Of a stretch of DNA of 64,000 nt, positions 1 to 64,000 are shown piece by piece (the stretch's first letter is position 1; each line of letters begins with the position of its first letter). The translations under genes were made by a program, and so were the position numbers. Source of the DNA: Verrucomicrobiaceae bacterium E54 (GTDB lineage Bacteria > Verrucomicrobiota > Verrucomicrobiia > Verrucomicrobiales > Akkermansiaceae); assembly GCA_022548915.1 (NCBI GenBank), contig JAKZES010000025.1, positions 1 to 64,000 on the forward strand, written 5' to 3'. Below the pieces are notes generated by a model. That model had not been told where the DNA came from. It made no database searches and saw nothing but the letters and a program-made list of their open reading frames with translations.

Positions 1-1
1 G

Positions 2-370
2 GGCAGCTCCGTTACCGCCGCCGGAGCAGTCGGCCGAGCGAGTCCCTCACGGGCTCGCCCGCCTGCTCCGGACGGGTGTTGGAATGGTACCAGTCTCAAT
101 GGAATGGATGCCGGGATCGTCTGGAAGGAACCCTTCCGGATCGATCTTCGTCCCCTGGCCAAGGCGGGCGAGAATGCGCTCAGGATCGAGGTCACCAACA
201 ACTGGAACAACCGTCTCGTCGGCGACGCCCGCGGCGAGGGCGAACACCGGATCACCCGGACGAATCTGGCGGGCAAGTTCAACGAGCGGTCGCCACTGCA
301 GCCCTCGGGGCTGATCGGCCCGGTCGTCTTGCAATTTCCGATCGTCATCACCAGTAGTCTCAGCGAATGA
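2..370 (+). CDS. C-terminal part of a GH106-like alpha-L-rhamnosidase (runs off the left edge)
   Basis: The frame is open from base 2 to a TGA at 368-370. From about base 93 it reads like the C-terminal sugar-binding domain of large bacterial GH106/GH2-type rhamnosidases: an NG-x-D-x-GIVWKEPFRIDL strand pair, then LRIEVTNNWNNRLVGD and a final SPLQPSGLIGPV segment. Such enzymes remove terminal L-rhamnose from pectin side chains or arabinogalactan. The catalytic part lies outside the window. The first 30 or so codons do not resemble the family in any frame, so an upstream frameshift or sequence error is possible. The stop overlaps the next start by four bases (ATGA), so the two genes are probably cotranslated. 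Confidence 0.6.
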   Translation, partial: GSSVTAAGAVGRASPSRARPPAPDGCWNGTSLNGMDAGIVWKEPFRIDLRPLAKAGENALRIEVTNNWNNRLVGDARGEGEHRITRTNLAGKFNERSPLQPSGLIGPVVLQFPIVITSSLSE

Positions 371-2775
371 AATCACGCACCTTCACCCTCCTTCTGGCCG
401 TTGCGGGCCTCGGCTTCGTTCATCCGCTCGTGGCCGCACCCCGGGGACAGGTTTCCAATCCGGACTTCACCAAGGGGGGCACGATTCCCGAGGAAGGCAA
501 AAAGGACTGGAACCTCGGTGCCACCGGGGCGCGGGGTTGGATCTACTTCAAGAACATGGAGACCACCGAGGCGCGGCAGATTTCCATCACGCAGGTCGAC
601 GCAGGGTCAGCGGCCGATGGCGTGCTGCAGGTGGGGGATGTGATTCTCGGCGTGGGCGGAAAGCCTTTCTCGCAGGATGCCCGGACCGCCTTTGGCGAGG
701 CGTTGACGCTCGCCGAGTCGGAGAAGGGGGGCGGCAAGCTGGTGGTCACCCGCTGGAGGGGGGGAGAGACCGCCGAGGTCACGATCGAGCTGCCGGTGCT
801 TGGCACCTACAGCGCGACCGCTCCCTACGACTGCCCGAAGTCCAAGAAGATCATGGACCAGGGATGCGAAGCCCTGGCCAGGCGGATGGCGGATCCGTCC
901 TACACGGGCAACCCGATCACCCGTTCGCTCAACGGAGTGGGCCTGCTCGCCAGTGGGGATCCGAAGTATCATCCGATCCTGAAGAAGGAGGCCGATTGGG
1001 CGGCGGGTTACTCGGTCGATGGAATGGCGACCTGGTATTATGGCTACGTCACGGTCTTTCTGTCGGAGTACATCATGGCGACCGGCGATGATTCGGTGCT
1101 GCCCGGGTTGCGCCGGATCGCGATGGAAGCGGCCAAGGGTCAGAGCATCGTGGGTTCGTGGGGACACAAGTTCGCCGGTCCCGACGGACGACTTCTCGGC
1201 TACGGCATGATGAACTCGCCCGGGGCGGTGCTGACCATCGGCCTGGTGCTGGCGCGCGAGGCCGGGGTCAAGGATCCCGAAGTGGCGGAGGCGATCGAAC
1301 GCAGCGCCAAGCTGCTGCGCTTCTACATCGGCAAGGGCGCGGTGCCCTACGGTGACCACGCGGCGTGGATGCAGACCCACGAGGACAACGGCAAGTGCGG
1401 CATGGCGGCCGTGCTCTTCGATCAGCTCGGGGAAAAGGACGGCGCCGAGTTTTTCTCGAAAATGAGCACTGCCTCGCACGGCAACGAGCGCGACACCGGT
1501 CACACCGGCAACTTCTTCAACATCACCTGGGCGATGCCCGGCGTGTCCCGCAGCGGCCCGCACGCGACCGGAGCGTGGATGAAGGAATTCGGCAGCTGGT
1601 ACTTCGACCTCGCCCGCAAGTGGGACGCCAGCTTCCCCCACCAGGGACCGCCGCAGCCGCGCAGGGATGCCTATGGCAACTGGGACGCCACCGGCATGTA
1701 TCTCATCGCCTACGGCATGCCCCGCAAGGCGATCCGGTTGACCGGTAGCAAGCCGTCGGTCGCGCCGAAGCTTGACGCCGAGGCCGCGCTTCAGGTCGTT
1801 CTCGACGGTCGAGGCTGGAGCAACAACGACCGCAACAGCGCCTACGATGCGCTGGGCGGCGACATGCTTTTCGAGCGGCTTCAGAGCTGGTCGCCGATCG
1901 TCCGCGAGCGGGCCGCCATGGCCCTGGCACGACGCAAGGACGCACCGGTCGAACCGATCATCCGGATGCTCGATGCCCCCGCGCTCGAGGCGCGCATCGG
2001 GGCGTGTCAGGCGCTGGAACAGCTCCGGGGAAAGGCCGCTCCCGCGGTGCCGAAGCTGCGCGAAACCCTGAAGGCCGATGACATGTGGCTGCGGGTCAAG
2101 GCCGCCGACGCTCTGGCGGCGATCGGCGAACCGGCGATGGTGGCGGTGCCCGAGTTGCTGCAGATGCTCACCCGCGGACCGACCGCTGCGGACCCTCGCG
2201 GGATGGAGCAGCGTTACCTTTCCTTCGCCCTGTTCAACAAACGCGGTGGTTTGCTGGGAAATTCGCTCGAGGGGGTCGATCGCGCCCAGTTGATGGCGGC
2301 GGTGCGGGCCGGCCTGCACAATCAGGACGGACGCGCCCGCGGCTCGTTCTCCAGCGTTTACACCAACCTTTCGTTCGAGGAGTTGAAGCCGCTGCTGCCG
2401 GCGATTCACGAGGCCATCGTCAAGCCCGCGCCGAGTGGGATCATGTTCAGCGACCAGATCCAGACCGCCGGTCTCGAGCTTTTCGCCAGGCACCGGGTCA
2501 GCGAGGGAATCGAATTGCTCGGAAGCTACGTGAAGAACCAGAAGCCCCACGCGAGCGAGAAGCGGATCGGAACGATCCTCAATCTGCTGAAAAGCTACGG
2601 TGCCCACGCCCAGCGGGCCATCCCGCTGCTGGAGGAGGCCATCCATTACTTCGAGAACGACGAGCCGGATTTTCCGAAACGCCTGAGCCTGCAGAAGGCG
2701 CAGAACACCCGGGACGCCATCGCCGAGATCAAGGCGATGACGGACAAGCCGGAGCTGATCTCGCTCGGGCTGTAG
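367..2775 (+). CDS. PDZ-DUF6288-HEAT secreted protein (802 aa)
   Basis: A Sec signal peptide (MKSRTFTLLLAVAGLGFVHP then LVAA) is followed by a PDZ domain at about residues 55-140 (DGVLQVGDVILGVGG), a large all-helical DUF6288-type region (about 150-480) and HEAT-like repeats to the end. The central region carries WYYGY, FLSEY, a GYGMMNSPG segment, VPYGDH (Asp330-His331) and GHTGNFFN, all shared with the second DUF6288 protein at 53.75-56.24 kb. No enzymatic activity is established for the family as far as I know. Its place between a GH106-like and a GH127 gene, and the helical-toroid look of the centre, suggest a carbohydrate-active or carbohydrate-binding role outside the cytoplasm. The ATGA overlap with the upstream gene supports this start. 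Confidence 0.8.
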   Translation: MKSRTFTLLLAVAGLGFVHPLVAAPRGQVSNPDFTKGGTIPEEGKKDWNLGATGARGWIYFKNMETTEARQISITQVDAGSAADGVLQVGDVILGVGGKPFSQDARTAFGEALTLAESEKGGGKLVVTRWRGGETAEVTIELPVLGTYSATAPYDCPKSKKIMDQGCEALARRMADPSYTGNPITRSLNGVGLLASGDPKYHPILKKEADWAAGYSVDGMATWYYGYVTVFLSEYIMATGDDSVLPGLRRIAMEAAKGQSIVGSWGHKFAGPDGRLLGYGMMNSPGAVLTIGLVLAREAGVKDPEVAEAIERSAKLLRFYIGKGAVPYGDHAAWMQTHEDNGKCGMAAVLFDQLGEKDGAEFFSKMSTASHGNERDTGHTGNFFNITWAMPGVSRSGPHATGAWMKEFGSWYFDLARKWDASFPHQGPPQPRRDAYGNWDATGMYLIAYGMPRKAIRLTGSKPSVAPKLDAEAALQVVLDGRGWSNNDRNSAYDALGGDMLFERLQSWSPIVRERAAMALARRKDAPVEPIIRMLDAPALEARIGACQALEQLRGKAAPAVPKLRETLKADDMWLRVKAADALAAIGEPAMVAVPELLQMLTRGPTAADPRGMEQRYLSFALFNKRGGLLGNSLEGVDRAQLMAAVRAGLHNQDGRARGSFSSVYTNLSFEELKPLLPAIHEAIVKPAPSGIMFSDQIQTAGLELFARHRVSEGIELLGSYVKNQKPHASEKRIGTILNLLKSYGAHAQRAIPLLEEAIHYFENDEPDFPKRLSLQKAQNTRDAIAEIKAMTDKPELISLGL

Positions 2776-2808
2776 TCGAAGCCCTGAACCAAGCCACGGA
2801 ACCCGGGC

Positions 2809-5373
2809 ATGGCTTCATCTCCACGCAAATCACGGCACGTCCTGCGGTCGGCCCGCAGCGTGCTCGTGGCCGGGCCTTCCAGGCCCGTGCCCAAGCCTGG
2901 TGCGATTCTCGGCGACGGGGCTGGAAGCCCCGGCCACATCCACGTCCGCCGCCCGCGTTCCGGCGGAAGGGCCGTGGTCGGCGCGACTTTCCTGATTCTA
3001 ACATCCGCGGCGGCATCCGGGGAGCCGCTTCGGCCGGCGGGCGTGGCCGACGTCAGCGTCGAGGGCGGCTTCTGGGGGCCGCGCATCGACACCAACGCCA
3101 CGGTCACACTGCCGCACAACCTCGAGTTCATCGAAAAGACCGGCCGCATGGGGGCCTTCGACCGGGCAGCGGGCAAGCCGACCGACGGCACCGACAACCC
3201 GGTGTCGGTGGTGGATTCCGACGTCCACAAGATCCTCGAAGGCGCGGCCTACACGCTGCAGGTGAGACCGGACGAGGTCGATGCCGATGAAATCGCCCGC
3301 AAGGTGGCGCGGGTGATCGCAGCCCAGGAAAAGGACGGCTTCCTTTGCCCGCGGTTGACGGTCGATGAGACCAGGGAACGCTGGGAAGACCTGCGCAAGT
3401 CGCACGTCCTCTACAGCGCCGGCCACCTGTTTGAGAGCGGGGTGGCGTGGAAGCAGGCGACGGGAAAGAACGACCTGCTCGAGGCGTCCGCTCGCTTTGC
3501 CGATCTGATCGACAAGCGCTTCGGTCCTGACGGCGTGCACGACGTGCCCGGCCATCAGGAAATCGAGATGGCGCTCATCCGTCTCCATCAGGCCACCGGA
3601 GAAAAGCGCTACCTCGACCTCTGCCGCTTCTTTCTCGATCAACGTGGGCATGTGCACGGCGGCACCGAACGAGTGAGGGGACCCAAGCCGCGCAGCGCGG
3701 ACTACAACCAGGACCGGGTGCCCTTGAAGGAAGCGACCGAGGCGGTCGGTCATGCGGTGCGAGCCACCTATACCTACGCCGCGATGGCCGATGTCGCGAG
3801 GATATGCCCCGACCACGGCTACGATCACGCGCTCGATGCTTTGTGGGAGGACGTCGTCGCCCGCAAACTCTACCTGACCGGAGCCTCGGCCTCCGCCCAG
3901 TTCTACGATGAAGGCTTCGGTGATCCCTACGTGCTGCCGAATGCCGACGCTTATGGCGAAACCTGTGGGACCATCGGCACGGCGCTGTGGGCGCACCGGA
4001 TGACGCTCCTGCGTGCCGATGCCCGCTACGCCGACATCATGGAGCGGGCCTTGTACAACGGCGTGCTGTCCGGCATTTCGATCTCCGGCGACAAGTTCTT
4101 CTACAAGAACCCGCTCGCCAGCCGGGGCGGGGTGGTCCGGCATCCGAGTTGGAACCCCGCCTGCTGCCAGTCGAACCTGGTGCGGATCATCCCGCAGGTC
4201 GGGTCGATGGCCTACGCGACGCGTGGCAACACGATCTTCGTGAACCTGTTCGTCAACGGCACCGCGAGCCTGCAACTGCCGGCCGGAGAGTTCCGCTTCC
4301 GGGTGGAAACCGAGTATCCGCATGACGGGCGCGTCCGTTTCGTTGTTGAGGAAGCGCCAGATGACTTCGTCACGCTTGCAATTCGGATTCCGGGCTGGGC
4401 ACGCGGGACGCCTGTGTCGAGCAAGCTCTATCGGTTTATCGGGGAGCCCGACACCCACAATCGGATTGCTGATGCGATGGTTGACGATGACGGCTATTTC
4501 CGCCTCATCAGGAATTGGGCGGATGGCGAAGTGTATGATCTTCCCTTGCCGATGGCGGTAAGGCGGGTGATTGCACACGAAGGAGTTCAGGCCAATCGCG
4601 GCCGGGTCGCGCTGCAGCGCGGACCGCTGGTCTATTGCGTCGAGGCGGTCGATCACGCGGGCCAGCGCACCGATGCGATCGTGCTTCCCGACGGGGCGAA
4701 ATTGAGCACCGAACAGCGTGACGATCTCCTCGGCGGCATGACGGTCGTCACCGCCGATGCGGAGATCGCGAAGGAACCGGCGTGGGGGAAGGCGGCTGAG
4801 TTGGAACCGATCAAGCTGACCGCCATCCCCTACTACGCCTGGGCCAATCGCGGCGAGGGCTACATGGATGTGTGGCTGGCACGCACGGCCGAAGCCGCCA
4901 CGCCGCTGCCTGCGGCAACTGCCGCGCATGAGGCGTCGCTTGCCGCTTCGGTTAAGTCACCGACCAAGGCGATGGAAGCCGTGCGCGACGGTCGATCCGG
5001 TCCCACTTCCGATCACCGACCCACGCCCTGCATGACCTTGCCGGACACCGGTGACGGCCCGGGCTGGATCGAGTATCGCTGGGACGAACCCCGGAAGTTG
5101 AGTCGCGCCGCGGTTTACTGGGCGGTGGATCGGCGGGCCCAGGTTTACTGGGGTCCGCGCATCCGCGGCGAGGACCTCGTGATGCCGGAGAGCTGGAAGC
5201 TCACCTACTACGATGGTAGTAAATGGATTCCGGTCGAAACGGAGGATCCCTTCACCTTGAGACTCGATCTCTTCAACGAGGTCGATTTCAAGCCGGTGGA
5301 GACCACCGCACTTCGGCTGGAAGTGGAGTTCGGCCCCGCCCCCGCCGCCGTGCAGGAATGGCGGGTCGATTGA
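2809..5373 (+). CDS. GH127 beta-L-arabinofuranosidase
   Basis: The protein is a full GH127 (former DUF1680) enzyme: an (alpha/alpha)6 barrel starting near residue 75 (VSVEGGFWGPR), then beta-sandwich domains. Family catalytic features are present with the right spacing: Glu368 as acid/base, sixteen residues before Glu384, then Cys386 and the Cys452-Cys453 pair in NPACCQSN, which in HypBA1 bind zinc and supply the thiol nucleophile. It should release L-arabinofuranose from arabinans or glycoproteins. The start is uncertain: the ATG at 2809 puts a 71-nt palindromic repeat (2867-2937) inside the coding frame between the basic N-terminus and the hydrophobic signal core (VVGATFLILTSAAASG). A later non-ATG start, or an N-terminus altered by repeat insertion, is possible. 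It follows DUF6288 by 33 bases and is probably in the same operon. Confidence 0.88.
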   Translation: MASSPRKSRHVLRSARSVLVAGPSRPVPKPGAILGDGAGSPGHIHVRRPRSGGRAVVGATFLILTSAAASGEPLRPAGVADVSVEGGFWGPRIDTNATVTLPHNLEFIEKTGRMGAFDRAAGKPTDGTDNPVSVVDSDVHKILEGAAYTLQVRPDEVDADEIARKVARVIAAQEKDGFLCPRLTVDETRERWEDLRKSHVLYSAGHLFESGVAWKQATGKNDLLEASARFADLIDKRFGPDGVHDVPGHQEIEMALIRLHQATGEKRYLDLCRFFLDQRGHVHGGTERVRGPKPRSADYNQDRVPLKEATEAVGHAVRATYTYAAMADVARICPDHGYDHALDALWEDVVARKLYLTGASASAQFYDEGFGDPYVLPNADAYGETCGTIGTALWAHRMTLLRADARYADIMERALYNGVLSGISISGDKFFYKNPLASRGGVVRHPSWNPACCQSNLVRIIPQVGSMAYATRGNTIFVNLFVNGTASLQLPAGEFRFRVETEYPHDGRVRFVVEEAPDDFVTLAIRIPGWARGTPVSSKLYRFIGEPDTHNRIADAMVDDDGYFRLIRNWADGEVYDLPLPMAVRRVIAHEGVQANRGRVALQRGPLVYCVEAVDHAGQRTDAIVLPDGAKLSTEQRDDLLGGMTVVTADAEIAKEPAWGKAAELEPIKLTAIPYYAWANRGEGYMDVWLARTAEAATPLPAATAAHEASLAASVKSPTKAMEAVRDGRSGPTSDHRPTPCMTLPDTGDGPGWIEYRWDEPRKLSRAAVYWAVDRRAQVYWGPRIRGEDLVMPESWKLTYYDGSKWIPVETEDPFTLRLDLFNEVDFKPVETTALRLEVEFGPAPAAVQEWRVD
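2867..2937. repeat. REP-like double-hairpin element, copy 1
   Basis: Outer arms GTGGCCGG (2867-2874) and CCGGCCAC (2930-2937) enclose two perfect hairpins: CGGGCCT-TCC-AGGCCCG (2871-2887) and GGGGCT-GGA-AGCCCC (2917-2931). The same design recurs at 18128-18199. This copy lies inside the frame assigned to the GH127 gene, in its signal-peptide region. Confidence 0.85.
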
Positions 5374-5504
5374 GCGGATGCCAGTGCGACGGGTCCGGCC
5401 TTCCGGACGGACCTCAAGAGGAGGGTCCTTCTTGGTCGCTGATGCGTGGTCTCTCGGTGCGCATCCGCTTAAGGGAGGGAGCTCGAATCCACTGGGCCCT
5501 TCTC

Positions 5505-8500
5505 ATGATGCCATCTTCGTTTCACAAGCTGTCCGCCGCCGTGTGGTTCGGGTTCGCTGCAGCTTCGGCAGCCGCGGCCTTGCCACAGATCGCGCAAACC
5601 GGGGAGATCGTGACGCTGCACAATGCCGGGGTCCGGTTCGAGTTCGATCTTTCGAGCGGGCAATACCGCATCCTCCGCGAGGGCGACCGCCACCCGGCAA
5701 TCTCGAAGGCGAGCCTGCGAGTCAACGATTGGTCGTCGGACGATCCGGCATTCGAGCGCCGCTACACGGTGCGAACCGCCGACGGTCCGTTCGGCGAGGA
5801 GAAGTTCCTCGAGTTGAACTGCACCGCGCCCGGCCGCCCGGAGCTGCTGTTCACGGTCGCCCTGCACGAGGGAGACTTCTTCAGCCTGGGCGGAGGCATC
5901 GTGAACACGGGAAACGAACCCGTTCAGCTCCGCGAGCTTCACGTGATGGCCGATGCGCAACTTTATCCCGGCGCGGACATGACGCGGGATTTTGCGATGA
6001 TCGACGGCTTCAGCGGTGGCGAACCACTCGAATACGGGGAAAGGTTCTACTCACCGCTGACCCGGGCCAACGCGCTCAAGTCGCGCAACAACATCCTTCT
6101 GAACTTCACCGGAGACGACCGGCGGCACGTGATGGTCATGGGCGGCCTGAGCTATCACGACTTCGAGAAGTTCGCGACCATCGCGCAAACCCGCCGGACC
6201 GAGTTGGCGGAGGGCTCGGATGGGAAACCGAGCCTGCTGTGCTACCTCGACCTGCCCCGGGAGAAATCCGACCGGGCGGAAGCGGGAGAGACGCTCGAGC
6301 TGATCGAGGGAGCGGGTTCCCGGACCTGGCACTATCACGAGTTCCGCTGCCGCGAACTGGCGACTTCGGTCGAGGAGCCGGACCGGGTCGTCGTCGAGGC
6401 GCGCGACCTGCGGACCGACCGGCCCTACACGCTGGGATTCTCGTGGTGGCGAGGTTTCCAGCACGGCGAGTATCCGGATGTCGCGCAATCGGTGATCGTC
6501 GAGTACGAACGCGATGGCCGCACCCGGCGGCTGCCGCTGGTCGAGAACCGCACCCTTCCGCGTTTCGACGGCACGAGCAAACAGGACGTCGAGCAGGTCG
6601 AGTTGCCCCTGCCGGCCGAGGCGGTGAAGTCCGGAAGCCTGCGGATCGTGGTCGAGAAGTCGGCGGCGGCGCAGGACCATGTCTATCTGGGTGAAGTCTG
6701 GCTCCGCGACGGACGCCACGAGGCGCTGCTGCCGGCTCGCCTGACCCCCGTCTCCGAGTGTCCCCGACCGCGTCGCGCCTACTCGGGGCAGTTGTTTGCC
6801 TCCGATCCGGTCGGCAAGCGCGTCGATGCCGGCCAGCGCTATGTCGCGCCGGACCGATTCTACATCGACGTCACCGGCTCCGATCCTTTCACGGCCCTGG
6901 AAAGCTACGCACTCCGGGTGCGCGAGGCCCAGCAGATCGACCTGAGCATGTATGACTTTCCGACCGTCTGCCTGTGGTATGCCGCCGACACGCGCTACGG
7001 CTCGGGGGCGGCGGACAACACCACGCTCGGCGCGGTGAACGAGATGAAGGTGATCGCCGACAGCGGCTTCCTGAAATACAGCCGGGTCGCGGTCAGGCTG
7101 GTGCCCGATTCCTACATGCCGGACAACCAGCAGGGGTGGTGGGACGACGAGCACTGGCAGCGCGACGACACCGACCGCGACACGACCCAGAACGGGCGTT
7201 ATGTCGAACCGTACGAGACCAGCGAAAAGTGGGGCAAGGCAGTCACCGAGCTCGGCGGGATCCCGCTGACCTACTTCCAGACCGCCTATCGGTCGGAGGA
7301 CTACGTTCGCCAGTTCCCCGGGCACATGCTTTTCAACAAGCGCTACGCCTGGAAAGGCGAGCCGGTCGACACCGAGGGCGAGGTCTTCACCACCTGGCAG
7401 CAGACCTGGAGGCGAAACGGCCGGGTGGTCTGGGGCTACGACTTCACCGACCCGGAGTTCCTCAGCCACATGCGGGGAGTCTATGCCAATCTCAGGAAAG
7501 GCGGGATCAAGGGCCTGATGTTCGACTACCCGGCGTCGGGCTGGGCGAAGGCCGGCGGGATGGAGGATGAGGCGTCGACCACCGCCGCCGCCTACCGCAC
7601 GATCTTCCGCCTCGCCCATGACGGCCTCGGCCCCGGGGCCTACGTGCACGAGCGCAACATGGAGCGCGGCTCGGACGTGACTCTCGGCGTGGTGGCCTCG
7701 ATGCGCACCGAGAACGACACCGACGCGCTGGATCGCGCCACCGTGACGCGCTGCGGGATGCGCTGGTACAAGAACCGGGTGGTGGTCAACCAGGACGCGG
7801 ACTCGAAGGACCTCGTCGAGTTGCAGGGGAGTCGCGACCGGGTGCGCGCGGTACTAACGATGTCGTACGTCACCACCGGGCGCCTGCTGCTCGCCAACAG
7901 CTTCTCCGAGTTCTCGCCGGAGACCTTTCACGATCTGACGCGCACCTTCCCGTACCACACGGCAGCCCGGAGCGCGCGGCCCGTGGATGCCTTCCTGTCC
8001 GGCAACCCCGCGGTGTTCGACTTCGAGGTCGATCCCGGATGGCATCAGGTGACCTTCTTCAATGCCGATCCCGATCGTCCGAAGACCGTGGGCATCGACC
8101 TGTCGGGGCCGCAGGAACGCGGGGCGCTGGGGCTTGATCCGGAAGCGGACTACTACCTTTTCGACTTCTGGAATGATCGCTTTCTCGGCCGGCAGGCGGG
8201 GGACTCGCGGATCGAACAGGAACTGCGCCCCGGGGAGGCCCGCATGATTTCGGTCCGCAGGTGCCTCGATCGACCGCAGGTCCTTTCCACCGACCGCCAC
8301 CTGATGCAGGGCTATCTCGACCTCGACAAGGTGCGCTGGGATGCGGAAAGCCGGGTGCTGTCCGGTGTCAGCAAAATCATCGGCGGCGATCCCTACCGGA
8401 TTGCGCTGGCCGCCAATGGCAAGGTGCCGGTTGCGGTCGAATGCGACCACGCCGGCGTGACCGCGGAATTGTTGCCGCCCGTCGACGGAGTCGTCGGGAT

Positions 8501-8564
8501 CCGCCTGCACGGACCGGAGAACGCGTCGGTCCGCTGGTCGGTCCGCTTCGCGCCGGAAGGCTGA
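5505..8564 (+). CDS. GH36-like (clan GH-D) secreted glycosidase
   Basis: About 1019 aa. The ATG at 5505 directly precedes a signal peptide (PSSFHKLSAAVWFGFAAA, then SAAAA). An N-terminal beta-sandwich (about 30-330) leads into a TIM-barrel region with long aromatic stretches, then a C-terminal beta domain. The strand GLMFDYPASGW resembles the nucleophile strand of GH36/GH27 alpha-galactosidases, with Asp as the presumed nucleophile; a candidate acid/base lies downstream near VVNQDADSKD. I call it GH36-like because the overall pattern fits but the K-x-D form of the nucleophile motif is altered. It lies 131 bases after GH127 and probably belongs to the same glycan cluster. No clear Shine-Dalgarno sequence is visible. 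Confidence 0.6.
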   Translation: MMPSSFHKLSAAVWFGFAAASAAAALPQIAQTGEIVTLHNAGVRFEFDLSSGQYRILREGDRHPAISKASLRVNDWSSDDPAFERRYTVRTADGPFGEEKFLELNCTAPGRPELLFTVALHEGDFFSLGGGIVNTGNEPVQLRELHVMADAQLYPGADMTRDFAMIDGFSGGEPLEYGERFYSPLTRANALKSRNNILLNFTGDDRRHVMVMGGLSYHDFEKFATIAQTRRTELAEGSDGKPSLLCYLDLPREKSDRAEAGETLELIEGAGSRTWHYHEFRCRELATSVEEPDRVVVEARDLRTDRPYTLGFSWWRGFQHGEYPDVAQSVIVEYERDGRTRRLPLVENRTLPRFDGTSKQDVEQVELPLPAEAVKSGSLRIVVEKSAAAQDHVYLGEVWLRDGRHEALLPARLTPVSECPRPRRAYSGQLFASDPVGKRVDAGQRYVAPDRFYIDVTGSDPFTALESYALRVREAQQIDLSMYDFPTVCLWYAADTRYGSGAADNTTLGAVNEMKVIADSGFLKYSRVAVRLVPDSYMPDNQQGWWDDEHWQRDDTDRDTTQNGRYVEPYETSEKWGKAVTELGGIPLTYFQTAYRSEDYVRQFPGHMLFNKRYAWKGEPVDTEGEVFTTWQQTWRRNGRVVWGYDFTDPEFLSHMRGVYANLRKGGIKGLMFDYPASGWAKAGGMEDEASTTAAAYRTIFRLAHDGLGPGAYVHERNMERGSDVTLGVVASMRTENDTDALDRATVTRCGMRWYKNRVVVNQDADSKDLVELQGSRDRVRAVLTMSYVTTGRLLLANSFSEFSPETFHDLTRTFPYHTAARSARPVDAFLSGNPAVFDFEVDPGWHQVTFFNADPDRPKTVGIDLSGPQERGALGLDPEADYYLFDFWNDRFLGRQAGDSRIEQELRPGEARMISVRRCLDRPQVLSTDRHLMQGYLDLDKVRWDAESRVLSGVSKIIGGDPYRIALAANGKVPVAVECDHAGVTAELLPPVDGVVGIRLHGPENASVRWSVRFAPEG

Positions 8565-8622
8565 GCGTCCCTCTCATGCGAGTTCCAAGAAAAAAACCTG
8601 ACGCTTCCGAGCCCGTGGAGTT

Positions 8623-8714
8623 ATTGAACCGCCAAGACGCCAAGAACGCCAAGCTCGACCGATGGAAGCTTCAAATTTCCTGCCTTCGCGACCTTGGCGT
8701 CTTGGCGGTTCAAT
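8623..8714. repeat. Perfect 22-bp inverted repeat between convergent genes
   Basis: Arm 1 (8623-8644) and arm 2 (8693-8714) are exact reverse complements built on the repeated unit CGCCAAG, separated by 48 bases. It sits between the ends of the GH36-like gene and the response regulator gene and could fold into a long stem acting as a bidirectional terminator, or be a mobile repeat. The rest of 8565-8753 shows no gene. Confidence 0.85.
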
Positions 8715-8753
8715 CATCCGGTCAAACTGTCAGGCCAATTCGACGAGATGGTA

Positions 8754-9413
8754 TCAGATGATTCTCTCGCGCAGGGCCTTGGCGACGGCACCGGTGTTGG
8801 TGGTCACGTGGAGCTTGGTGTAGACGCGTCGCAGGTGGGTCGAGACGGTGTGGGTGCTGATCTCCAGGGCCATCGCGATTTCCTTCTTCTGCAGGCCGTC
8901 GGCGAGCAGGCGCAGGATGTCCATCTCCCGCTCGGTGAGCTCGTAGTCCTCATACCCCGCCGGCAAGGGTTGCAGCCTTGGAAAGGCATCCAGCACCTTC
9001 CGGGCAACGGCCGGGCTCATCGGTGCCCCGCCTTCGACGACTTGGCGGATCGCGCTGCCGATCATGTCGATGCCGGACGACTTGAGCACATACCCCGCCG
9101 CCCCGGCGCAGACGGCCCGGAAGATCTTTTCGGCGTCGTCGAAAACGGTTAGGATCAGCACCCTTGCCTCCGGTGCCCGCTCCCGGAAGCTTTCCAAAGC
9201 CGAGATGCCGTCGAGTCCCGGGAGTTGGACGTCGAGCAGGATGACATCCGGAGCCGGGCTCGAATCGAGTGCCTCGAAGGCCGCCTCGACCGAGACGAAC
9301 GGCGCTTCGCACTGCATGTTTTCGAGGCTTTCCACGACCCGCTGCACACTGGTGGCGAACAGGGCGTTGTCTTCCACCAGCCATACGCGGATCGGATTCT
9401 CGGTCGTCTTCAT
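8754..9413 (-). CDS. NarL/FixJ-family response regulator
   Basis: 219 aa. An N-terminal receiver domain (WLVEDNALF acidic pocket, phospho-acceptor Asp61 in ILLDVQLPG, conserved Thr in LILTVFDD, Lys in VLKSSG) is joined to a LuxR-type helix-turn-helix (LTEREMDILRLLADGLQKKE, then STHTVSTHLRRVYTKL). It should be phosphorylated by the kinase encoded just upstream: the kinase stop and this start share ATGA (9410-9413), showing translational coupling. Likely targets are the neighbouring glycan genes or the divergent esterase gene; this is inference from position. Confidence 0.93.
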   Translation of the reverse strand: MKTTENPIRVWLVEDNALFATSVQRVVESLENMQCEAPFVSVEAAFEALDSSPAPDVILLDVQLPGLDGISALESFRERAPEARVLILTVFDDAEKIFRAVCAGAAGYVLKSSGIDMIGSAIRQVVEGGAPMSPAVARKVLDAFPRLQPLPAGYEDYELTEREMDILRLLADGLQKKEIAMALEISTHTVSTHLRRVYTKLHVTTNTGAVAKALRERII

Positions 9414-11416
9414 TGGCGGGGAGTCTGGAGGCGTGCCACGAGCTTCACACGGGTTCCTTCGCCGGGCCGGCTGACGATTTCGACACGGCCGTTCAAGCGC
9501 TCGGCCCGGCGCCTCAGGTTGGCCAATCCATGACCGTGGGGCGAGGCCTTTTCGGGATCGAAGCCGCGGCCATCGTCGCTGACCTCGACGCACAGGTCAC
9601 GGCGACCGACCCGGATTCGAATGTCGACCACCTGCGCCCCGGCATGGCGGCGCACGTTGTGAAGGGTCTCCTTGAAGGCGAAGAAGAAGTGCCGGCGGAA
9701 ATTCAGCGACAGCCGCCGGTCGCGGAAATCGTCGGGCTCGGTCGCGAGTGAGACGCGGTGGTCACCAAGGATCAGGTCGGTGGTCTCGCGCATGCGGCTG
9801 ATGAGTTCGCGCAGTCTTTCGTTTCCCCGCTCGATCAGCCATACGATGTCCTGCATCGACTGCGAGCTGGTTTCGGCGGCTTCCCGGATCGCCAGGAAGT
9901 CCTCCCGGGCACGGGGGTCGGCGCTGTGGCGGCCACCCATCTCGCTGAGCAACGCGATGCCGCCGAGGTTGCTGCCCACATCGTCATGAAGATCCCGGGC
10001 GATCTGCTCGCGCAGGCGGATCACGGCGCGGCGGCGCACGCTGCGCTGCCGGATCAGCAACCAGCCGCAGCTGATGAGGGCCAGGCCTCCCAGCGTCCCG
10101 CCGCCGTAGCCGAGGACCAGCCCGGTGGTCCGCAGCCGCGCGGCTTTCTCCCGGATCAGTTTGTCGCGTTCCTCGGTGAGGCGCCGCCGCTCACCGATCC
10201 GATCGAGGTAGTCGGGCAGCTCGATCAGCTTGTGCCGGCTGGTGAAGCCGTCATTGACGAAAGCCGGGGACCAATCGGGTCCGGCATCCGCCTCGTCGCT
10301 GGCCGTGACGGCTTGGCGAAGGGCGACATTCGTGTTGCCGGAATAGGCCTGGATCTCGGCGAGGCCGTAGCCGTGCTTTCCCGGGTCGCCCCAGAGGTCG
10401 AGTGTCACGAGGCGCAGGTAGCGCGCCCTCTTGTCGGGGACATCGATCACGACGGCGCAGTCCCCGGGAAAGCCGATCACGTTGGTGGTCTTCTGGGTGG
10501 ATTCCCAAACCACTTCTTCGAAGTCCGGATCCGTCGCCAGCTCGAGCCGGTAGCCACGGGGAAACGAACCCGTTTCGATCATCTCGAAACCCTCCCGACC
10601 GACGGGCAGCAGCCGGATCTGTTCGATCAGGTGTTCGGTGCCGAGGTCGATCCGGATCCACTTCCGGGCTTCGGTTTCCGCACTGGGGCCGCTCAGGTAT
10701 CCCCGGGTGGGACTCGGCTCCATCCTCTCGGGCATCCCGAGCGTGCTTTGACCATCTTGGACGCGCAAGGCCGACCAGTTGGGATAGCGCTCGAAGGTGC
10801 TCGACGCGGTGACCGGATTCCAGATGGAGACCGGCTGGTTTCCCGAAAGCACCAGCAGCTCCTCCAGCGCCCAGATGAAGCCGTCTTCCACCGGGAAGTG
10901 CAGGGTCGAGGTCATCCGGACGTAGCGACCTTCCGTGGGTTTGATTCGGAAGTCTTCGGGGAAGCGTCCCGGGTTGGCCACGTCCTCCGTGGTGCGATCC
11001 ACCACCGTGACGGCACCGATCATCTCCGGATCGTCGGACACTTCGATTTTGAAGCGCCTCGGGAAACCATAGCCGATGCCCCGCTCCCCCAGCGGAGGAA
11101 TGAAGGCCGGCATCGCCACGATCCGGTCGATCGAGCGCCGCCGCCCGAGGTCGATCTGCAGCCACTCGGGCTGATCGGCGCTGAGCAGGTTCTCGCTGCG
11201 GAATCCGTAGCGGGTGGCGAAGGGCTGGGACATGAGGTCCGGGAGCTTGGCACTTGCAAAATCGAGCTGCGCCAGCCGCTGCTCGATCCGGCGGAATTCC
11301 GGGCTGAACCGGCGGGCAACGCCTTGGATAAATGCCGGACTGGCGAGCTCGGCGCCAACGGCTCCGGAAATCGAAGCAGCCAACCCGACTAGCCATGATC
11401 GTCCGGCGTAAAGCAT
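9410..11416 (-). CDS. Histidine kinase with two extracellular discoidin-like sensor modules
   Basis: 668 aa. After an N-terminal hydrophobic segment come two F5/8 type C (discoidin/CBM32-like) modules, about residues 60-200 and 205-380, each with a WLQIDLG or WIRIDLG core strand and a final RYVRMTS or RYLRLVT strand. A short charged helix follows, one transmembrane segment (about 435-457), a HisKA_3 dimerization domain with His477 in RDLHDDVGSN, and an HATPase_c domain (KETLHNVRRHA N-box near 582, then DDGRGFD and HGLANL). Discoidin modules commonly bind sugars, so the protein could sense glycans in the periplasm directly. It pairs with the regulator downstream through an ATGA overlap and diverges from the SGNH esterase gene at 11631. 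Confidence 0.88.
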   Translation of the reverse strand: MLYAGRSWLVGLAASISGAVGAELASPAFIQGVARRFSPEFRRIEQRLAQLDFASAKLPDLMSQPFATRYGFRSENLLSADQPEWLQIDLGRRRSIDRIVAMPAFIPPLGERGIGYGFPRRFKIEVSDDPEMIGAVTVVDRTTEDVANPGRFPEDFRIKPTEGRYVRMTSTLHFPVEDGFIWALEELLVLSGNQPVSIWNPVTASSTFERYPNWSALRVQDGQSTLGMPERMEPSPTRGYLSGPSAETEARKWIRIDLGTEHLIEQIRLLPVGREGFEMIETGSFPRGYRLELATDPDFEEVVWESTQKTTNVIGFPGDCAVVIDVPDKRARYLRLVTLDLWGDPGKHGYGLAEIQAYSGNTNVALRQAVTASDEADAGPDWSPAFVNDGFTSRHKLIELPDYLDRIGERRRLTEERDKLIREKAARLRTTGLVLGYGGGTLGGLALISCGWLLIRQRSVRRRAVIRLREQIARDLHDDVGSNLGGIALLSEMGGRHSADPRAREDFLAIREAAETSSQSMQDIVWLIERGNERLRELISRMRETTDLILGDHRVSLATEPDDFRDRRLSLNFRRHFFFAFKETLHNVRRHAGAQVVDIRIRVGRRDLCVEVSDDGRGFDPEKASPHGHGLANLRRRAERLNGRVEIVSRPGEGTRVKLVARLQTPRQ

Positions 11417-11476
11417 CTGCGAAACACTAGTCCGATTGGGTGCTGGTCGTCATGCCCCAATTCCTGCGGGTTGGCC

Positions 11477-11492
11477 TCGCACGATCGTGCGA
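11477..11492. promoter_or_regulatory. Perfect 16-bp palindrome in the divergent promoter region
   Basis: TCGCACGATCGTGCGA is a perfect palindrome about 60 bases upstream of the kinase start and 139 bases before the divergent esterase start. LuxR-family dimers bind palindromes, so this is a candidate operator for the adjacent regulator; unproven. Confidence 0.4.
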
Positions 11493-11534
11493 CTGGACGG
11501 CAGCGAGCGTGGGTGCACACTTACATATGGTAAA

Positions 11535-11546
11535 GGAATGCATTCC
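11535..11546. promoter_or_regulatory. Perfect 12-bp palindrome in the divergent promoter region
   Basis: GGAATGCATTCC, 84 bases upstream of the esterase ATG. It is a second candidate site in the same 214-base intergenic region, which otherwise shows no gene. Confidence 0.3.
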
Positions 11547-11630
11547 GCATAGTCCCCGCACGCACGTCCGGTTTCAATTTGTCTTCGAGAAGCCTAGTCA
11601 AACCTTCCTCAACCAAAGTCTGAAAAAACC

Positions 11631-14600
11631 ATGAAAACCAAGCTTCATTTGTTCATTGCGTTGCTCGGCCTCGCTGCGGCGCTTCCATCTCAAGCCGCTG
11701 AAATCGCGGTCCCCGACCTCACACAGACCCCCACTGCTGACGCCACGCAGCAGAACGATGTTTCAACCCCCAATGGTGGAAACCTCAACAGAACGAACGA
11801 CAGTGTCACCTACTACGTCACCACCTTTACGTTTGGGGCCGGTTCACAAGCACATATCGAAACTTTCTTTGAGACGTCCGGCGGTGCGGATCGGCTGGGT
11901 GTTCGAGTTCAGGATACAGGCTTGGTCGATTTTCTTAACGAGGGAGACCCCGGCAATACCACCTTCTCGATTGGGGGAGGCGGGGGTGCCGGATTCATGG
12001 CGGGAGAGACCGTCACTTTGATTGTCAGAGACTACCGCGAGACCGGGAACTGGCTTCTTCGCTTCCCCAACGCGGGTTCCGGTGCCACATCGCTGATGAA
12101 CGTCTGGGTCAATCCGGATTTTGCCGCCACCTACACGGAAGCTTCGCCGGGTGCCGCCGATATGCCCGACGACGGCAACCTGAATGTGCTCTGGAACTCG
12201 AATGATTACTTCTTCCTCACTCAAAGAATCCGGAATGAGGGGACGCCGGGAGGAGCCGGTGACAACACAATCACCGACACCACGGTTCTCACAGGCGCGG
12301 ACGCCACCTTCCCCAGGGCTCTTGAGTATGCGCTGGAAGGGGGGCCGACAGCGCCCGGCGTGGTCAGCGCCTACATCTCGACGATCTCGGCTTCACCGAT
12401 TCTCGTGCCGAACGATGGCTCGACGGCCTCGACCATCACCGTCACCCTGACGGATTCCGCCGGCAATCCCGTGGCGGGCAAGGAGGTTTCGCTGGCCAGC
12501 GATGGCGATGCCTCCATCACCACGCCCGGCAGCAACATCAGCAATGCGAGCGGCGTGGTGACCTTCGAGGTCACCTCCGGCACCGGTTCGGTCCAGGAGT
12601 TCACCGCCACCAACGTGACGGACGGCAGCATGGTCCTTTACCAGAAGACCAGCGTGACCTTCGAGCCGGTGGGAACGATCGACCCGGATGCTTCCAGCGT
12701 GGAGGTCTCATTGCCTGATGTCCCGGCGGATGGTTCCACGACCTCCACGGTCACCGTAACCTTGAGGAACAGCCTTGGGTTTCCTGTTGAGAACAAGGAC
12801 GTGCTTCTGAGCTCAGACGGGGATGCCACCATCAGCCCTTCGGTCGCGACAAGCACCGACGTCAATGGTCAGGTCAGCTTTCAAGTGAGCACCAACACGC
12901 AAGGAACCCAGATCTTCACGGCCACCGATGTGACCGGCACGCCTCCTCCGGCCAGCATTCCGGTCACGCAGACCGTCCAGGTCATCTTCACGGAAGTGAG
13001 CCCGACGCCCGCCATCCTGTTCCACGAGCCCTTCGACTATGCGGCTGGCAGCAACCTGAGCGGACAGGGCGGATGGAGCGGAGGCTCGAACACAAGCGGT
13101 GCCTTCCCCGAGGTGCACGACGGAACCGGAGCCGAATCCTGGGATGGCAGCTTCACCGGCGTGACCCAGAGCGGGAATTTTGTGGGCGAGTCGAAGACCC
13201 CCAATCCAGATGCCGACCATGTCTATGCCGGCAAAGCACTCGACCCCTCCGTCACCGCAACCTTCACCGATGGTGCGGTCACGTGGTTGGGCTTCATCGC
13301 CTTTGAGAAGACCCAAGTGGCCATCGGCGCGGGCGCCCTGAACAATCGCGGCGAAAGCGCCGGCGGTCAGGCCATCGGGGCGGGAGGCCTCTTCAACAAC
13401 AACTCCGTGCGCGCCCACTACTGGGACGACGAGGATAGCAACGGCAGTTTTGAGGATCATCCCTCGCTGACGACCCTCGGCAGCGCAAATCCCGCATTCG
13501 TCATGGCCAGAATCGTGTGGAGCGACACCGGGGACGATACGATCACCGTCGCCCGCTTCTCCTCGGGATCGGCCATCAGTGAGGCCGAGTTCAACGCCGC
13601 CTCACAGTCGACCATTTCTGCCGACCTCGACCAATCGCTCTTTGATACGGTGAGCTTCGCCGGCAGCAATGAATACGTCGACGAGATCCGCATCGCCACC
13701 ACCTTTGACGAGGCTGTCAATGGCACCGTGAGCGGCGGACCGGGGCCTGTAGATCCAGAGCAGTCGACTGCCGAGGCAGCGGATGCAATGGTGCCGGTTG
13801 ACGGCACAACGACCATCACCGTGACCCTGCGTGATGCAAGTGGCGTGGTCATCTCGGGAGAAGACGTTACCCTTTCGAACTCGGGCTCAGCTGTCATCGG
13901 ACCACCCACAACCATCACCACAGACATCTCGGGTGAGGCGGTCTTTAGTGTAACTTCCAGCACACCAGCCGTTGAGGAATTTGAAGCCACCGTGATTATT
14001 TCCGGGAGTCCGGTCATCATCGATATCGCGAGTATCGAATTCCAAGAGGTGGTGACGATCGGCCCGGTCGACCCCGCCAACTCCACCGTGGTGGCCTCGC
14101 CGGACACCGCCATCGCCAATGGGATCTCCACCGCCACCGTCACGGTCACCCTGCGCGACAGCAATGGGCAGTTGGTCATCGGGGAAGACGTCACCCTGGG
14201 CGGCAGCCCCTCGGGTGCCGCGATCAGCCCGTCCACGACGCAGACCACCGATGGGAACGGTCAGGCCGCTTTCACCGTCAGTTCAACGACGATCGGGACC
14301 GTCGTCTTCACGGCGACGTCTTCCACTGACAACGTGACCGTCACCCAGACCGCGAGCGTGGACTTCAGCGACCCGCAGGATGCCGAGGCCTTCAACGTGA
14401 AATTCCTCGAGGACAACCCGGCCCAGGCACCCGTCGCGGGCCTGGTGGGAGTGGTCGGCGATCCCGGTGAAACCTGGAACCAGGGCTACCAGTCGTTGAG
14501 CGATCTGGTCGATACGACCGGCACCGTGGTTTCCTCGGTCGGCGTGTCCGGGCTCGGCAACGACGGACGCCTGATCAGCGGCACCGGCCTGAGCCTCTTC

Positions 14601-16652
14601 AGCTCGAATCGCGGTCTCTTCGACAAGGGTGGGGATGTCACCATCTCCATCACGGGCCTCACGCCCGACGCGGCCTACGACCTCTACATCTACGCGCTCA
14701 GCCACAATACCGGGAGCTGGGGGGATCCTTCCAATACCGAACGGGCGGCCGGCGACTTCGTCACCAGCAACACGGTTGAAGGCAACGGCCAGTCCCAATG
14801 GCTCGACAACGCGGTCACCGGCACCAACGGCAACGCCTTCGTCCCCAATGGCAACTATGTGTCCTTCGAATCCATCGTGGCCGACGGATCGGGGAACATC
14901 TCGATCGTGGTCGACGCCTATGACGGCATCGATGGAGATCCCGCCACCGACGACGGTGACTGCCGCCTGCACGTGTGCGGCCTGCAGATCCGGCCCGCCA
15001 GCGGCATGAGCGTCGATTACATGAACTGGCGCCAGACCTACCATCCGGGCATCGGGTTGCCGGGCGAGGATGATGACGGCGACGGGCTGAGCAACGACTA
15101 CGAGCGCATCTTCGGGCTCGATCCGACCGACCCGGGATCGGCGAGCCCCTATTCCGCTTCCTTTGATCCTGCCACCGGAACCTTCGGCTACACCCGGCGC
15201 AGCCAGTCGCTCGCCAACCTGAACTACAAGGTGTGGTACTCGACCGACCTCCAGCAGTGGTTCGAGGACAACGCCGCGAGACAGGCCACCCAATCGGAGG
15301 CCAATGGCATCGAGGTCATGGGCGTCGGGATCGACCCCGCACTCCTCGGCGAACCCCGGCTGTTTGTACAAGTGCGGGCCACTCCCATCGCCGGTGTCGA
15401 CCTCGAGCCCTCCTTGCTCAACATCCGGGGCAGCGGCAACACGATGACGCTGCTTTTCTCGGAACCCATGAACCCTTCCTCCGCCTCCAATCCGGACAAC
15501 TACGCCGTGGTGCAGGACGGAGGGGGAGACTTGGGCATCACCGGGGCCACGGTCAGTGCCGACGGTGGCAGCGTCACCCTGACCCTCGACTCGACCCTGG
15601 GCATCGACACCGCCTACACGGTGAGCGTGGACGGAGTGACCAGCGGCACCGGCCAGTTGCTGGAGGGAGCGATCAACCAGCCGTTCAGGACCTGGGACGA
15701 CGATCCGGCCGGCATCCAGGTCTTCATTCTCGCCGGGCAGTCGAACATGGTCGGTCGTGGCGAAAGCGAGCGGGGCAACGGCGATGTGGATGGAGCCATC
15801 GGCAGCCTTCGCTACGAGGTGGTCAACGACAACGCGAACTATGGGCAACTGGTCGTCGATTCCGGCAACCCGGCGACGGATCCGTGGGTGGTCCGCAGTG
15901 ATGTGAAGTTCTGGTGGAACCGCGCCGACATCGGAGCCGGCCCCGCCATTTCAAAAGGCGGGCTGAACCCCCAGGGCTTCGGTTCGGGACCGGAGACCTT
16001 CGGTCCGGAGTTCGGCTTCGGCTGGGCGGTGGGGGATGCCCTCACGCAGCCCGTGCTGGTCATCAAGACCGCCTGGGGTGGAAAGGATCTGATCAACCAG
16101 TTCCGTCCCCCGAGCGCCGTCGCGGCGCGCGGAGGACTGGTCGGCCCCTACTATGTCGAGATGATCGAGCAGGTCCGGGAGATTCTCCACAATCTCGGCA
16201 CCGAGTTCCCCGCCGCCGAACATCCCGGGTTCGACGCCGTCGGCTACCGCTACCAGATCGCGGGCTTCGGCTGGCACCAGGGCTGGAACGACAGTCTGAA
16301 CACCTTTGCGGCCAACGAGTATGAGGCGAACATGGCGAACTTCATCACCGACGTCCGTGCCGAGTTCGGCAAGCCCAACCTGCCTTTCTCGATCGGCACG
16401 ACGGGCATGGTTGGAGCCGCGACCAGCGGCGACCGCCTGACGGTCGTCAACGCCCAGATCAACGTCGCCAATCCGGCGCTGCATCCCGAGCTCGGCGGCA
16501 ACGTCTTCACCGTCGACACCCGGCCTTTCGCCCGGACGGAGGCTCAGTCACCGACCAACGACACCACCCACTGGAAGAACAACGGTGAATCCATGTGGCT
16601 GATGGGCAAGGGCATGGGTGACGGCATGGTCGGATTGCTGACGCCTCCCTGA
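11631..16652 (+). CDS. Large secreted Ig-like (Big_1) / SGNH acetylesterase
   Basis: 1673 aa. The signal peptide (MKTKLHLFIALLGLAAALPS, then QAAE) is followed by an N-terminal beta domain, invasin-like Big_1 repeats (TSTVTVTLRNSLGFPVENKDV type) at about 245-450 and 700-905, with a LamG-like domain between, a calcium-binding DDDGDGLSNDYE segment near 1145, a DLQQW...LFVQVRATP module, an Ig-like domain, and a C-terminal SGNH domain. The esterase has the FILAGQSNM block (Ser1371), FGWHQGWND (His1549) and DTTHW (Asp1644, His1647), matching sialate-O-acetylesterase/CE6-type enzymes that remove O-acetyl groups from polysaccharides. It diverges from the discoidin-sensor kinase and is a plausible target of that system. 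Confidence 0.85.
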   Translation: MKTKLHLFIALLGLAAALPSQAAEIAVPDLTQTPTADATQQNDVSTPNGGNLNRTNDSVTYYVTTFTFGAGSQAHIETFFETSGGADRLGVRVQDTGLVDFLNEGDPGNTTFSIGGGGGAGFMAGETVTLIVRDYRETGNWLLRFPNAGSGATSLMNVWVNPDFAATYTEASPGAADMPDDGNLNVLWNSNDYFFLTQRIRNEGTPGGAGDNTITDTTVLTGADATFPRALEYALEGGPTAPGVVSAYISTISASPILVPNDGSTASTITVTLTDSAGNPVAGKEVSLASDGDASITTPGSNISNASGVVTFEVTSGTGSVQEFTATNVTDGSMVLYQKTSVTFEPVGTIDPDASSVEVSLPDVPADGSTTSTVTVTLRNSLGFPVENKDVLLSSDGDATISPSVATSTDVNGQVSFQVSTNTQGTQIFTATDVTGTPPPASIPVTQTVQVIFTEVSPTPAILFHEPFDYAAGSNLSGQGGWSGGSNTSGAFPEVHDGTGAESWDGSFTGVTQSGNFVGESKTPNPDADHVYAGKALDPSVTATFTDGAVTWLGFIAFEKTQVAIGAGALNNRGESAGGQAIGAGGLFNNNSVRAHYWDDEDSNGSFEDHPSLTTLGSANPAFVMARIVWSDTGDDTITVARFSSGSAISEAEFNAASQSTISADLDQSLFDTVSFAGSNEYVDEIRIATTFDEAVNGTVSGGPGPVDPEQSTAEAADAMVPVDGTTTITVTLRDASGVVISGEDVTLSNSGSAVIGPPTTITTDISGEAVFSVTSSTPAVEEFEATVIISGSPVIIDIASIEFQEVVTIGPVDPANSTVVASPDTAIANGISTATVTVTLRDSNGQLVIGEDVTLGGSPSGAAISPSTTQTTDGNGQAAFTVSSTTIGTVVFTATSSTDNVTVTQTASVDFSDPQDAEAFNVKFLEDNPAQAPVAGLVGVVGDPGETWNQGYQSLSDLVDTTGTVVSSVGVSGLGNDGRLISGTGLSLFSSNRGLFDKGGDVTISITGLTPDAAYDLYIYALSHNTGSWGDPSNTERAAGDFVTSNTVEGNGQSQWLDNAVTGTNGNAFVPNGNYVSFESIVADGSGNISIVVDAYDGIDGDPATDDGDCRLHVCGLQIRPASGMSVDYMNWRQTYHPGIGLPGEDDDGDGLSNDYERIFGLDPTDPGSASPYSASFDPATGTFGYTRRSQSLANLNYKVWYSTDLQQWFEDNAARQATQSEANGIEVMGVGIDPALLGEPRLFVQVRATPIAGVDLEPSLLNIRGSGNTMTLLFSEPMNPSSASNPDNYAVVQDGGGDLGITGATVSADGGSVTLTLDSTLGIDTAYTVSVDGVTSGTGQLLEGAINQPFRTWDDDPAGIQVFILAGQSNMVGRGESERGNGDVDGAIGSLRYEVVNDNANYGQLVVDSGNPATDPWVVRSDVKFWWNRADIGAGPAISKGGLNPQGFGSGPETFGPEFGFGWAVGDALTQPVLVIKTAWGGKDLINQFRPPSAVAARGGLVGPYYVEMIEQVREILHNLGTEFPAAEHPGFDAVGYRYQIAGFGWHQGWNDSLNTFAANEYEANMANFITDVRAEFGKPNLPFSIGTTGMVGAATSGDRLTVVNAQINVANPALHPELGGNVFTVDTRPFARTEAQSPTNDTTHWKNNGESMWLMGKGMGDGMVGLLTPP

Positions 16653-16668
16653 TCGCCGAGGGCGGAGC

Positions 16669-17562
16669 TCAGGGTTCAAGCGTGAGATAGGGCCCGATCC
16701 TTTCGAGGATCGTCGGCCCGATGCCGGGGACGCGGTCGAGGTCTTTGATCGAGGTGAAAGGCCGGCTTTCGATGATCGCATTGGCCTTCGCTTCGCCGAT
16801 GCCGGGCAGGCGCATCAGCTCGTCGCGCGCGGCGGTGTTGGGATTGATCGAGGCTTTCAACAACTCGGCCCCGCCATCGATCGCGGCCTGGAGGTTGGCC
16901 TCCTCGTCGCGCTCGGCCTGGCGCTCGGCGGGGAGCGTTTCCCAGTCGGTCAATTGCCAGGCGCCACGACCCTTGCGGGCGGCGAGGAGTTCGAGGTCGG
17001 CGAGCTGGGCCCGGTAGTCGTCGGCGTGCTTGCCGCCCGGGGTTTCGCGATAGACGCCGTAGGCGCGGGCCAGCCCCTCGCTCACCAGCACGGCCGCGAG
17101 ATCCTCGCCGTCGGCGGTGGTCACGAAGCCGTAGATGCGCCTGAACTTTCCATCCCCCCGGGCGTCGGCGAAGGCCGTGTGGACGGTGAAGGGCTTCTCC
17201 AGCAGCTCTTCGCGACGGTCGGTGGCCTGCATGCCGAGCTGCTTGGCATACTGGATCGAGGCCTGGGGCGAGCCGCCGTAGCCCGAGAGGCCGAAGTAGC
17301 GGCGCTGGGCGCGCAGGCGGCGGGCGTCGGTGGTGTCGTTGATCGTCGCCTCGATGCAGTCGGCTCCGTAGAGCCGGACGGTGTGTTCCGTGCCGGCACC
17401 CGTGCGGATGCGGAAGCTGTCGCCGTCGGCCCATTCGGCTTCGACCAGCGTGCAGCCTTCGAGTTTCTGCAGGGGCTCCGCGGCGGAAGCGGTGAAGACG
17501 AGGGCCAGGAAAAGAAGTGGGCGGATCACGAGGAGGGAGAACGTTCGGAACACCGGCGGCAT
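16669..17562 (-). CDS. Secreted SNase-like nuclease with helix-hairpin-helix tail
   Basis: 297 aa. A signal peptide (PPVFRTFSLLVIRPLLFLAL) is followed by a staphylococcal-nuclease-type OB fold (DGDSFRI, VRLYGADCIEA, GRAYG-like ARAYGVYRE, KGRGAWQ) and a C-terminal pair of helix-hairpin-helix motifs like ComEA (LMRLPGIGEAKANAIIESRPF, DLDRVPGIGP). It would cut or handle extracellular DNA. The HhH tail suggests stable DNA binding, possibly linked to DNA uptake or nutrient scavenging. The start at 17562 lies five bases after the TspO stop, so the two are cotranscribed. It converges on the SGNH esterase gene. Confidence 0.82.
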   Translation of the reverse strand: MPPVFRTFSLLVIRPLLFLALVFTASAAEPLQKLEGCTLVEAEWADGDSFRIRTGAGTEHTVRLYGADCIEATINDTTDARRLRAQRRYFGLSGYGGSPQASIQYAKQLGMQATDRREELLEKPFTVHTAFADARGDGKFRRIYGFVTTADGEDLAAVLVSEGLARAYGVYRETPGGKHADDYRAQLADLELLAARKGRGAWQLTDWETLPAERQAERDEEANLQAAIDGGAELLKASINPNTAARDELMRLPGIGEAKANAIIESRPFTSIKDLDRVPGIGPTILERIGPYLTLEP

Positions 17563-17567
17563 TTCGT

Positions 17568-18041
17568 TCAGCGGTTGAGGATGAGAAAACCGGCGTTCAG
17601 GTAGGTGGCGTAGCTGACCCACAGGAGGTAGGGAGTGAGCAGGAATGCCGCGGTTCGGTCGAGCGGGAGAAAACGGCGGATGGTCAGGATGATGGCGACC
17701 CACAGGGTGACGATCACCGCCAGCGCCAGACCGATCTGCTGCAGTGCGAAGAAGACCGGACTCCAGGCCATGTTCAACAGGAACTGGATCGCGAAGAGGA
17801 CCAGCGCGTGGCGTTTCGGCGTGCCGGAGGGGACCCGGTGCCACACCAGCGCGACCGCCGCGCCCATCGCGGCGTAGAGCAGCGTCCAGACCGGCCCGAA
17901 GACCCAGTTGGGCGGCCGACCGGGGGGAGTCTGCAGGGTTTCATACCAACCATCGATCGATGAGGCGGTGGCGATGCCACCCAGGCTGCCGAGGACGATG
18001 GTGCCGATCGCGCAGATGAGGATCTTGCCGAGGAGGGGCAT
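17568..18041 (-). CDS. tspO: TspO/MBR family membrane protein
   Basis: 157 aa with five predicted membrane helices and the TspO signatures: PPGRPPNWVFGPVWTLLYAAMG near residues 39-60, NMAWSPVFF near 90-98 and a tryptophan-rich loop. The family binds tetrapyrroles and cholesterol-like ligands and affects porphyrin and stress metabolism. The ATG at 18041 is preceded by a strong purine run only weakly resembling an SD. Cotranscribed with the nuclease gene downstream. Confidence 0.92.
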   Translation of the reverse strand: MPLLGKILICAIGTIVLGSLGGIATASSIDGWYETLQTPPGRPPNWVFGPVWTLLYAAMGAAVALVWHRVPSGTPKRHALVLFAIQFLLNMAWSPVFFALQQIGLALAVIVTLWVAIILTIRRFLPLDRTAAFLLTPYLLWVSYATYLNAGFLILNR

Positions 18042-18127
18042 GGAGGGGGTGTAGCGTGCAGCGGGCTTCCCGGCGAGCGGGCATTCCCGAGATTCCGCGC
18101 GCCACCGGATGGGGCGGGCACCGGCAT

Positions 18128-18199
18128 GTGGCCGGGCCTTCCAGGCCCGTGGCCCTTGTGGACTCAAAGATCGGCGACGGAGCTGGAAGTCCCGGCCAC
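18128..18199. repeat. REP-like double-hairpin element, copy 2
   Basis: Same architecture as 2867-2937: outer arms GTGGCCGG (18128-18135) and CCGGCCAC (18192-18199), a perfect hairpin CGGGCCT-TCC-AGGCCCG, and a degraded second hairpin. It lies between the divergent tspO and ecotin genes. Confidence 0.85.
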
Positions 18200-18263
18200 G
18201 ATGTGGCTCCGGCCGCCCCGGAATTGGCTCGCCGAGGGAGGCGCCGGTGGCTATGCGATTCTT

Positions 18264-18725
18264 ATGAAACGAGTGATTCCCTGCCTGCTGCTGGCGATGA
18301 CGGCCGTGCATTCCGACGAACTCAAGCCCTACCCGCCCGCGGAAGAGGGCATGACGCGCCACGTCCTCCAACTGGAAAAGCGTGACAAGGAACAGGACGC
18401 CAAGGTCGAGATCATCGTCGGCAAGACCGTGATGACCGACGGCGTGAACCGGCATTTTTTCGGCGGGAAGCTCGAGCAGCGGACCATCGAGGGCTGGGGC
18501 TACACCTATCACATCCTGCCGGTGCTGGGCCCGATGGCGGGAACCTTGATGGGCGTGCCGGGCGGCAAGGAGCCGGTCGAGACCTTCGTTCAGGTCGGCG
18601 GCGAGCCCTACCTCGTCCGCTACAACAGCAAGCTGCCGCTGGTGGTCTACGTGCCCGAGGGCTGCGAGGTGCGCTACCGGATTTGGAACGCGCCGACCGA
18701 AACGCAGAAGATCCCCGAAGGTTGA
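18264..18725 (+). CDS. eco: Ecotin-family serine protease inhibitor
   Basis: 153 aa. The ATG at 18264 opens a signal peptide (MKRVIPCLLLAMTAVHS). The mature part follows E. coli ecotin closely: LKPYPPAEEGMTRHVLQL, GGKLEQRTIEGWGY, YNSKLPLVVYVPEG and YRIWNAP. The reactive loop reads GTLMGVP, so by alignment P1 is Leu95 and P1' Met96 where E. coli has Met-Met. Both cysteines of the E. coli disulfide are replaced (Gly60 and Val98). Leu at P1 is still suited to chymotrypsin- or elastase-like targets. It would act in the periplasm against foreign or host proteases. Confidence 0.93.
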   Translation: MKRVIPCLLLAMTAVHSDELKPYPPAEEGMTRHVLQLEKRDKEQDAKVEIIVGKTVMTDGVNRHFFGGKLEQRTIEGWGYTYHILPVLGPMAGTLMGVPGGKEPVETFVQVGGEPYLVRYNSKLPLVVYVPEGCEVRYRIWNAPTETQKIPEG

Positions 18726-18772
18726 CTGAATTTGCGCGTTCCCTTCGAGCGGTGGATCCGTAGGGTTCCGGC

Positions 18773-21001
18773 ATGCGCCGCCTCCTGCTTTCCGCGCCCC
18801 TCGCCCTGATCTTCGCAGCCTGTGGCGAAAAGGAGGCGACTCCGGTTGCCGCGGAGGAAGCGCCGCCGGTCGTGCCTCCGCCGCTGACCGATCCGTCGAC
18901 GCTGGCGGAGTCCTCGAGGTGCATCGCCTGCCACCAGGATGCCCACGAGTCGTGGATGGGATCGCACCACCAACTGGCGCACCGCGATGTCGGCAACGAG
19001 GTCGACGAAGAGGCCTTCGCCGGTCACGAGGTCACCGTCGGGGATGCCCATTGGACCTTTTCCGGCGGTGCGGAGAAGCCGACCATTCACTGGGACGACA
19101 AGCAGGACACCGATGCCGAGCCGGTGGACGCCAACCCTCCAATGGCGATCGGCTACACGCCGCTGGTGCAGTATCTCGTGGCCAAGGGGAATGGCCGCTA
19201 CCAGATCCCGGACATGTCGTGGGATCCTGCGGCGAAGGAATGGTTCAGCATCTACGATGACCAGAACCGCCGTCCGAACGAATGGGGGCACTGGCTCGGC
19301 CGCGGGATGAACTGGAACTCGCAGTGCGCGTACTGCCACTTCACCGGCCTGCGAAAGAATCACGATCCGGAAACCGACGGCTACAAGACGAACTGGATCG
19401 AGCAGGGCGTGGGCTGCGCGCAGTGCCACGGCCCGAGCCGGCCGGAGGCGAAGGACGGCGAGTGCCTGGTCGATCCGAAGCAGAAATTCACCACCGAGCA
19501 GTGGACCCATTCCTGCGCCACCTGCCACGCCCGTCGCGAGGAATTCGACGAGGAATTCACGACCGGGCGCTCTTTCCACGACCATTACGGCACGGCCCTG
19601 CCGAGCCAGCCCGGGCTGTGGTTCGCCGACGGTCAGCAGCTCGACGAGATCTACAAGTTCAACTCGCTCATGATGTCGCGCATGGGGCACAAGGGCATCG
19701 GCTGCAACGACTGTCACGAGCCCCACGCCGCGACCCCCATCGGTGGCGATCCGGCGGTCCGCACCAACGCGCTCTGCATGACCTGTCACGTCACCGGCAA
19801 GGACGAGGCGACGGTCATCGATCCGCTGACCCACGCCGGTGCCGGCCACCCCTACGGCAAGGAGGGTTCGGCCTGCGTCGACTGCCACATGCCGAAGCGC
19901 AACTACATGTCGCGCGACCCGCGCAGCGACCACCGCTTCCCCATTCCCGACCCCCTTCTAACAAAAGAACTCGGGGTGCCGAACGCGTGCAACGACTGCC
20001 ACGCCGACAAGGGGCTCGACTGGCAGATCGAGTGGACCCACAAGTACTACGGCGAGGACATGAACCAGGTGTCGCGGAAGCGAAGCCGGGCCGTGCACGC
20101 CGGGCAGCAGGGCGAGACCGGTGCGCTCGACCAGTTGGTCGAGGCCGCCGAGGTCGAGGAGATCGATGCGTGGCGCGCGACCCTGCTTCGCCTGATGGAG
20201 CCGTGGGCGACCGACAGCCGCGTGGTGCGCCTGACCAACCGCTTCGCCCACGAGGGCGGACCGCTCGCCCGCGCCGCGGCCGGGCTGCTGGTCGCGCGGC
20301 GGGGCGAAACCGGCGGGCTGCTCGAGAAGTTGCTTTCCGATCCGATCAAGGCGGTGCGCGTCGAGACCGGCTGGGCGGCCTTCGAGCGCCTGCCTTCCGG
20401 CCATGCCGTGATTGCCGAGCTGGAGAAGATCGCGCGCCACCAATCCGACCAGCCCGGTGGTGCAATGCGCATGGCCCGCATCCTGATTTCCCGCGACCAG
20501 CTGGAGGAGGCGGAGAAGTGGTTCCGCAAGGCCTGCGACTGGGACCGCACCTCGCCGGCGCCGCGACGGGATTTTGCGGTCTTTCTCGGTGGCATCGGTC
20601 GCACGGCCGAGTCGGTCGAGTGGCTGGAAAAGGCGATCGCCCTCGCTCCGGAGAACCCCGAAATTCCCTACCTCGCCGCCCTCGCCTACGCCGAGATTGG
20701 CGAGAGCCTGAAGGCCGAGGCCAAGCTTGGCGACGCGGTGCGCATCGATCCCGGATTCGCCCGGGCCTGGTACAATCTCGGCCTGCTCTACGCCGGACAG
20801 AACCGCGTCAACGATGCCATCCGCGCCCTGCGCCGGGCCGGCGACGCCGATACTTCCAGTCCGGACGCGCCCTACGCCCGGGCGACCATTCACCTGCGCA
20901 TGGGCCAGGTCGACCAGGCCCGGGAGGCCGCCGCCGAGGCGCTCCGCCGCGACCCGAACCACGGCCCCTCGATGCAGTTGCTGCGGGAGCTGGGCGGATA
21001 A
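18773..21001 (+). CDS. Octaheme c-type cytochrome-TPR lipoprotein
   Basis: 742 aa. A lipobox (LIFAAC, Cys17) marks a lipoprotein. Eight CXXCH haem sites follow in order: CIACH, CAYCH, CAQCH, CATCH, CNDCH, CMTCH, CVDCH, CNDCH, the arrangement seen in cytochrome c554/doubled-CXXCH proteins. A helical repeat region (about 440-580) and tetratricopeptide repeats (about 580-742) make up the rest. Such fusions are frequent in Verrucomicrobiota and Planctomycetes; the electron-transfer partner is unknown. TPRs may hold a larger periplasmic complex. The nearest genes are unrelated, so context gives no substrate. Confidence 0.85.
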   Translation: MRRLLLSAPLALIFAACGEKEATPVAAEEAPPVVPPPLTDPSTLAESSRCIACHQDAHESWMGSHHQLAHRDVGNEVDEEAFAGHEVTVGDAHWTFSGGAEKPTIHWDDKQDTDAEPVDANPPMAIGYTPLVQYLVAKGNGRYQIPDMSWDPAAKEWFSIYDDQNRRPNEWGHWLGRGMNWNSQCAYCHFTGLRKNHDPETDGYKTNWIEQGVGCAQCHGPSRPEAKDGECLVDPKQKFTTEQWTHSCATCHARREEFDEEFTTGRSFHDHYGTALPSQPGLWFADGQQLDEIYKFNSLMMSRMGHKGIGCNDCHEPHAATPIGGDPAVRTNALCMTCHVTGKDEATVIDPLTHAGAGHPYGKEGSACVDCHMPKRNYMSRDPRSDHRFPIPDPLLTKELGVPNACNDCHADKGLDWQIEWTHKYYGEDMNQVSRKRSRAVHAGQQGETGALDQLVEAAEVEEIDAWRATLLRLMEPWATDSRVVRLTNRFAHEGGPLARAAAGLLVARRGETGGLLEKLLSDPIKAVRVETGWAAFERLPSGHAVIAELEKIARHQSDQPGGAMRMARILISRDQLEEAEKWFRKACDWDRTSPAPRRDFAVFLGGIGRTAESVEWLEKAIALAPENPEIPYLAALAYAEIGESLKAEAKLGDAVRIDPGFARAWYNLGLLYAGQNRVNDAIRALRRAGDADTSSPDAPYARATIHLRMGQVDQAREAAAEALRRDPNHGPSMQLLRELGG

Positions 21002-21205
21002 GTGTGGCGCAAAGCGATGCTTTGCGAGTCGATCCACGGCGGCTCCCGCCCCGTGGCGCGGTGCCCGTCCGGTTACGCCGGACCGCTGGCTTCGCCGCGT
21101 CTTTCGATCCGAGGCGGTGACCCATGGCGACCGGGGGGGTGGGCCGTGGCTGCTGCGGCCCGCAGCAGGCCGTGGACGCGGCGGCCCGCCACGCGGAACG
21201 CCCAT
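21002..21205. repeat. Palindrome-rich intergenic block
   Basis: No gene is seen. The block opens with the perfect hairpin CGCAAAGC-GAT-GCTTTGCG (21008-21026) directly after the cytochrome stop, without a U-tract, then holds more GC-rich inverted repeats such as GTCCGG-TTACG-CCGGAC. It lies between convergent genes and resembles degraded REP-type repeats that may also end transcription. Confidence 0.5.
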
Positions 21206-21829
21206 TCACCCCCGCACCCGGAACCACCCGGTCACGCTGGCCCGCGTCCGCTGCGCGACCTCGACCTCGTGCCAGTGGTCACCGGCGAAAAAGACGACCA
21301 AGGTGCCGAGTCGCGGCTCGATCCATTCGACCGGCCCTTCCTGAACGCCGGGTGTGGTCCACAGCTTCAGGCGTCCGCCATCCTCCGGCACCCAGCCGTC
21401 GTTGAGATAGAGGATGGCGGTCACCACCCGGTCGGCGGTGCCGCGGTGCCGGTCGAGGTGCGCCTTGTAGAATGCCCCGGGAGGATAGACCGCGAAGTGC
21501 CCCTCGAAGTTGAAGAGCCCGGCGAAAAACCGCCGGTTGATCCCCAGCCGGAGCTCCTCCAAACGGTCAAGGTAGCGCCTTGCCGCCGGGCCGGCTGTCG
21601 CCTCTTCCAGCCACAGCACTTCGTCGCGCCGGATGTCTTCACGGATGACCTTGCCGCTGCCGCGGCCGACCCGTGCCCTGCGGAACGCGCCGGCCTCGCG
21701 GGCCCCGAGGCACTCGGCGGCCAACTCCCGCGCCTCGTCCGCAGCGAGAAAGGCATCGAGGCACGCCCATCCCCGGGCCTCCAGGCCATCAACAACCGCA
21801 ACGGTGGGATCCGACGATGTCGTGCTCAA
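21206..21829 (-). CDS. 2OG-Fe(II) oxygenase (prolyl 4-hydroxylase type)
   Basis: 207 aa. The double-stranded beta-helix signature is complete: iron ligands His124 and Asp126 in AHLDRH, His187 in HWHEV, and Arg196 in RTRAS to hold 2-oxoglutarate. YLNDGW and GGRLKLW are the usual P4Hc strands. It is expected to hydroxylate a protein or small-molecule substrate in the cytoplasm; the substrate cannot be told from sequence. It is divergent from yifB and probably monocistronic. Confidence 0.9.
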   Translation of the reverse strand: MSTTSSDPTVAVVDGLEARGWACLDAFLAADEARELAAECLGAREAGAFRRARVGRGSGKVIREDIRRDEVLWLEEATAGPAARRYLDRLEELRLGINRRFFAGLFNFEGHFAVYPPGAFYKAHLDRHRGTADRVVTAILYLNDGWVPEDGGRLKLWTTPGVQEGPVEWIEPRLGTLVVFFAGDHWHEVEVAQRTRASVTGWFRVRG

Positions 21830-21969
21830 TCAGGGGCCGCCGGACGGTTGTGTCGCTTTGGCACGGCATCTTGAAATGACTTTTCCCCACCCTTGTCGAT
21901 CGGAAACAACGGCGTGGAGGATTCCGCTTGTCAGCCCGCGCCTTTCCACCGCAGGCTTCGACTGTTCAA

Positions 21970-23502
21970 ATGATCAGCCGACTCTATTCGGCCGCCTTGC
22001 GCGGCGTCGAGGGCCTCGAGGTGGAGGTCGAGGTCAACGTCACCGGTTCCGAGGATCCCAAGGTGATCATCGTCGGCCTGCCCGACGCGGCGGTGCGCGA
22101 GTCCGCCTCGCGGGTGATTTCCGCCTTTTCCGCGACGCCGCTCAAGGTCGGGGAGGGGGTCAAGACCGTGAACCTGGCCCCGGCCGACCTGAAGAAGGAA
22201 GGCCCGTCCTTCGACCTCCCGATCGCCCTGGCCATGGCCTCCGCCGCCGAGGGAGTGAGCCTGCCGGCCGAGGAGTTCTGCATCGTCGGCGAGCTCGCGC
22301 TCGATGGTGGCGTGCGCCCGGTCAAGGGTGTCCTTTCCATCGCGCTCGAGGCCAAGGCCCGCGGCCGCAAGCGGGTGCTGGTGCCCGCCGCCAATGCCCC
22401 CGAGGCCGCCGTGATCGACGGCATCGAGGTGATCCCCATCGCCAACCTCTACCAGGCATGGCGCTACCTCATCGGCGAGGAGGAGATCCCGCCGCTGCAG
22501 GTCGACCGCGCCCGCCTGTTCGAGGAGAACCGCCGCTACGAGGTCGACTTCGACGAGGTGAAGGGTCAGCACCACGTCAAGCGCGCCCTCGAGGTCGCCG
22601 TCGCCGGGAATCATAATCTCCTGATGGTCGGGCCGCCGGGCACCGGCAAGTCGATGCTCGCCAAGCGCCTGCCGACCATCATGCCCGACATGAGCGAGGA
22701 CGAGGCGATCGAGGTCACCCGCATCCAGTCGATCGCCGGCCTGCTCGATCCCAAGCGTGCCTTCCTGACCACCCGGCCGTTCCGTGCCCCGCATCACACC
22801 ATCTCCGATGCCGGCCTTCTCGGCGGTGGCACCAACCCCGGGCCCGGCGAGATCTCGCTCGCCCACCACGGCGTGCTTTTCCTCGACGAGTTGCCCGAGT
22901 TCCGGCGGCAGACCCTCGAGGTCATGCGTCAGCCGCTCGAGGACGGCCACGTCACCATCTCCCGCGCCGCCGGGTCACTCACCTTTCCGGCAAACTGCAT
23001 GCTGGTGGCCGCGCTCAATCCCTGTCCCTGCGGCTACTACGGAGATAGTAAAAGGGAATGCCGCTGCTCGCCGCGCAAGATCGAGCAGTACCGCCAGCGG
23101 ATCTCGGGGCCGTTGCTCGACCGCATCGACCTGCATGTCGAGGTGCCGTTGGTCGACTACCGCGAGTTGTCGGGGAAGGCCAGCGGCGAGAGCTCCGCCG
23201 CCATCCGCGAACGCATCGTCGCCGCCCGCGCGATCCAGCGCGAGCGCTTCGCCGGCACCTCGGCCCGCACCAATGCCGAAATGGGCCCGCGGCAAGTCCG
23301 CGCCTGCTGCGAACTGGACACCGAGAGTTCGACCTATCTCGAGCACGCCATGGAGCAGCTCAACTTCTCCGCCCGCGCCCACGACCGCATCCTCAAGGTC
23401 GCGCGCACCCTGGCGGACCTCGAAGGTGCGGACCGCATCGCCTCGAACCACATCCTCGAGGCCATCCAATACCGCTCGCTGGACCGGAATCTGTTTGCCT
23501 GA
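21970..23502 (+). CDS. comM: YifB/ComM family Mg-chelatase-like AAA+ ATPase
   Basis: 510 aa, full length for the family. The start at 21970 gives the typical [14 protein letters not shown] opening. The N-terminal Lon-S5-like domain is followed by the AAA+ module with Walker A (VGPPGTGKS, near residue 220), Walker B (LFLDELPEF), the [11 protein letters not shown] cysteine segment and the C-terminal Mg_chelatase_C helices. In naturally competent bacteria ComM is a hexameric helicase that promotes branch migration during transformation. Its 3' end is repeated at 24618-24756 and 60366-60761, so the 3' end seems to be a target for insertion or recombination. Here the gene itself is intact. Confidence 0.93.
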
Positions 23503-23594
23503 GGCCGATGGTGCGAATTCCAACGAGACTGAATTTCCGCAGACCGATCCCACTGGGATTTTCGGGAAGAATGATCTTCGATTCCGACTGACGC

Positions 23595-24602
23595 ATGCCC
23601 ACCCCGGATCCACCGCCCTACACCATCACTCCCGCCATCCTCTCGCTGGTGGCGGAGGTCGCGGGCGAAGTCGGGCGCCTGCACGCCCTTGCCGGCACCA
23701 TCACCACGCCGCAATTGCGACGGAAAAGCCGCATCCGCACCGTCCATGCCTCTTTGGAGATCGAGAACAACACCCTCAGTATCGATCAAGTCACCGCCGT
23801 TCTCGACGGCAAACGAGTCCTCGGGGCGCCCGCCGAGGTCCAGGAGGTCCGCAACGCCTTCGCCGCCTACGAGGCCATGCCCTCGTGGAATCCCACATCA
23901 GCGAAGGATCTTCTCGCCGCCCACAAGCTGATGCTTCACGGCCTCGCCGATGACGCCGGCAAGTTCCGCCGCGGATCCGTTGGCATTGCGCGGGGAAAGC
24001 AGGTCGTTCACCTCGCTCCGCCCGCCGGCCGGGTCCCCGGCCTCGTGAAGAACCTCCTCGCCTGGCTCAAGCGCACGGATGCCCACCCGCTCGTCGCCGG
24101 CAGCATCTTCCATTACGAAATCGAGTTCATCCACCCCTTCGCCGACGGCAATGGCCGCATGGGCCGCCTTTGGCAGTCCCTTGTCCTCAGCCGCTGGCAG
24201 TCTCTTTTCGCCTGGCTTCCGGTGGAAACCGTCATTCGCGACCGCCAGGCCGCCTACTACGAGGTTCTCGGTGCCTGCGACAAGGCAGGGAACTCCACCG
24301 CCTTCATCGAGTTCATGCTCTTCTCCCTCGCCACTGCCTTGCGGGAGGCCGGAACCGATCAAGTCAGCGATCAAGTCAACGACCAAGTCGCCGCGCTTCT
24401 ACGGGCACTCGGAGACAAGACCCTCAGCGCCGCGGAGTGCATGAAGCGACTCAAGATGTCCCATCGCCCCACCTTCCGCACCAACTACCTCCACCCGGCG
24501 ATGCACGCGGGACTGGTGGAAATGACCATCCCCGAGAAACCCAACAGCCGCTTGCAGAAATATCGCGCCACCATCGCCGGAGCCGCCGCCCTTCGGTCCT
24601 GA
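23595..24602 (+). CDS. Fic-domain AMPylase with N-terminal inhibitory helix
   Basis: 335 aa. The canonical Fic motif HPFADGNGRMGR begins at His180. The class II inhibitory motif [S/T]xxxE[G/N] is present as SLEIEN (Ser53, Glu57, Asn58), so AMPylation should be self-repressed. A winged-helix-like C-terminus follows residue 260 (AAECMKRLKMSHRPTFRTNY). Fic proteins transfer AMP to protein hydroxyls and often act as toxins or stress modulators. The gene sits alone between the true yifB 3' end (93 bases upstream) and a second yifB 3'-end copy (about 16 bases downstream), as expected for cargo of a small inserted segment. No antitoxin gene is next to it. Confidence 0.9.
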   Translation: MPTPDPPPYTITPAILSLVAEVAGEVGRLHALAGTITTPQLRRKSRIRTVHASLEIENNTLSIDQVTAVLDGKRVLGAPAEVQEVRNAFAAYEAMPSWNPTSAKDLLAAHKLMLHGLADDAGKFRRGSVGIARGKQVVHLAPPAGRVPGLVKNLLAWLKRTDAHPLVAGSIFHYEIEFIHPFADGNGRMGRLWQSLVLSRWQSLFAWLPVETVIRDRQAAYYEVLGACDKAGNSTAFIEFMLFSLATALREAGTDQVSDQVNDQVAALLRALGDKTLSAAECMKRLKMSHRPTFRTNYLHPAMHAGLVEMTIPEKPNSRLQKYRATIAGAAALRS

Positions 24603-24617
24603 ACGTCACCCATGATT

Positions 24618-24756
24618 GGTAGCGGCCCGCGCCCACGACCGCATCCTCAAGGCCGCCCGCACGCTGGCCGACCTCGAAGGTGCGGACCGCATCGCCTCGA
24701 ACCACATTCTCGAGGCCATCCAGTATCGCTCATTGGACCGGAACCTGTTTGCGTGA
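24618..24756 (+). pseudogene. yifB/comM 3'-end fragment, copy B
   Basis: Encodes the last 43 or so residues of YifB ([19 protein letters not shown] onward to RNLFA) with one amino-acid change (Val to Ala) and about ten further, silent, base changes relative to 23372-23502. It follows the Fic gene directly. It has no start codon of its own and is too short to function alone. Confidence 0.92.
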
Positions 24757-24824
24757 TTTGGGTCGCTACGAATTTGGCAGCCTTCCTCGAGCAAACGAAG
24801 GAGTCGGTAACACGCCGTTCGTGA

Positions 24825-25145
24825 TCACGCTGGAATCGGAATCGTACCGCAGTGATCGACGCCGAAGCGACCCTGGTCGCGCCCGGCGAGCAGGCCGGCT
24901 CGCGACGGGACGCACTGGGGCGCGGTGACGTAGCCGCTGGTGCAGCGCAGACCATCGGCTGCAAGCCGGTCGAGGTGGGGCGTCCGGAGGTCATCGAGTT
25001 GGCCCTGGCATGGCAGGTCCGCGTAGCCCTGGTCGTCGGTGAAGAGGACGATGATGTTGGGGCGCTTGGCGGGGGCGGCGGAGGCAAGCGCCAGCGACGC
25101 AACAAATCCGGCGAGGCCGCGGAGGAGGAGCCGAAAGGGCATCAT
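24825..25145 (-). pseudogene. N-terminal fragment of an S1-family sulfatase
   Basis: 107 codons: signal peptide (MMPFRLLLRGLAGFVASLAL), the metal-binding strand PNIIVLFTDDQGYAD, and the formylglycine motif CVPSR followed by AGLLAGRDQGRFG. A complete sulfatase needs about 450-550 aa, so everything after the active-site helix is missing; the frame ends after HCGTIPIPA. The fragment abuts the yifB copy B, suggesting both were cut by the same rearrangement. Confidence 0.85.
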
Positions 25146-25273
25146 GTCTGCGGACGAATGGGGCTGGAATACGAGGATCACTCAGATCCGACAAGTTTTT
25201 CAAGCGGCGGCCAACCTCATCGAGGAACTTGGGCTTGCCACATAGCCGCTTCCCAGCCTAAGGATTGTAGCAG

Positions 25274-26164
25274 ATGGAGTCATCGAAAGAATCAGCATCC
25301 ACCCCGGATTTTATTTCCGATCAGGTAAGCGAGAGTAGCTATTTTTTCCTTAACCTGAGTCCCTCCCCGGAAAGGAGGTTCACCGTCACTTGTGGTGGAG
25401 TCGAGCATTGCAACCCAGATTATGAAATCCACCGTGACCGGTTCGAATATTATGGCATGGAGTACATCGCAAGCGGTATTTGCAGGCTTCAGATTGAAGA
25501 TGCCACCTATGATCTGAGTGCTGGCAGCATTTTTTGCTATAGTCCGAAATCCCGCGTAAGAATCGTCAACAGCGGCAACAAGCCACTGATCAAGTTCTTC
25601 ATTGATTTCGATGGTCCGGATGTGGAACAGGTGATCGGCGATCCATTTTTGAAAACCTCCGTGCCTTACCGGATGCCGAACCTGAGGACGATGCATGTGA
25701 TTTTCGATCAGATGATCGAATTCGGCCAACAAGGGGGACGTGGATGTCAGCGCATTCTGGAGCAACAACTCCGATTGGTTTCCTTGTTGGCGCGCTTCAA
25801 GGCCGTCGATCACTCGCATTTTGGCAGCCACAGTTACGATACCTATGTGCGGTGCCTTCGGCATGTTGAGCAAAACTATGTTTCTATCAAGTCGGTGAAT
25901 CAACTCGCAGACGAATGCTGCCTGTCGGCTGGGCATCTTTCAAGATTGTTCAGCAAGTTCGCAGATGAGAGTCCATGGCAGATGATTATTCGGCTGAAGA
26001 TGAATCTGGCCGGGGAGCTTCTTCTTCGTCGTTCAGGCATGATCAAGTCGGTGGCCTCAAGAGTCGGATTCGACGATGCCTATCATTTCTCACGCCTCTT
26101 CAAGCAATACTACGGGATCGCCCCGAAGCACTTTCTTGAGAGCATGAGAAGGCCTCATTCCTGA
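25274..26164 (+). CDS. AraC-family transcriptional regulator with cupin-like sensor domain
   Basis: 296 aa. The N-terminal half has the AraC_binding cupin pattern (EYIASGICRLQI, LSAGSIFCYSP), and the C-terminal 100 residues carry two HTH motifs: SVNQLADECCLSAGHLSRLFSK and SVASRVGFDDAYHFSRLFKQYYG. It probably senses a sugar and activates nearby carbohydrate genes, first of all the LamG gene on the same strand. Its base composition is visibly more AT-rich than that of its neighbours, consistent with separate acquisition. Confidence 0.92.
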   Translation: MESSKESASTPDFISDQVSESSYFFLNLSPSPERRFTVTCGGVEHCNPDYEIHRDRFEYYGMEYIASGICRLQIEDATYDLSAGSIFCYSPKSRVRIVNSGNKPLIKFFIDFDGPDVEQVIGDPFLKTSVPYRMPNLRTMHVIFDQMIEFGQQGGRGCQRILEQQLRLVSLLARFKAVDHSHFGSHSYDTYVRCLRHVEQNYVSIKSVNQLADECCLSAGHLSRLFSKFADESPWQMIIRLKMNLAGELLLRRSGMIKSVASRVGFDDAYHFSRLFKQYYGIAPKHFLESMRRPHS

Positions 26165-26487
26165 TTTTCCCGATTCGTTGTTCGGGCGTCCCGACGAGCT
26201 TGGGATTGAGAAAAACAACCTGTTGATGGATATTCGATGCATCCTCTCGAATTCCGCTGGCGTGCGGCAGTCCATAGGTCATGCTCGACAAAGTTCAGAG
26301 GGCATTTCCGAATGAAGCCTGGTCAAGGCATCCTTACGTCGTTGCAGCGTTTCTCGGGGGGCGTGGTCGTCCGGAACTCCGCCAACAGTGCGTGCGGATC
26401 GGCCGTGCGAGGGCGCTACGCGATCCGCGTGACCGGCTGAATCAATGTCACCGACATGCACATGCAGGAACTCGCCTTCACCGATCC
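26165..26487. other. Intergenic, no gene recognised
   Basis: 323 bases between the AraC gene and the LamG gene. The frame of the LamG protein stays open from 26281, but the signal peptide places its start at 26488. I see no other gene, hairpin terminator or repeat here; it may carry the promoter controlled by the AraC protein. Confidence 0.5.
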
Positions 26488-29298
26488 ATGAAACCTATTC
26501 CATCCAGGCCTGCACTGAGCCTTGTGCTGATGTCCTTGCTTCTATCGAGTGCGTTCGGTGGCGCTGCGGAAAAGGATTTGCCGCCGCATGCTCATGAGCA
26601 TGTGGCTGGAACGGCTTATGTCGGGGCACCGCAGCCGGAGGTCAATCCGTGGGCGAGCCGGGGGATCCCCTCCCGTTATGACTTTGCGGCCTACTACACC
26701 CGCAAGCACTACGAGGGGGAGAAATGGCACGAGATCTCCCGGACCGGGGAGTACACGGATGTCGTGGTCCGTCTTGGTGAATCGCCCCGCGAAGTGGTCT
26801 TCGGGCGCGTGTCGAGCTATCATCCGGAGGTTTTGGTTGACGGAGAAGTGGTGGCGGCCTTTCCGGAGCGAACGGAGCGCCGGGGTGACGGGCCCGGGCG
26901 GCGGCCCGACAAGGTGAACCGCTATGCCCGCGCGAGATTGATCGAGACGAATGACAACCGGGTGGTGATCCATTACCGCTACATGCCGCAGATGCCGGCT
27001 GCCGAGCAGATGCGCCGATTGAATCCACCGGACCAGACTGGTTTCATTGATGAGTATTTTGTGTTCTATCCGGATGGATCCGGCGTTCGGGCCTTGCGAC
27101 CGGGGAGTCCCCGGATGGAAGCATGGTATGATGCGGACCGTCTCCAAGTTTTCCGATTTCAGATCAGTGCGGAAGGTGCGGTCGAGGAGGAGCTCGCATT
27201 TGCGGATGACCGCCGGATGATGCTGGATGTTCTGGGTTTCCGCATCGCGCCCCACCGCGCCAGCGCTCCTGCCCCTTTGCTGGAGCGGAGCCGGACAATC
27301 CCGCAGCCCATGCTCGAATGGAACTTTGACGAAGGAGCGGGCCGAACGACCAGGGAAGCGGTTTCGGGTCGGGTGAGTCAGGTTGAGGGACATGCCGCTC
27401 TCTGGAGGCGGGGCGTTTCCGGCAACGCCCTGCTCTTTGACGGCTACACGAATCGCATCCAGCATTCTCCCAGTCGATCGATCCAGAGCGAGCAGCTCAC
27501 TCTATCCGCCTGGGTCTGCATCGCGGCTTACCCATGGAATGATTGCTCCATCATTCAGCAGGGGGATGTCCTTGCGGACGGGGATGGCATTTCACTGGGT
27601 ATTGATCCCCATGGCCGCCCGCTCCTGGCGCTGAGCACGACCGACGGGCGCGTTACCGTGCGGAAGGAGGATGCGGCGTTCCGTATTCCCCGTTACCAGT
27701 GGACACTGCTGACGGGAATCATTGACCGGAAAGAAGGAATCGCCCGGCTTTACCTGAATGGGCTCGCGGTGGACGAGCGCTCCCTCAGGGGGAGGCGGAT
27801 CCGCTGGGCGGCCGGGCAACCGGTGAAGATCGGCGAGGGGCCCCCTCTCGAGGCGGCATGGCCTGTGGGTCGGGTGCACGGACCCTATCCCTACGGCTTT
27901 GAAGGCTTGATCGATGAGGTGTGCGTCCATGGGCAAGCGATTGCCCCCGATCCTGAGCTGCCGGCAAGGCTTCAAAAGGAGATGCCCGATATGGAAAGGC
28001 GGATCCTGCCGGCCGGCGAGGAGAGTTGGAAGAACTTCGGGGCGCGCTATACGCGGCTTGGATATCACGAGGCGTGGGACAGCATGTTTCGCATGTCCGG
28101 CCATCCCGATGTGGTCGTGACCTTTGACAAGGTTCCCGGTCGCTATGTCTTCTGGCATGGCGCGAACTACATCCCGATGATGGTGAATGAAAAAGGGCAC
28201 TGGTATTCCAACCAGTTCAATGAAACCTGGTGGAACGGCGGTTTCGAGCCGATGGGGGACAAGCGCATGGTCTATGGCCGCGTCCATATCGTGGAGCAAA
28301 GCCCGGCCCGGGTGGTGATTCGCTGGCGCTATCCGCTGAGCGGAGTGGATTACCGGATCTTCGCGGAGGGTTGGGCCGACGACAGCGGCTGGGGCGAATG
28401 GTGTGATTGGTATTTCACGATCTACCCGGACGGAAGCTGCGTGAAGCGGATGCGGTCCTGGAAGAGCCGCACTCACGGTAGGGAATGGCACGAGTCGATG
28501 GTCATCCTTGGTCCGGACCAACACCCGGAATCGGTGATCGAGTCGCGTCCCACGCTTACGCTGGGCACTCTCGACGGAACGATCCGCCGGTACAATTGGA
28601 TTGAGGAGCCTCCCACCGATGTGAACTACGAGGACGTTAGCCTGCATATCGTCAACCTTCAGGCGGAGTATGACCCCTATACGATTTGCGGACCCGTCAA
28701 CCGGGGCAATGTTTACACGAAGCGAGGGGACAACCCCTACGGCGTTTTTCCTGCCTGGAACCACTGGCCGGTTGGCCAGTTTCCGTCACCTGGTCGCTAT
28801 GTCCGCTATCCGGATCGAAGTGCCCACTGCTCGATGACGCACCTTTACTGGGACCCCAGTGTTGCCTTTGAGGAGGAGGGCCGATTTGAGGAAAAGCTGA
28901 TGCTGGAAGGTCTGAGCAATGCGTCGCCGGAGCGGCTCGTTGAAATCGCACGATCCTACCTCAAGCCACCCGCTGCAGTGGTTGAAGGCGGTCAAGTGTC
29001 GGTCGAATGGGATGAAAAAACCCGGGCCTATCAGGTTACACGGGAATCGGGCGAGGTCCGGGAAATGGAGCTACGTCTGGAAGCCAGCGAGGCACATCCT
29101 TCCGTCAATCCGGTTTTTGTGGTCGAGAACTGGGGCGAGGATCATGAGGCCAATCTGCTGATCAATGGCAAGTTGCCCCCCAATGATGTCGATATCCGAC
29201 AAGGCGTGGTGCGTCGCCCGAATGGAGTCACCGCACTCGTCATCTGGATGGAGATGGCCTGTCGTGAGCCGACAGATTTCCAGATCCTTAATAATTAA
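26488..29298 (+). CDS. Secreted LamG protein with two homologous flanking domains
   Basis: 936 aa, signal peptide MKPIPSRPALSLVLMSLLLS. A LamG/concanavalin-like domain (about residues 275-490, LEWNFDEGAG to GFEGLIDEVCVHG) lies between two beta-rich regions that look related: the first has YHPEVLVDG, RVVIHYRYMPQ and EYFVFYPDGSGVRALR, the second has YIPMMVNEKG, RVVIRWRYPLSG and DWYFTIYPDGSCVKRMR. I do not recognise a named catalytic family. The duplication, conserved aromatic and charged residues and the setting suggest an undescribed polysaccharide-binding or -cleaving protein. The stop is three bases from the convergent beta-helix gene. Confidence 0.75.
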   Translation: MKPIPSRPALSLVLMSLLLSSAFGGAAEKDLPPHAHEHVAGTAYVGAPQPEVNPWASRGIPSRYDFAAYYTRKHYEGEKWHEISRTGEYTDVVVRLGESPREVVFGRVSSYHPEVLVDGEVVAAFPERTERRGDGPGRRPDKVNRYARARLIETNDNRVVIHYRYMPQMPAAEQMRRLNPPDQTGFIDEYFVFYPDGSGVRALRPGSPRMEAWYDADRLQVFRFQISAEGAVEEELAFADDRRMMLDVLGFRIAPHRASAPAPLLERSRTIPQPMLEWNFDEGAGRTTREAVSGRVSQVEGHAALWRRGVSGNALLFDGYTNRIQHSPSRSIQSEQLTLSAWVCIAAYPWNDCSIIQQGDVLADGDGISLGIDPHGRPLLALSTTDGRVTVRKEDAAFRIPRYQWTLLTGIIDRKEGIARLYLNGLAVDERSLRGRRIRWAAGQPVKIGEGPPLEAAWPVGRVHGPYPYGFEGLIDEVCVHGQAIAPDPELPARLQKEMPDMERRILPAGEESWKNFGARYTRLGYHEAWDSMFRMSGHPDVVVTFDKVPGRYVFWHGANYIPMMVNEKGHWYSNQFNETWWNGGFEPMGDKRMVYGRVHIVEQSPARVVIRWRYPLSGVDYRIFAEGWADDSGWGEWCDWYFTIYPDGSCVKRMRSWKSRTHGREWHESMVILGPDQHPESVIESRPTLTLGTLDGTIRRYNWIEEPPTDVNYEDVSLHIVNLQAEYDPYTICGPVNRGNVYTKRGDNPYGVFPAWNHWPVGQFPSPGRYVRYPDRSAHCSMTHLYWDPSVAFEEEGRFEEKLMLEGLSNASPERLVEIARSYLKPPAAVVEGGQVSVEWDEKTRAYQVTRESGEVREMELRLEASEAHPSVNPVFVVENWGEDHEANLLINGKLPPNDVDIRQGVVRRPNGVTALVIWMEMACREPTDFQILNN

Positions 29299-29301
29299 TA
29301 G

Positions 29302-31965
29302 TTATCGTGGCGGTGAGGAATTTGGCCCTGTCTTGATCAACCCGACCTTGTGGGCGACCACCGGACCGTCGGCCCCCTCGGCGAGAAAGCGGATCGTTCC
29401 CGAATTTGTCGCGAAGCGGTAGTTGCCCAGCTTACGCCAGATGTTGTCCTCCCTTGTGTCGAGGGTGGACTGCGCGGTCCCGTCGGCGTGAACGATCTCG
29501 ACCGGCGCCTTTGAGGCCTGAGCGGGGTCTCCGACGGTGAAGAAAAAGACATCGTAGCGGCCGTCTTCTGGAACGGGCAGGTCAAAGGCCGCCTCGGTCT
29601 CCGCCCCGGCCCCGGGTGCACTCTGCTTGTAGAAATAGTTCAGGAGTTTGCTGAAGCCGGGCTTCGAGACCGTCCGCCAGTTACCCTTCAAGGTCACATG
29701 GTCCTCGTTCCAGCAACTGATCACCAACCCGGTGTGGGAGCGTGCGGCGGCCGGGATATCGCTGGCGGCCGTTCCTCCGCTGCCCATCTCGCTGGTGTCA
29801 CCGTTGGGAGTGTTATCATGCAGCGAGTTGTGCACGCCTCCCATGTAGAGCCGGGTGGCGGAGTCGCCGTGCCCGCCCGAGCAATCGTGGATGACATTTT
29901 GCGCCACGGTCGAATAGCTGGTGTACCAGTCCAGGTAGATCCCGTAGGCGTAGGCTCGGCCGGGCGGCTTGCCATGCCGGCGGCTGATCCCGTGACAGTC
30001 GTGGATGTGGTTGTGGAGAATGTGGTTCGGGGCGTTGAGCTTGCTCATCGAAGCGAAGTGAATCCCCGCGCCGTCGATGGTTTCCTTGAGGCACTCGTGG
30101 ATGTGGTTGTACTCGATCAGGTTGCCTCCCTGGTTACGGAAGGCGAAAATGCCGTTGCGCGAGAGATCGTGGAAGGTGTTGTGGGCGATGTGATTGCCGA
30201 TGCTCATCACGAGGGCCTCCGGCCGGCTGTCGAGATGCACGCCGGCATTGTAGTAGCGGATCCGGCCCAGCCCGTGCGCATGGTTGTCGGCGATGGTGTT
30301 GTCCACGGGATAGGCCCGGTCCGCATTCGGCCGGTGGTCGAAGACGAGATGCGGTTCCATGTAGCTGAGCTGCGCACCCGTCACCAGAAGGAAGCCGGCA
30401 CCGAGTTCCCGCGCGGTGTTCTCGGTGATCCGGTTGTGGCGTGAGTCGAGCCGCAGCCAGACCGCGTAGCCGCCGAGGTTCTGAAAGTCGTTTCCGGTGA
30501 TCGTGCAGTGCCGTGCGTTCTCGAGGATGATCGCTCCGTCGGTGTTCACCCGCGGCTCGAGCTGGCCGAGCGTGTAGGTGGTGTGGCGCAGGGAGAAACC
30601 CTTGATGGCCACATGCTCGACATGGGTTCCCGCTTCGATGTCGCCCTCCAGTCGGAAGATGCTGTTGAGGCGCGGCGCCACCAGCCCGCACGGCCTTCCC
30701 TCCTCCGGCTTGAAATAGAGGCGCCCGGTCGGCGCGTCCAGGTACCACTCGCCGGGGGCGTCCAGTTCGGACTTGATGCCCTCGACGTGGAAGGAGTTGT
30801 TGTTGCGGATGGCCGTGAAGCACTCATCCTCGAAGTGGACGGTGCCGGAGTCGGGGTCGACCGAGGCAATGGTCGGAAGCTGGTTGTAGAATTTCGGACC
30901 CGCCACGATGTGAACCTGCGCGTCTGGTTCGCTTCCCCAGGAGGCCTTCACTTTGCCGGGGCGCAGGGTCATGTGGTCCACGGCTCCTCCGGTGGCATAA
31001 AGGTGGCCGCTGTTCGGATAGCGGGCTCGCGGTTGCCGGGTCCCGTCCGCAAAAAGCTGACGGAAAACCCATGGACGCTCCTGGTCGGCCTTGATGCACA
31101 TCACCGCCTCCGCCATGACGAGGCCCTCGGTGTCTTCGTTCCGCACGATGACCGCGCCGCCGGACGCGGCCGTGAACGGGTGGGTGCCCAGTTTGTACCA
31201 CCCGCCCCGGAACGCCTGATTGACCGTGTAGCGTCGCGAGCCGCCGTCGAACCTGACATGGACCGGAATCCTCCGTGCGGCATCGTCGCGCTGGGTCCAG
31301 CGCAGGAAGACCCCATAGTCCCCGTCCTCGGGAATGTCCGCCCGGAAGGTGACGCTCTTGCTTCCCTTTCCGGTGTTGTCGTCGTGGAGATAGTCCCCCT
31401 TGCGGACCCAGTCACCCACGATATCGACCTTGTCCTCGTCGTCATGTGCGATGACCTGTTTGATCCTCCGGTCGGCGGTTCCGGTGAGTTCGGTGACGAA
31501 CACCCGGGTGCCATTCAGGCTCGTCTCGGTCCACGGTCCTTCGATCGGCACGCCGCCGCTGAGGGTCACCTTTTCTCCCGGGGCGGCCCGGTAGGTCACC
31601 GGCTGGCCGGGAGTGCCGGAATCCTCCGGGCGGAGGAGGATCGGCTCGGCGAGATGATAGGTTCCTCCATGCACGTTGACGGTGACCGGCGCGTGGAAAC
31701 GTCCGGTCTCTTTGAGATTCCGGATCGCATCACGGGCCCGGGTGATGGTGGCGAAGGGAGCGGTCTTGGTTCCCGGGTTCCCGTCGTCCCCGGTCGTGGC
31801 CACGTGGAAGATGGTCGCCGGCGCATCCTCCGGAGGGAGGGCGCGGCCGCTCTGCCCGAAGGCGCCAAGGGAGGAGAGGAGGCCAAATGCCGCCACCACC
31901 CACGCCGGATGCCGAAGCGGCGGGGATCGATGACTGTCGGGGGCGTCAGTTTCGTGGATGATCAT
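29302..31965 (-). CDS. Secreted beta-helix protein (GH141-like) with golvesin-like domains
   Basis: 887 aa. After an N-terminal hydrophobic stretch (WVVAAFGLLSSLGAF) comes the opening typical of GH141-type and pectate-lyase-fold proteins: TTGDDGNPGTKTAPFATITRA and a GGTYHLAEP strand. A golvesin/xly-like domain (about 190-275) is inserted early and a second one ends the protein. The right-handed beta-helix spans about 420-720 (ITGNDFQNLGGYAVWL, HNRITENTARELG, IADNHAHGLG, IEYNHIHECL). GH141 members act on fucose-containing glycans or xylan; catalytic residues cannot be assigned here. Its start overlaps the FAD-protein stop by four bases (31962-31965). Confidence 0.75.
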   Translation of the reverse strand: MIIHETDAPDSHRSPPLRHPAWVVAAFGLLSSLGAFGQSGRALPPEDAPATIFHVATTGDDGNPGTKTAPFATITRARDAIRNLKETGRFHAPVTVNVHGGTYHLAEPILLRPEDSGTPGQPVTYRAAPGEKVTLSGGVPIEGPWTETSLNGTRVFVTELTGTADRRIKQVIAHDDEDKVDIVGDWVRKGDYLHDDNTGKGSKSVTFRADIPEDGDYGVFLRWTQRDDAARRIPVHVRFDGGSRRYTVNQAFRGGWYKLGTHPFTAASGGAVIVRNEDTEGLVMAEAVMCIKADQERPWVFRQLFADGTRQPRARYPNSGHLYATGGAVDHMTLRPGKVKASWGSEPDAQVHIVAGPKFYNQLPTIASVDPDSGTVHFEDECFTAIRNNNSFHVEGIKSELDAPGEWYLDAPTGRLYFKPEEGRPCGLVAPRLNSIFRLEGDIEAGTHVEHVAIKGFSLRHTTYTLGQLEPRVNTDGAIILENARHCTITGNDFQNLGGYAVWLRLDSRHNRITENTARELGAGFLLVTGAQLSYMEPHLVFDHRPNADRAYPVDNTIADNHAHGLGRIRYYNAGVHLDSRPEALVMSIGNHIAHNTFHDLSRNGIFAFRNQGGNLIEYNHIHECLKETIDGAGIHFASMSKLNAPNHILHNHIHDCHGISRRHGKPPGRAYAYGIYLDWYTSYSTVAQNVIHDCSGGHGDSATRLYMGGVHNSLHDNTPNGDTSEMGSGGTAASDIPAAARSHTGLVISCWNEDHVTLKGNWRTVSKPGFSKLLNYFYKQSAPGAGAETEAAFDLPVPEDGRYDVFFFTVGDPAQASKAPVEIVHADGTAQSTLDTREDNIWRKLGNYRFATNSGTIRFLAEGADGPVVAHKVGLIKTGPNSSPPR

Positions 31966-34304
31966 GTTGAGGGAGGACCGAAAGCGCGCAGGGAGTAGAT
32001 CTGTGCGCGCGACAGGCCGTTGGTTTTGACGATCTCGACGCGCAGGCGGCGCACGTCCTCCAGGTCCACCTGGTGACGGCGGTTGCGCTGGTGGTTGCCC
32101 GTGACTTCCGCAACGACCGAGGTGGATCCATCCCGATGCGTCGCAACGATCCGGTAGTCGCTGACGAGCGAGGGGATGGCGTTGACGGGGTATCCCTGCC
32201 AGCTTTGCCAGAAGTGGAAATGGAGGGACGAATCGAAGAGAATCTGGACTTCGGAAATTGATCGCGGTGACTGCCAGCTCAGCTCGATCCACTCGGGACG
32301 GTCGAAGAAAGTCGCGGCCGACGCCCAGAGGTTCGGCTGAAGGGTGGGGCGGCTGTGCGGGTTCACCACCACGGATGGATGATGGACCGGTTGCTCGGGA
32401 GTGGTGCGGCAACCGTATCCAAAATGGAGGAAGGCACTCAGGGAAGCGGCCTTCTCGGCATGACCATTCCAGTCCGGGGATGTGACCCGCGCTCCGTCGG
32501 CGTCCACGGCCCGGGTCATCCCGATGACCAGAGAACGTGCGGTCCAGGCGCTGAACGGATTCGGGCGGATCGGGTCGGCCGGTCGGGGATAATACCAGCG
32601 CCTGCCGGGCGGAGTTTCGGTCACGTGAATTGCCACGTCCTGGTTCTTCTCCAGCACCAGGAAGTGCCAGCCGGGGCGGCGGATGTCGGTGTCCACCGGT
32701 AGTTCGATCCAGCGCGATTCCCCGCTTGGAACGGCGACGGCTCCCCCGGTCAGACGTTCTTCGGGGTAGGTCGATCCGTTCTCCGGACCTTGGTGGAAAT
32801 GGAAGCGCAATTCCGTGTCCCGATCTGCGTCCACGAGCAGAGCCAGGGAGTCGATGTGGTCGGTGACGACGGGCAGTTGCAACATGCGCTCGTCGCGCAG
32901 CCGGTCGGTGCCCCAGCTTTCGACCGGATCACCTTCGGAGAACACGCTGGAGGCAGTGACTTCGGCTTCCGGCGCGATGTCATTCTCGATGGGCAACTCA
33001 AGGGCGTGAATGTGGTGGTCGGCGCGAAGGAGGTCGCTTTGCAGCGCGCAGATGGCTCCCCCTGCCACAAGGTCGCGCGGGTTGCATTGGGACCGCACCG
33101 CGTGGCTGGCGGCCATTCCAACCGCCTCGCCAAGCTGGGCACAGGTGAGCATGACGCGGGTCGAGGACAGCGCATAGTGGGTCGCGCTGATGTTGCGGCC
33201 GGCGAGAAACAGGTTCGACACATCGCGTGCGTAAAGCGAGCGCAGCGGCACGTTGTGCGGGCCACGCAGGTATTGGTGGGTGCTCGGGTTCACCTTGTCG
33301 TAAAAGCCGTCCGGCGGATGATGGTCGAACCCCCATCCGCCGTAGGCCACGGCATCCTCGAAATCGGCCTGCGCGCCGATCTCGTTCATGGTCAGGATGT
33401 GGTCCCCCTCGAAGCGCCGCGACTCGCGCTTGCCGGGCACCGCGCCCATCCAGTCGATCTCGTAAGTGGCTAGCTTTTCCGCCAGCGGCGAGCGGTTCTT
33501 GAGGTAATCCCAGACCGCCAGGGTAATGCGCTGAACCTCCTCCTTGATCTTCGTGGAGTCATGCACCGTATCGAGCGCGCCGCCCCACTCCAGCCACCAG
33601 AATCCGCCGGTGTCCGGGAAGAAATGCTCGGACACCGGCCGGTAGGGGCCGAAGTCGTCCTCGTCCAACTCCATGCCCACCCAGGCCGGAAGCTCGAACG
33701 GCATCGGCCGACCGGCGTCCCGCGCGTGCATGTGCAGACTCATGCCCATCGTGTCGCCGGTCGCCTTGTCCGGGCACATCGGCTCGTCGAACTCGGAGCG
33801 CGCCTCGACGCCCATCCGGAAGCCCGCCCCGGCCAGCGAGCCGACCACCCCGTCGCCGGAGCAGTCGGCGAAACAGGGGGCCGAGAATTGGTGCCAGGTC
33901 TCATCGACCGAACAGTAGGCCTTGATGCGGTCGATGCGGTCGCCTCCACCGTTCATTGCCAACTCGCAAACCGCGGTGTTGAGAAAGAGATCGAGCCCGG
34001 CTTCACTGCGCACCAGGCTTTCCAGCTCCAGGTTCCACCCCTCCGGGCACCAGGTCGGGTTGCGGCGCAGGTTGTTGAGGAAAAGCTCCTCGATCAGGCC
34101 GGTCTCACGCGAATAGGCGAAGTTGCATTGCGAGGCCCCCACCGGCGGGACGCGAATCTCGGTGCTGGCATTACCTCCCAGCACGGGACGGTCCTGGACG
34201 AGCGCGACCCGCAATCCCTGCCGCGCCGCCGTGACCGCCGCACAGATTCCGGCCAGCCCGCCACCGATGACCGTGAAGTCGTGCTGATGCTCAATGGTCT
34301 TCAT
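31962..34304 (-). CDS. FAD-dependent oxidoreductase (FAD_oxidored family) with C-terminal beta domains
   Basis: 780 aa from the ATG at 34304, or 797 aa from 34355, which would overlap the symporter stop by ATGA. The N-terminus has the dinucleotide-binding motif VIGGGLAGICAAVTAARQG, then GGNASTEIR and FADCSGDGVVGSLAG, typical of secreted or cytoplasmic FAD-dependent proteins common in polysaccharide loci of Planctomycetes and Verrucomicrobiota. The second half (about 560-780) is beta-rich, with a final discoidin-like part (WIELSWQSPRSISEVQIL, RRLRVEIVKTN). The reaction is unknown. No signal peptide is seen. Cotranscribed with the symporter and beta-helix genes. Confidence 0.82.
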   Translation of the reverse strand: MKTIEHQHDFTVIGGGLAGICAAVTAARQGLRVALVQDRPVLGGNASTEIRVPPVGASQCNFAYSRETGLIEELFLNNLRRNPTWCPEGWNLELESLVRSEAGLDLFLNTAVCELAMNGGGDRIDRIKAYCSVDETWHQFSAPCFADCSGDGVVGSLAGAGFRMGVEARSEFDEPMCPDKATGDTMGMSLHMHARDAGRPMPFELPAWVGMELDEDDFGPYRPVSEHFFPDTGGFWWLEWGGALDTVHDSTKIKEEVQRITLAVWDYLKNRSPLAEKLATYEIDWMGAVPGKRESRRFEGDHILTMNEIGAQADFEDAVAYGGWGFDHHPPDGFYDKVNPSTHQYLRGPHNVPLRSLYARDVSNLFLAGRNISATHYALSSTRVMLTCAQLGEAVGMAASHAVRSQCNPRDLVAGGAICALQSDLLRADHHIHALELPIENDIAPEAEVTASSVFSEGDPVESWGTDRLRDERMLQLPVVTDHIDSLALLVDADRDTELRFHFHQGPENGSTYPEERLTGGAVAVPSGESRWIELPVDTDIRRPGWHFLVLEKNQDVAIHVTETPPGRRWYYPRPADPIRPNPFSAWTARSLVIGMTRAVDADGARVTSPDWNGHAEKAASLSAFLHFGYGCRTTPEQPVHHPSVVVNPHSRPTLQPNLWASAATFFDRPEWIELSWQSPRSISEVQILFDSSLHFHFWQSWQGYPVNAIPSLVSDYRIVATHRDGSTSVVAEVTGNHQRNRRHQVDLEDVRRLRVEIVKTNGLSRAQIYSLRAFGPPST

Positions 34305-34351
34305 GTGCGGGTCGGAAAGGATGGAGGACGCTGGTGACAGCGCGGGATGGG

Positions 34352-35836
34352 TCATTCGGAAACGGCGGGCCGGACGCCGGGCTTGATGGCAAATGCGACA
34401 GCAGCAAACACAAGGCACGTGATCGGATAGAGATATAATTCGTCGAGACTGATCACTCCCCGGCCTTTCAGAACCAGCAAGGTCAAGGCCGCCGCCACCG
34501 AGAGGAGGGCCGCGGAAAGGATCGCCCGAGATGATCCCCGCCTTGCCAGCGCGAAGAGCGCGATCATCAGCATCGTGCCATAGGTCAGGACGGGCACCTT
34601 GTAGGCGAGGTTGAGCAGTCCCTCGTCCTGAACCAGTCGGCCGGCGAGGTAGGCCAGCAGGCTGAGAACGATCCCCCATCCGACGACCGCCAGGCGCGAC
34701 AGCCGCAGGCAGCGTCGCTCGTCGGCCTTGGGGTTGATCCACTTGCGGTAGATTCCGTTGACGGTGGTCTCCGAAAGGGCGGCGAGGGCGGAGTCGAGCG
34801 TCGAGATACCGGCTGCGAAGATGCCGGCGATGAGCAGTCCGCTCACCCCGACCGGCAGCTCGTGAACGATGAAGTAGGGAAAGGCGCGGCTCGGCTGCTC
34901 GGCGAGGAACGCGGCGGCCTTTGCATCGAGCGCGTGGTGCTGGTAGTAGAGCCAAACCCCAAGCCCGACCGCCGACATCAGCAGGCTGAACACCACAATC
35001 CCGAGCGACCCGAGCACCGCCTTGCGGGCTTCCTTGTAATCCCGGCAGCACATCATCCGCTGCGTGATGACCTGGTCGACCGAGTTCTGCGCCAGCTCGA
35101 AGATGGCGAAGCAGATCAGCCCGGTCCAGACCGTCCAGGTCTTGGCTGGATCGGCGGCGACATCGATCAGCTTCAGCTTGGCGGCCTCGTCGAGCTGGCG
35201 GACCGCCTCGCCGATCCCGAACGGCAGCCCGCCCATGATCGCCACCAGTGAGATGATTGCTCCAGCCAGCATCACGCCGAACAGCACGAAGTCGGTCCAG
35301 ATGACGGTGGTGATCCCGCCCATCAGCGTCCACAGCACCGCGAAGACGCCGATGATCAGCACCGACCGGCCGATCGGGATCTCCACCACCACGCTGAGCA
35401 CCAGCGCAATGGTTAGAAGCCGCACCCCGTGACCGAGAATCGCGCTGACGAGAAACAAGCCGCGCGAGAGCTGCGAGGCTCCCTGCCCAAGCCGGTGCTC
35501 GATGAAATCGTAGGGGCTGTAGATCTTCCGCTCGTAATATGGCTTCACGAACAGATACGCCATCAGGACCTTGGCCACCACGAAGCCGAGGAGCGTCCCC
35601 TGCAGGAAAAGCAGGTTGCCGCCCTCACGGAAGACCGCCCCCGGCACCGCGATCACCGTCACCGCGCTGAGCTGAGAAGCCATGATCGAGCATGACACCG
35701 CCCACCAAGGCAGGCTCCGGCCGCCAAGGAAGAAGCCCTCCATGCCACGCGCCTTCCCCGTCAGCACGTGAGCCAGCAGGGTCGTGCCGAGGACAAAGGC
35801 GACCAGGACGCCCCAGTTGATCCAGCCGAAGGTCAT
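34352..35836 (-). CDS. Sodium:solute symporter (SSS family)
   Basis: 494 aa with about thirteen transmembrane helices. Family landmarks include FFLGGRSLPWWAVSCSIMASQLSAVT near the start, GGITTVIWTDFVLF in the middle and AGIFAAGISTLDSALAALSETTVNGIYRKW late. It probably imports a sugar or sugar acid with sodium. The gene lies between the XylR-like regulator and the FAD protein on the same strand, so it is likely the transporter of this sub-locus. Confidence 0.92.
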   Translation of the reverse strand: MTFGWINWGVLVAFVLGTTLLAHVLTGKARGMEGFFLGGRSLPWWAVSCSIMASQLSAVTVIAVPGAVFREGGNLLFLQGTLLGFVVAKVLMAYLFVKPYYERKIYSPYDFIEHRLGQGASQLSRGLFLVSAILGHGVRLLTIALVLSVVVEIPIGRSVLIIGVFAVLWTLMGGITTVIWTDFVLFGVMLAGAIISLVAIMGGLPFGIGEAVRQLDEAAKLKLIDVAADPAKTWTVWTGLICFAIFELAQNSVDQVITQRMMCCRDYKEARKAVLGSLGIVVFSLLMSAVGLGVWLYYQHHALDAKAAAFLAEQPSRAFPYFIVHELPVGVSGLLIAGIFAAGISTLDSALAALSETTVNGIYRKWINPKADERRCLRLSRLAVVGWGIVLSLLAYLAGRLVQDEGLLNLAYKVPVLTYGTMLMIALFALARRGSSRAILSAALLSVAAALTLLVLKGRGVISLDELYLYPITCLVFAAVAFAIKPGVRPAVSE

Positions 35837-35955
35837 GAAGGAAGGTGGGAGCAGAGGGTAGGGTGATCAGCCCGATCGGGCAATGCGCGGATGCGCACCA
35901 AAAATACGGATTTGCGACAGAGGGTTCGTGGTCCGTTGACTAAGGACCAAAACGC

Positions 35956-37161
35956 TCAACTCCCCGCATTCTTACGGTACCGTGACGGCGTGCAGCCGTG
36001 GTATTTCTTGAAGACCGGGATCATGTGCTCGACGTAATTGAACCCGCAGGACTCGGCGATTTCAGGGATCGAGAAGTTGGTTTCGTCGAGGAGCAGGCGC
36101 ACCCGCTCGATCTTGGCGCGGCGGATCTCCTCGGCCGGGCTGCGACCCGTGACCTGCCGGATGCGTCGCTCCAGGGAGCGGCGGGCCATCGGGACCTTCT
36201 TCAGGACGTCGCTCACGTTGATTCCGTCGGTGGCGTGGTCGCGGATGTAGCGCAGGGCTTGGCGGACCTGCGGGTCGTCGCAGGCCACCAGGTCGGTCGA
36301 TTGGCGGCACGTCACTCCGAGCGGTTTGAGGACGATCTCGTCGGAGGCGGGGCGTTTGCCTTGCAGGAACCGGTCCAGCTGGGCGGCGGCCTGGTAGCCG
36401 ATCTGCTGCACCGGGATGTCGACACCGCTCAGCGGGGGATGCACCACCATTCCCAGCAGGTCCTCGGTCTCGAGGCTGATGATGGCGACCTCTTCGGGAA
36501 CCCGGATCGAGCTTTCGGCGCAGGCCATGGCAAGGTGCCGGCAGAGGGCGGTGGACCAGCCGACGATCCCGACCGGTTTGGGCAGCGATTCGATCCAACG
36601 GCGGCGGTCGGTTTGCCGGGCTTCCAGTCCGGCCCGGCGGCTGAGCCGCGCGGATGGTTCGTAGGCGACGGCTTCCGAGCCGAGCTCCCGCATCACCTCG
36701 CGGTAGGCCGCGGTCCAGAAGTCGATGAAGGCCCGCTCCGGCTCGCCGCAAAACGCGATGTGCCCGAGTCCCTTGTCGCGCAGGTGGTCCACCGCCATCC
36801 GGACCACCGCTCCTGCGTCACTGGTGACCCGGGGAAAATCGATGCCTTCCCGGCGGGAGCCGGACACGTTGACGACCGGCACGGCGAAGCCCCTGAGCTT
36901 GGCGGCCAGGCGCCGGGTGTGAATGGCCGCAATCACCCCTTCGCCGGACCAACCGCGCGGCACATCGGTGCGCTCGTCCGGCTCGCTCGGCTGCATTTCC
37001 AGCAGCCAGGGACCATGCTGCTGGGCATACTTCCACACGCCCTCGATAATCCCCCGGCCATACTCGTTCCACGCCGCCACCAGCAGGGCGATCCGCGGGG
37101 GGGCGGACCGGGTCTTTTGCCGGGCCGACGTCTCGCCAGCCGATGCTCGGGTCGTCCTCAT
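35956..37161 (-). CDS. XylR-like regulator (LacI-type ligand domain plus AraC HTH)
   Basis: 401 aa from the ATG at 37161, or 410 aa from 37188. A periplasmic-binding-protein fold (about 30-290: RIALLVAAWNEYGRGIIEG, GLGHIAFCGEPERAFIDFW, VAIISLETEDLLG, SGVDIPVQQIGYQAA) precedes an AraC-type HTH domain (NVSDVLKKVPMARRSLERRI, SIPEIAESCGFNYVEHMIPVFKKYHG). This is the architecture of E. coli XylR. It likely senses a monosaccharide and controls the symporter/FAD/beta-helix operon downstream and perhaps the divergent PEP-CTERM gene. Confidence 0.92.
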   Translation of the reverse strand: MRTTRASAGETSARQKTRSAPPRIALLVAAWNEYGRGIIEGVWKYAQQHGPWLLEMQPSEPDERTDVPRGWSGEGVIAAIHTRRLAAKLRGFAVPVVNVSGSRREGIDFPRVTSDAGAVVRMAVDHLRDKGLGHIAFCGEPERAFIDFWTAAYREVMRELGSEAVAYEPSARLSRRAGLEARQTDRRRWIESLPKPVGIVGWSTALCRHLAMACAESSIRVPEEVAIISLETEDLLGMVVHPPLSGVDIPVQQIGYQAAAQLDRFLQGKRPASDEIVLKPLGVTCRQSTDLVACDDPQVRQALRYIRDHATDGINVSDVLKKVPMARRSLERRIRQVTGRSPAEEIRRAKIERVRLLLDETNFSIPEIAESCGFNYVEHMIPVFKKYHGCTPSRYRKNAGS

Positions 37162-37314
37162 GGACCGACACGATGCGACCCGGAACAAGAGCCCACAAGG
37201 CGGAAATGGCGCAAAATATTAATAACAATACGCTTCAGAGCATAGACGGACAAAGGGAAATAGGCTTGGATGCTGTCGAAGCTCGAAAATTCCGGCTCTA
37301 AAATCACATTGTTC

Positions 37315-37989
37315 ATGAAAACCAAGAACCTATTCGTCTTCGTGTTTACCGGTCTCGCCGGTCTCGCGAATGCTGCGACTATCGTTACGCCAACATCTGC
37401 ATCGTCCACAACGGGTCTAAGCGGCCGGACGATGACTGAGGCCATCAACGGCAGCCTGCTCACCTCCACTGATCCGAATGTCCTCAACTGGACCCACGGA
37501 GCGGCGGACGCTTCATCCGGTGATTACTGGCTGTCGGGAAATGGCGCCGCCACCTCGGGAACCGAGGAGATCACCTTCACTTTCTCCAGCCCGGTCACGG
37601 TTGGAACGATCTACATTTGGAACTACCATCGCGACAATACGAACTGGGACGATCGGGCGCTCGGATCATTCGACATGGAATTCACTTTCGATGGCGGTGG
37701 TACCAACACGATTACCGGCTTCCAGCTTTCGGACATCCGCACCGCCACCCTGGGTGAGTTCATTCCGACCGAGGCGCTGGGTTTCGCCGCCCAGAACAAC
37801 GTGACAAGCATCAAGCTCACCAACCTCCAGAATCTGCACCAGGTTTACGGATCGGGTGCTCCGGACTCCGACAGCGACTATCTTGGCGTTGGTGAGATCC
37901 GCTTCGACACGGCGACCATTCCCGAGCCCGCAACCGGTGTGTTCGCCGCCTTCGCGCTATCGCTGGGACTCCTGCGACGGAGACGTTGA
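37315..37989 (+). CDS. PEP-CTERM secreted protein with discoidin-like fold
   Basis: 224 aa. Signal peptide MKTKNLFVFVFTGLAGLANA. The body is one beta domain with FSSPVTVGTIYIWNYHRDN and NVTSIKLTNLQN strands, resembling the discoidin-like units of the two genes downstream. The C-terminus IPEPATGVFAAFALSLGLLRRRR is a textbook PEP-CTERM sorting signal (PEP, hydrophobic helix, arginine cluster), processed by exosortase in bacteria with exopolysaccharide. No exosortase gene is in the window. The leader region 37189-37314 is AT-rich and probably holds the promoters of this gene and the XylR-like gene. Confidence 0.85.
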   Translation: MKTKNLFVFVFTGLAGLANAATIVTPTSASSTTGLSGRTMTEAINGSLLTSTDPNVLNWTHGAADASSGDYWLSGNGAATSGTEEITFTFSSPVTVGTIYIWNYHRDNTNWDDRALGSFDMEFTFDGGGTNTITGFQLSDIRTATLGEFIPTEALGFAAQNNVTSIKLTNLQNLHQVYGSGAPDSDSDYLGVGEIRFDTATIPEPATGVFAAFALSLGLLRRRR

Positions 37990-38058
37990 ATATTCACACC
38001 CGCGCGCCCCCCACCATTTGAACCAAAAAAACCAACACGACCCGTGAAATCCAGAACC

Positions 38059-40452
38059 ATGGACTTCCCAACTGTCAGCCTGCTGCTCCTGCTCGCCGGC
38101 GGCCTTTGTCATTCCCAGGTCATCACGCCCGTCGGCGTCACGGCCACCTCCTCGCTCGATGCGAATCGGGACATTTCACACACCATCAGCGGTGCCGGCC
38201 TCTCCGGCGGCGGCACGCCGATCCTGGATCAGACGCACAGCAACAACGTCAACGGCACCTACTGGCTGGGAGCCTTCGCCGGAGGCCAGGTTCTGACCTT
38301 CGACCTGGGCGGAGCCAATGACGTTCAGTTCATCCACATCTGGCAATACTGGCGGGATAACGCGGCTTGGGCCAACCGGGCGATCCAGTCTTTCGACATC
38401 GCCTACTCGACCGACGGCGGCTCGAACTACTCCACCCCGGTGGCCGGGCCGGTCGGACTGACTCTCGGTACAGCAGCCACTCCGGTGCAGACCCTGGATC
38501 TTGGTTCCGTCCAGTCGGGAGTGACCCACGTGCAGTTCACGAATCTACAGAACTTCGGGGCAACGGACTTTTTCGGGCTTGCCGAAATCCGTTTCGGTGG
38601 CCCGGGAACCGGTCCCGCCATTGAACTCGGCGACCCGGAGGTGACGGTGCTCGACTACGATCAGGCCGAGGCCACGAGTTTCCTGAGCGGGGAGGATGCC
38701 TCTGGCGTCACCCTCTACTGGGGCACCGTGGACCAGGGCGAGAGCCAAACCGGTTGGGACGACAGCGCCTCACTGGGCGCCCAGACCGCGGGCGGGGCGA
38801 TTCCGGACCCGGCCGCCCTGATGGCCTCGCTCACCCAGGGCACCACCTACCACTGCCGGTTCTACGCGGAGAGTGCGTCCTCCTCGGCCACCGCGTGGTC
38901 GAATGCCGCCAGCTTCACCACCCCCAACGCGCTGCAGTTGACCAACCCGCAGGCAAGCAACGTCGCCTATGACCAGGCCGACGTGACCGTGACCTCGAAC
39001 CGTGACGCCGACACCACGCAACTCTACTGGGGCGAGAGCGATCCCGGTGCGACCGCCACCGGTTGGGACAATGGCCCGGTGAGCCTCGGTGCGCAGTCAG
39101 CCGGGACCTTCCCCGCGGAAACGCTCAGCGGATTGACCGAGAACACCACCTACTACTTCCGCTATTTCTGTGAAAGCTCAAGTCCGGTAGCCTCCACCGC
39201 TTGGTCGGAGGCGGGAACCTTCACCACCCCCAATGCGCTGGAGCTGACCGCCCCGGCGGCAACGAACGTCGTCTTCAACCAGGCCGACGTGGCGGTGACC
39301 TCGAACTTCGACACCGTCAGCATGGACCTCTACTGGGGAACCAGCGATCCGGGTGCCACGACCACCGGCTGGGACAACGGGCCCGTGAACCTCGGGGCGC
39401 AGACCGCCGGCACGATCCCGGCGGAGACCCTGACCGGGCTCACCGAGTTGACCCCGTATTTCTTCCGCTTCGTCGCCACGAGCAGCTCGCCAGTGGCCTC
39501 CACCGCCTGGTCGGACGCCGGAACCTTCTCGACGCCGTCCGAGAACCCGTCGGCGGTGATCACGCCGAGTGCGGTCACGGCTACGGACTCGCTGGGTTCC
39601 TACCCGATCGAGAACACGATCAACTCTTCGGGCCTGACCTCCTCCCCTCCAAGTGTCGCCGGTTGGACGCACGTGGCCACGCCGACCAACAGCAACGACT
39701 TTTCCTGGCTGGGAACCAGAGCCGGCACCGAGATCATTTATCAGCTACCCTCCGCGAGCAGCCTGGATTATCTGTTCTTCTGGCCGTATTGGGGCGGCGT
39801 CGCCGCCCGCTCGCTCACCGCGTTCGATATCTCGTTCTCCTCCGACGGCGTCACCTACTCCACGCCATCGACGATCACCCTGGGAGCGCCCGGGAGTGCC
39901 ACCGAGGTGTTCGATTTGGGGACTCAGACGAATGTCACCCACGTCAAGTTCGACAACCTGCAGAATGGTGGAGACGTCTATGCGGGGATCGGCGAGGTGC
40001 GCTTCGGCGGGGATACCACCACTCCGGGCGACCCCTACGGCACCTGGGCGGCAGGCCCGTGGTCCGGCACGCTGAGCGACGACAGCTCGGAGCTCGACTT
40101 CGACGGCGGCGGGCTGGAGACGGGCATCGAGTGGGTCGTGGGCGGCGACCCGACCGACGGCTCTGACGACCCTGGAAATACGCCGATCTACAACACCAGC
40201 GATCCAAGCAACTTCATCTTTACCTTCAAGCGCCGCGATGCGGCCGCGGCGGATGCCAACACCGACATCGCGGTGGAATACGGCTCGAACCTCAGTGGCT
40301 GGGCCGAGGCCGTGCATGGCACGGACGGGGTGACCATCGACGACAGCACCGACCTCGGTGGCGGGTTCCACGAGGTCACCGTGTCGATCCCGCGCACGCT
40401 GGCGGTCGATGGCAAGCTGTTCGCGCGCCTCAAGGTGACGGTGACACCATAG
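38059..40452 (+). CDS. Secreted discoidin/FN3-like repeat protein
   Basis: 797 aa from the ATG at 38059; a GTG at 38044 is an in-frame alternative. Signal peptide MDFPTVSLLLLLAGGLCHS. A discoidin-like domain (about 25-185), three tandem FN3-like repeats with the pattern TxLYWGxSDPGATxTGWDN...NTTYYFRY (about 195-490), a second discoidin-like domain, and a C-terminal module ending GKLFARLKVTVTP. No catalytic domain is recognised; it may be a cell-surface glycan-binding protein. Its last 650 bases are nearly the same as the end of the next gene. A strong terminator follows. Confidence 0.78.
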   Translation: MDFPTVSLLLLLAGGLCHSQVITPVGVTATSSLDANRDISHTISGAGLSGGGTPILDQTHSNNVNGTYWLGAFAGGQVLTFDLGGANDVQFIHIWQYWRDNAAWANRAIQSFDIAYSTDGGSNYSTPVAGPVGLTLGTAATPVQTLDLGSVQSGVTHVQFTNLQNFGATDFFGLAEIRFGGPGTGPAIELGDPEVTVLDYDQAEATSFLSGEDASGVTLYWGTVDQGESQTGWDDSASLGAQTAGGAIPDPAALMASLTQGTTYHCRFYAESASSSATAWSNAASFTTPNALQLTNPQASNVAYDQADVTVTSNRDADTTQLYWGESDPGATATGWDNGPVSLGAQSAGTFPAETLSGLTENTTYYFRYFCESSSPVASTAWSEAGTFTTPNALELTAPAATNVVFNQADVAVTSNFDTVSMDLYWGTSDPGATTTGWDNGPVNLGAQTAGTIPAETLTGLTELTPYFFRFVATSSSPVASTAWSDAGTFSTPSENPSAVITPSAVTATDSLGSYPIENTINSSGLTSSPPSVAGWTHVATPTNSNDFSWLGTRAGTEIIYQLPSASSLDYLFFWPYWGGVAARSLTAFDISFSSDGVTYSTPSTITLGAPGSATEVFDLGTQTNVTHVKFDNLQNGGDVYAGIGEVRFGGDTTTPGDPYGTWAAGPWSGTLSDDSSELDFDGGGLETGIEWVVGGDPTDGSDDPGNTPIYNTSDPSNFIFTFKRRDAAAADANTDIAVEYGSNLSGWAEAVHGTDGVTIDDSTDLGGGFHEVTVSIPRTLAVDGKLFARLKVTVTP
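39791..40444 (+). repeat. 654-bp direct repeat inside coding sequence, copy 1
   Basis: Aligns without gaps, offset 3803, to 43594-44247. It covers the last discoidin-like domain and the C-terminal module of this gene and of the next one; most differences are single bases. This points to recent duplication or gene conversion between the neighbours. Confidence 0.88.
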
Positions 40453-40487
40453 GGACGGCCTCCGCGCCATCATCCATTCAACCCACT

Positions 40488-40520
40488 CGGCGGTCTCTCC
40501 GGGGAGGCCGCCGTTTTTTT
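40488..40520 (+). terminator. Rho-independent terminator
   Basis: A 10-bp stem (CGGCGGTCTC, 40488-40497, paired with 40504-40513, one T-G pair), a six-base loop and seven T residues (40514-40520). It ends the 38059 gene and separates it from the SGNH gene at 40548. Confidence 0.92.
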
Positions 40521-40547
40521 CCCCATAATCCGGATCTCCCACCACGC

Positions 40548-43500
40548 ATGAACCGAGCAATTCAACGTGCCGCCTTTTTCGTCTTGTGCGGTCTGTCCAT
40601 TCCCCAACTCACCGCCCAGGACACCCTGAAGGTCTTCCTGCTCGCTGGGCAGTCGAACATGGAGGGCCATGCCTACACCTACACCGCCGAGAACCCGTCC
40701 TCGATCCCCACCTTGGAGTATCTCGTCGATACCCCCGGCTACCTTGCGATCCTCCCCGCCGCAGACTACAGCTTCAAGGGCTCGCTCGCCGCAGGCTGGA
40801 TCAATCCCCGCAGCGACGCCTGGGCCGTGCAATACGATTCGGACGACGGCACCATGCGCCGGGCCGAGCCGACTCCGCAGACCGACCAGGGGGCGTGGAG
40901 CACCGCCATCCTGCCCTTCGGCCCCGGGTTTGGCAACAGCGACGCGAAGTCCTCGTTCGGCCCCGAACTCGGCATGGGGATCTACATCGCCGAACTCGAG
41001 GCTTCGCCGATCCTGCTGGTGAAGTCGAACCGCGGGGGGCGCAGCCTGGCGGTCGATTTCCGGCCGCCCTCGGCGGTGGAGGCCCGAGGCGGAAACGTGG
41101 GCCCCAACTTCACGAACACCGTGAACGTTTTCTCGGCCCTGCTCGACGATCTCGACGCCGACCTCGGCGACAACGGCGTGCTGGACGGCTACAACAACGC
41201 CACCGGTTACGAGGTCTGCGGCTTTGTTTGGCTGCAGGGTTGGAACGACGCGCTCAATGCAAACATGCGCCTCGAGTATGAGGAGAACCTGGTGGACCTG
41301 GTGCACGACATTCGCGCCTCTGACCCGCGCATTCCGGCCGACCTGCCGGTCATCGTGCCCGAGTCGGCGGATCAGAATGCCGAGATGAACGTGGCCCGGG
41401 CCAATGCCGTCGCCATTCTCAACGCCGAGCGTCCCGGGACGGCGGTCATTTTCGAGAACAACAACCTGATCGGCAACGACTGGACCGCGCAGGGATATCC
41501 GTTCACCCTCGACTTCGGGTCGCACTTCAATGGCCGGGCCGAAAACTACCTGGAAGTCGGCTGGCGCGTCGGCAAGGCAGTGGTGGACAACGGCTACCTC
41601 GACTCCAGCCCGCTCTGGCTGGATGCCCCGGAGGTCCTTTCGACCGCCTTCGATGGCGCCACGCTTGAGACCAGCGTCAACCTCGCCGCCGACGAGCTTA
41701 CGATCTACTGGGACCAGATCGATCGGGGTGCCACCAGCACAGGCTGGGGGAACAGCCGCTCGCTGGGCGCCAAGGGTGCTGGAACGGTCACGGCGGTGCT
41801 GGGCGACCTCAGCGAATACACGGATTACGTCTTCCGCTTCCATGCGACAAATGCCTCGCTCCCGGCGGAAGCCTGGTCCGCACCCGGCAGTTTCCAAACT
41901 CCTTGGGAGAACCCGCCGCCGCTTGCGGGGGTTCCGATCACCACGGCTATTTTCAACGACGGCGCCACCGTGACCTGTGCGCTGAGCCAGGCACCGGCCA
42001 CTGCCACCGCCGTGGTGTGGGCCTACGACGACCAGGGTGAATCGGACGTGGCTACCTGGCAGAGCGCCCCAGGCGGGGGTTCGGCCTCGCTTGGTGCGGC
42101 CAACCCGGGTGACACGCTGAGCCACACCATCAACGGCCTTGATGCGACTACCAGTTACACCTATCGTTTCTATGTAACCGGCGCGACCGGCTACTCCTGG
42201 TCGGAGGCGCGAAGTTTCCCGACCGGGGCCACGCTTGACGGGGTGATCACGCCAATCGAGGCCGTGGCAGCGAATTTCATCGATCTCGGCCGGCGGGCCG
42301 AAAAGCTGATCGATGGCAGCGGGCTCTCCGGGGCGGGGGACATCCTTACCCAGACGCACTCGGAACCGGGGAACACGACGAACGACTATTTTCTCGGATC
42401 CGCCACGGACAACGAGATCGTCTTCACCCTTCCCGCCACAGCGACGGTCGGGGAAGCCCACATCTGGCAGTATGACCGGGCCGGCAACACGTCCCGTGGG
42501 ATTCATACTTTCGACATCTCCTTCTCGACCGACGGCGGGGTGACTTACCCGACCACCCTCGCGCTCACTCTGGAGGAGGGGACCGGTGCACCCACACCGG
42601 TGCAGACGCGCGGCTTCACCCAGCAGTCCGGCGTGACCCACATCCGCTTCGACAACATCGTCAACTACGGCGACGCGAGCTGGATCGGCCTGTCGGAAGT
42701 GCGCTTCGGAGTCGGCGGTCCGCTGCAACTCGATCCTCCCGACTCGTCGAACGTCCAGTTCGACCGCGCTACCGTCTCGACCGGCGTGAATGAGCCCGTC
42801 GATACCGCGACCCTCTACTGGGATACCGTCGATCACGGCCCCGGCGCGGATGGATGGACCCATAGCGTTTCCCTCGGCCCACAGGCGGCGGGGGCCATCG
42901 ACCACCTCTTGACCGGTCTGTCGGAGAACACCGGCTATTTCTTCCGCTTTCACGTGGAGAGCACCGTGCTCTCGGCCGAGGCGTGGTCGGAGCCCGGCTC
43001 GTTCAGCACCCCCTTTCAGTTCGCCCCCCCGATGCTCGGCACCCCGTCGGTGGACGCCCTGCAGACGGATGGCGCCTCGGTAAGCTGCCTCCTCACTGAA
43101 GCCGCGGCGACGAACACCGTCGTGGTGTGGGCGCAGTCCGATCAGGGGGAATCGGATGTCACAACCTGGGAGGCGGCTCCCGGCGGCGGCTCCGCAACGC
43201 TCGGGGCTGCCGGTGCCGGAGACTTGCTCGCGCACACCATCACCGGCCTTGACGATGGCACTGCCTACGCGTTCCGCTTCCAGGCGGTCGGAGCCGCGGC
43301 AACGGTCTGGTCGCCGGCCGGCAGTTTCACGACCTTGTTCGACGCGCCCTCAGGCCCGATCCTCGCCCCCTCCGCGGCCACCGCGACGAACTCGAATTCC
43401 AACTATCCGATCATCCACACCATTGACTCCTCCGGCCTGAATGATGCCGATCCGGATATCCTCAATTGGACACACGACGCCACCCCTTCCAACACCAACG

Positions 43501-44261
43501 ACAAGTCGTGGCTGGGAACGCGGGCCGGCACCGAGATCGTCTATGAACTCCCCGGCCCCAGCACCGTGGGCTCCCTGTATTACTGGTCCTACTGGGGCGG
43601 CGTGGCAGGCCGCTCGCTCACGGCATTCGATATCTCGTTCTCCTCGGACGGCGTCACCTACTCCACGCCATCGACGATCACCCTCGGAACGCCCGGCAGT
43701 GCCGCGGAGTTCTTCAGCCTGGGGACGCATGCCAACGTCACGCACGTCAGGTTCACCAACCTGCAGAACGGTGGCGACAGCCTGGCGGGTATCGGCGAGG
43801 TGCGCTTCGGCGCGGCGGGCACCACTCCGGCCGACCCGTATGGCAGTTGGGCGGCCGGCCCGTGGTCCGGCACCCTGAGCGATGACAGCCCGACCCTCGA
43901 CTCCGACGGCGGCGGGCTGGAGACGGGCATCGAGTGGGTCGTGAGCGGCGATCCGACCGACGGCTCCGACGACCCTGGAAATACGCCGACCTACGACAAC
44001 AGCGATCCAAGCAACTTCATCTTCACCTTCAAGCGCCGAGATGCGGCCGCGGCGGATGCCAACACCGGCATCGCGGTGGAATACGGCTCGAACCTCACTG
44101 GCTGGGCCGAGGCCGTGCATGGCACGGACGGCGTGATCATCGATGACAGCACCGACCTCGGTGGCGGGTTCCATCAAGTCACCGTGTCGATCCCGCGCAT
44201 GCTGGCGGTCGATGGCAAGCTGTTCGCGCGCCTCAAGGTGACGTTGACCACGGCGCCGTGA
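40548..44261 (+). CDS. Secreted SGNH acetylesterase with FN3- and discoidin-like repeats
   Basis: 1237 aa. A signal peptide (NRAIQRAAFFVLCGLSI) leads into an N-terminal SGNH esterase of the sialate O-acetylesterase type (FLLAGQSNMEG with Ser36, FGPELGMGIYIAE, WLQGWND, DFGSHFNGRAENY). FN3-like units, a discoidin-like domain, more FN3-like units and a second discoidin-like domain follow, then the C-terminal module ending GKLFARLKVTLTTAP. It would deacetylate polysaccharides outside the cell while the accessory domains anchor it to the substrate. The catalytic domain is homologous to that of the 44824-47655 gene on the other strand. Confidence 0.85.
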   Translation: MNRAIQRAAFFVLCGLSIPQLTAQDTLKVFLLAGQSNMEGHAYTYTAENPSSIPTLEYLVDTPGYLAILPAADYSFKGSLAAGWINPRSDAWAVQYDSDDGTMRRAEPTPQTDQGAWSTAILPFGPGFGNSDAKSSFGPELGMGIYIAELEASPILLVKSNRGGRSLAVDFRPPSAVEARGGNVGPNFTNTVNVFSALLDDLDADLGDNGVLDGYNNATGYEVCGFVWLQGWNDALNANMRLEYEENLVDLVHDIRASDPRIPADLPVIVPESADQNAEMNVARANAVAILNAERPGTAVIFENNNLIGNDWTAQGYPFTLDFGSHFNGRAENYLEVGWRVGKAVVDNGYLDSSPLWLDAPEVLSTAFDGATLETSVNLAADELTIYWDQIDRGATSTGWGNSRSLGAKGAGTVTAVLGDLSEYTDYVFRFHATNASLPAEAWSAPGSFQTPWENPPPLAGVPITTAIFNDGATVTCALSQAPATATAVVWAYDDQGESDVATWQSAPGGGSASLGAANPGDTLSHTINGLDATTSYTYRFYVTGATGYSWSEARSFPTGATLDGVITPIEAVAANFIDLGRRAEKLIDGSGLSGAGDILTQTHSEPGNTTNDYFLGSATDNEIVFTLPATATVGEAHIWQYDRAGNTSRGIHTFDISFSTDGGVTYPTTLALTLEEGTGAPTPVQTRGFTQQSGVTHIRFDNIVNYGDASWIGLSEVRFGVGGPLQLDPPDSSNVQFDRATVSTGVNEPVDTATLYWDTVDHGPGADGWTHSVSLGPQAAGAIDHLLTGLSENTGYFFRFHVESTVLSAEAWSEPGSFSTPFQFAPPMLGTPSVDALQTDGASVSCLLTEAAATNTVVVWAQSDQGESDVTTWEAAPGGGSATLGAAGAGDLLAHTITGLDDGTAYAFRFQAVGAAATVWSPAGSFTTLFDAPSGPILAPSAATATNSNSNYPIIHTIDSSGLNDADPDILNWTHDATPSNTNDKSWLGTRAGTEIVYELPGPSTVGSLYYWSYWGGVAGRSLTAFDISFSSDGVTYSTPSTITLGTPGSAAEFFSLGTHANVTHVRFTNLQNGGDSLAGIGEVRFGAAGTTPADPYGSWAAGPWSGTLSDDSPTLDSDGGGLETGIEWVVSGDPTDGSDDPGNTPTYDNSDPSNFIFTFKRRDAAAADANTGIAVEYGSNLTGWAEAVHGTDGVIIDDSTDLGGGFHQVTVSIPRMLAVDGKLFARLKVTLTTAP
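43594..44247 (+). repeat. 654-bp direct repeat inside coding sequence, copy 2
   Basis: Partner of 39791-40444; see that entry. Codes for the C-terminal discoidin-like domain and terminal module of the SGNH protein. Confidence 0.88.
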
Positions 44262-44401
44262 CGGCACGGCATGGACTCCCGGAACCAAGACCCCTGCCGA
44301 ATGGAATGAAGAAAGCCACCAACCAACAGCGACAGCCTCAAAGCGGGCTCTACGGTGAGCCCTGATTGGATTCCGTATCGTGCCACAGGGGAGCTTGGGA
44401 G

Positions 44402-44605
44402 ATGAGCCTGTACGCTGCGGTCTCCTCCACGATCAGATTCCGCTCCTGCGACTCGCGCCGCAATGGCTTTGCTCTGGTGGTCACGGTCAGTCTCATGGTC
44501 CTGTTGACCTTGGTCGCCGTCGGTCTGCTTACACTGTCCACAATCACCCTGCGCGGCGCCTCCCGGGAGCAGGTGCGCGCGCAACGGGTTTTCGTTGAAT
44601 TATAG
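44402..44605 (+). pseudogene. 5' fragment of a Verru_Chthon cassette protein A gene
   Basis: 67 aa. The segment RRNGFALVVTVSLMVLLTLVAVGLLTLSTITLR has the prepilin-like cleavage/hydrophobic-helix pattern that opens Verru_Chthon cassette protein A (TIGR02600 as I recall), followed by the arginine/alanine segment. Full members are several hundred to over a thousand residues long, whereas this one stops after VFVEL. Cassette genes B-D are absent. It is a truncated remnant. The bases 44262-44401 and 44606-44823 around it show no recognisable gene. Confidence 0.7.
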
Positions 44606-44823
44606 AGATGATGAATTTGGCACGGCACTTTGGCGAATGAACGCTCCTCGCGCACCGGTCAGCGAAAAACCGGCTGAAAGATGCGGGCGCGTGCCTCATC
44701 TGCCGTCAGATGATCGAAGAGTTTGCCGTTGATTGAGTCCATCCGAATGCATGCTGCCATCTTCACGCAGAACGCCTCGCCCCGCATTCTCCAGATGCAG
44801 GGCGAGGCCGTCCAGGCTTTGGA

Positions 44824-47655
44824 TCACTGTCCGGCCAGTCGGCCAAAGAGTTTGCCATTGCTGGCATTGCCAGCAGAGGGAATGGTCGCCACCACGTCGT
44901 TCTTGGTCGAGTCGCCAGCGTTTTCGGAGACGTTGAAGTCGACGCCTCCGACGATACTGGTGCTGCCGGGCACGTCCACACTGGCCCAGGCATCCGAGAC
45001 TCCGAGATCGCCGCTGTGTTCCAGGCTGAGCACGGCCGGGGCGCTGTTGTCAGGCTTGAGCATGGTGAAGCTCATCTGCAGGCCGCCGCTGCCGTCTGTG
45101 GACGTCGCTGGCAGGAGTCCGGTGGCGTTCTGGTCGGGGCTGCTTGCTCCGAGCAGGAAGGCCATGCCGTCCTGGATGCCGTCGCCGTTGGCATCGCCCT
45201 CGAAGGTCACTCCGGTCACGGTGCCGCTGGTCGCCCAGGAGTTGAAGGGGTCGGAGCCGGTGGCTTCGGTGCCATCCAGAACGACCCCGGCGAATCTTCC
45301 ATTATCCGCGGAATAATTGAAGGAAATCAGGTCGTAACCGGAATCGTTGAGGAAGGAGATCTCAAGCACGTAGAATTCGTCGTTGTTCGTTCTCCTGCCG
45401 AGTTTGCCGGCATTGAGCAATTCAATATTGGATACCAATGCTTCGTTGTCGCTCATGGTGAGATCGACCTCTGGATCTGAGCGATAGGCGCCATAAATGA
45501 AGTAGATTTTCCCCGAGGCCAGGCCGGAGATGTCGATGGTGCCGGCGCCATTGTCGAAGCTGTTCATAAGCATGGTATTTGCGGTGAAGTCTGCCGGGGT
45601 TGCGAATCCAGCAGTGGTTGTCCACAGGTCCATAAAACCTTGATTCCCGAGCCCAGTGTCTGTTGTTGTGAGGTTGGAGATCCGGTTGCCGCTGCCTTGG
45701 GCATAGGTTCCGATCACGTCTGGAGTCGCGGTTTCATTGAAGAACCGGTAGTCAAGGACCGTGCCATCGCCGAAGGTGCCACTCGTGGGATTGTTGCTGT
45801 TGTCTTGGCCCGCGTAACCAGCGGCCCCATCAAACACGGATACATCGAAATCGCGACTGGAAGCAGATCCTCCAACTTGGACCAATCTGGTCTGAACGAG
45901 TGGCTCAAGGGGCAGAGTGGTGAAGGAACCCGCCTCCGACCAGTCGTCGCCGCTGGCGGCGCTTGCAAAGAAGCGGTAGCTGTAGCTGGTCCCATCGGAG
46001 AGACCGGTGATCGTGTGGCTGATGACGGTATCTTTGATTGAACCGGGGAAGGCCTGGGAGCCGCCGCCGGGAGCGCTGGTCCAGTCGCCGATCGTGGTCG
46101 CTCCCTGGTCGGCCTCGGCCCAGACCAGAGTGACATCGGCATCGGCCATGGAGAGGGTGCATTCCACGGACGCTCCGTCGATGTTCACGCTATTCGTCAC
46201 CGGTGCCCCGAGCACGGGGACGGGGAATTCAAGCGGCGTGGTGAACGTATTGGGGGCCGAAATAAAGTCCTGCCCCAGTGCTGTATTGGTGGCGTGGAGA
46301 CGCACGAAGTAGGTTGTGTTCTCCTGCAGTCCAGTCAGCGTGGAGGCAATGGCCCCTGCGGACTGGGAAGCCAGGCTGGCGGACTGGTCCCATCCGGCCG
46401 TGGTGGCACCGGGGTCGGTGGTGCCCCAATAGACAGTCAGAGTGTCGGCGGCGGCATTGACCGAACTGGAGACGTCCGCCTGATTGAACTGAACCGCCCC
46501 GATGCCGGGACGTGTGAGCCAGAAGTCGCTGCTTTCAAGGTAGCTGTTGTCGAGCACGGCACCGCCGACGATCCAGCCCATTTCCAGAAAGTTCTCGGCC
46601 CGGGCATGGAAGTGGAAGCCGTAGTCGGTGGTGAAGGGGCTTCCCAGTTCGTTGTTGCCCCAGAAGACGGAGCCCGGATTGCCTTCGATCATGTTCTCCG
46701 TCTCGTGGAACACGGCGGAACCGGGAATCCCTGCGTTGAGTGTGGCGACCGCGTTCGTGCGGGCCGTATTCATCGCGGCATTCTGATCGGAGGACTCCAG
46801 CACGATGACGGGTAGGTCGGCCGGGATGCGGGTGTCGGCACTCCGAATGTCGTAGGTGAAATCGATCAGGTTTTCCTCATACTCCGTAATGAATGCCCCT
46901 CCGTTTTCAACCACCTCATTGTAGCCCTGGATCCAGACCAATCCGCATATTTCGTAGGAGGTGGCGTTGCCGTATCTCGGGTCTTCGTCGGGATGGATCG
47001 AGTTGTTGAGGGTGCCGTCATCGAGAAGGTCGGCATCGAGGTCGTCGAGGAAGGCGCTGAAACGGTTGACGGTGTTGGTGTAGTTCGGGCCGACCACCCC
47101 GCCCCGCGCGGCCACGGCCGAGGGCGGTCTCCAATCCTCAGCCAGGGTGGTGCCACCCTTGTCGGATTTGAATAGAACGATGGGATCGGTGGTCGCATCG
47201 CCCAGGCGGATGCCCATGCCGAGCTCCGCACCGAACATGGAACCGAAATTGACTCCCACTCCGAAACCGGGGCTCAGCGGGCCGAAGCCGGTGAAATTGT
47301 CTGCCGGGTCGGTGCTTGGCGCAACGGCTTTGAGATTTCCATTGCTCGAGTCGTAGTGGACGCACCAGGCATCGGATCGTGGACTCGTCCAGCTCGAGTC
47401 GAGACTTGCCTTAAAGCTGTGCGGCATGTTCGCCAGGTAGTTGGTTGCCGCCGGCGTTCCACTGAGCAGGAACTCGAGGGTCGGGATGTTCCAGCCAGCT
47501 GTGCTGGCGTTGTCATAGGTGTATGCCTGACCCTCCATGTTGGACTGCCCGGCGAGGAGGAAGACCTTCAGCGTTTCCTGAGCAGATGCGGGCAAAGATG
47601 CCAATATCAACGAGGAAGCCAGTAGGGATAAACAGGTATTTTGTTTGGTATTCAT
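44824..47655 (-). CDS. Secreted SGNH acetylesterase with FN3-like repeats
   Basis: 943 aa. Signal peptide NTKQNTCLSLLASSLILASL. The SGNH domain (about 27-370) has FLLAGQSNMEG, FGAELGMGIRLGD, WIQGYNEV and FHFHARAENFLEMG, clearly homologous to the 40548 protein. Two FN3-like units, a beta domain (about 610-800) and a C-terminal module (SDAWASVDVPG onward, ending GKLFGRLAGQ) follow. It is likely a polysaccharide O-acetylesterase. Its base composition is more AT-rich than the 40548 gene, so the two probably did not arise by a recent local duplication. Confidence 0.85.
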   Translation of the reverse strand: MNTKQNTCLSLLASSLILASLPASAQETLKVFLLAGQSNMEGQAYTYDNASTAGWNIPTLEFLLSGTPAATNYLANMPHSFKASLDSSWTSPRSDAWCVHYDSSNGNLKAVAPSTDPADNFTGFGPLSPGFGVGVNFGSMFGAELGMGIRLGDATTDPIVLFKSDKGGTTLAEDWRPPSAVAARGGVVGPNYTNTVNRFSAFLDDLDADLLDDGTLNNSIHPDEDPRYGNATSYEICGLVWIQGYNEVVENGGAFITEYEENLIDFTYDIRSADTRIPADLPVIVLESSDQNAAMNTARTNAVATLNAGIPGSAVFHETENMIEGNPGSVFWGNNELGSPFTTDYGFHFHARAENFLEMGWIVGGAVLDNSYLESSDFWLTRPGIGAVQFNQADVSSSVNAAADTLTVYWGTTDPGATTAGWDQSASLASQSAGAIASTLTGLQENTTYFVRLHATNTALGQDFISAPNTFTTPLEFPVPVLGAPVTNSVNIDGASVECTLSMADADVTLVWAEADQGATTIGDWTSAPGGGSQAFPGSIKDTVISHTITGLSDGTSYSYRFFASAASGDDWSEAGSFTTLPLEPLVQTRLVQVGGSASSRDFDVSVFDGAAGYAGQDNSNNPTSGTFGDGTVLDYRFFNETATPDVIGTYAQGSGNRISNLTTTDTGLGNQGFMDLWTTTAGFATPADFTANTMLMNSFDNGAGTIDISGLASGKIYFIYGAYRSDPEVDLTMSDNEALVSNIELLNAGKLGRRTNNDEFYVLEISFLNDSGYDLISFNYSADNGRFAGVVLDGTEATGSDPFNSWATSGTVTGVTFEGDANGDGIQDGMAFLLGASSPDQNATGLLPATSTDGSGGLQMSFTMLKPDNSAPAVLSLEHSGDLGVSDAWASVDVPGSTSIVGGVDFNVSENAGDSTKNDVVATIPSAGNASNGKLFGRLAGQ

Positions 47656-47701
47656 CGTAGAATATTATCTGGGGCTTTCGAGTAGGACGTTCTGGGCTGG
47701 A

Positions 47702-47864
47702 TTAGAATGCGTGGATGGCGCGTGGCCTTCCCGCTTCGAGAGAGACTTCCTTTGTGTTTTCTCCGAGTCGGACAGTGACGGTTTTGTCCCTGGCTGCGGT
47801 CAAGGTCGCCTTGGCCAGTTTTCCCTCCTTCCATTCCAGATCGACGCCGATATTATTGCCAGGG
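47702..47864 (-). pseudogene. 3'-end fragment of a GH95 gene
   Basis: Encodes NIGVDLEWKEGKLAKATLTA and the following residues to RPRAIHAF, matching the final 50 residues of the intact GH95 protein at 50196 (NIGVDLKWKEGKLARATLTA ... RPRVIRTF). The upstream end of the fragment coincides with the start of the 59-bp repeat at 47865, as if the repeat or a recombination there removed the rest of the gene. Confidence 0.9.
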
Positions 47865-47923
47865 AATCGCTTTTTCAGGGGCCGGCTGATGGAGCCCCGG
47901 CGGCCGGGGTTGGAGGGGGTTGA
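47865..47923. repeat. 59-bp repeat with GC-rich palindrome, copy 1
   Basis: Matches 50003-50061 at 58 of 59 positions. It contains CCCCGGC-G-GCCGGGG. It joins the GH95 fragment to a short ORF. Confidence 0.92.
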
Positions 47924-47927
47924 AAAC

Positions 47928-48134
47928 ATGGTCGACGAGGTCCTGAGGCGCACCCCGCCCGACGACGACCCCCTTCTCTCATCCCGCCGCCCCGAGAACC
48001 GCCAACTCCCCCTCGCCGGCTCCGCGTTCCACCGCGCCTGGATCGCACGGGTGCACGGTCATGAGGAGGCGTGGATGGGAGAATGGGAGACGTTCCTCAC
48101 CCGGTGGCTGGACAGGGCATCGTCCACCGACTGA
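47928..48134 (+). CDS. Small hypothetical protein (68 aa), possibly a remnant
   Basis: MVDEVLRRTPPDDDPLLSSR opens a compact, acidic and aromatic sequence (LPLAGSAFHRAWIARVHGHE, WETFLTRWLDR) with normal-looking codon use. It starts four bases after the 59-bp repeat. I do not recognise it. It could be a small helical protein, or a tail of a larger gene cut by the rearrangement that left the GH95 fragment. Confidence 0.35.
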   Translation: MVDEVLRRTPPDDDPLLSSRRPENRQLPLAGSAFHRAWIARVHGHEEAWMGEWETFLTRWLDRASSTD

Positions 48135-48197
48135 AGACGACCAGTCCGCACCCCGGTATCGCTCGTTCCGTATGGTTTCCACCCGGAACCCCCAGGC

Positions 48198-49838
48198 TCA
48201 ACGTTCCCAGTTATTTTCGATCACCTCGCGGATGCCCTCTTGATCGGCATCGGTATCTCCGAGGTCCTTTCTCAACCGCTTCAACTCCGCCTTCAGTCGC
48301 GCCACCACGCCGGCATATTCCGGATCGTCGTAGCGGTTGTGCATCTCGTGCGGGTCTCCCACGAGATCGTAGAGTTCCCAACCCGCCGGAGTGTCCTTCC
48401 AGAACCGGTTCCCGTCCTTCCCCTCGACCGGCTTCCCGGCATGGATGCCGGTGTAGTCCTTGCCGTAGTAGAAGATGAGCTTGTGGCGCTTGGTCCGAAT
48501 CCCGAAGTGGGCCGGATTGTTGTGACCGTGCGCCATGTGCATCCAGTAGCGGTAATAAATCGCCTGTCGCCAGTCGGCCGGCGCCTCGTCGCCGTCCAGC
48601 GCCTTCAAGAAGCTCCGGCCCTGCATGTCTTCGGGCACCTTCGCTCCGGCGGCTTCGAGAAGGGTCGGTGCGAAGTCCACGTTGTTGAGGAGCCAGTCGC
48701 AGCGGCTGCCCGGCTTCATCCCCGGCGCGCGGATGATCAGCGGCAGCCGGATCGACTCTTCGAGCATCCAGCGTTTGTCGATGTAGTCATGCTCGCCCAG
48801 CATCATCCCCTGGTCGCTCGTGTAGAGGATGACCGTGTTGTCCATCAGGCTCTCGCGCTCGAGATAATCGAGAAGCCGCTGGAGGTTGTCGTCGATCCCT
48901 TTGACGCATCGCAGGTATTCCTTCAGATAGAGCTGGTAGGTCCAGCTCGTGAGCTCGCGATCCGTCAGGTCATCGCGGCCCGTCAGCGTCCGGATCTTCT
49001 GGCGATAGTAGCGGGCCAGATTGCGCTTCGTCTTCTGCGGCGAGACGGTCGAGCCGATCACCCCGACCAGCGAGTCGTTGTCGCCGCGGGTCGCGACCGA
49101 ACCGAAGTCCGGGCCCGGCTGGTCGTGAAGGTTCGGAGGCTCGGGGATGGTCGCGTCCTCGAGGTATCCCTCGTAGCGCGGGGCGTACACGAACATGTCG
49201 TGGGGCGCCTTGAAGTGATGCATGAGGAAGAACGGCCGGTGCGGATCCCGCCGGTCCAGCCAGTCGAGACTCATGTCCGTGAGCACGTCGGACGAATGCC
49301 CCTTGGTCTCGATCACTTCGATCTCCCGGGTCATGGTGCTGTCGAAACGGACGCGCCGTTTCCGTCCGCCCTCGCTGACGTGCAGGAGCGGGTTCATGTA
49401 GGTGCCCTGGCCGGCAATCACCGCGAAATAGTCGAAGAACTCCGGAGAATCCTTGAGATGCCACTTGCCGATGACCGCGGTCTGGTAGCCGGCCTCGCTC
49501 ATCCGCTTCGAGAGCTCATGGCGGCGGCCGGGCAGGCGGTCGTAGAGGTCGCGCACGCCGTTGACGTGGGAATACTGCCCGGTCATCACGCTCGCCCGGC
49601 TCGGAGTGCAGATCGAGTTCGAACAGAACACGTTTTCGAAGACCATTCCTTCCCCCGCCAGCTTGTCGAGGGCGGGAGTCGGGTTCAGCGGGGCAAGCCG
49701 CGAACCGTAACATCCCATGGCTTGATAGCTGTGGTCATCCGACATGATGAACAAGATGTTCGGCCGGGCGGGAACGGCAGCTGCCGGGGAGGCCAGCAGC
49801 ATGACGCAAAGGGTCTGGATGATGGTGGATCTTCTCAT
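48198..49838 (-). CDS. S1-family sulfatase
   Basis: 546 aa. Signal peptide RRSTIIQTLCVMLLASPAAA. The alkaline-phosphatase fold shows NILFIMSDDHSYQAMG (metal-binding Asp34/Asp35), the formylglycine motif CTPSR (Cys77) needing maturation by a sulfatase-modifying enzyme, GKWHLKD, and ILYTSDQGMMLGEH. It should remove sulfate esters from a sulfated polysaccharide in the periplasm. No maturase gene is in the window. It is flanked on both sides by repeats (47865-47923 and 50003-50061), so it may have moved as a unit between them. Confidence 0.93.
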   Translation of the reverse strand: MRRSTIIQTLCVMLLASPAAAVPARPNILFIMSDDHSYQAMGCYGSRLAPLNPTPALDKLAGEGMVFENVFCSNSICTPSRASVMTGQYSHVNGVRDLYDRLPGRRHELSKRMSEAGYQTAVIGKWHLKDSPEFFDYFAVIAGQGTYMNPLLHVSEGGRKRRVRFDSTMTREIEVIETKGHSSDVLTDMSLDWLDRRDPHRPFFLMHHFKAPHDMFVYAPRYEGYLEDATIPEPPNLHDQPGPDFGSVATRGDNDSLVGVIGSTVSPQKTKRNLARYYRQKIRTLTGRDDLTDRELTSWTYQLYLKEYLRCVKGIDDNLQRLLDYLERESLMDNTVILYTSDQGMMLGEHDYIDKRWMLEESIRLPLIIRAPGMKPGSRCDWLLNNVDFAPTLLEAAGAKVPEDMQGRSFLKALDGDEAPADWRQAIYYRYWMHMAHGHNNPAHFGIRTKRHKLIFYYGKDYTGIHAGKPVEGKDGNRFWKDTPAGWELYDLVGDPHEMHNRYDDPEYAGVVARLKAELKRLRKDLGDTDADQEGIREVIENNWER

Positions 49839-50195
49839 GGTTCCGGGGTCGGACCGCTCCCCTCGGGCGGAAGAACCGCCGGATTGAACGGGTTCCGAAG
49901 AAGCGATGTCTTGGATGGCGAAGCAAGGCCGGCATCATCGCCGGCACTCCAATGGGCGAGGAAATGGTCGGCTTGGCATGGATCGTTCAGGAATTGCTAG
50001 GCAATCGCTTTTTCAGGGGCCGGCTGATGGAGCCCCGGCTGCCGGGGTTGGAGGGGGTTGAGCCCGGCGCCGGCGAAGCCCTGACGCGATCCCAGGCCAG
50101 TGCGTCGTCATTGAGCCTTTGACGGGGCCTTTGAATAACGGGTTCTTATTGTAGGATTGTATTTGTTTGGTTTTGGTGAATGATTTTCGACCGTA
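49839..50195. other. Intergenic with REP-like palindrome, no gene
   Basis: 357 bases between the sulfatase and GH95 genes. A GCCGGC-ATCATC-GCCGGC hairpin lies near 49934-49951 and the 59-bp repeat at 50003-50061. No coding sequence is recognised. Confidence 0.6.
50003..50061. repeat. 59-bp repeat with GC-rich palindrome, copy 2
   Basis: Partner of 47865-47923, differing at one central base (CCCCGGC-T-GCCGGGG). The two copies are in the same orientation, 2.1 kb apart, and bracket the sulfatase gene. Confidence 0.92.
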
Positions 50196-52535
50196 TCAGA
50201 ACGTGCGGATCACCCGGGGCCTTGCTGCTTTGAGAGCAATTTCTCTGGTATGTTCTCCGAGCCGGACGGTGACGGTTTTGTCTCTGGCTGCGGTCAGGGT
50301 CGCCCTGGCCAGTTTTCCCTCCTTCCATTTCAGATCGACGCCGATATTGCCGCGCGCCCTGAGGCCCTTGATGGAGCCTTCTTTCCAGGAGGCGGGCAGG
50401 GCGGGAAGTAGGTGGATTTCCGAAGTATGACTCTGAAGAAGCATTTCGGCGACCCCCGAAGCAAATCCAAAATTGCCATCGATTTGAAAGGGCGGGTGCG
50501 CATCGAAAAGATTGGGATAGGTGCCGCCTCCTCCCAGGGCATGGCCACCTTCGATCGCCGGACGCAGCTTGTTTTGAATCAGCATCATGGCATGGTCCCC
50601 ATTCTGGAGACGTGCCCAGAAATTGATTTTCCAACCCATGGCCCAGCCTGTGCCGTCATCGCCCCGGTGGGCCAATGTGACCTTGCAGGCCTCAAAGAGG
50701 TCGGGAGTGCCGTAGCGGGTGATCTCATTGCCGGGATGTAAGGCCCAGAGGTGGGAGACATGCCGGTGTTTGTTATTGGGATCGTCCCGGTCTTCCAGCC
50801 ACTCCTGCAGCTGACCGTATTGCCCGATCTTGTTTGGTGCGATGCGCGCGGCGGTTTCCCGGAGCTTCCGGCGGAATTCCGGATCGACTTCCAGAATCCC
50901 GGAAGCCTTTGCGGTGTTTCTCATCAGGCTGCGGATAATCTGATGATCCATTGTTGGTCCTGCGACCAGTCCACCTTGTTCCGGTGAGTTGGACGGGGTG
51001 CTGATAAGGTATTTCTCCGGAGATCGCGGATCTTCGATCAGGTGATCCAGGAAGAATTCACAGGCACCCTTCAATACAGGATAAGCGCGCTCCCGAAGAA
51101 ACGATTCGTCCTCGGTGTAGACGTAACGGAGCCAGAGGTGCTGGCACAGCCAGGCTCCTCCGGTCGGCCAGATTCCGTGATTCGATGCATTGATCGGAGC
51201 GGCCCCGCGCCATAGATCGGTGTTGTGGTGCATGACCCATCCATCGGCTCCGTAGTGTTCCTTCGCAACTTTTCGTCCGGACTCGGCGACCTCTTCGATC
51301 AGTTTGAGCAGGGGTTCATGGCATTCGGATAAACTGCAGATTTCCGCCAACCAGTAGTTCATCTCGGTGTTGATGTTGCAGGTGTATTTCGACTCCCATG
51401 CAGGGTTCAGGCTGTCGTTCCAGATCCCCTGGAGGTTGGCCGGCTGTGATCCGGGGCGACTGCTCGACATCAGAAGATAGCGACCATAGTGATAGCCTAG
51501 CGCGATGAGCGCCGGATCCTTCTCCGGCGTTTTCTGAAATTCTTCGAGTCGCTGCGGCATCGCTAGGCCGGAGTTTTCTCCCTCCCCGAGATTGATCTCC
51601 GAGCGCCCATACAAGGCAGACACATCCTTCACATGCCTCTTGTGCATGGCCTTGTAGTCCCGCTTTAGCACCTGATTCAGCATGGTCTCGCATCGTTCCT
51701 CCGGATCCGCGCCAACCGTTTTGTAATCGATGAAACTGGTGGCCGCCACCAGTCGGATGATCACTTCGTTGGCATTGCGAACCGTGACCGACTTCTCGCC
51801 GGTTTCCATGGTGCCGCCTTTCGCTTCAACCGAGGAGATGGAGTGAAACGTCAATACCGCCTCGCGATCCGAGTTCAGTTTTGGGGTCGATTTCCCGGAA
51901 AGGTGCACCTGTCCGTCAATGGCTTTCACCTGGTGGACCGGGTGGGGGCTGTCCTGCGTCAATTCCATGGAAATTTTGCCCGGCTTGTCGGCTGTGTAGC
52001 GAATCACCAGCACCTTGTCGGGTGCGCTGGAGAAGCACTCGCGCTGGTAGCGCACGCCATCCGCCTCGTAGCGGACCGTCGCGGTTGCGGTGGGCAGATC
52101 GAGAAAGCGTTGATAGTTTTCGACGGTGCCGTGGTCCGGCATGCGGACCTTGAGGTTGCCAAAGGCCAGATAGGCCTCCTGACGGAGCGGGATGCTCATG
52201 AATTTCTGCATCGCGAGCGTCTCGGCTTCCTTCTGCTTCCCTTCGAAGATCAGCTGGCGAATCGCGTTTAGATGTTCAACGGCACCCTTGTTCGAGTAGT
52301 CGTGCGGATGTCCCGACCACAGGGTGTCCTCGTTGAACTGGTAACGATCCTCCAGGATGCGCCCGAAGACCATCGCCCCAAGTGTGCCGTTGCCCAGGGG
52401 GAGCGCTTCCTGCCACTTCTCCGCAGGCCGGTCGAAGAGAATGGTATGCGAAGGATCCGCCTGAACCTGCGCGTGGCTCCAGAGCAGGCCCAATATCAAA
52501 AATATTCGAATGGTAGCCAAAATCCTTGCCGTCAT
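50196..52535 (-). CDS. GH95 alpha-L-fucosidase/galactosidase
   Basis: 779 aa. Signal peptide TARILATIRIFLILGLLW. The N-terminal beta domain starts LFDRPAEKWQEALPLGNGTLGAMVFG, followed by the (alpha/alpha)6 barrel. Family residues are visible: the Asn-x-Asn pair in CNINTEMNYWLAE, the acid Glu in PSNSPEQGG and the Asp in FQIDGNFGFASG. GH95 enzymes release terminal alpha-1,2-L-fucose or alpha-L-galactose by inversion. The start overlaps the Gfo/Idh/MocA stop by four bases (52532-52535). It is the last gene of a five-gene minus-strand operon. A fragment of a paralogue lies at 47702-47864. Confidence 0.93.
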   Translation of the reverse strand: MTARILATIRIFLILGLLWSHAQVQADPSHTILFDRPAEKWQEALPLGNGTLGAMVFGRILEDRYQFNEDTLWSGHPHDYSNKGAVEHLNAIRQLIFEGKQKEAETLAMQKFMSIPLRQEAYLAFGNLKVRMPDHGTVENYQRFLDLPTATATVRYEADGVRYQRECFSSAPDKVLVIRYTADKPGKISMELTQDSPHPVHQVKAIDGQVHLSGKSTPKLNSDREAVLTFHSISSVEAKGGTMETGEKSVTVRNANEVIIRLVAATSFIDYKTVGADPEERCETMLNQVLKRDYKAMHKRHVKDVSALYGRSEINLGEGENSGLAMPQRLEEFQKTPEKDPALIALGYHYGRYLLMSSSRPGSQPANLQGIWNDSLNPAWESKYTCNINTEMNYWLAEICSLSECHEPLLKLIEEVAESGRKVAKEHYGADGWVMHHNTDLWRGAAPINASNHGIWPTGGAWLCQHLWLRYVYTEDESFLRERAYPVLKGACEFFLDHLIEDPRSPEKYLISTPSNSPEQGGLVAGPTMDHQIIRSLMRNTAKASGILEVDPEFRRKLRETAARIAPNKIGQYGQLQEWLEDRDDPNNKHRHVSHLWALHPGNEITRYGTPDLFEACKVTLAHRGDDGTGWAMGWKINFWARLQNGDHAMMLIQNKLRPAIEGGHALGGGGTYPNLFDAHPPFQIDGNFGFASGVAEMLLQSHTSEIHLLPALPASWKEGSIKGLRARGNIGVDLKWKEGKLARATLTAARDKTVTVRLGEHTREIALKAARPRVIRTF

Positions 52536-53749
52536 GTTTTCAATCCCTTCAGGTCGACTTCCAGTTTCTTGTTTTCTTGTAGCAGTTGTTCCATGGTCAA
52601 GTCGATACCCCGTTCGGCGGCCTCGCGACCGAGGATGCAGGTCAGGCAACCGTCGATGGCGCGAGGCACGGTCTCGTTGCTGAAAATTCCCTCAGTGATC
52701 TGACGGTGGAAGGTCGCTATGTTGCGGTTGGCACCATCCCGGTAGAGATTGGTGACTTTGCCGCCCTTGAACCTCAACTCACCCGGACCGTGAAGAAAAG
52801 ACTCGTTGCCGTAATTGATTTGGCAGTGTGCTTTCGCACTCTGTACGATGACTTTGATGTCTCCCCTGACGAGGTTTTTCAGACCCTGGCCAAAGTGATT
52901 GTGGACTGCCCCACTGGCGTAGCGATAGACCACCGAGCAGACGTCATGCGAGTCGCCATTAGGATTCGGACGTGCAACCTGAGAGGCACCACAGGCCGAG
53001 ACCGGACGTTCACCGATCGCCCAGAGCGCGGCATCGATCGCGTGAATGTCGAAATTGCCGATGTAATCGCAGCCCAAGGCAATGTCATTGGTCCAGATCA
53101 GATCCTGCAGGCGGCTTTCGAGGTTGGGGCCGCGCGGTGGGTCGTTGAAGCCGGCGCAGATTCCGTATGACTGCAAATGAACGATGGGACCGAAGGCAGG
53201 GTCTTTAATTCGGCGGACTACTTCGATGTTTATCGGATCCGTCGGTATTTGGTAGTCGATCAAAAAGACTTTCTTTTGGCGGGACGCCTGCTGGGCACTC
53301 GCTTCGATGGAGAGGCAACCAGGGACATCCACGGCGACCGGCTTGGCCATGTAAACATGCAAGCCGGCGTTCACGGCCTCGGCGGCCTGCTCCGGGAAGA
53401 AGTAGGGCGGCACTTCCAGGACGATGGCGTCCACTCCGCTTTCGATGACCTTCCGGTATCCGGAAAGACCCGAAAAGCAGCGTGTATGATCGACGCTCAA
53501 CTCAGATCCCGCCTTATCGGCAACCGCTTGAAAGTAGTCCGTCACGGCATGGAACTGGTAGCCGCCATGCGCCTGGAATAACCGGGCAATCCATAACCCA
53601 CGTCCCCCACAACCGACGAGGCCGATCTTGATCTTCCGATGGGCTTTTGTCATGTTCTGCGTGTTTCCCACCAGTGGTAGCATGGCGGACGCGCCAGCCG
53701 CACCCTTGATGAACCTTCTTCTGGAGATATCCAGTTTATATGGTTTCAT
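52532..53749 (-). CDS. Gfo/Idh/MocA-family oxidoreductase with Tat signal
   Basis: 405 aa. A twin-arginine signal (SRRRFIKGAAGASAMLPLVG) sends it folded across the membrane. The Rossmann motif GLVGCGGRGLWIA is near residue 43. The usual EKP motif is AKP here (HVYMAKPVAVD), keeping the lysine. Such proteins oxidise, or in some cases cleave, sugars with tightly bound NAD(P). Its place between DUF6288 and GH95, with one base to the former and ATGA overlap with the latter, implies a joint role in glycan processing; the substrate is not evident. Confidence 0.9.
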   Translation of the reverse strand: MKPYKLDISRRRFIKGAAGASAMLPLVGNTQNMTKAHRKIKIGLVGCGGRGLWIARLFQAHGGYQFHAVTDYFQAVADKAGSELSVDHTRCFSGLSGYRKVIESGVDAIVLEVPPYFFPEQAAEAVNAGLHVYMAKPVAVDVPGCLSIEASAQQASRQKKVFLIDYQIPTDPINIEVVRRIKDPAFGPIVHLQSYGICAGFNDPPRGPNLESRLQDLIWTNDIALGCDYIGNFDIHAIDAALWAIGERPVSACGASQVARPNPNGDSHDVCSVVYRYASGAVHNHFGQGLKNLVRGDIKVIVQSAKAHCQINYGNESFLHGPGELRFKGGKVTNLYRDGANRNIATFHRQITEGIFSNETVPRAIDGCLTCILGREAAERGIDLTMEQLLQENKKLEVDLKGLKT

Positions 53750-53750
53750 A

Positions 53751-56243
53751 TTATCTTGTTGAGCGTGTATTTTTGAAGTGTTTCACGGCTTCCTGCATGG
53801 CGGCGCGGACCGCCGGTTGCTGATTGTTCCTGCCTTCCTTGAGATTCCAGCTGTGTAGCCTAAGGCAGCGCTCGAATTGTTTGATGATCGGTCCGGCATC
53901 CTCTCCGAGGTCCTCGGCGATCTTGACGAGTCCCGGTTGCCACCGGCTTCCGGTGATCAGCCAGTTGGCGTGCATGTTGTCACTTGGTTTCCAGTCTTCG
54001 AGATACTCGGCGAGTTGAGAAGCGATTACTTTGTAGGGTGGGTTTTTGATGTCGCTCAGAATCATCATCGTCCGGTGGGCGGCTTCCTGGCGCGCCGCGA
54101 AGGGATCGTAGCCCGCTTCAAACAGGGTGTCCTGCAGTTCGGAGGCAATGGCCTTGACGAAGGTGGCGACGGCCTGCTCATCAAGTTCCACCCGCTCTCT
54201 TTGGAACAAGTGCTTGATTCCCTCATTCATGGCGCTCCGCTCGAACACGGAACGTGAGCGGTTGTAGCGCTCTGCCAGTGCCAGTAGCTCCGGACTGCGG
54301 ATATCCTTACCCAGTCCGACCAGCGCCCAGTAGGAACTCTCACGCAGGATCCACTGCTCGTGCTCGCCATAGTGATCAATCAGGTTGCGGTTGCGGCGAA
54401 TGTCCTCCGCCTGCGCGAAGCGCAGTGCATTGAAGACCCCGTCGATCTCCCACCAGGCTGCCTGTGGATCATTCAGCATCGCCTCCAGATGTGGGACGAA
54501 ACGCTGCGAAACGATGTCCCGGGAAATGAAAGAGGTGTTACTGCGTCGCCAATTGTCGTACTGTGAGATGGCATCGCATCCAGCCCGACGGACGCGTGGG
54601 TCTTGATGTGCCAGAGCCTTTCCAATGGCCTCGTAGGCAGCCTCGGTATTCATCTCGCCCAGCTTCCTGGCGGCGCGGGTGCGGATGTAAGGGTTGAAGT
54701 GGTGCATCAGACGGAATAAAATCGTTTCCGGGACGGGTTCACGGGATTCAACCAGCGCCTGGATTTTGTGAGCGTTCACCGTGTCCTGGCCGAAGCCGTC
54801 CGCGTGGGTGCTCAGCAGGAAAGTGGCATCGCGCGGCGTGCCCCAGGGCTGGCTTGGAAGCGGTTGGCCCGGCTTGCTGTATTGGGTGCGCGGGGCACCG
54901 GTCATGCGCAGGGTCCTCAAGGGGGCGGTGTAAGTCAGGCCGAGTCCGCGGCCCCAGCCTTCGGAAGCGTAGCGCGTTTGAGCCGGAGGGGAGGGCAGGA
55001 GGCTAAAGCCGCCATCCGGGAGCCGGCAAAGGTCATAATACCAGGCCAGTTGACGCATGTGGTTCCTGCGATGTTTTTCGCCCATGAGGGTGTCGGGCAG
55101 ATGAGGCAGCGAGACACCGCGCCAGAGGACGTTGAACCCTCCGCCGGTGTGGCCCGCTTCGAAACTCGCATACGAGTCGGCGACCATCATGGCCAGATGC
55201 TTGGCCGCCGCCTGATAAACTTCGCCATCGAGGAGGCTCATCGCGCAGGCGATGGCGGCATTGCGTCCATTGGTGTCGGGGAAGATTTCCGCGCGATGGT
55301 CCCCATAGGGAATACTGCCGTGACCGATACCACGGTAGAAGAAGACCAGCGAGCGCTGCCAGGCCTCCTCGTGGACCGTGATGCCGCACTCGCGTGCCAG
55401 CGTCATGCCCAGGAACAGAGTGACGCCGGCCGAATTCATCAAGCCGCTCTGAACGTAGCCCACGCTTGTGCCGGGAGCTGATAATCCATGTTCCCAAGCG
55501 CCGGCCACTTGACCCTCGGCAGCGACTTTGCAGGCGGCTTCCATGGCGGGGAGCACCGAGGCATCGCCGGTCTTTAGATAATATTCACTCAGGAAGATGA
55601 GATGGTAGCCCAGATGCCATGTGCTGCCAGAGGGCTTGTTCTCGACACTTTTCGAGAGCGCTTTTGCATAGTGCCGAATGGGATCCTCATCCTTGGGGTT
55701 ATCCGTCGAAAGGAGGAAGAGGGCACCCATGACATGCCAGAGCTCGGCACCGTCAATCCACCCATCCGCCGTTTGCAGACCGGCGAGGTATTCGGCATGC
55801 GCCCGAATGATGCTTTCCGACTTGGCGCAATTCAGAGGCCAGCCTGGTGCGTAGTCACCCTTGACAGGGACCTTGACAACAGCCTCAAGGTGCCGGCTTG
55901 CCCGCCGGATTGAAAGGGTCAGGCTCCCGCTTTCTGCCTCGGCCCGGCTCAGGGCCGTGCCGAGCGGCACGCGTGGATCCGGTCCTTCGATGGCGATTCC
56001 GTTTGCGGCCAGAATCAAGTCGTCGGCCTTGAGTTGTCCGGCTGCGGGCGTGCCTGGATCGATCCGGTCGACGGTCATTTTTTGCCCCGGCTCGATCCGG
56101 ATCCAGGCTCCGGTCACGCCAGCCTGGAATGCCGGATAGGTCGATTTCTCGCCAACACTGCCTGAGCCGGCCGATGCTTCGCGCGGTGCCACCACCACGA
56201 ACAGGCTCAGAAGCGGGAGAATGAAAAAGCTGCAATGCTTCAT
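53751..56243 (-). CDS. PDZ-DUF6288 secreted protein (830 aa)
   Basis: Signal peptide MKHCSFFILPLLSLFVVVAP. PDZ domain at about 30-130 (AAGQLKADDLILAANG), a DUF6288-type helical core with WHLGYHLIFLSEYYLKTGD, GYVQSGLMNSAG, IPYGDH and GHTGGGFNVLW, then HEAT-like repeats. It matches the 367-2775 protein in order and motifs. Its presence in a second glycoside-hydrolase operon supports a glycan-related job. The start at 56243 was chosen for the signal peptide; the frame extends to 56303. Confidence 0.8.
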   Translation of the reverse strand: MKHCSFFILPLLSLFVVVAPREASAGSGSVGEKSTYPAFQAGVTGAWIRIEPGQKMTVDRIDPGTPAAGQLKADDLILAANGIAIEGPDPRVPLGTALSRAEAESGSLTLSIRRASRHLEAVVKVPVKGDYAPGWPLNCAKSESIIRAHAEYLAGLQTADGWIDGAELWHVMGALFLLSTDNPKDEDPIRHYAKALSKSVENKPSGSTWHLGYHLIFLSEYYLKTGDASVLPAMEAACKVAAEGQVAGAWEHGLSAPGTSVGYVQSGLMNSAGVTLFLGMTLARECGITVHEEAWQRSLVFFYRGIGHGSIPYGDHRAEIFPDTNGRNAAIACAMSLLDGEVYQAAAKHLAMMVADSYASFEAGHTGGGFNVLWRGVSLPHLPDTLMGEKHRRNHMRQLAWYYDLCRLPDGGFSLLPSPPAQTRYASEGWGRGLGLTYTAPLRTLRMTGAPRTQYSKPGQPLPSQPWGTPRDATFLLSTHADGFGQDTVNAHKIQALVESREPVPETILFRLMHHFNPYIRTRAARKLGEMNTEAAYEAIGKALAHQDPRVRRAGCDAISQYDNWRRSNTSFISRDIVSQRFVPHLEAMLNDPQAAWWEIDGVFNALRFAQAEDIRRNRNLIDHYGEHEQWILRESSYWALVGLGKDIRSPELLALAERYNRSRSVFERSAMNEGIKHLFQRERVELDEQAVATFVKAIASELQDTLFEAGYDPFAARQEAAHRTMMILSDIKNPPYKVIASQLAEYLEDWKPSDNMHANWLITGSRWQPGLVKIAEDLGEDAGPIIKQFERCLRLHSWNLKEGRNNQQPAVRAAMQEAVKHFKNTRSTR

Positions 56244-56322
56244 GATGTTTGTTTGTCTGGCAGTCTGCGACTGGTCCGGTCTCGGTTTGTTCTGTTTGGC
56301 CACGGCCGTGGTGGGAGAGCTG

Positions 56323-57432
56323 CTACTCGATGGCCGAGATCGCTTCTGCGAAGGCGACGCCCTTCAGGAAGTAGGTCTTTCCCGAGCCAAGGTAATGGTA
56401 GGGGCGATCGTTGCCGACGGTCATCCACTTTGCCATGCCTTCGGGACCTTTTTTCCAAAGGCCCTCTTCGAAGTATTGCAGGGCGACCTTGTCCTGAAAC
56501 TGAGCGGTCGGCACAAAGACGACCGTATTCCTGAAATCCGGGAGTTTTGCGATGTTGGCCTGAGCTTCCTGAAATGGACCGCGTCCCTCAACACCGTCGG
56601 TTCCCAGTTCGCCGATCACCACCGGCAAATTCGGTGCATTCAGATCCTTGCGAACGTCCTTGATCAGTGCGGCCGTCCATTTGGTGTAATCGGAGTAACC
56701 CGTCTCATTGTCCTTGTAGTAGGCGGCGACCTTGTCGTTGAAGCCCTGGTGCCAGACGAAGCCGGCCAGCTCCGGAGTGGTGCCCTTCAGCTCGGGAAAC
56801 TTGTTTTCATAGTCGGCGAGTTCCTCTTTAACGTGTTGTATCATCTTCCGGTAATACTCCCCGTAGGATGCCTTTAGTTCGTCGAAGCCCGGCACGGGCT
56901 TCGGCTTGCGGGTCTTCTTGCCTTCCGCTTCCTGACGGCGGTTCGCCTCGATCGCGGCATCGTATTTTTGCTGCAGTTCCACTATGATTTGCCGGATCTC
57001 TGCGTCCGTGGGTTGGGCGCTTGGCGGGCGGAAGGGTTGGTAAACACTCTTGCCGCCCCAAGCCGTCTTGATGATCAGCACGGGTTCCTCGTAGAATTCA
57101 CCCACGGCATGGCCGAATCCGAATTCGGGCCCAATGGAATTCCCCCCCTTGGTCCCGTAATCGACCGTGAGGGGACTATGCTTCGGTCCGCCGTGCTTGG
57201 TTGGGTAGGTGATGAACACATCCTCGCGCACCGCCCAGTCATCGCCGTCCTTGATAATGTCATACCAGGGTTTGATGAGTGGGTCGTCCTTGTAGGTGTC
57301 GAGGTGGGTGGGCAGACCCTTGCCTTCCATGTTGGACTGTCCCGCGAGGATGAACACCTTCAGGGGCTTCGCAGTGGTGGCCGTCGGGATGGCCAGTGCG
57401 CACAATAGGGTGAAAAGGCGGAGTGTTGTCAC
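56323..57432 (-). CDS. Secreted SGNH sialate-O-acetylesterase-like protein
   Basis: 369 aa from the GTG at 57432, chosen because it opens a signal peptide (TTLRLFTLLCALAIPTATTA). There is no in-frame ATG near. The SGNH blocks are VFILAGQSNMEGKG (nucleophile Ser), IGPEFGFGHAVGEF, FVWHQGFNDK and PYHYLGSGKTYFLKG. No accessory domains, unlike the three long SGNH proteins in this window. It should remove acetyl groups before GH95 cleavage. The operon neighbours are GH95 upstream (55 bases) and DUF6288 downstream (79 bases). Confidence 0.85.
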   Translation of the reverse strand: MTTLRLFTLLCALAIPTATTAKPLKVFILAGQSNMEGKGLPTHLDTYKDDPLIKPWYDIIKDGDDWAVREDVFITYPTKHGGPKHSPLTVDYGTKGGNSIGPEFGFGHAVGEFYEEPVLIIKTAWGGKSVYQPFRPPSAQPTDAEIRQIIVELQQKYDAAIEANRRQEAEGKKTRKPKPVPGFDELKASYGEYYRKMIQHVKEELADYENKFPELKGTTPELAGFVWHQGFNDKVAAYYKDNETGYSDYTKWTAALIKDVRKDLNAPNLPVVIGELGTDGVEGRGPFQEAQANIAKLPDFRNTVVFVPTAQFQDKVALQYFEEGLWKKGPEGMAKWMTVGNDRPYHYLGSGKTYFLKGVAFAEAISAIE

Positions 57433-57487
57433 GATTCTGATGAGTTGGGATTGAAGAGTGGATGGGTAGCCAAGAAGGCAGTGGATC

Positions 57488-59959
57488 CTAGTAGCGGCAG
57501 TAAAGTTCCAATGATTCACCTGCGGGGAGATCGATCTTCCACAAGCCGCGCCCGACGGTGGTGACCGCATCTTTTCGGGCGGGATCGACGGCATCGACGA
57601 AGCGCAGGTGGTGGCCGAAGCGCAGCGAGATCTCCTGAGCTTCCTCGGAGTGGAGGGTGACCTTGACCCAGCCCATGAGCGTGTTCCAATTGAGTTCCTC
57701 CACGGTGATTCCCCCGCGCGCCAGACAACCGCGGATCCGCCCTTTCGGGAAGACATCTTGAGGCAAGGCGGCCAGAAGTTCGATTTCACCCGGGTCGGAC
57801 TGGACGAGCATTTCCATCAAGAGTCCGGGGAGGGAGAAGGTTGCATCAAGGTTGTAGATCTTCGGGCCGGGATTATGCCCTGTCATAAGGCTTGAGTTCA
57901 GGTAGCGGTTCCTGGCGAAGTAGTTGAGGATCTGCTTCACCAATTCAGCATCCCGCAGTCGTGCAGCGACCAGGGCGGCGTGCATTTGCCCGTGGGCGGA
58001 TTTGTTGCCAAGTCCGGCCTCGATTCGCTTCTGCATGGCGATCCGGGCGGCCTCGAAGAGCTCGGGCTTGCGTTGCGGCGAGACTTCCCGTCCCGGGTAA
58101 ACGGGGTAGAGGTGGGATAAATGGCGGTGATGATAACGGTCACCCAGGCCGGGGTAGGACCATTCGGCGATGGCACCGTCGCTGTTGATGCCGTAGTCGG
58201 GCAGCCTGGCCAGGAGCGCCTCCCAACGTTTGATGTTCTCCGATTCGATGTCGAGTTTCCGGCAGGCGGCGATCAGAGTTGTCAATACCTCGCGACAGAT
58301 CGCGATTTCGCTGGTCGCATTCGGAACGACATTGGTGGTCTGTTCGACAGGCTCCATGACCGGAACGTTCTCCGGTGAGATGGACGGGTAGAAGACGTGC
58401 CGATCGTTCAACTCCGGATGCATCGGAAGAAAGCTGGCATAGAATTCAGCGGCGTCCTTGAGCATGGGGATGGCATGCTCGCGGAGGAACTTCTCATCAC
58501 CCGTGTAAACGGCGTAATCGTAAAGATAGCTGGCCAGCCAGCCGACCCCTCCGGTCCAGGCGAACGCCGGCATGAGGACCGCTCCGTGCCGCCATCCCTG
58601 GCAGAGATCGGTGACGGCACCCTCGGCTCCGTAGAGCCGACGGGCGTTGTCGCGCCAATCCTGCCGGTATCGCTGAAGGAAAGAGGCGTAGGTGTGCATG
58701 ACCTCGGGAAGGTTCCCCTGAGCCACGCCCGCCATCGCCAGATTGAGGTTCGCATCGAAGGTGTAGCGGCCATCCCACGGCGGGGTCCATTCGTTGCCCC
58801 ACAGGCCCATCAGGCTGGGCGCCAACTCGCCGGTGGCTCCACAAGTCAGCGCATAGCGGCCGACGGCATGGAGCGCTTCGAAAAGCTCGGGCAAGGATTC
58901 CCCCCGCAGGCCGGCGGCGATCAGTTGCTCGCTCGACACGGTGGAGGTGGTGGGACCCCCGAGATCCAACGTGACACGCCGGAACATCTCGCCGTGTGCC
59001 GCCGCGTGGGGTGCCAGTAACTCGTCGTAGCTAGCCGGCAAGCTTGCGAGTTGTTTGCGCAAGGCGGCGCGATCCGCTTTGCCCGCGTCATCGAGATATT
59101 CGAGGCGCATGATGATCAGCACCCGTTCGGCCGTCTTGACATCGAGTCGCTGGTCGGCAACGCCGCTGGCCGAGCCGCCGAAGGTCAGGACCCTTGCGAG
59201 AGCATGATAGCCCTCCGGCTGGGGCTTGCCCATACGACGACCGTAGGTGGCGTGATAATAGACTTCAGACCCGGTGTGGTCGATGTCGATCCCCGCGATG
59301 TCGCCGTCGAGCTTGCCCGGCGCCTCGACCAGCCGAATCGAGGCATCGAATTCCTCCCCGGCGGGAGCGAGCAATTCGATGACGATGACATCATCCGTGC
59401 GTGAGACGAAGGCCCGGCGGAACCAGGCACCCTTGTTGTCCTGCCAGGTGACCGAGATTTCTCCGGTCTCCAGGTTGGTCTCACGCCGGTATTCGAGTGG
59501 CGTTCCATTATTCTCCGTGATGATCTCGAGATGAAACGCCGGATGCGTCCGGTCGTAGGCCGGGCGACGACCGGTGAACTGATCGCCGTACATCGCCTGG
59601 TTCTTGCGCACGGCTTCTTCGGCAACCAGTAGATCCGCATCCAGATAGCGGCCTTCAAGCGCGATCTCCCGAGCCTCCTTCCAGGCTTCCCCCAGGTCCG
59701 GTGTCTCTGGACGGTAGTCGTTGCCGACGGTCCAGAGCTTCTCATGGTTGACGATGATGCGTTCCTGGACCGGGAGTCCCAGCACCATGATGCCGGTCGT
59801 TCCGTTCCCGCTGAGCATCGCGTCCTCCCATCGCAAGGGAGGTGTGGTGGCGGCGACCTTGGTGGTAAGAGTCGGTGCCTCGAAGTGGTCTGCTGAGTGG
59901 ACGGCCGAGGAGATCGACAAGAGAGCGATGAAAATCGGAAGAAGAGCTTTAGATGTCAT
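57488..59959 (-). CDS. GH95-family glycoside hydrolase, divergent member
   Basis: 823 aa. Signal peptide TSKALLPIFIALLSISSAVHS. The N-terminal domain has PPLRWEDAMLSGNGTTGIMVLG, and the barrel has the Asn-x-Asn pair in DANLNLAMAG, a Glu in YPSISPENVP and an Asp in YNLDATFSLPGLL at the positions of the GH95 site. It is only distantly related to the 50196 protein, so the two may cleave different linkages. The frame extends to 59992, but the signal peptide favours the ATG at 59959. First gene of the five-gene operon. Confidence 0.85.
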   Translation of the reverse strand: MTSKALLPIFIALLSISSAVHSADHFEAPTLTTKVAATTPPLRWEDAMLSGNGTTGIMVLGLPVQERIIVNHEKLWTVGNDYRPETPDLGEAWKEAREIALEGRYLDADLLVAEEAVRKNQAMYGDQFTGRRPAYDRTHPAFHLEIITENNGTPLEYRRETNLETGEISVTWQDNKGAWFRRAFVSRTDDVIVIELLAPAGEEFDASIRLVEAPGKLDGDIAGIDIDHTGSEVYYHATYGRRMGKPQPEGYHALARVLTFGGSASGVADQRLDVKTAERVLIIMRLEYLDDAGKADRAALRKQLASLPASYDELLAPHAAAHGEMFRRVTLDLGGPTTSTVSSEQLIAAGLRGESLPELFEALHAVGRYALTCGATGELAPSLMGLWGNEWTPPWDGRYTFDANLNLAMAGVAQGNLPEVMHTYASFLQRYRQDWRDNARRLYGAEGAVTDLCQGWRHGAVLMPAFAWTGGVGWLASYLYDYAVYTGDEKFLREHAIPMLKDAAEFYASFLPMHPELNDRHVFYPSISPENVPVMEPVEQTTNVVPNATSEIAICREVLTTLIAACRKLDIESENIKRWEALLARLPDYGINSDGAIAEWSYPGLGDRYHHRHLSHLYPVYPGREVSPQRKPELFEAARIAMQKRIEAGLGNKSAHGQMHAALVAARLRDAELVKQILNYFARNRYLNSSLMTGHNPGPKIYNLDATFSLPGLLMEMLVQSDPGEIELLAALPQDVFPKGRIRGCLARGGITVEELNWNTLMGWVKVTLHSEEAQEISLRFGHHLRFVDAVDPARKDAVTTVGRGLWKIDLPAGESLELYCRY

Positions 59960-60110
59960 GAATGGCACTGTCTTACCATCGGTTTGACCCATAAGTTTTA
60001 CCAGAAAACATTTGGTTTTTCACGTGGCGTATTGAGCAATACTTGACCGTCGGCGGGTTCGGATATGAGTAGTCGGTGAAAGTCCGTCGTGCTGTGTTCC
60101 GGAGGATTGG

Positions 60111-60202
60111 CACCCTTCAGGGTGGTTGGATTCGTCATGTTCCAATTCTATGTGCTCGTGGCCAGGGATTCGGCTTAGGGCATCGCCCTATCCCGCCGAA
60201 TC
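60111..60202. repeat. Two adjacent REP-like palindromes in the 59960-60365 intergenic region
   Basis: A CACCCT-TC-AGGGTG hairpin (60111-60124) is followed by a nested one: arms GATTCGGC (60167-60174) and GCCGAATC (60195-60202) around TAGGGC-ATC-GCCCTA (60176-60190). The remaining intergenic bases hold the operon promoter region and no recognisable gene; a 16-codon reading frame at 60259-60309 is too short to interpret. Confidence 0.7.
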
Positions 60203-60365
60203 GCACGATGAGTCTTTCAAGTCTCGCGATTTCATGAAATCGAAAAAGCCGACATCTTGATGGAGATTTACGACATAGTCACCAGGTTCGAAAAAGAACT
60301 GCAGGCATAGGCAAGGAGGTTTTGATCGTCATCGGTGACGTCTCTGTCGTTGAGGATGAGGGGTT

Positions 60366-60761
60366 TGGCCCTTGCTCGAACGCATCGACCTGCATGTCGA
60401 GGTGCCGCTGGTGGAATACCGCGAGCTTTCGGGGAAGGCCAGCGGCGAGAGCTCCGCCGCCATCCGCGAACGCATCGTCGCAGCCCGCGCGATCCAGCGT
60501 GAGCGCTTCGCCGGCACCTCGGCCCGCACCAATGCCAAAATGGGCCCGCGGCAAGTCCGCGCCTGCTGCGAGTTGGACACCGAGAGTTCGACCTATCTCG
60601 AGCACGCCATGGAGCAGCCCAACTTCTCAGCCCGCGCCCACGACCGCATCCTCAAGGTCGCCCGGACGCTGGCCGACCTCGAAGGTGCGGACCGCATCGC
60701 CTCGAACCACATTCTCGAGGCGATCCAGTATCGCTCATTGGACCGCAATCTCTTTGCGTAG
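60366..60761 (+). pseudogene. yifB/comM 3'-end fragment, copy C
   Basis: Encodes the last 130 or so residues of YifB without any frame break, with changes such as DYRELSGK to EYRELSGK, TNAEMG to TNAKMG and EQLNFS to EQPNFS, and many silent changes. The AAA+ core is missing. A TTG at 60372 could open it, but no function is expected. In its last 130 bases it matches copy B slightly better than the intact gene. Confidence 0.93.
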
Positions 60762-60775
60762 CCAGTCTTCAGCCC

Positions 60776-61627
60776 TCAGCGCTTCGACGGAGGCAGGATG
60801 GAGCGGAATTCCGTCGGGCTCCGGCCGGTGATCTCGCGGAATCTACGGGAGAAGTAGTACTCGTCGCAGAAGCCCAGTTGCTCGGCGATCTGCTTGTCGA
60901 GCAAGTCCGTGGATTGCATCAGCTCGCAGGCGCGGTCGATCGTGCGGACCGCGCGGTAGCGGGCCGGGCTCATCCCGGCCAGTTGCCCGAACTTCCGTCG
61001 GAAGGCGTGGGGAGCGAGCCCGAGGAGGGTCGCGAGTTGCTCCACCGATGTCTGGCGGTGCCGGTCCGATTCAAGCAAGGCCTGCGCCCGGTCCAGCCAT
61101 GCCTCGTCACCGCTGCCATCGGTCCCGCTGCGGTGGCAGACGATTTCGGCCAGCAGGGCCTGCAAGCGGCAGATTTCCACCAGGGAGGGCGTGGTGCCCA
61201 AGGTCCCCGACGGTCCGGGCACGCTCTCGAAGCGCCGGGCCCAGACTTCGAGCGGGTCGAGCCCGCCGAGTACCGGTTGGTGGCGCTGAATCAGTCCCTG
61301 TGATTCCCAAAGCTCGATCACGGGTCCATCGAAGATCAGGTAGAACTCGGTCCACTCGGTGCCCGGTGCCGGCCGGTAGAAATGGCGCAGGCCGGGGAAA
61401 CTGAACACCACGCAACCCGGGACGATCCGGTGGCGTGCCCCGGCTTCGTCCTCGTAGCTGCCCCTTCCCTCCAGGATGAAGGCCGCCGCGTGGTGACCCA
61501 GGTCACGCCACCCGGACATGCCGCGGTGGGTCATCCATCCCGCGGCCGAGACCCGACCCAGCGCCGATGGCCTTCCGTGCCGGAACTTCAAGCCCTCGGG
61601 GCCCGCCGAGCCCTTGGATTTCGACAT
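60776..61627 (-). CDS. AraC-family transcriptional regulator
   Basis: 283 aa. Cupin-like N-terminus (HHAAAFILEGRGSYEDEAG, IVPGCVVFSFPG, WTEFYLIFDGP) and a C-terminal double HTH (SVEQLATLLGLAPHAFRRKFGQ, QIAEQLGFCDEYYFSRRFREITG). Divergent from the RraA-like gene with 163 bases between; most likely the local sugar-responsive activator of that operon. A short TTGTC-CGAAA-GACAA inverted repeat near 61710 is a weak operator candidate. Confidence 0.92.
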   Translation of the reverse strand: MSKSKGSAGPEGLKFRHGRPSALGRVSAAGWMTHRGMSGWRDLGHHAAAFILEGRGSYEDEAGARHRIVPGCVVFSFPGLRHFYRPAPGTEWTEFYLIFDGPVIELWESQGLIQRHQPVLGGLDPLEVWARRFESVPGPSGTLGTTPSLVEICRLQALLAEIVCHRSGTDGSGDEAWLDRAQALLESDRHRQTSVEQLATLLGLAPHAFRRKFGQLAGMSPARYRAVRTIDRACELMQSTDLLDKQIAEQLGFCDEYYFSRRFREITGRSPTEFRSILPPSKR

Positions 61628-61790
61628 GCATCAACGCTGGGAAATTGGTTCGAAATCCACAAGTCGAATCAAGGTTTCATCCATTCCAAGGATCCAATCC
61701 GTGCGGTAGTCTTGTCCGAAAGACAAAACCTTTCACGCAGCGGCCGTTCCGGTTCGACGCGTGGCTCCCTTTTCTGGCTTCCTTGATCCC

Positions 61791-62498
61791 GTGAAATCCA
61801 CCCTCCCCGGCTACCGTTCCGACCGCGAGCTCTTCGACCTGATGCGTGAGGGCCTCTTCAGTGCCGTCATTGGCGACGTCATGGATGTCATGGGGCACAC
61901 CCGCCAGTTCCTGCCACCGGAGATCCAGCCATTGCGCGACGACATGATCGTGGTCGGCCGGGCGATGCCGGTCCTCGAGGCAGACGACTTCGGCGGCGGT
62001 GAGGGTCCGGGCCGCACCGGCCAGGATCTCAACCAGCCCTTCGGCCTGATGCTGCGGGCGCTCGATGACTTGAAGGAGGACGAGGTTTACATCTGCTCCG
62101 GGTCGTCACCGACCTATGCCTTGTGGGGTGAGCTGATGAGCACCGCTGCCGGCAACCGGGGTGCCGCCGGTGCCGTGGTCAACGGCTACTCACGGGACAC
62201 GCCGGGCATTCTCAAGCTCGGCTTTCCGACTTTCTCGATGGGCCGCTTCGCCCAGGATCAGCGGGCCCGCGGCAAGGTGATCGATTTTCGCTGCACGATC
62301 GGCTTCGGCGACGTCACCGTCCGCCCCGGGAACATCATCTTCGGTGATCTCGACGGGGTGGTGGTGATTCCCCGCGAGATCGAGCGGGAGACCCTCGAGG
62401 CGGCGTGGCAAAAGGCTCACGGCGAGAAGCAGGTCTTCGAGGCCATCAAGGGAGGCATGGGCGCCCAGGAGGCGTGGGACACCTTCGGGATCATGTAG
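61791..62498 (+). CDS. RraA-like protein (aldolase/decarboxylase superfamily)
   Basis: 235 aa from the GTG at 61791; a GTG at 61761 would add ten residues. The conserved core is LWGELMSTAAGNRGAAGAVVNGYSRD, with the Gly-rich loop and Arg-Asp pair that place the metal and oxyacid in HMG/CHA aldolase-type members, and FGDLDGVVVIPRE. Despite common names as RraA or methyltransferase, members with this core usually cleave or decarboxylate 4-hydroxy-2-oxo acids. Nine bases separate it from the dehydratase gene. Together they could turn a sugar acid into pyruvate-level products. Confidence 0.82.
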   Translation: MKSTLPGYRSDRELFDLMREGLFSAVIGDVMDVMGHTRQFLPPEIQPLRDDMIVVGRAMPVLEADDFGGGEGPGRTGQDLNQPFGLMLRALDDLKEDEVYICSGSSPTYALWGELMSTAAGNRGAAGAVVNGYSRDTPGILKLGFPTFSMGRFAQDQRARGKVIDFRCTIGFGDVTVRPGNIIFGDLDGVVVIPREIERETLEAAWQKAHGEKQVFEAIKGGMGAQEAWDTFGIM

Positions 62499-62507
62499 GG
62501 AATTATT

Positions 62508-63674
62508 ATGAAAATATCTGAAATCCAGACCTGGCTGGTCGAGGGGGTGAAGTACAACTGGACGATGATCAAGGTGGTGACCGACACCGGTCACACCGGG
62601 GTCGGCGAGGCGACCAACTGGCCGGGGTCACCGATCATCGAAGCGGCGGCGAAGCATGTGGGCGATCGGGTGATCGGACTCGATCCGATGCGCACCGACT
62701 TCATCTGGACCAAGCTTTACCGCGACCTCAACTGGATCGGCCCCTATGGGGCCTCGATGTGCGCCATCAGCGGGCTCGACATGGCGCTGCTGGATTTGAA
62801 GGCCAAGGTGCTCGGTGTGCCGATGTATCAACTGCTGGGAGGGGCCTTCCGGACCTCGGTGCCGCTGTATGCGAACTATTGGTTCACCGGTGGGGGGCAC
62901 ACGGCCGATGACTACGCGTCACAGGCGCGCAAGGTGAAGGAGGCGGGGTTTGGGGGCCTGAAGTTCGATCCCTTTGCCCACACCAACTACCTCTACGGGA
63001 CCGACCTCAAAACCAACCTCGCGCTGACGCCGGCGATGCAGGATCGGGCGGTGGAGGTGACCCGTGCGGTGCGCGAGGCGGTGGGTCCGGAGATGGAGAT
63101 GATGATCGAGACCCATGCCATGATGAACGGCCAGATGGCGGTGCGCATGGCCGAGCGGTTGGAGCCCTACGGGATGGCCTGGTATGAGGAGCCGGCGGGA
63201 CCGGAGAATGCCGACACCTTGCGGGCGCTGCGCGAACGCCTGCCGGGCAATGTTTCGATCTGCGTCGGCGAGCGGCACTACACCCGCCACGGATTCCGGC
63301 CGGTGCTCGAGAATCACGTGTGCGACATCATCATGCCCGACATCACCCGCTGCGGCGGGCCGTCGGAGATGAAGCGCATCGCCACACAGGCCGAGGCCTA
63401 CAACGTGCTGATCGCGCCGCACAACCCGAACGGGCCGTTGTCGACCCTGGCCAGCGCCCACGTCTGTGCGGCGATCCCGAACCTGTTCCGCTGCGAGTTC
63501 ATGTTCCACGACGTGCCGTGGCGCGACGAGGTGCTGACGCATCCGATCGACGTCCGCGACGGGCAGCTCCATCTCTCCGACCGACCCGGGCTCGGGGTGG
63601 ATCTGGTGGAAGAGGAACTCGAGAAGCACCCCGGCATCCGCGAGCTGGATGCGCGGGAGAATTTTTACGTCTAA
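62508..63674 (+). CDS. Enolase-superfamily sugar-acid dehydratase (mandelate racemase/MLE family)
   Basis: 388 aa, full length. The capping domain starts MKISEIQTWLVEG; the barrel carries metal ligands in MIETHAMMNG, WYEEPAGPEN and CVGERHYTRHG, and APHNPNG late with the catalytic His, a pattern of galactonate/gluconate-type dehydratases. The expected reaction is dehydration of an aldonic acid to the 2-keto-3-deoxy acid. Fuconate or galactonate would fit the GH95 cluster next door, but the substrate is inferred only from context. Confidence 0.9.
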   Translation: MKISEIQTWLVEGVKYNWTMIKVVTDTGHTGVGEATNWPGSPIIEAAAKHVGDRVIGLDPMRTDFIWTKLYRDLNWIGPYGASMCAISGLDMALLDLKAKVLGVPMYQLLGGAFRTSVPLYANYWFTGGGHTADDYASQARKVKEAGFGGLKFDPFAHTNYLYGTDLKTNLALTPAMQDRAVEVTRAVREAVGPEMEMMIETHAMMNGQMAVRMAERLEPYGMAWYEEPAGPENADTLRALRERLPGNVSICVGERHYTRHGFRPVLENHVCDIIMPDITRCGGPSEMKRIATQAEAYNVLIAPHNPNGPLSTLASAHVCAAIPNLFRCEFMFHDVPWRDEVLTHPIDVRDGQLHLSDRPGLGVDLVEEELEKHPGIRELDARENFYV

Positions 63675-63680
63675 CAAGCC

Positions 63681-64000
63681 ATGACCCCGAAGGAGAGAGT
63701 CCGGACCGCCCTGGCCCACGAGCAGCCCGACCGGGTGCCGCTCGAGATGAGCTTCACCCCGGAGTTTGCCCAGCGTCTCCGCGCCCGGCTTTTCGGTGAG
63801 ACCGGCAAGGGCCACAATCCCCACGGCGGCGGCAATGACTACGCGCTGGAGCTTGAGCTGGGCCTCGATGTCCTGCTGACCTCGGTCGGCTGGGCGAATT
63901 CCTACTACGCCGGGGACCTCTACAACCCGGGGGCGGACCACTACACCGACGAATGGGGCGTCGACTGGCGGAACATCCGCTACGAGACGCGTTTTGGTGA
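63681..64000 (+). CDS. URO-D family protein, 5' part (runs off the right edge)
   Basis: The visible 106 residues open TPKERVRTALAHEQPDRVPL, typical of uroporphyrinogen-decarboxylase-fold proteins (MtaA/CmuA-like) common in sugar-acid operons of Verrucomicrobiota and Planctomycetes. It follows the dehydratase stop by six bases and is probably its operon partner. True haem-biosynthesis HemE is less likely given the context. Confidence 0.8.
   Translation, partial: MTPKERVRTALAHEQPDRVPLEMSFTPEFAQRLRARLFGETGKGHNPHGGGNDYALELELGLDVLLTSVGWANSYYAGDLYNPGADHYTDEWGVDWRNIRYETRFG

Follow-up and report, generated by a model that had tools for sequence, protein, structure and literature searches.

Displaced comM 3′ Ends beside an Intact comM Gene in a Verrucomicrobiaceae Genome as Possible Layered Remains of Foreign DNA

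The intact comM (yifB) gene of Verrucomicrobiaceae bacterium E54 is followed by two displaced copies of its own 3′ end, the first located behind a Fic gene and the second behind a 35.6-kb glycan-utilisation locus. We tentatively read the window, that is the complete 64,000-nucleotide stretch analysed here (contig JAKZES010000025.1, positions 1 to 64,000), as layers of foreign DNA left at comM by two or more arrivals through one-sided recombination, the best explanation we can offer at a probability somewhat short of an even chance. We arrive at this reading because of the allele-like divergence of the copies, the status of comM as an insertion hotspot, the varied edges of comM remnants, the island-end remnants found in relatives and one mirror case in genome G096. 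The arrival of foreign DNA at comM as such is supported, while a single site-specific crossover is not.

Results and Discussion

The comM gene occupies positions 21970–23502 of the plus strand and encodes 510 amino acids with ChlI, Mg_chelatase and Mg_chelatase_C domains, as seen from its open reading frame and Pfam. The codons around NPCPCG (codon ~348; 23014–23040, plus strand), located by pattern match and from the junctions of relatives in which islands carrying a large serine recombinase (LSR) enter this stretch, are unbroken in the window. According to self-BLAST and alignment, copy 2 of the 3′ end runs from codon 467 to the stop codon (24625–24756, plus strand) and copy 3 from codon 380 to the stop codon (60367–60761, plus strand), so that no edge is common to both copies. 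Plus-strand self-BLAST of the window aligned 23108–23498 with 60367–60757 (93.4 % over 391 bp, E 2e-168), 24625–24754 with 60630–60759 (95.4 % over 130 bp) and 23371–23502 with 24625–24756 (91.7 % over 132 bp, E 6e-48). This confirms the preliminary description of a comM 3′ end present three times, in frame and on the same strand, and refines the starts of the two copies to 24625 and 60367. Copy 3 comprises 131 stop-free codons and copy 2 keeps the frame, and the sequences past the stop codons of comM, copy 2 and copy 3 diverge at once in the alignment. An extension of copy 3 to codon 360 suggested by tblastn runs through three TGA codons and was taken as spurious.

A DNA search of the genome harbouring the window (G000; 5.9 Mb in 255 contigs) returned the three window places and one 42-bp match (E 5e-5), and a protein search added only two weak comM-domain matches elsewhere. 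Judged by both searches, the window comM and copies 2 and 3 are the only strong comM copies of this genome, in line with the earlier expectation that comM fragments are not scattered.

The comM 3′ ends form direct repeats around two very different segments, with repeats of 132 bp flanking the Fic gene and repeats of 130–391 bp flanking the glycan locus in the self-BLAST. The Fic gene (23595–24602, plus strand) encodes Fic and Fic-like_C domains according to Pfam, and its best PADLOC match is SoFic (E 2.2e-41), which leads us to predict a SoFic-like phage-defence gene. The 35.6-kb segment between copies 2 and 3 (24757–60366) contains, by Pfam assignment, two GH95 genes, three SASA esterases, a sulfatase, an FAD oxidoreductase, a sodium symporter and an AraC gene. 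The right flank begins with a gene for an AraC-type regulator (60776–61627, minus strand; Pfam). Recombinase and transposase families were absent from the 20 window ORFs sent to Pfam, a subset of the ORFs of which 17 lie between 23.5 and 60.8 kb, which agrees with the earlier statement that no integrase or transposase is visible.

In comparison with the comM loci of relatives, the Fic protein found no match, and from the window insert only comM copy 2 matched outside its own contig among the matches listed. The right flank matched a single G017 gene and 0.5 kb of G237. The gene common to G017 and the right flank (67554–68219 of the contig carrying the window; 72.6 % DNA identity) lies 6.8 kb past copy 3 in the window and 8.2 kb past a displaced comM 3′ half in G017. 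G017 is the nearest relative, and the right flank shares just this one gene with it.

The differences between the copies are those of alleles. Copy 3 deviates from comM by 22 silent and 5 replacement changes over 130 codons (dN/dS 0.066) and copy 2 by 11 silent and 2 replacement changes over 44 codons (dN/dS 0.051). In all 17 remnant–comM pairs measured, dN/dS ranged from 0.03 to 0.165, with the frame picked by best score and stop codons skipped. Since the differences are mostly silent, the divergence arose largely under selection for a working protein, and copies 2 and 3 look like working alleles instead of decayed duplicates. At the 27 sites that differ between comM and copy 3, the outgroups share the comM state at 19 and the copy 3 state at 7, with one tie, which makes copy 3 the more changed sequence and counts against layered arrivals. 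In a codon tree, from which copy 2 was omitted as too short, window comM and copy 3 are sisters, and a remnant or fragment of each of G220, G210 and G253 lies nearer to another species or genus than to its own comM. The G220 remnant groups with another genus while the whole comM of this genome appears native, the reverse of what a native tail left in place would show and hence a further point against layered arrivals.

Across the order, comM is a recurrent site of large insertions. At least two comM matches were present in 54 of the 261 comM-bearing genomes among the 288 genomes of the order, compared with 12 of 278 for pyrG, where comM was detected by protein search and pyrG by HMM and contig breaks inflate double matches in both. 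We searched comM again in 49 genomes chosen from those with at least two matches or a weak best match. In ten genomes comM is split with its two halves on the same strand of a single contig, 28–209 kb apart, namely G008 (208.6 kb), G132 (79.7 kb), G062 (71.8 kb), G066 (71.7 kb), G011 (64.9 kb), G110 (64.5 kb), G174 (49.3 kb), G045 (39.5 kb), G177 (38.1 kb) and G184 (27.8 kb). The split gene of G132 belongs to a single-contig genome. The break lies near codon 348 in eight of the ten, at codon 217 in G184 and at codon 319 in G177, and in G010 comM is split across two contigs with an LSR on a third contig that bears one arm. These counts bear out the earlier suggestion that insertions recur at comM and that its copies accompany accessory DNA.

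An LSR is present within nine of the ten one-contig inserts and lies at the insert junction in G045, G174, G184 and G177; none was found in the insert of G062, a genome searched without the Resolvase family PF00239. In 20 genomes, 7 of 23 Recombinase-domain matches fell within comM inserts, which sum to roughly 0.4 % of the DNA. Among ten scanned LSRs, a set that leaves out the one of G011 itself, the Resolvase domain was found in all, the Recombinase domain in eight and a zinc ribbon in four above and two more below the cut-off. The LSRs at codon 348 share 22–79 % mutual identity where BLAST aligned them, and those of G184 and G177 share 33 %. A search of the G008 LSR against plasmids gave one record with 23 % identity, and against phages nine records, the best eight of these nine with at most 25.3 %.

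In G008, G010 and G011 the islands terminate in inverted arms equidistant from the CC of a comM proline codon, and by eye the arms of G132, G110 and G062 are likewise symmetric about a central dinucleotide. Two full arm–CC–arm junctions within the G008 insert mark off three elements in tandem, and every one of these carries one or more serine recombinases. Inspection by eye also placed an outer motif, AGCATGAA, 35 nt out in the arms of the island, whereas in G011 the left comM arm has it 30 nt out and the right comM arm shows no clear motif. The outer motif is reported to lie 5 bp closer to the centre in attB than in attP (PMC3783163), and the spacing of 35 versus 30 nt at the left comM arm of G011 would fit that shift as far as the source describes it.

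Some relatives combine a whole comM with what appear to be leftovers of such islands. In G002, the whole gene is followed by a WYL gene and an arm and then by a decayed comM 3′ half; WYL gene and arm resemble the right end of the G011 island, whose last gene is also WYL, and the arm reached a score of 33.2, with shuffled sequence giving at most 18.8. The remnants of G157, G210 and G129 are preceded by DNA resembling the right-hand end of the G045 island, with an HTH gene in the case of G157, and one remnant each of G220 and G042 (contig C103) is preceded by a G211-type end. The match to an island right end is clear at these five of 20 remnant edges. Further edges scored slightly above the shuffled maximum (G042 C60 and the second of G289) or just below it (G002), whereas 12 of the 20, the two of the window included, are within the null, which together with the finding that the window edges match no island end and carry no arm argues against layered arrivals. 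For the remnant edges of G272 and G174 (first remnant), a likeness to island ends noted by eye did not hold up when scored. G096 offers the mirror case of a comM 5′ half before a whole comM. The island-end remnants and this 5′ half imply that a whole comM can coexist with a leftover old half.

Remnant 5′ edges range from codon 217 to 482, and a common core GAYCGNATH considered for the remnant starts was dropped because starts near the end of the gene are scattered across many codons and internal deletions occur in several remnants. The other end is constant, as in the window and in the nine relatives aligned similarity ceases at the stop codon or no more than a few bases from it, even for copies with 97–99 % identity (G040, G052).

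In the reading of layered arrivals that we tentatively prefer, DNA of a related strain, consisting of a comM 3′ end and the donor DNA downstream of it, would enter via recombination inside comM, while its other end would join further along the resident comM without long homology. The outcome would be a whole comM with resident front and donor tail, followed by donor downstream DNA and the old tail left behind. Copy 3 and the right flank would then be the oldest layer, followed by copy 2 and the glycan locus, with the present tail of comM and the SoFic-like gene as the youngest. In relatives, the cycle could start with an LSR island that splits comM, which would select for rebuilding of the gene. 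We infer the combination of homologous recombination on one side with illegitimate joining on the other, the sequence in which the layers formed and any part that an LSR played in the history of the window. One-sided recombination of this kind has been described in competent bacteria (PMC3240628). In Acinetobacter, on the other hand, recombination over comM is stated to be no more frequent than chance (PMC11472951), which weakens the case for layered arrivals.

The main competing explanation, which we regard as unlikely, holds that islands bringing an integrase and a comM 3′ end of their own inserted site-specifically and regenerated the gene each time, the integrase having been lost or acting in trans. 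An intact comM followed by displaced 3′ ends with homology ending at the stop codon fits this picture, as does the start of four remnants at codons 380–382 (copy 3 of the window, G052, G237 and G042). Its best support comes from G017, where a 384-aa tyrosine recombinase adjoins the comM 3′ half that starts at codon ~348, the whole comM being located on another contig. In 25 genomes searched, however, a tyrosine recombinase was near a displaced comM end only in G017, and in a set of 19 genomes none was close to a remnant except that of G265 at a distance of ~3 kb. Moreover, the starts near the comM end scatter over codons ~456–482, copies 2 and 3 start differently, and the window ORFs scanned include no recombinase. 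The LSRs of relatives (codons ~217, ~319 and ~348) break comM in two without restoring it. The earlier idea of one site-specific crossover with a regenerated 3′ end is therefore not supported, given the different starts at codons 467 and 380 and a window in which neither a recombinase nor a known arm was seen. The proposed search of relatives for a recombinase did yield the LSRs in nine of ten inserts, but as genes that break comM, with a tyrosine recombinase close only in G017.

Copies 2 and 3 might also be the eroded right halves of a comM split by an LSR at codon ~348, 217 or 319, with island and arm deleted and comM rebuilt, which we judge quite unlikely. LSR splits and island-end remnants do occur in relatives, and G129 demonstrates erosion, since its G045-type island end is fused to comM codon 372, where the remnant begins. 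Against this, no arm or island gene adjoins the window copies: in a search for an LSR attachment arm no window position scored above 17, with a shuffled control reaching 18.8, and the edges of copies 2 and 3 scored 18 and 21 against known island ends, with shuffled maxima of 22 and 23. The sole Resolvase-domain protein of the genome is encoded on a different contig from the window.

Mere copying of the 3′ end of comM inside this genome, with later decay, would explain why the copies are most similar to the genome's own comM, yet the accessory genes between the copies and the purifying selection in 17 of 17 pairs make it very improbable, and we rejected such a simple duplication on the dN/dS values. 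Just as improbable is an artefact in which strain variants of the comM region were joined during assembly, for although the genome is fragmented into 255 contigs and the copies resemble strain alleles, like layouts occur in single-contig genomes, as remnants in G235 and G264 and as a split comM in G132.

Several known systems share features with these loci. LSRs that target the magnesium chelatase (ComM) gene have been published (Durrant 2022, PMC10083194; sr1WO of phage WO, PMC9203015), and 12.4 % of predicted site-specific integrases are reported to do so (PMC10083194). The LSR islands of relatives split the same gene as these published recombinases, and sr1WO also has XRE regulators at its 3′ end (PMC9203015). 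In contrast to what these accounts describe, the window combines a whole comM with tails and no visible LSR, and the relatives show three target sites, elements in tandem and remnants next to a gene that has been rebuilt.

Dehalococcoides ssrA islands are arranged in tandem, bounded by repeats of the target 3′ end and equipped with a large and a small serine recombinase (PMC3146451). The arrangement behind one target gene with 3′-end repeats as bounds resembles the window, but the repeats described there are 20-bp repeats of the tmRNA gene, whereas those of the window are coding, measure 132–391 bp and stem from different alleles, and the window shows no integration module. In Helicobacter pylori, restriction-modification genes were found inserted with long target duplication, i.e. 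between long direct repeats of the target (Nobusato 2000, as described in PMC1643837 and PMC4978471). The window shares with such insertions the long direct target repeats around one or more genes, which are often selfish or defence-like, but it differs from the H. pylori case as reported in those sources by its cargo of Fic gene and 35.6-kb glycan locus and by repeats that are diverged alleles.

AbaR and Tn7-like islands carry tni genes and create a 5-bp target duplication. AbaR and other islands interrupt comM in Acinetobacter, some of them with defence systems, and recovery of comM by recombination has been discussed (PMC11472951). The same source argues that ComM aids the exchange of diverged DNA and that its loss shields mobile elements from curing. 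As far as it describes them, the Acinetobacter islands are largely Tn7-like, whereas the present relatives have LSR islands and the window an uninterrupted comM with tails. Our literature search found no report of layered comM tails beside a whole gene, and as far as it can tell, such layered allele tails and the splitting of comM at several sites across one order are new.

Fic matches were found in 31 of 117 genomes of the family, the window genome included. Eleven of the other Fic loci were inspected with 1.5-kb flanks, two of them short on the downstream side, and none contains comM. Flanking repeats are missing at nine of these loci, one has only 24-bp repeats, and at another, the closest Fic relative (71 %), located behind cvfB in G297, a 107-bp repeat of the cvfB end flanks the gene. 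This one case among the 11 Fic relatives checked means that the layout is not peculiar to comM. It resembles the insertion with long target duplication as described for H. pylori (PMC1643837, PMC4978471).

Between comM and the following remnant, a single gene is sandwiched in the window (Fic) and in G220, G235 and G242 (Bro-N), the Bro-N protein of G242 being one that we take to be DinD-like. In the two relatives scanned by PADLOC, G220 and G242, the Bro-N genes matched PDC-S13.

Conclusion

Beyond the window, a broader picture may be drawn for the Verrucomicrobiales that we consider rather unlikely but worth stating, namely a ratchet of breaking and rebuilding. LSR islands would split comM at several conserved codons and incoming alleles would rebuild it, each leaving the old tail and donor DNA behind comM, often with a single defence gene such as SoFic or the Bro-N gene of PDC-S13. 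The site right behind comM may also accommodate single defence genes, as with the SoFic-like gene of the window and the PDC-S13 matches in the two relatives scanned. Displaced allele tails beside a rebuilt comM would allow invasions and repairs to be ordered from a single genome and would make the repair of comM by incoming DNA testable. If the ratchet is true, the succession of tails can be read as a record of how comM was invaded and rescued and of the defence genes captured on the way.

The highest number of comM remnants was seen in genome G042: besides a single whole comM it has several 3' remnants, the set being spread over at least five contigs (L042-type loci L092, L093, L107 and L108). 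In G132 (locus L182), a second remnant comprising codons 332-355 lies directly past the comM 3' half, at approximately 4080767-4080838 of contig C1 (locus L181), and codons 481-510 are present farther along, beyond this remnant, as if the pieces were the trace of a former second copy of comM. A comM fragment covering codons 258-509 is found inverted on contig C396 of G253 (locus L206), which also carries the 5' half, and this fragment clusters with another genus.

A SoFic-like relative of the window's Fic gene (23595-24602) is inserted behind cvfB in G297, where the cvfB end is repeated over 107 bp (locus L298, 1198-1304 and 2551-2657). Within the glycan locus of the window, two long repeat pairs were detected, one at 39663-40445 and 43466-44248 (86.6% over 783 bp), the other at 38888-39230 and 39194-39536 (74.9% over 346 bp). 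The sulfatase gene is furthermore flanked, at 47701-47923 and 49993-50348, by a pair of short repeats of 154 bp (83.8%) and 69 bp (95.7%), whose order is swapped between the sides.

Several RHS-like fragments (YGYRYYDPVTGRW) surround a tyrosine recombinase adjoining the displaced comM 3' half on contig C109 of G017 (L057/L106). A small resolvase is paired with the large serine recombinase in elements of G011 (L100, 13369-14151), G008 (C2, position 636646), G010 (contig C18), G132 and G110, an arrangement resembling the DsiA/DsiB pair of Dehalococcoides (PMC3146451).
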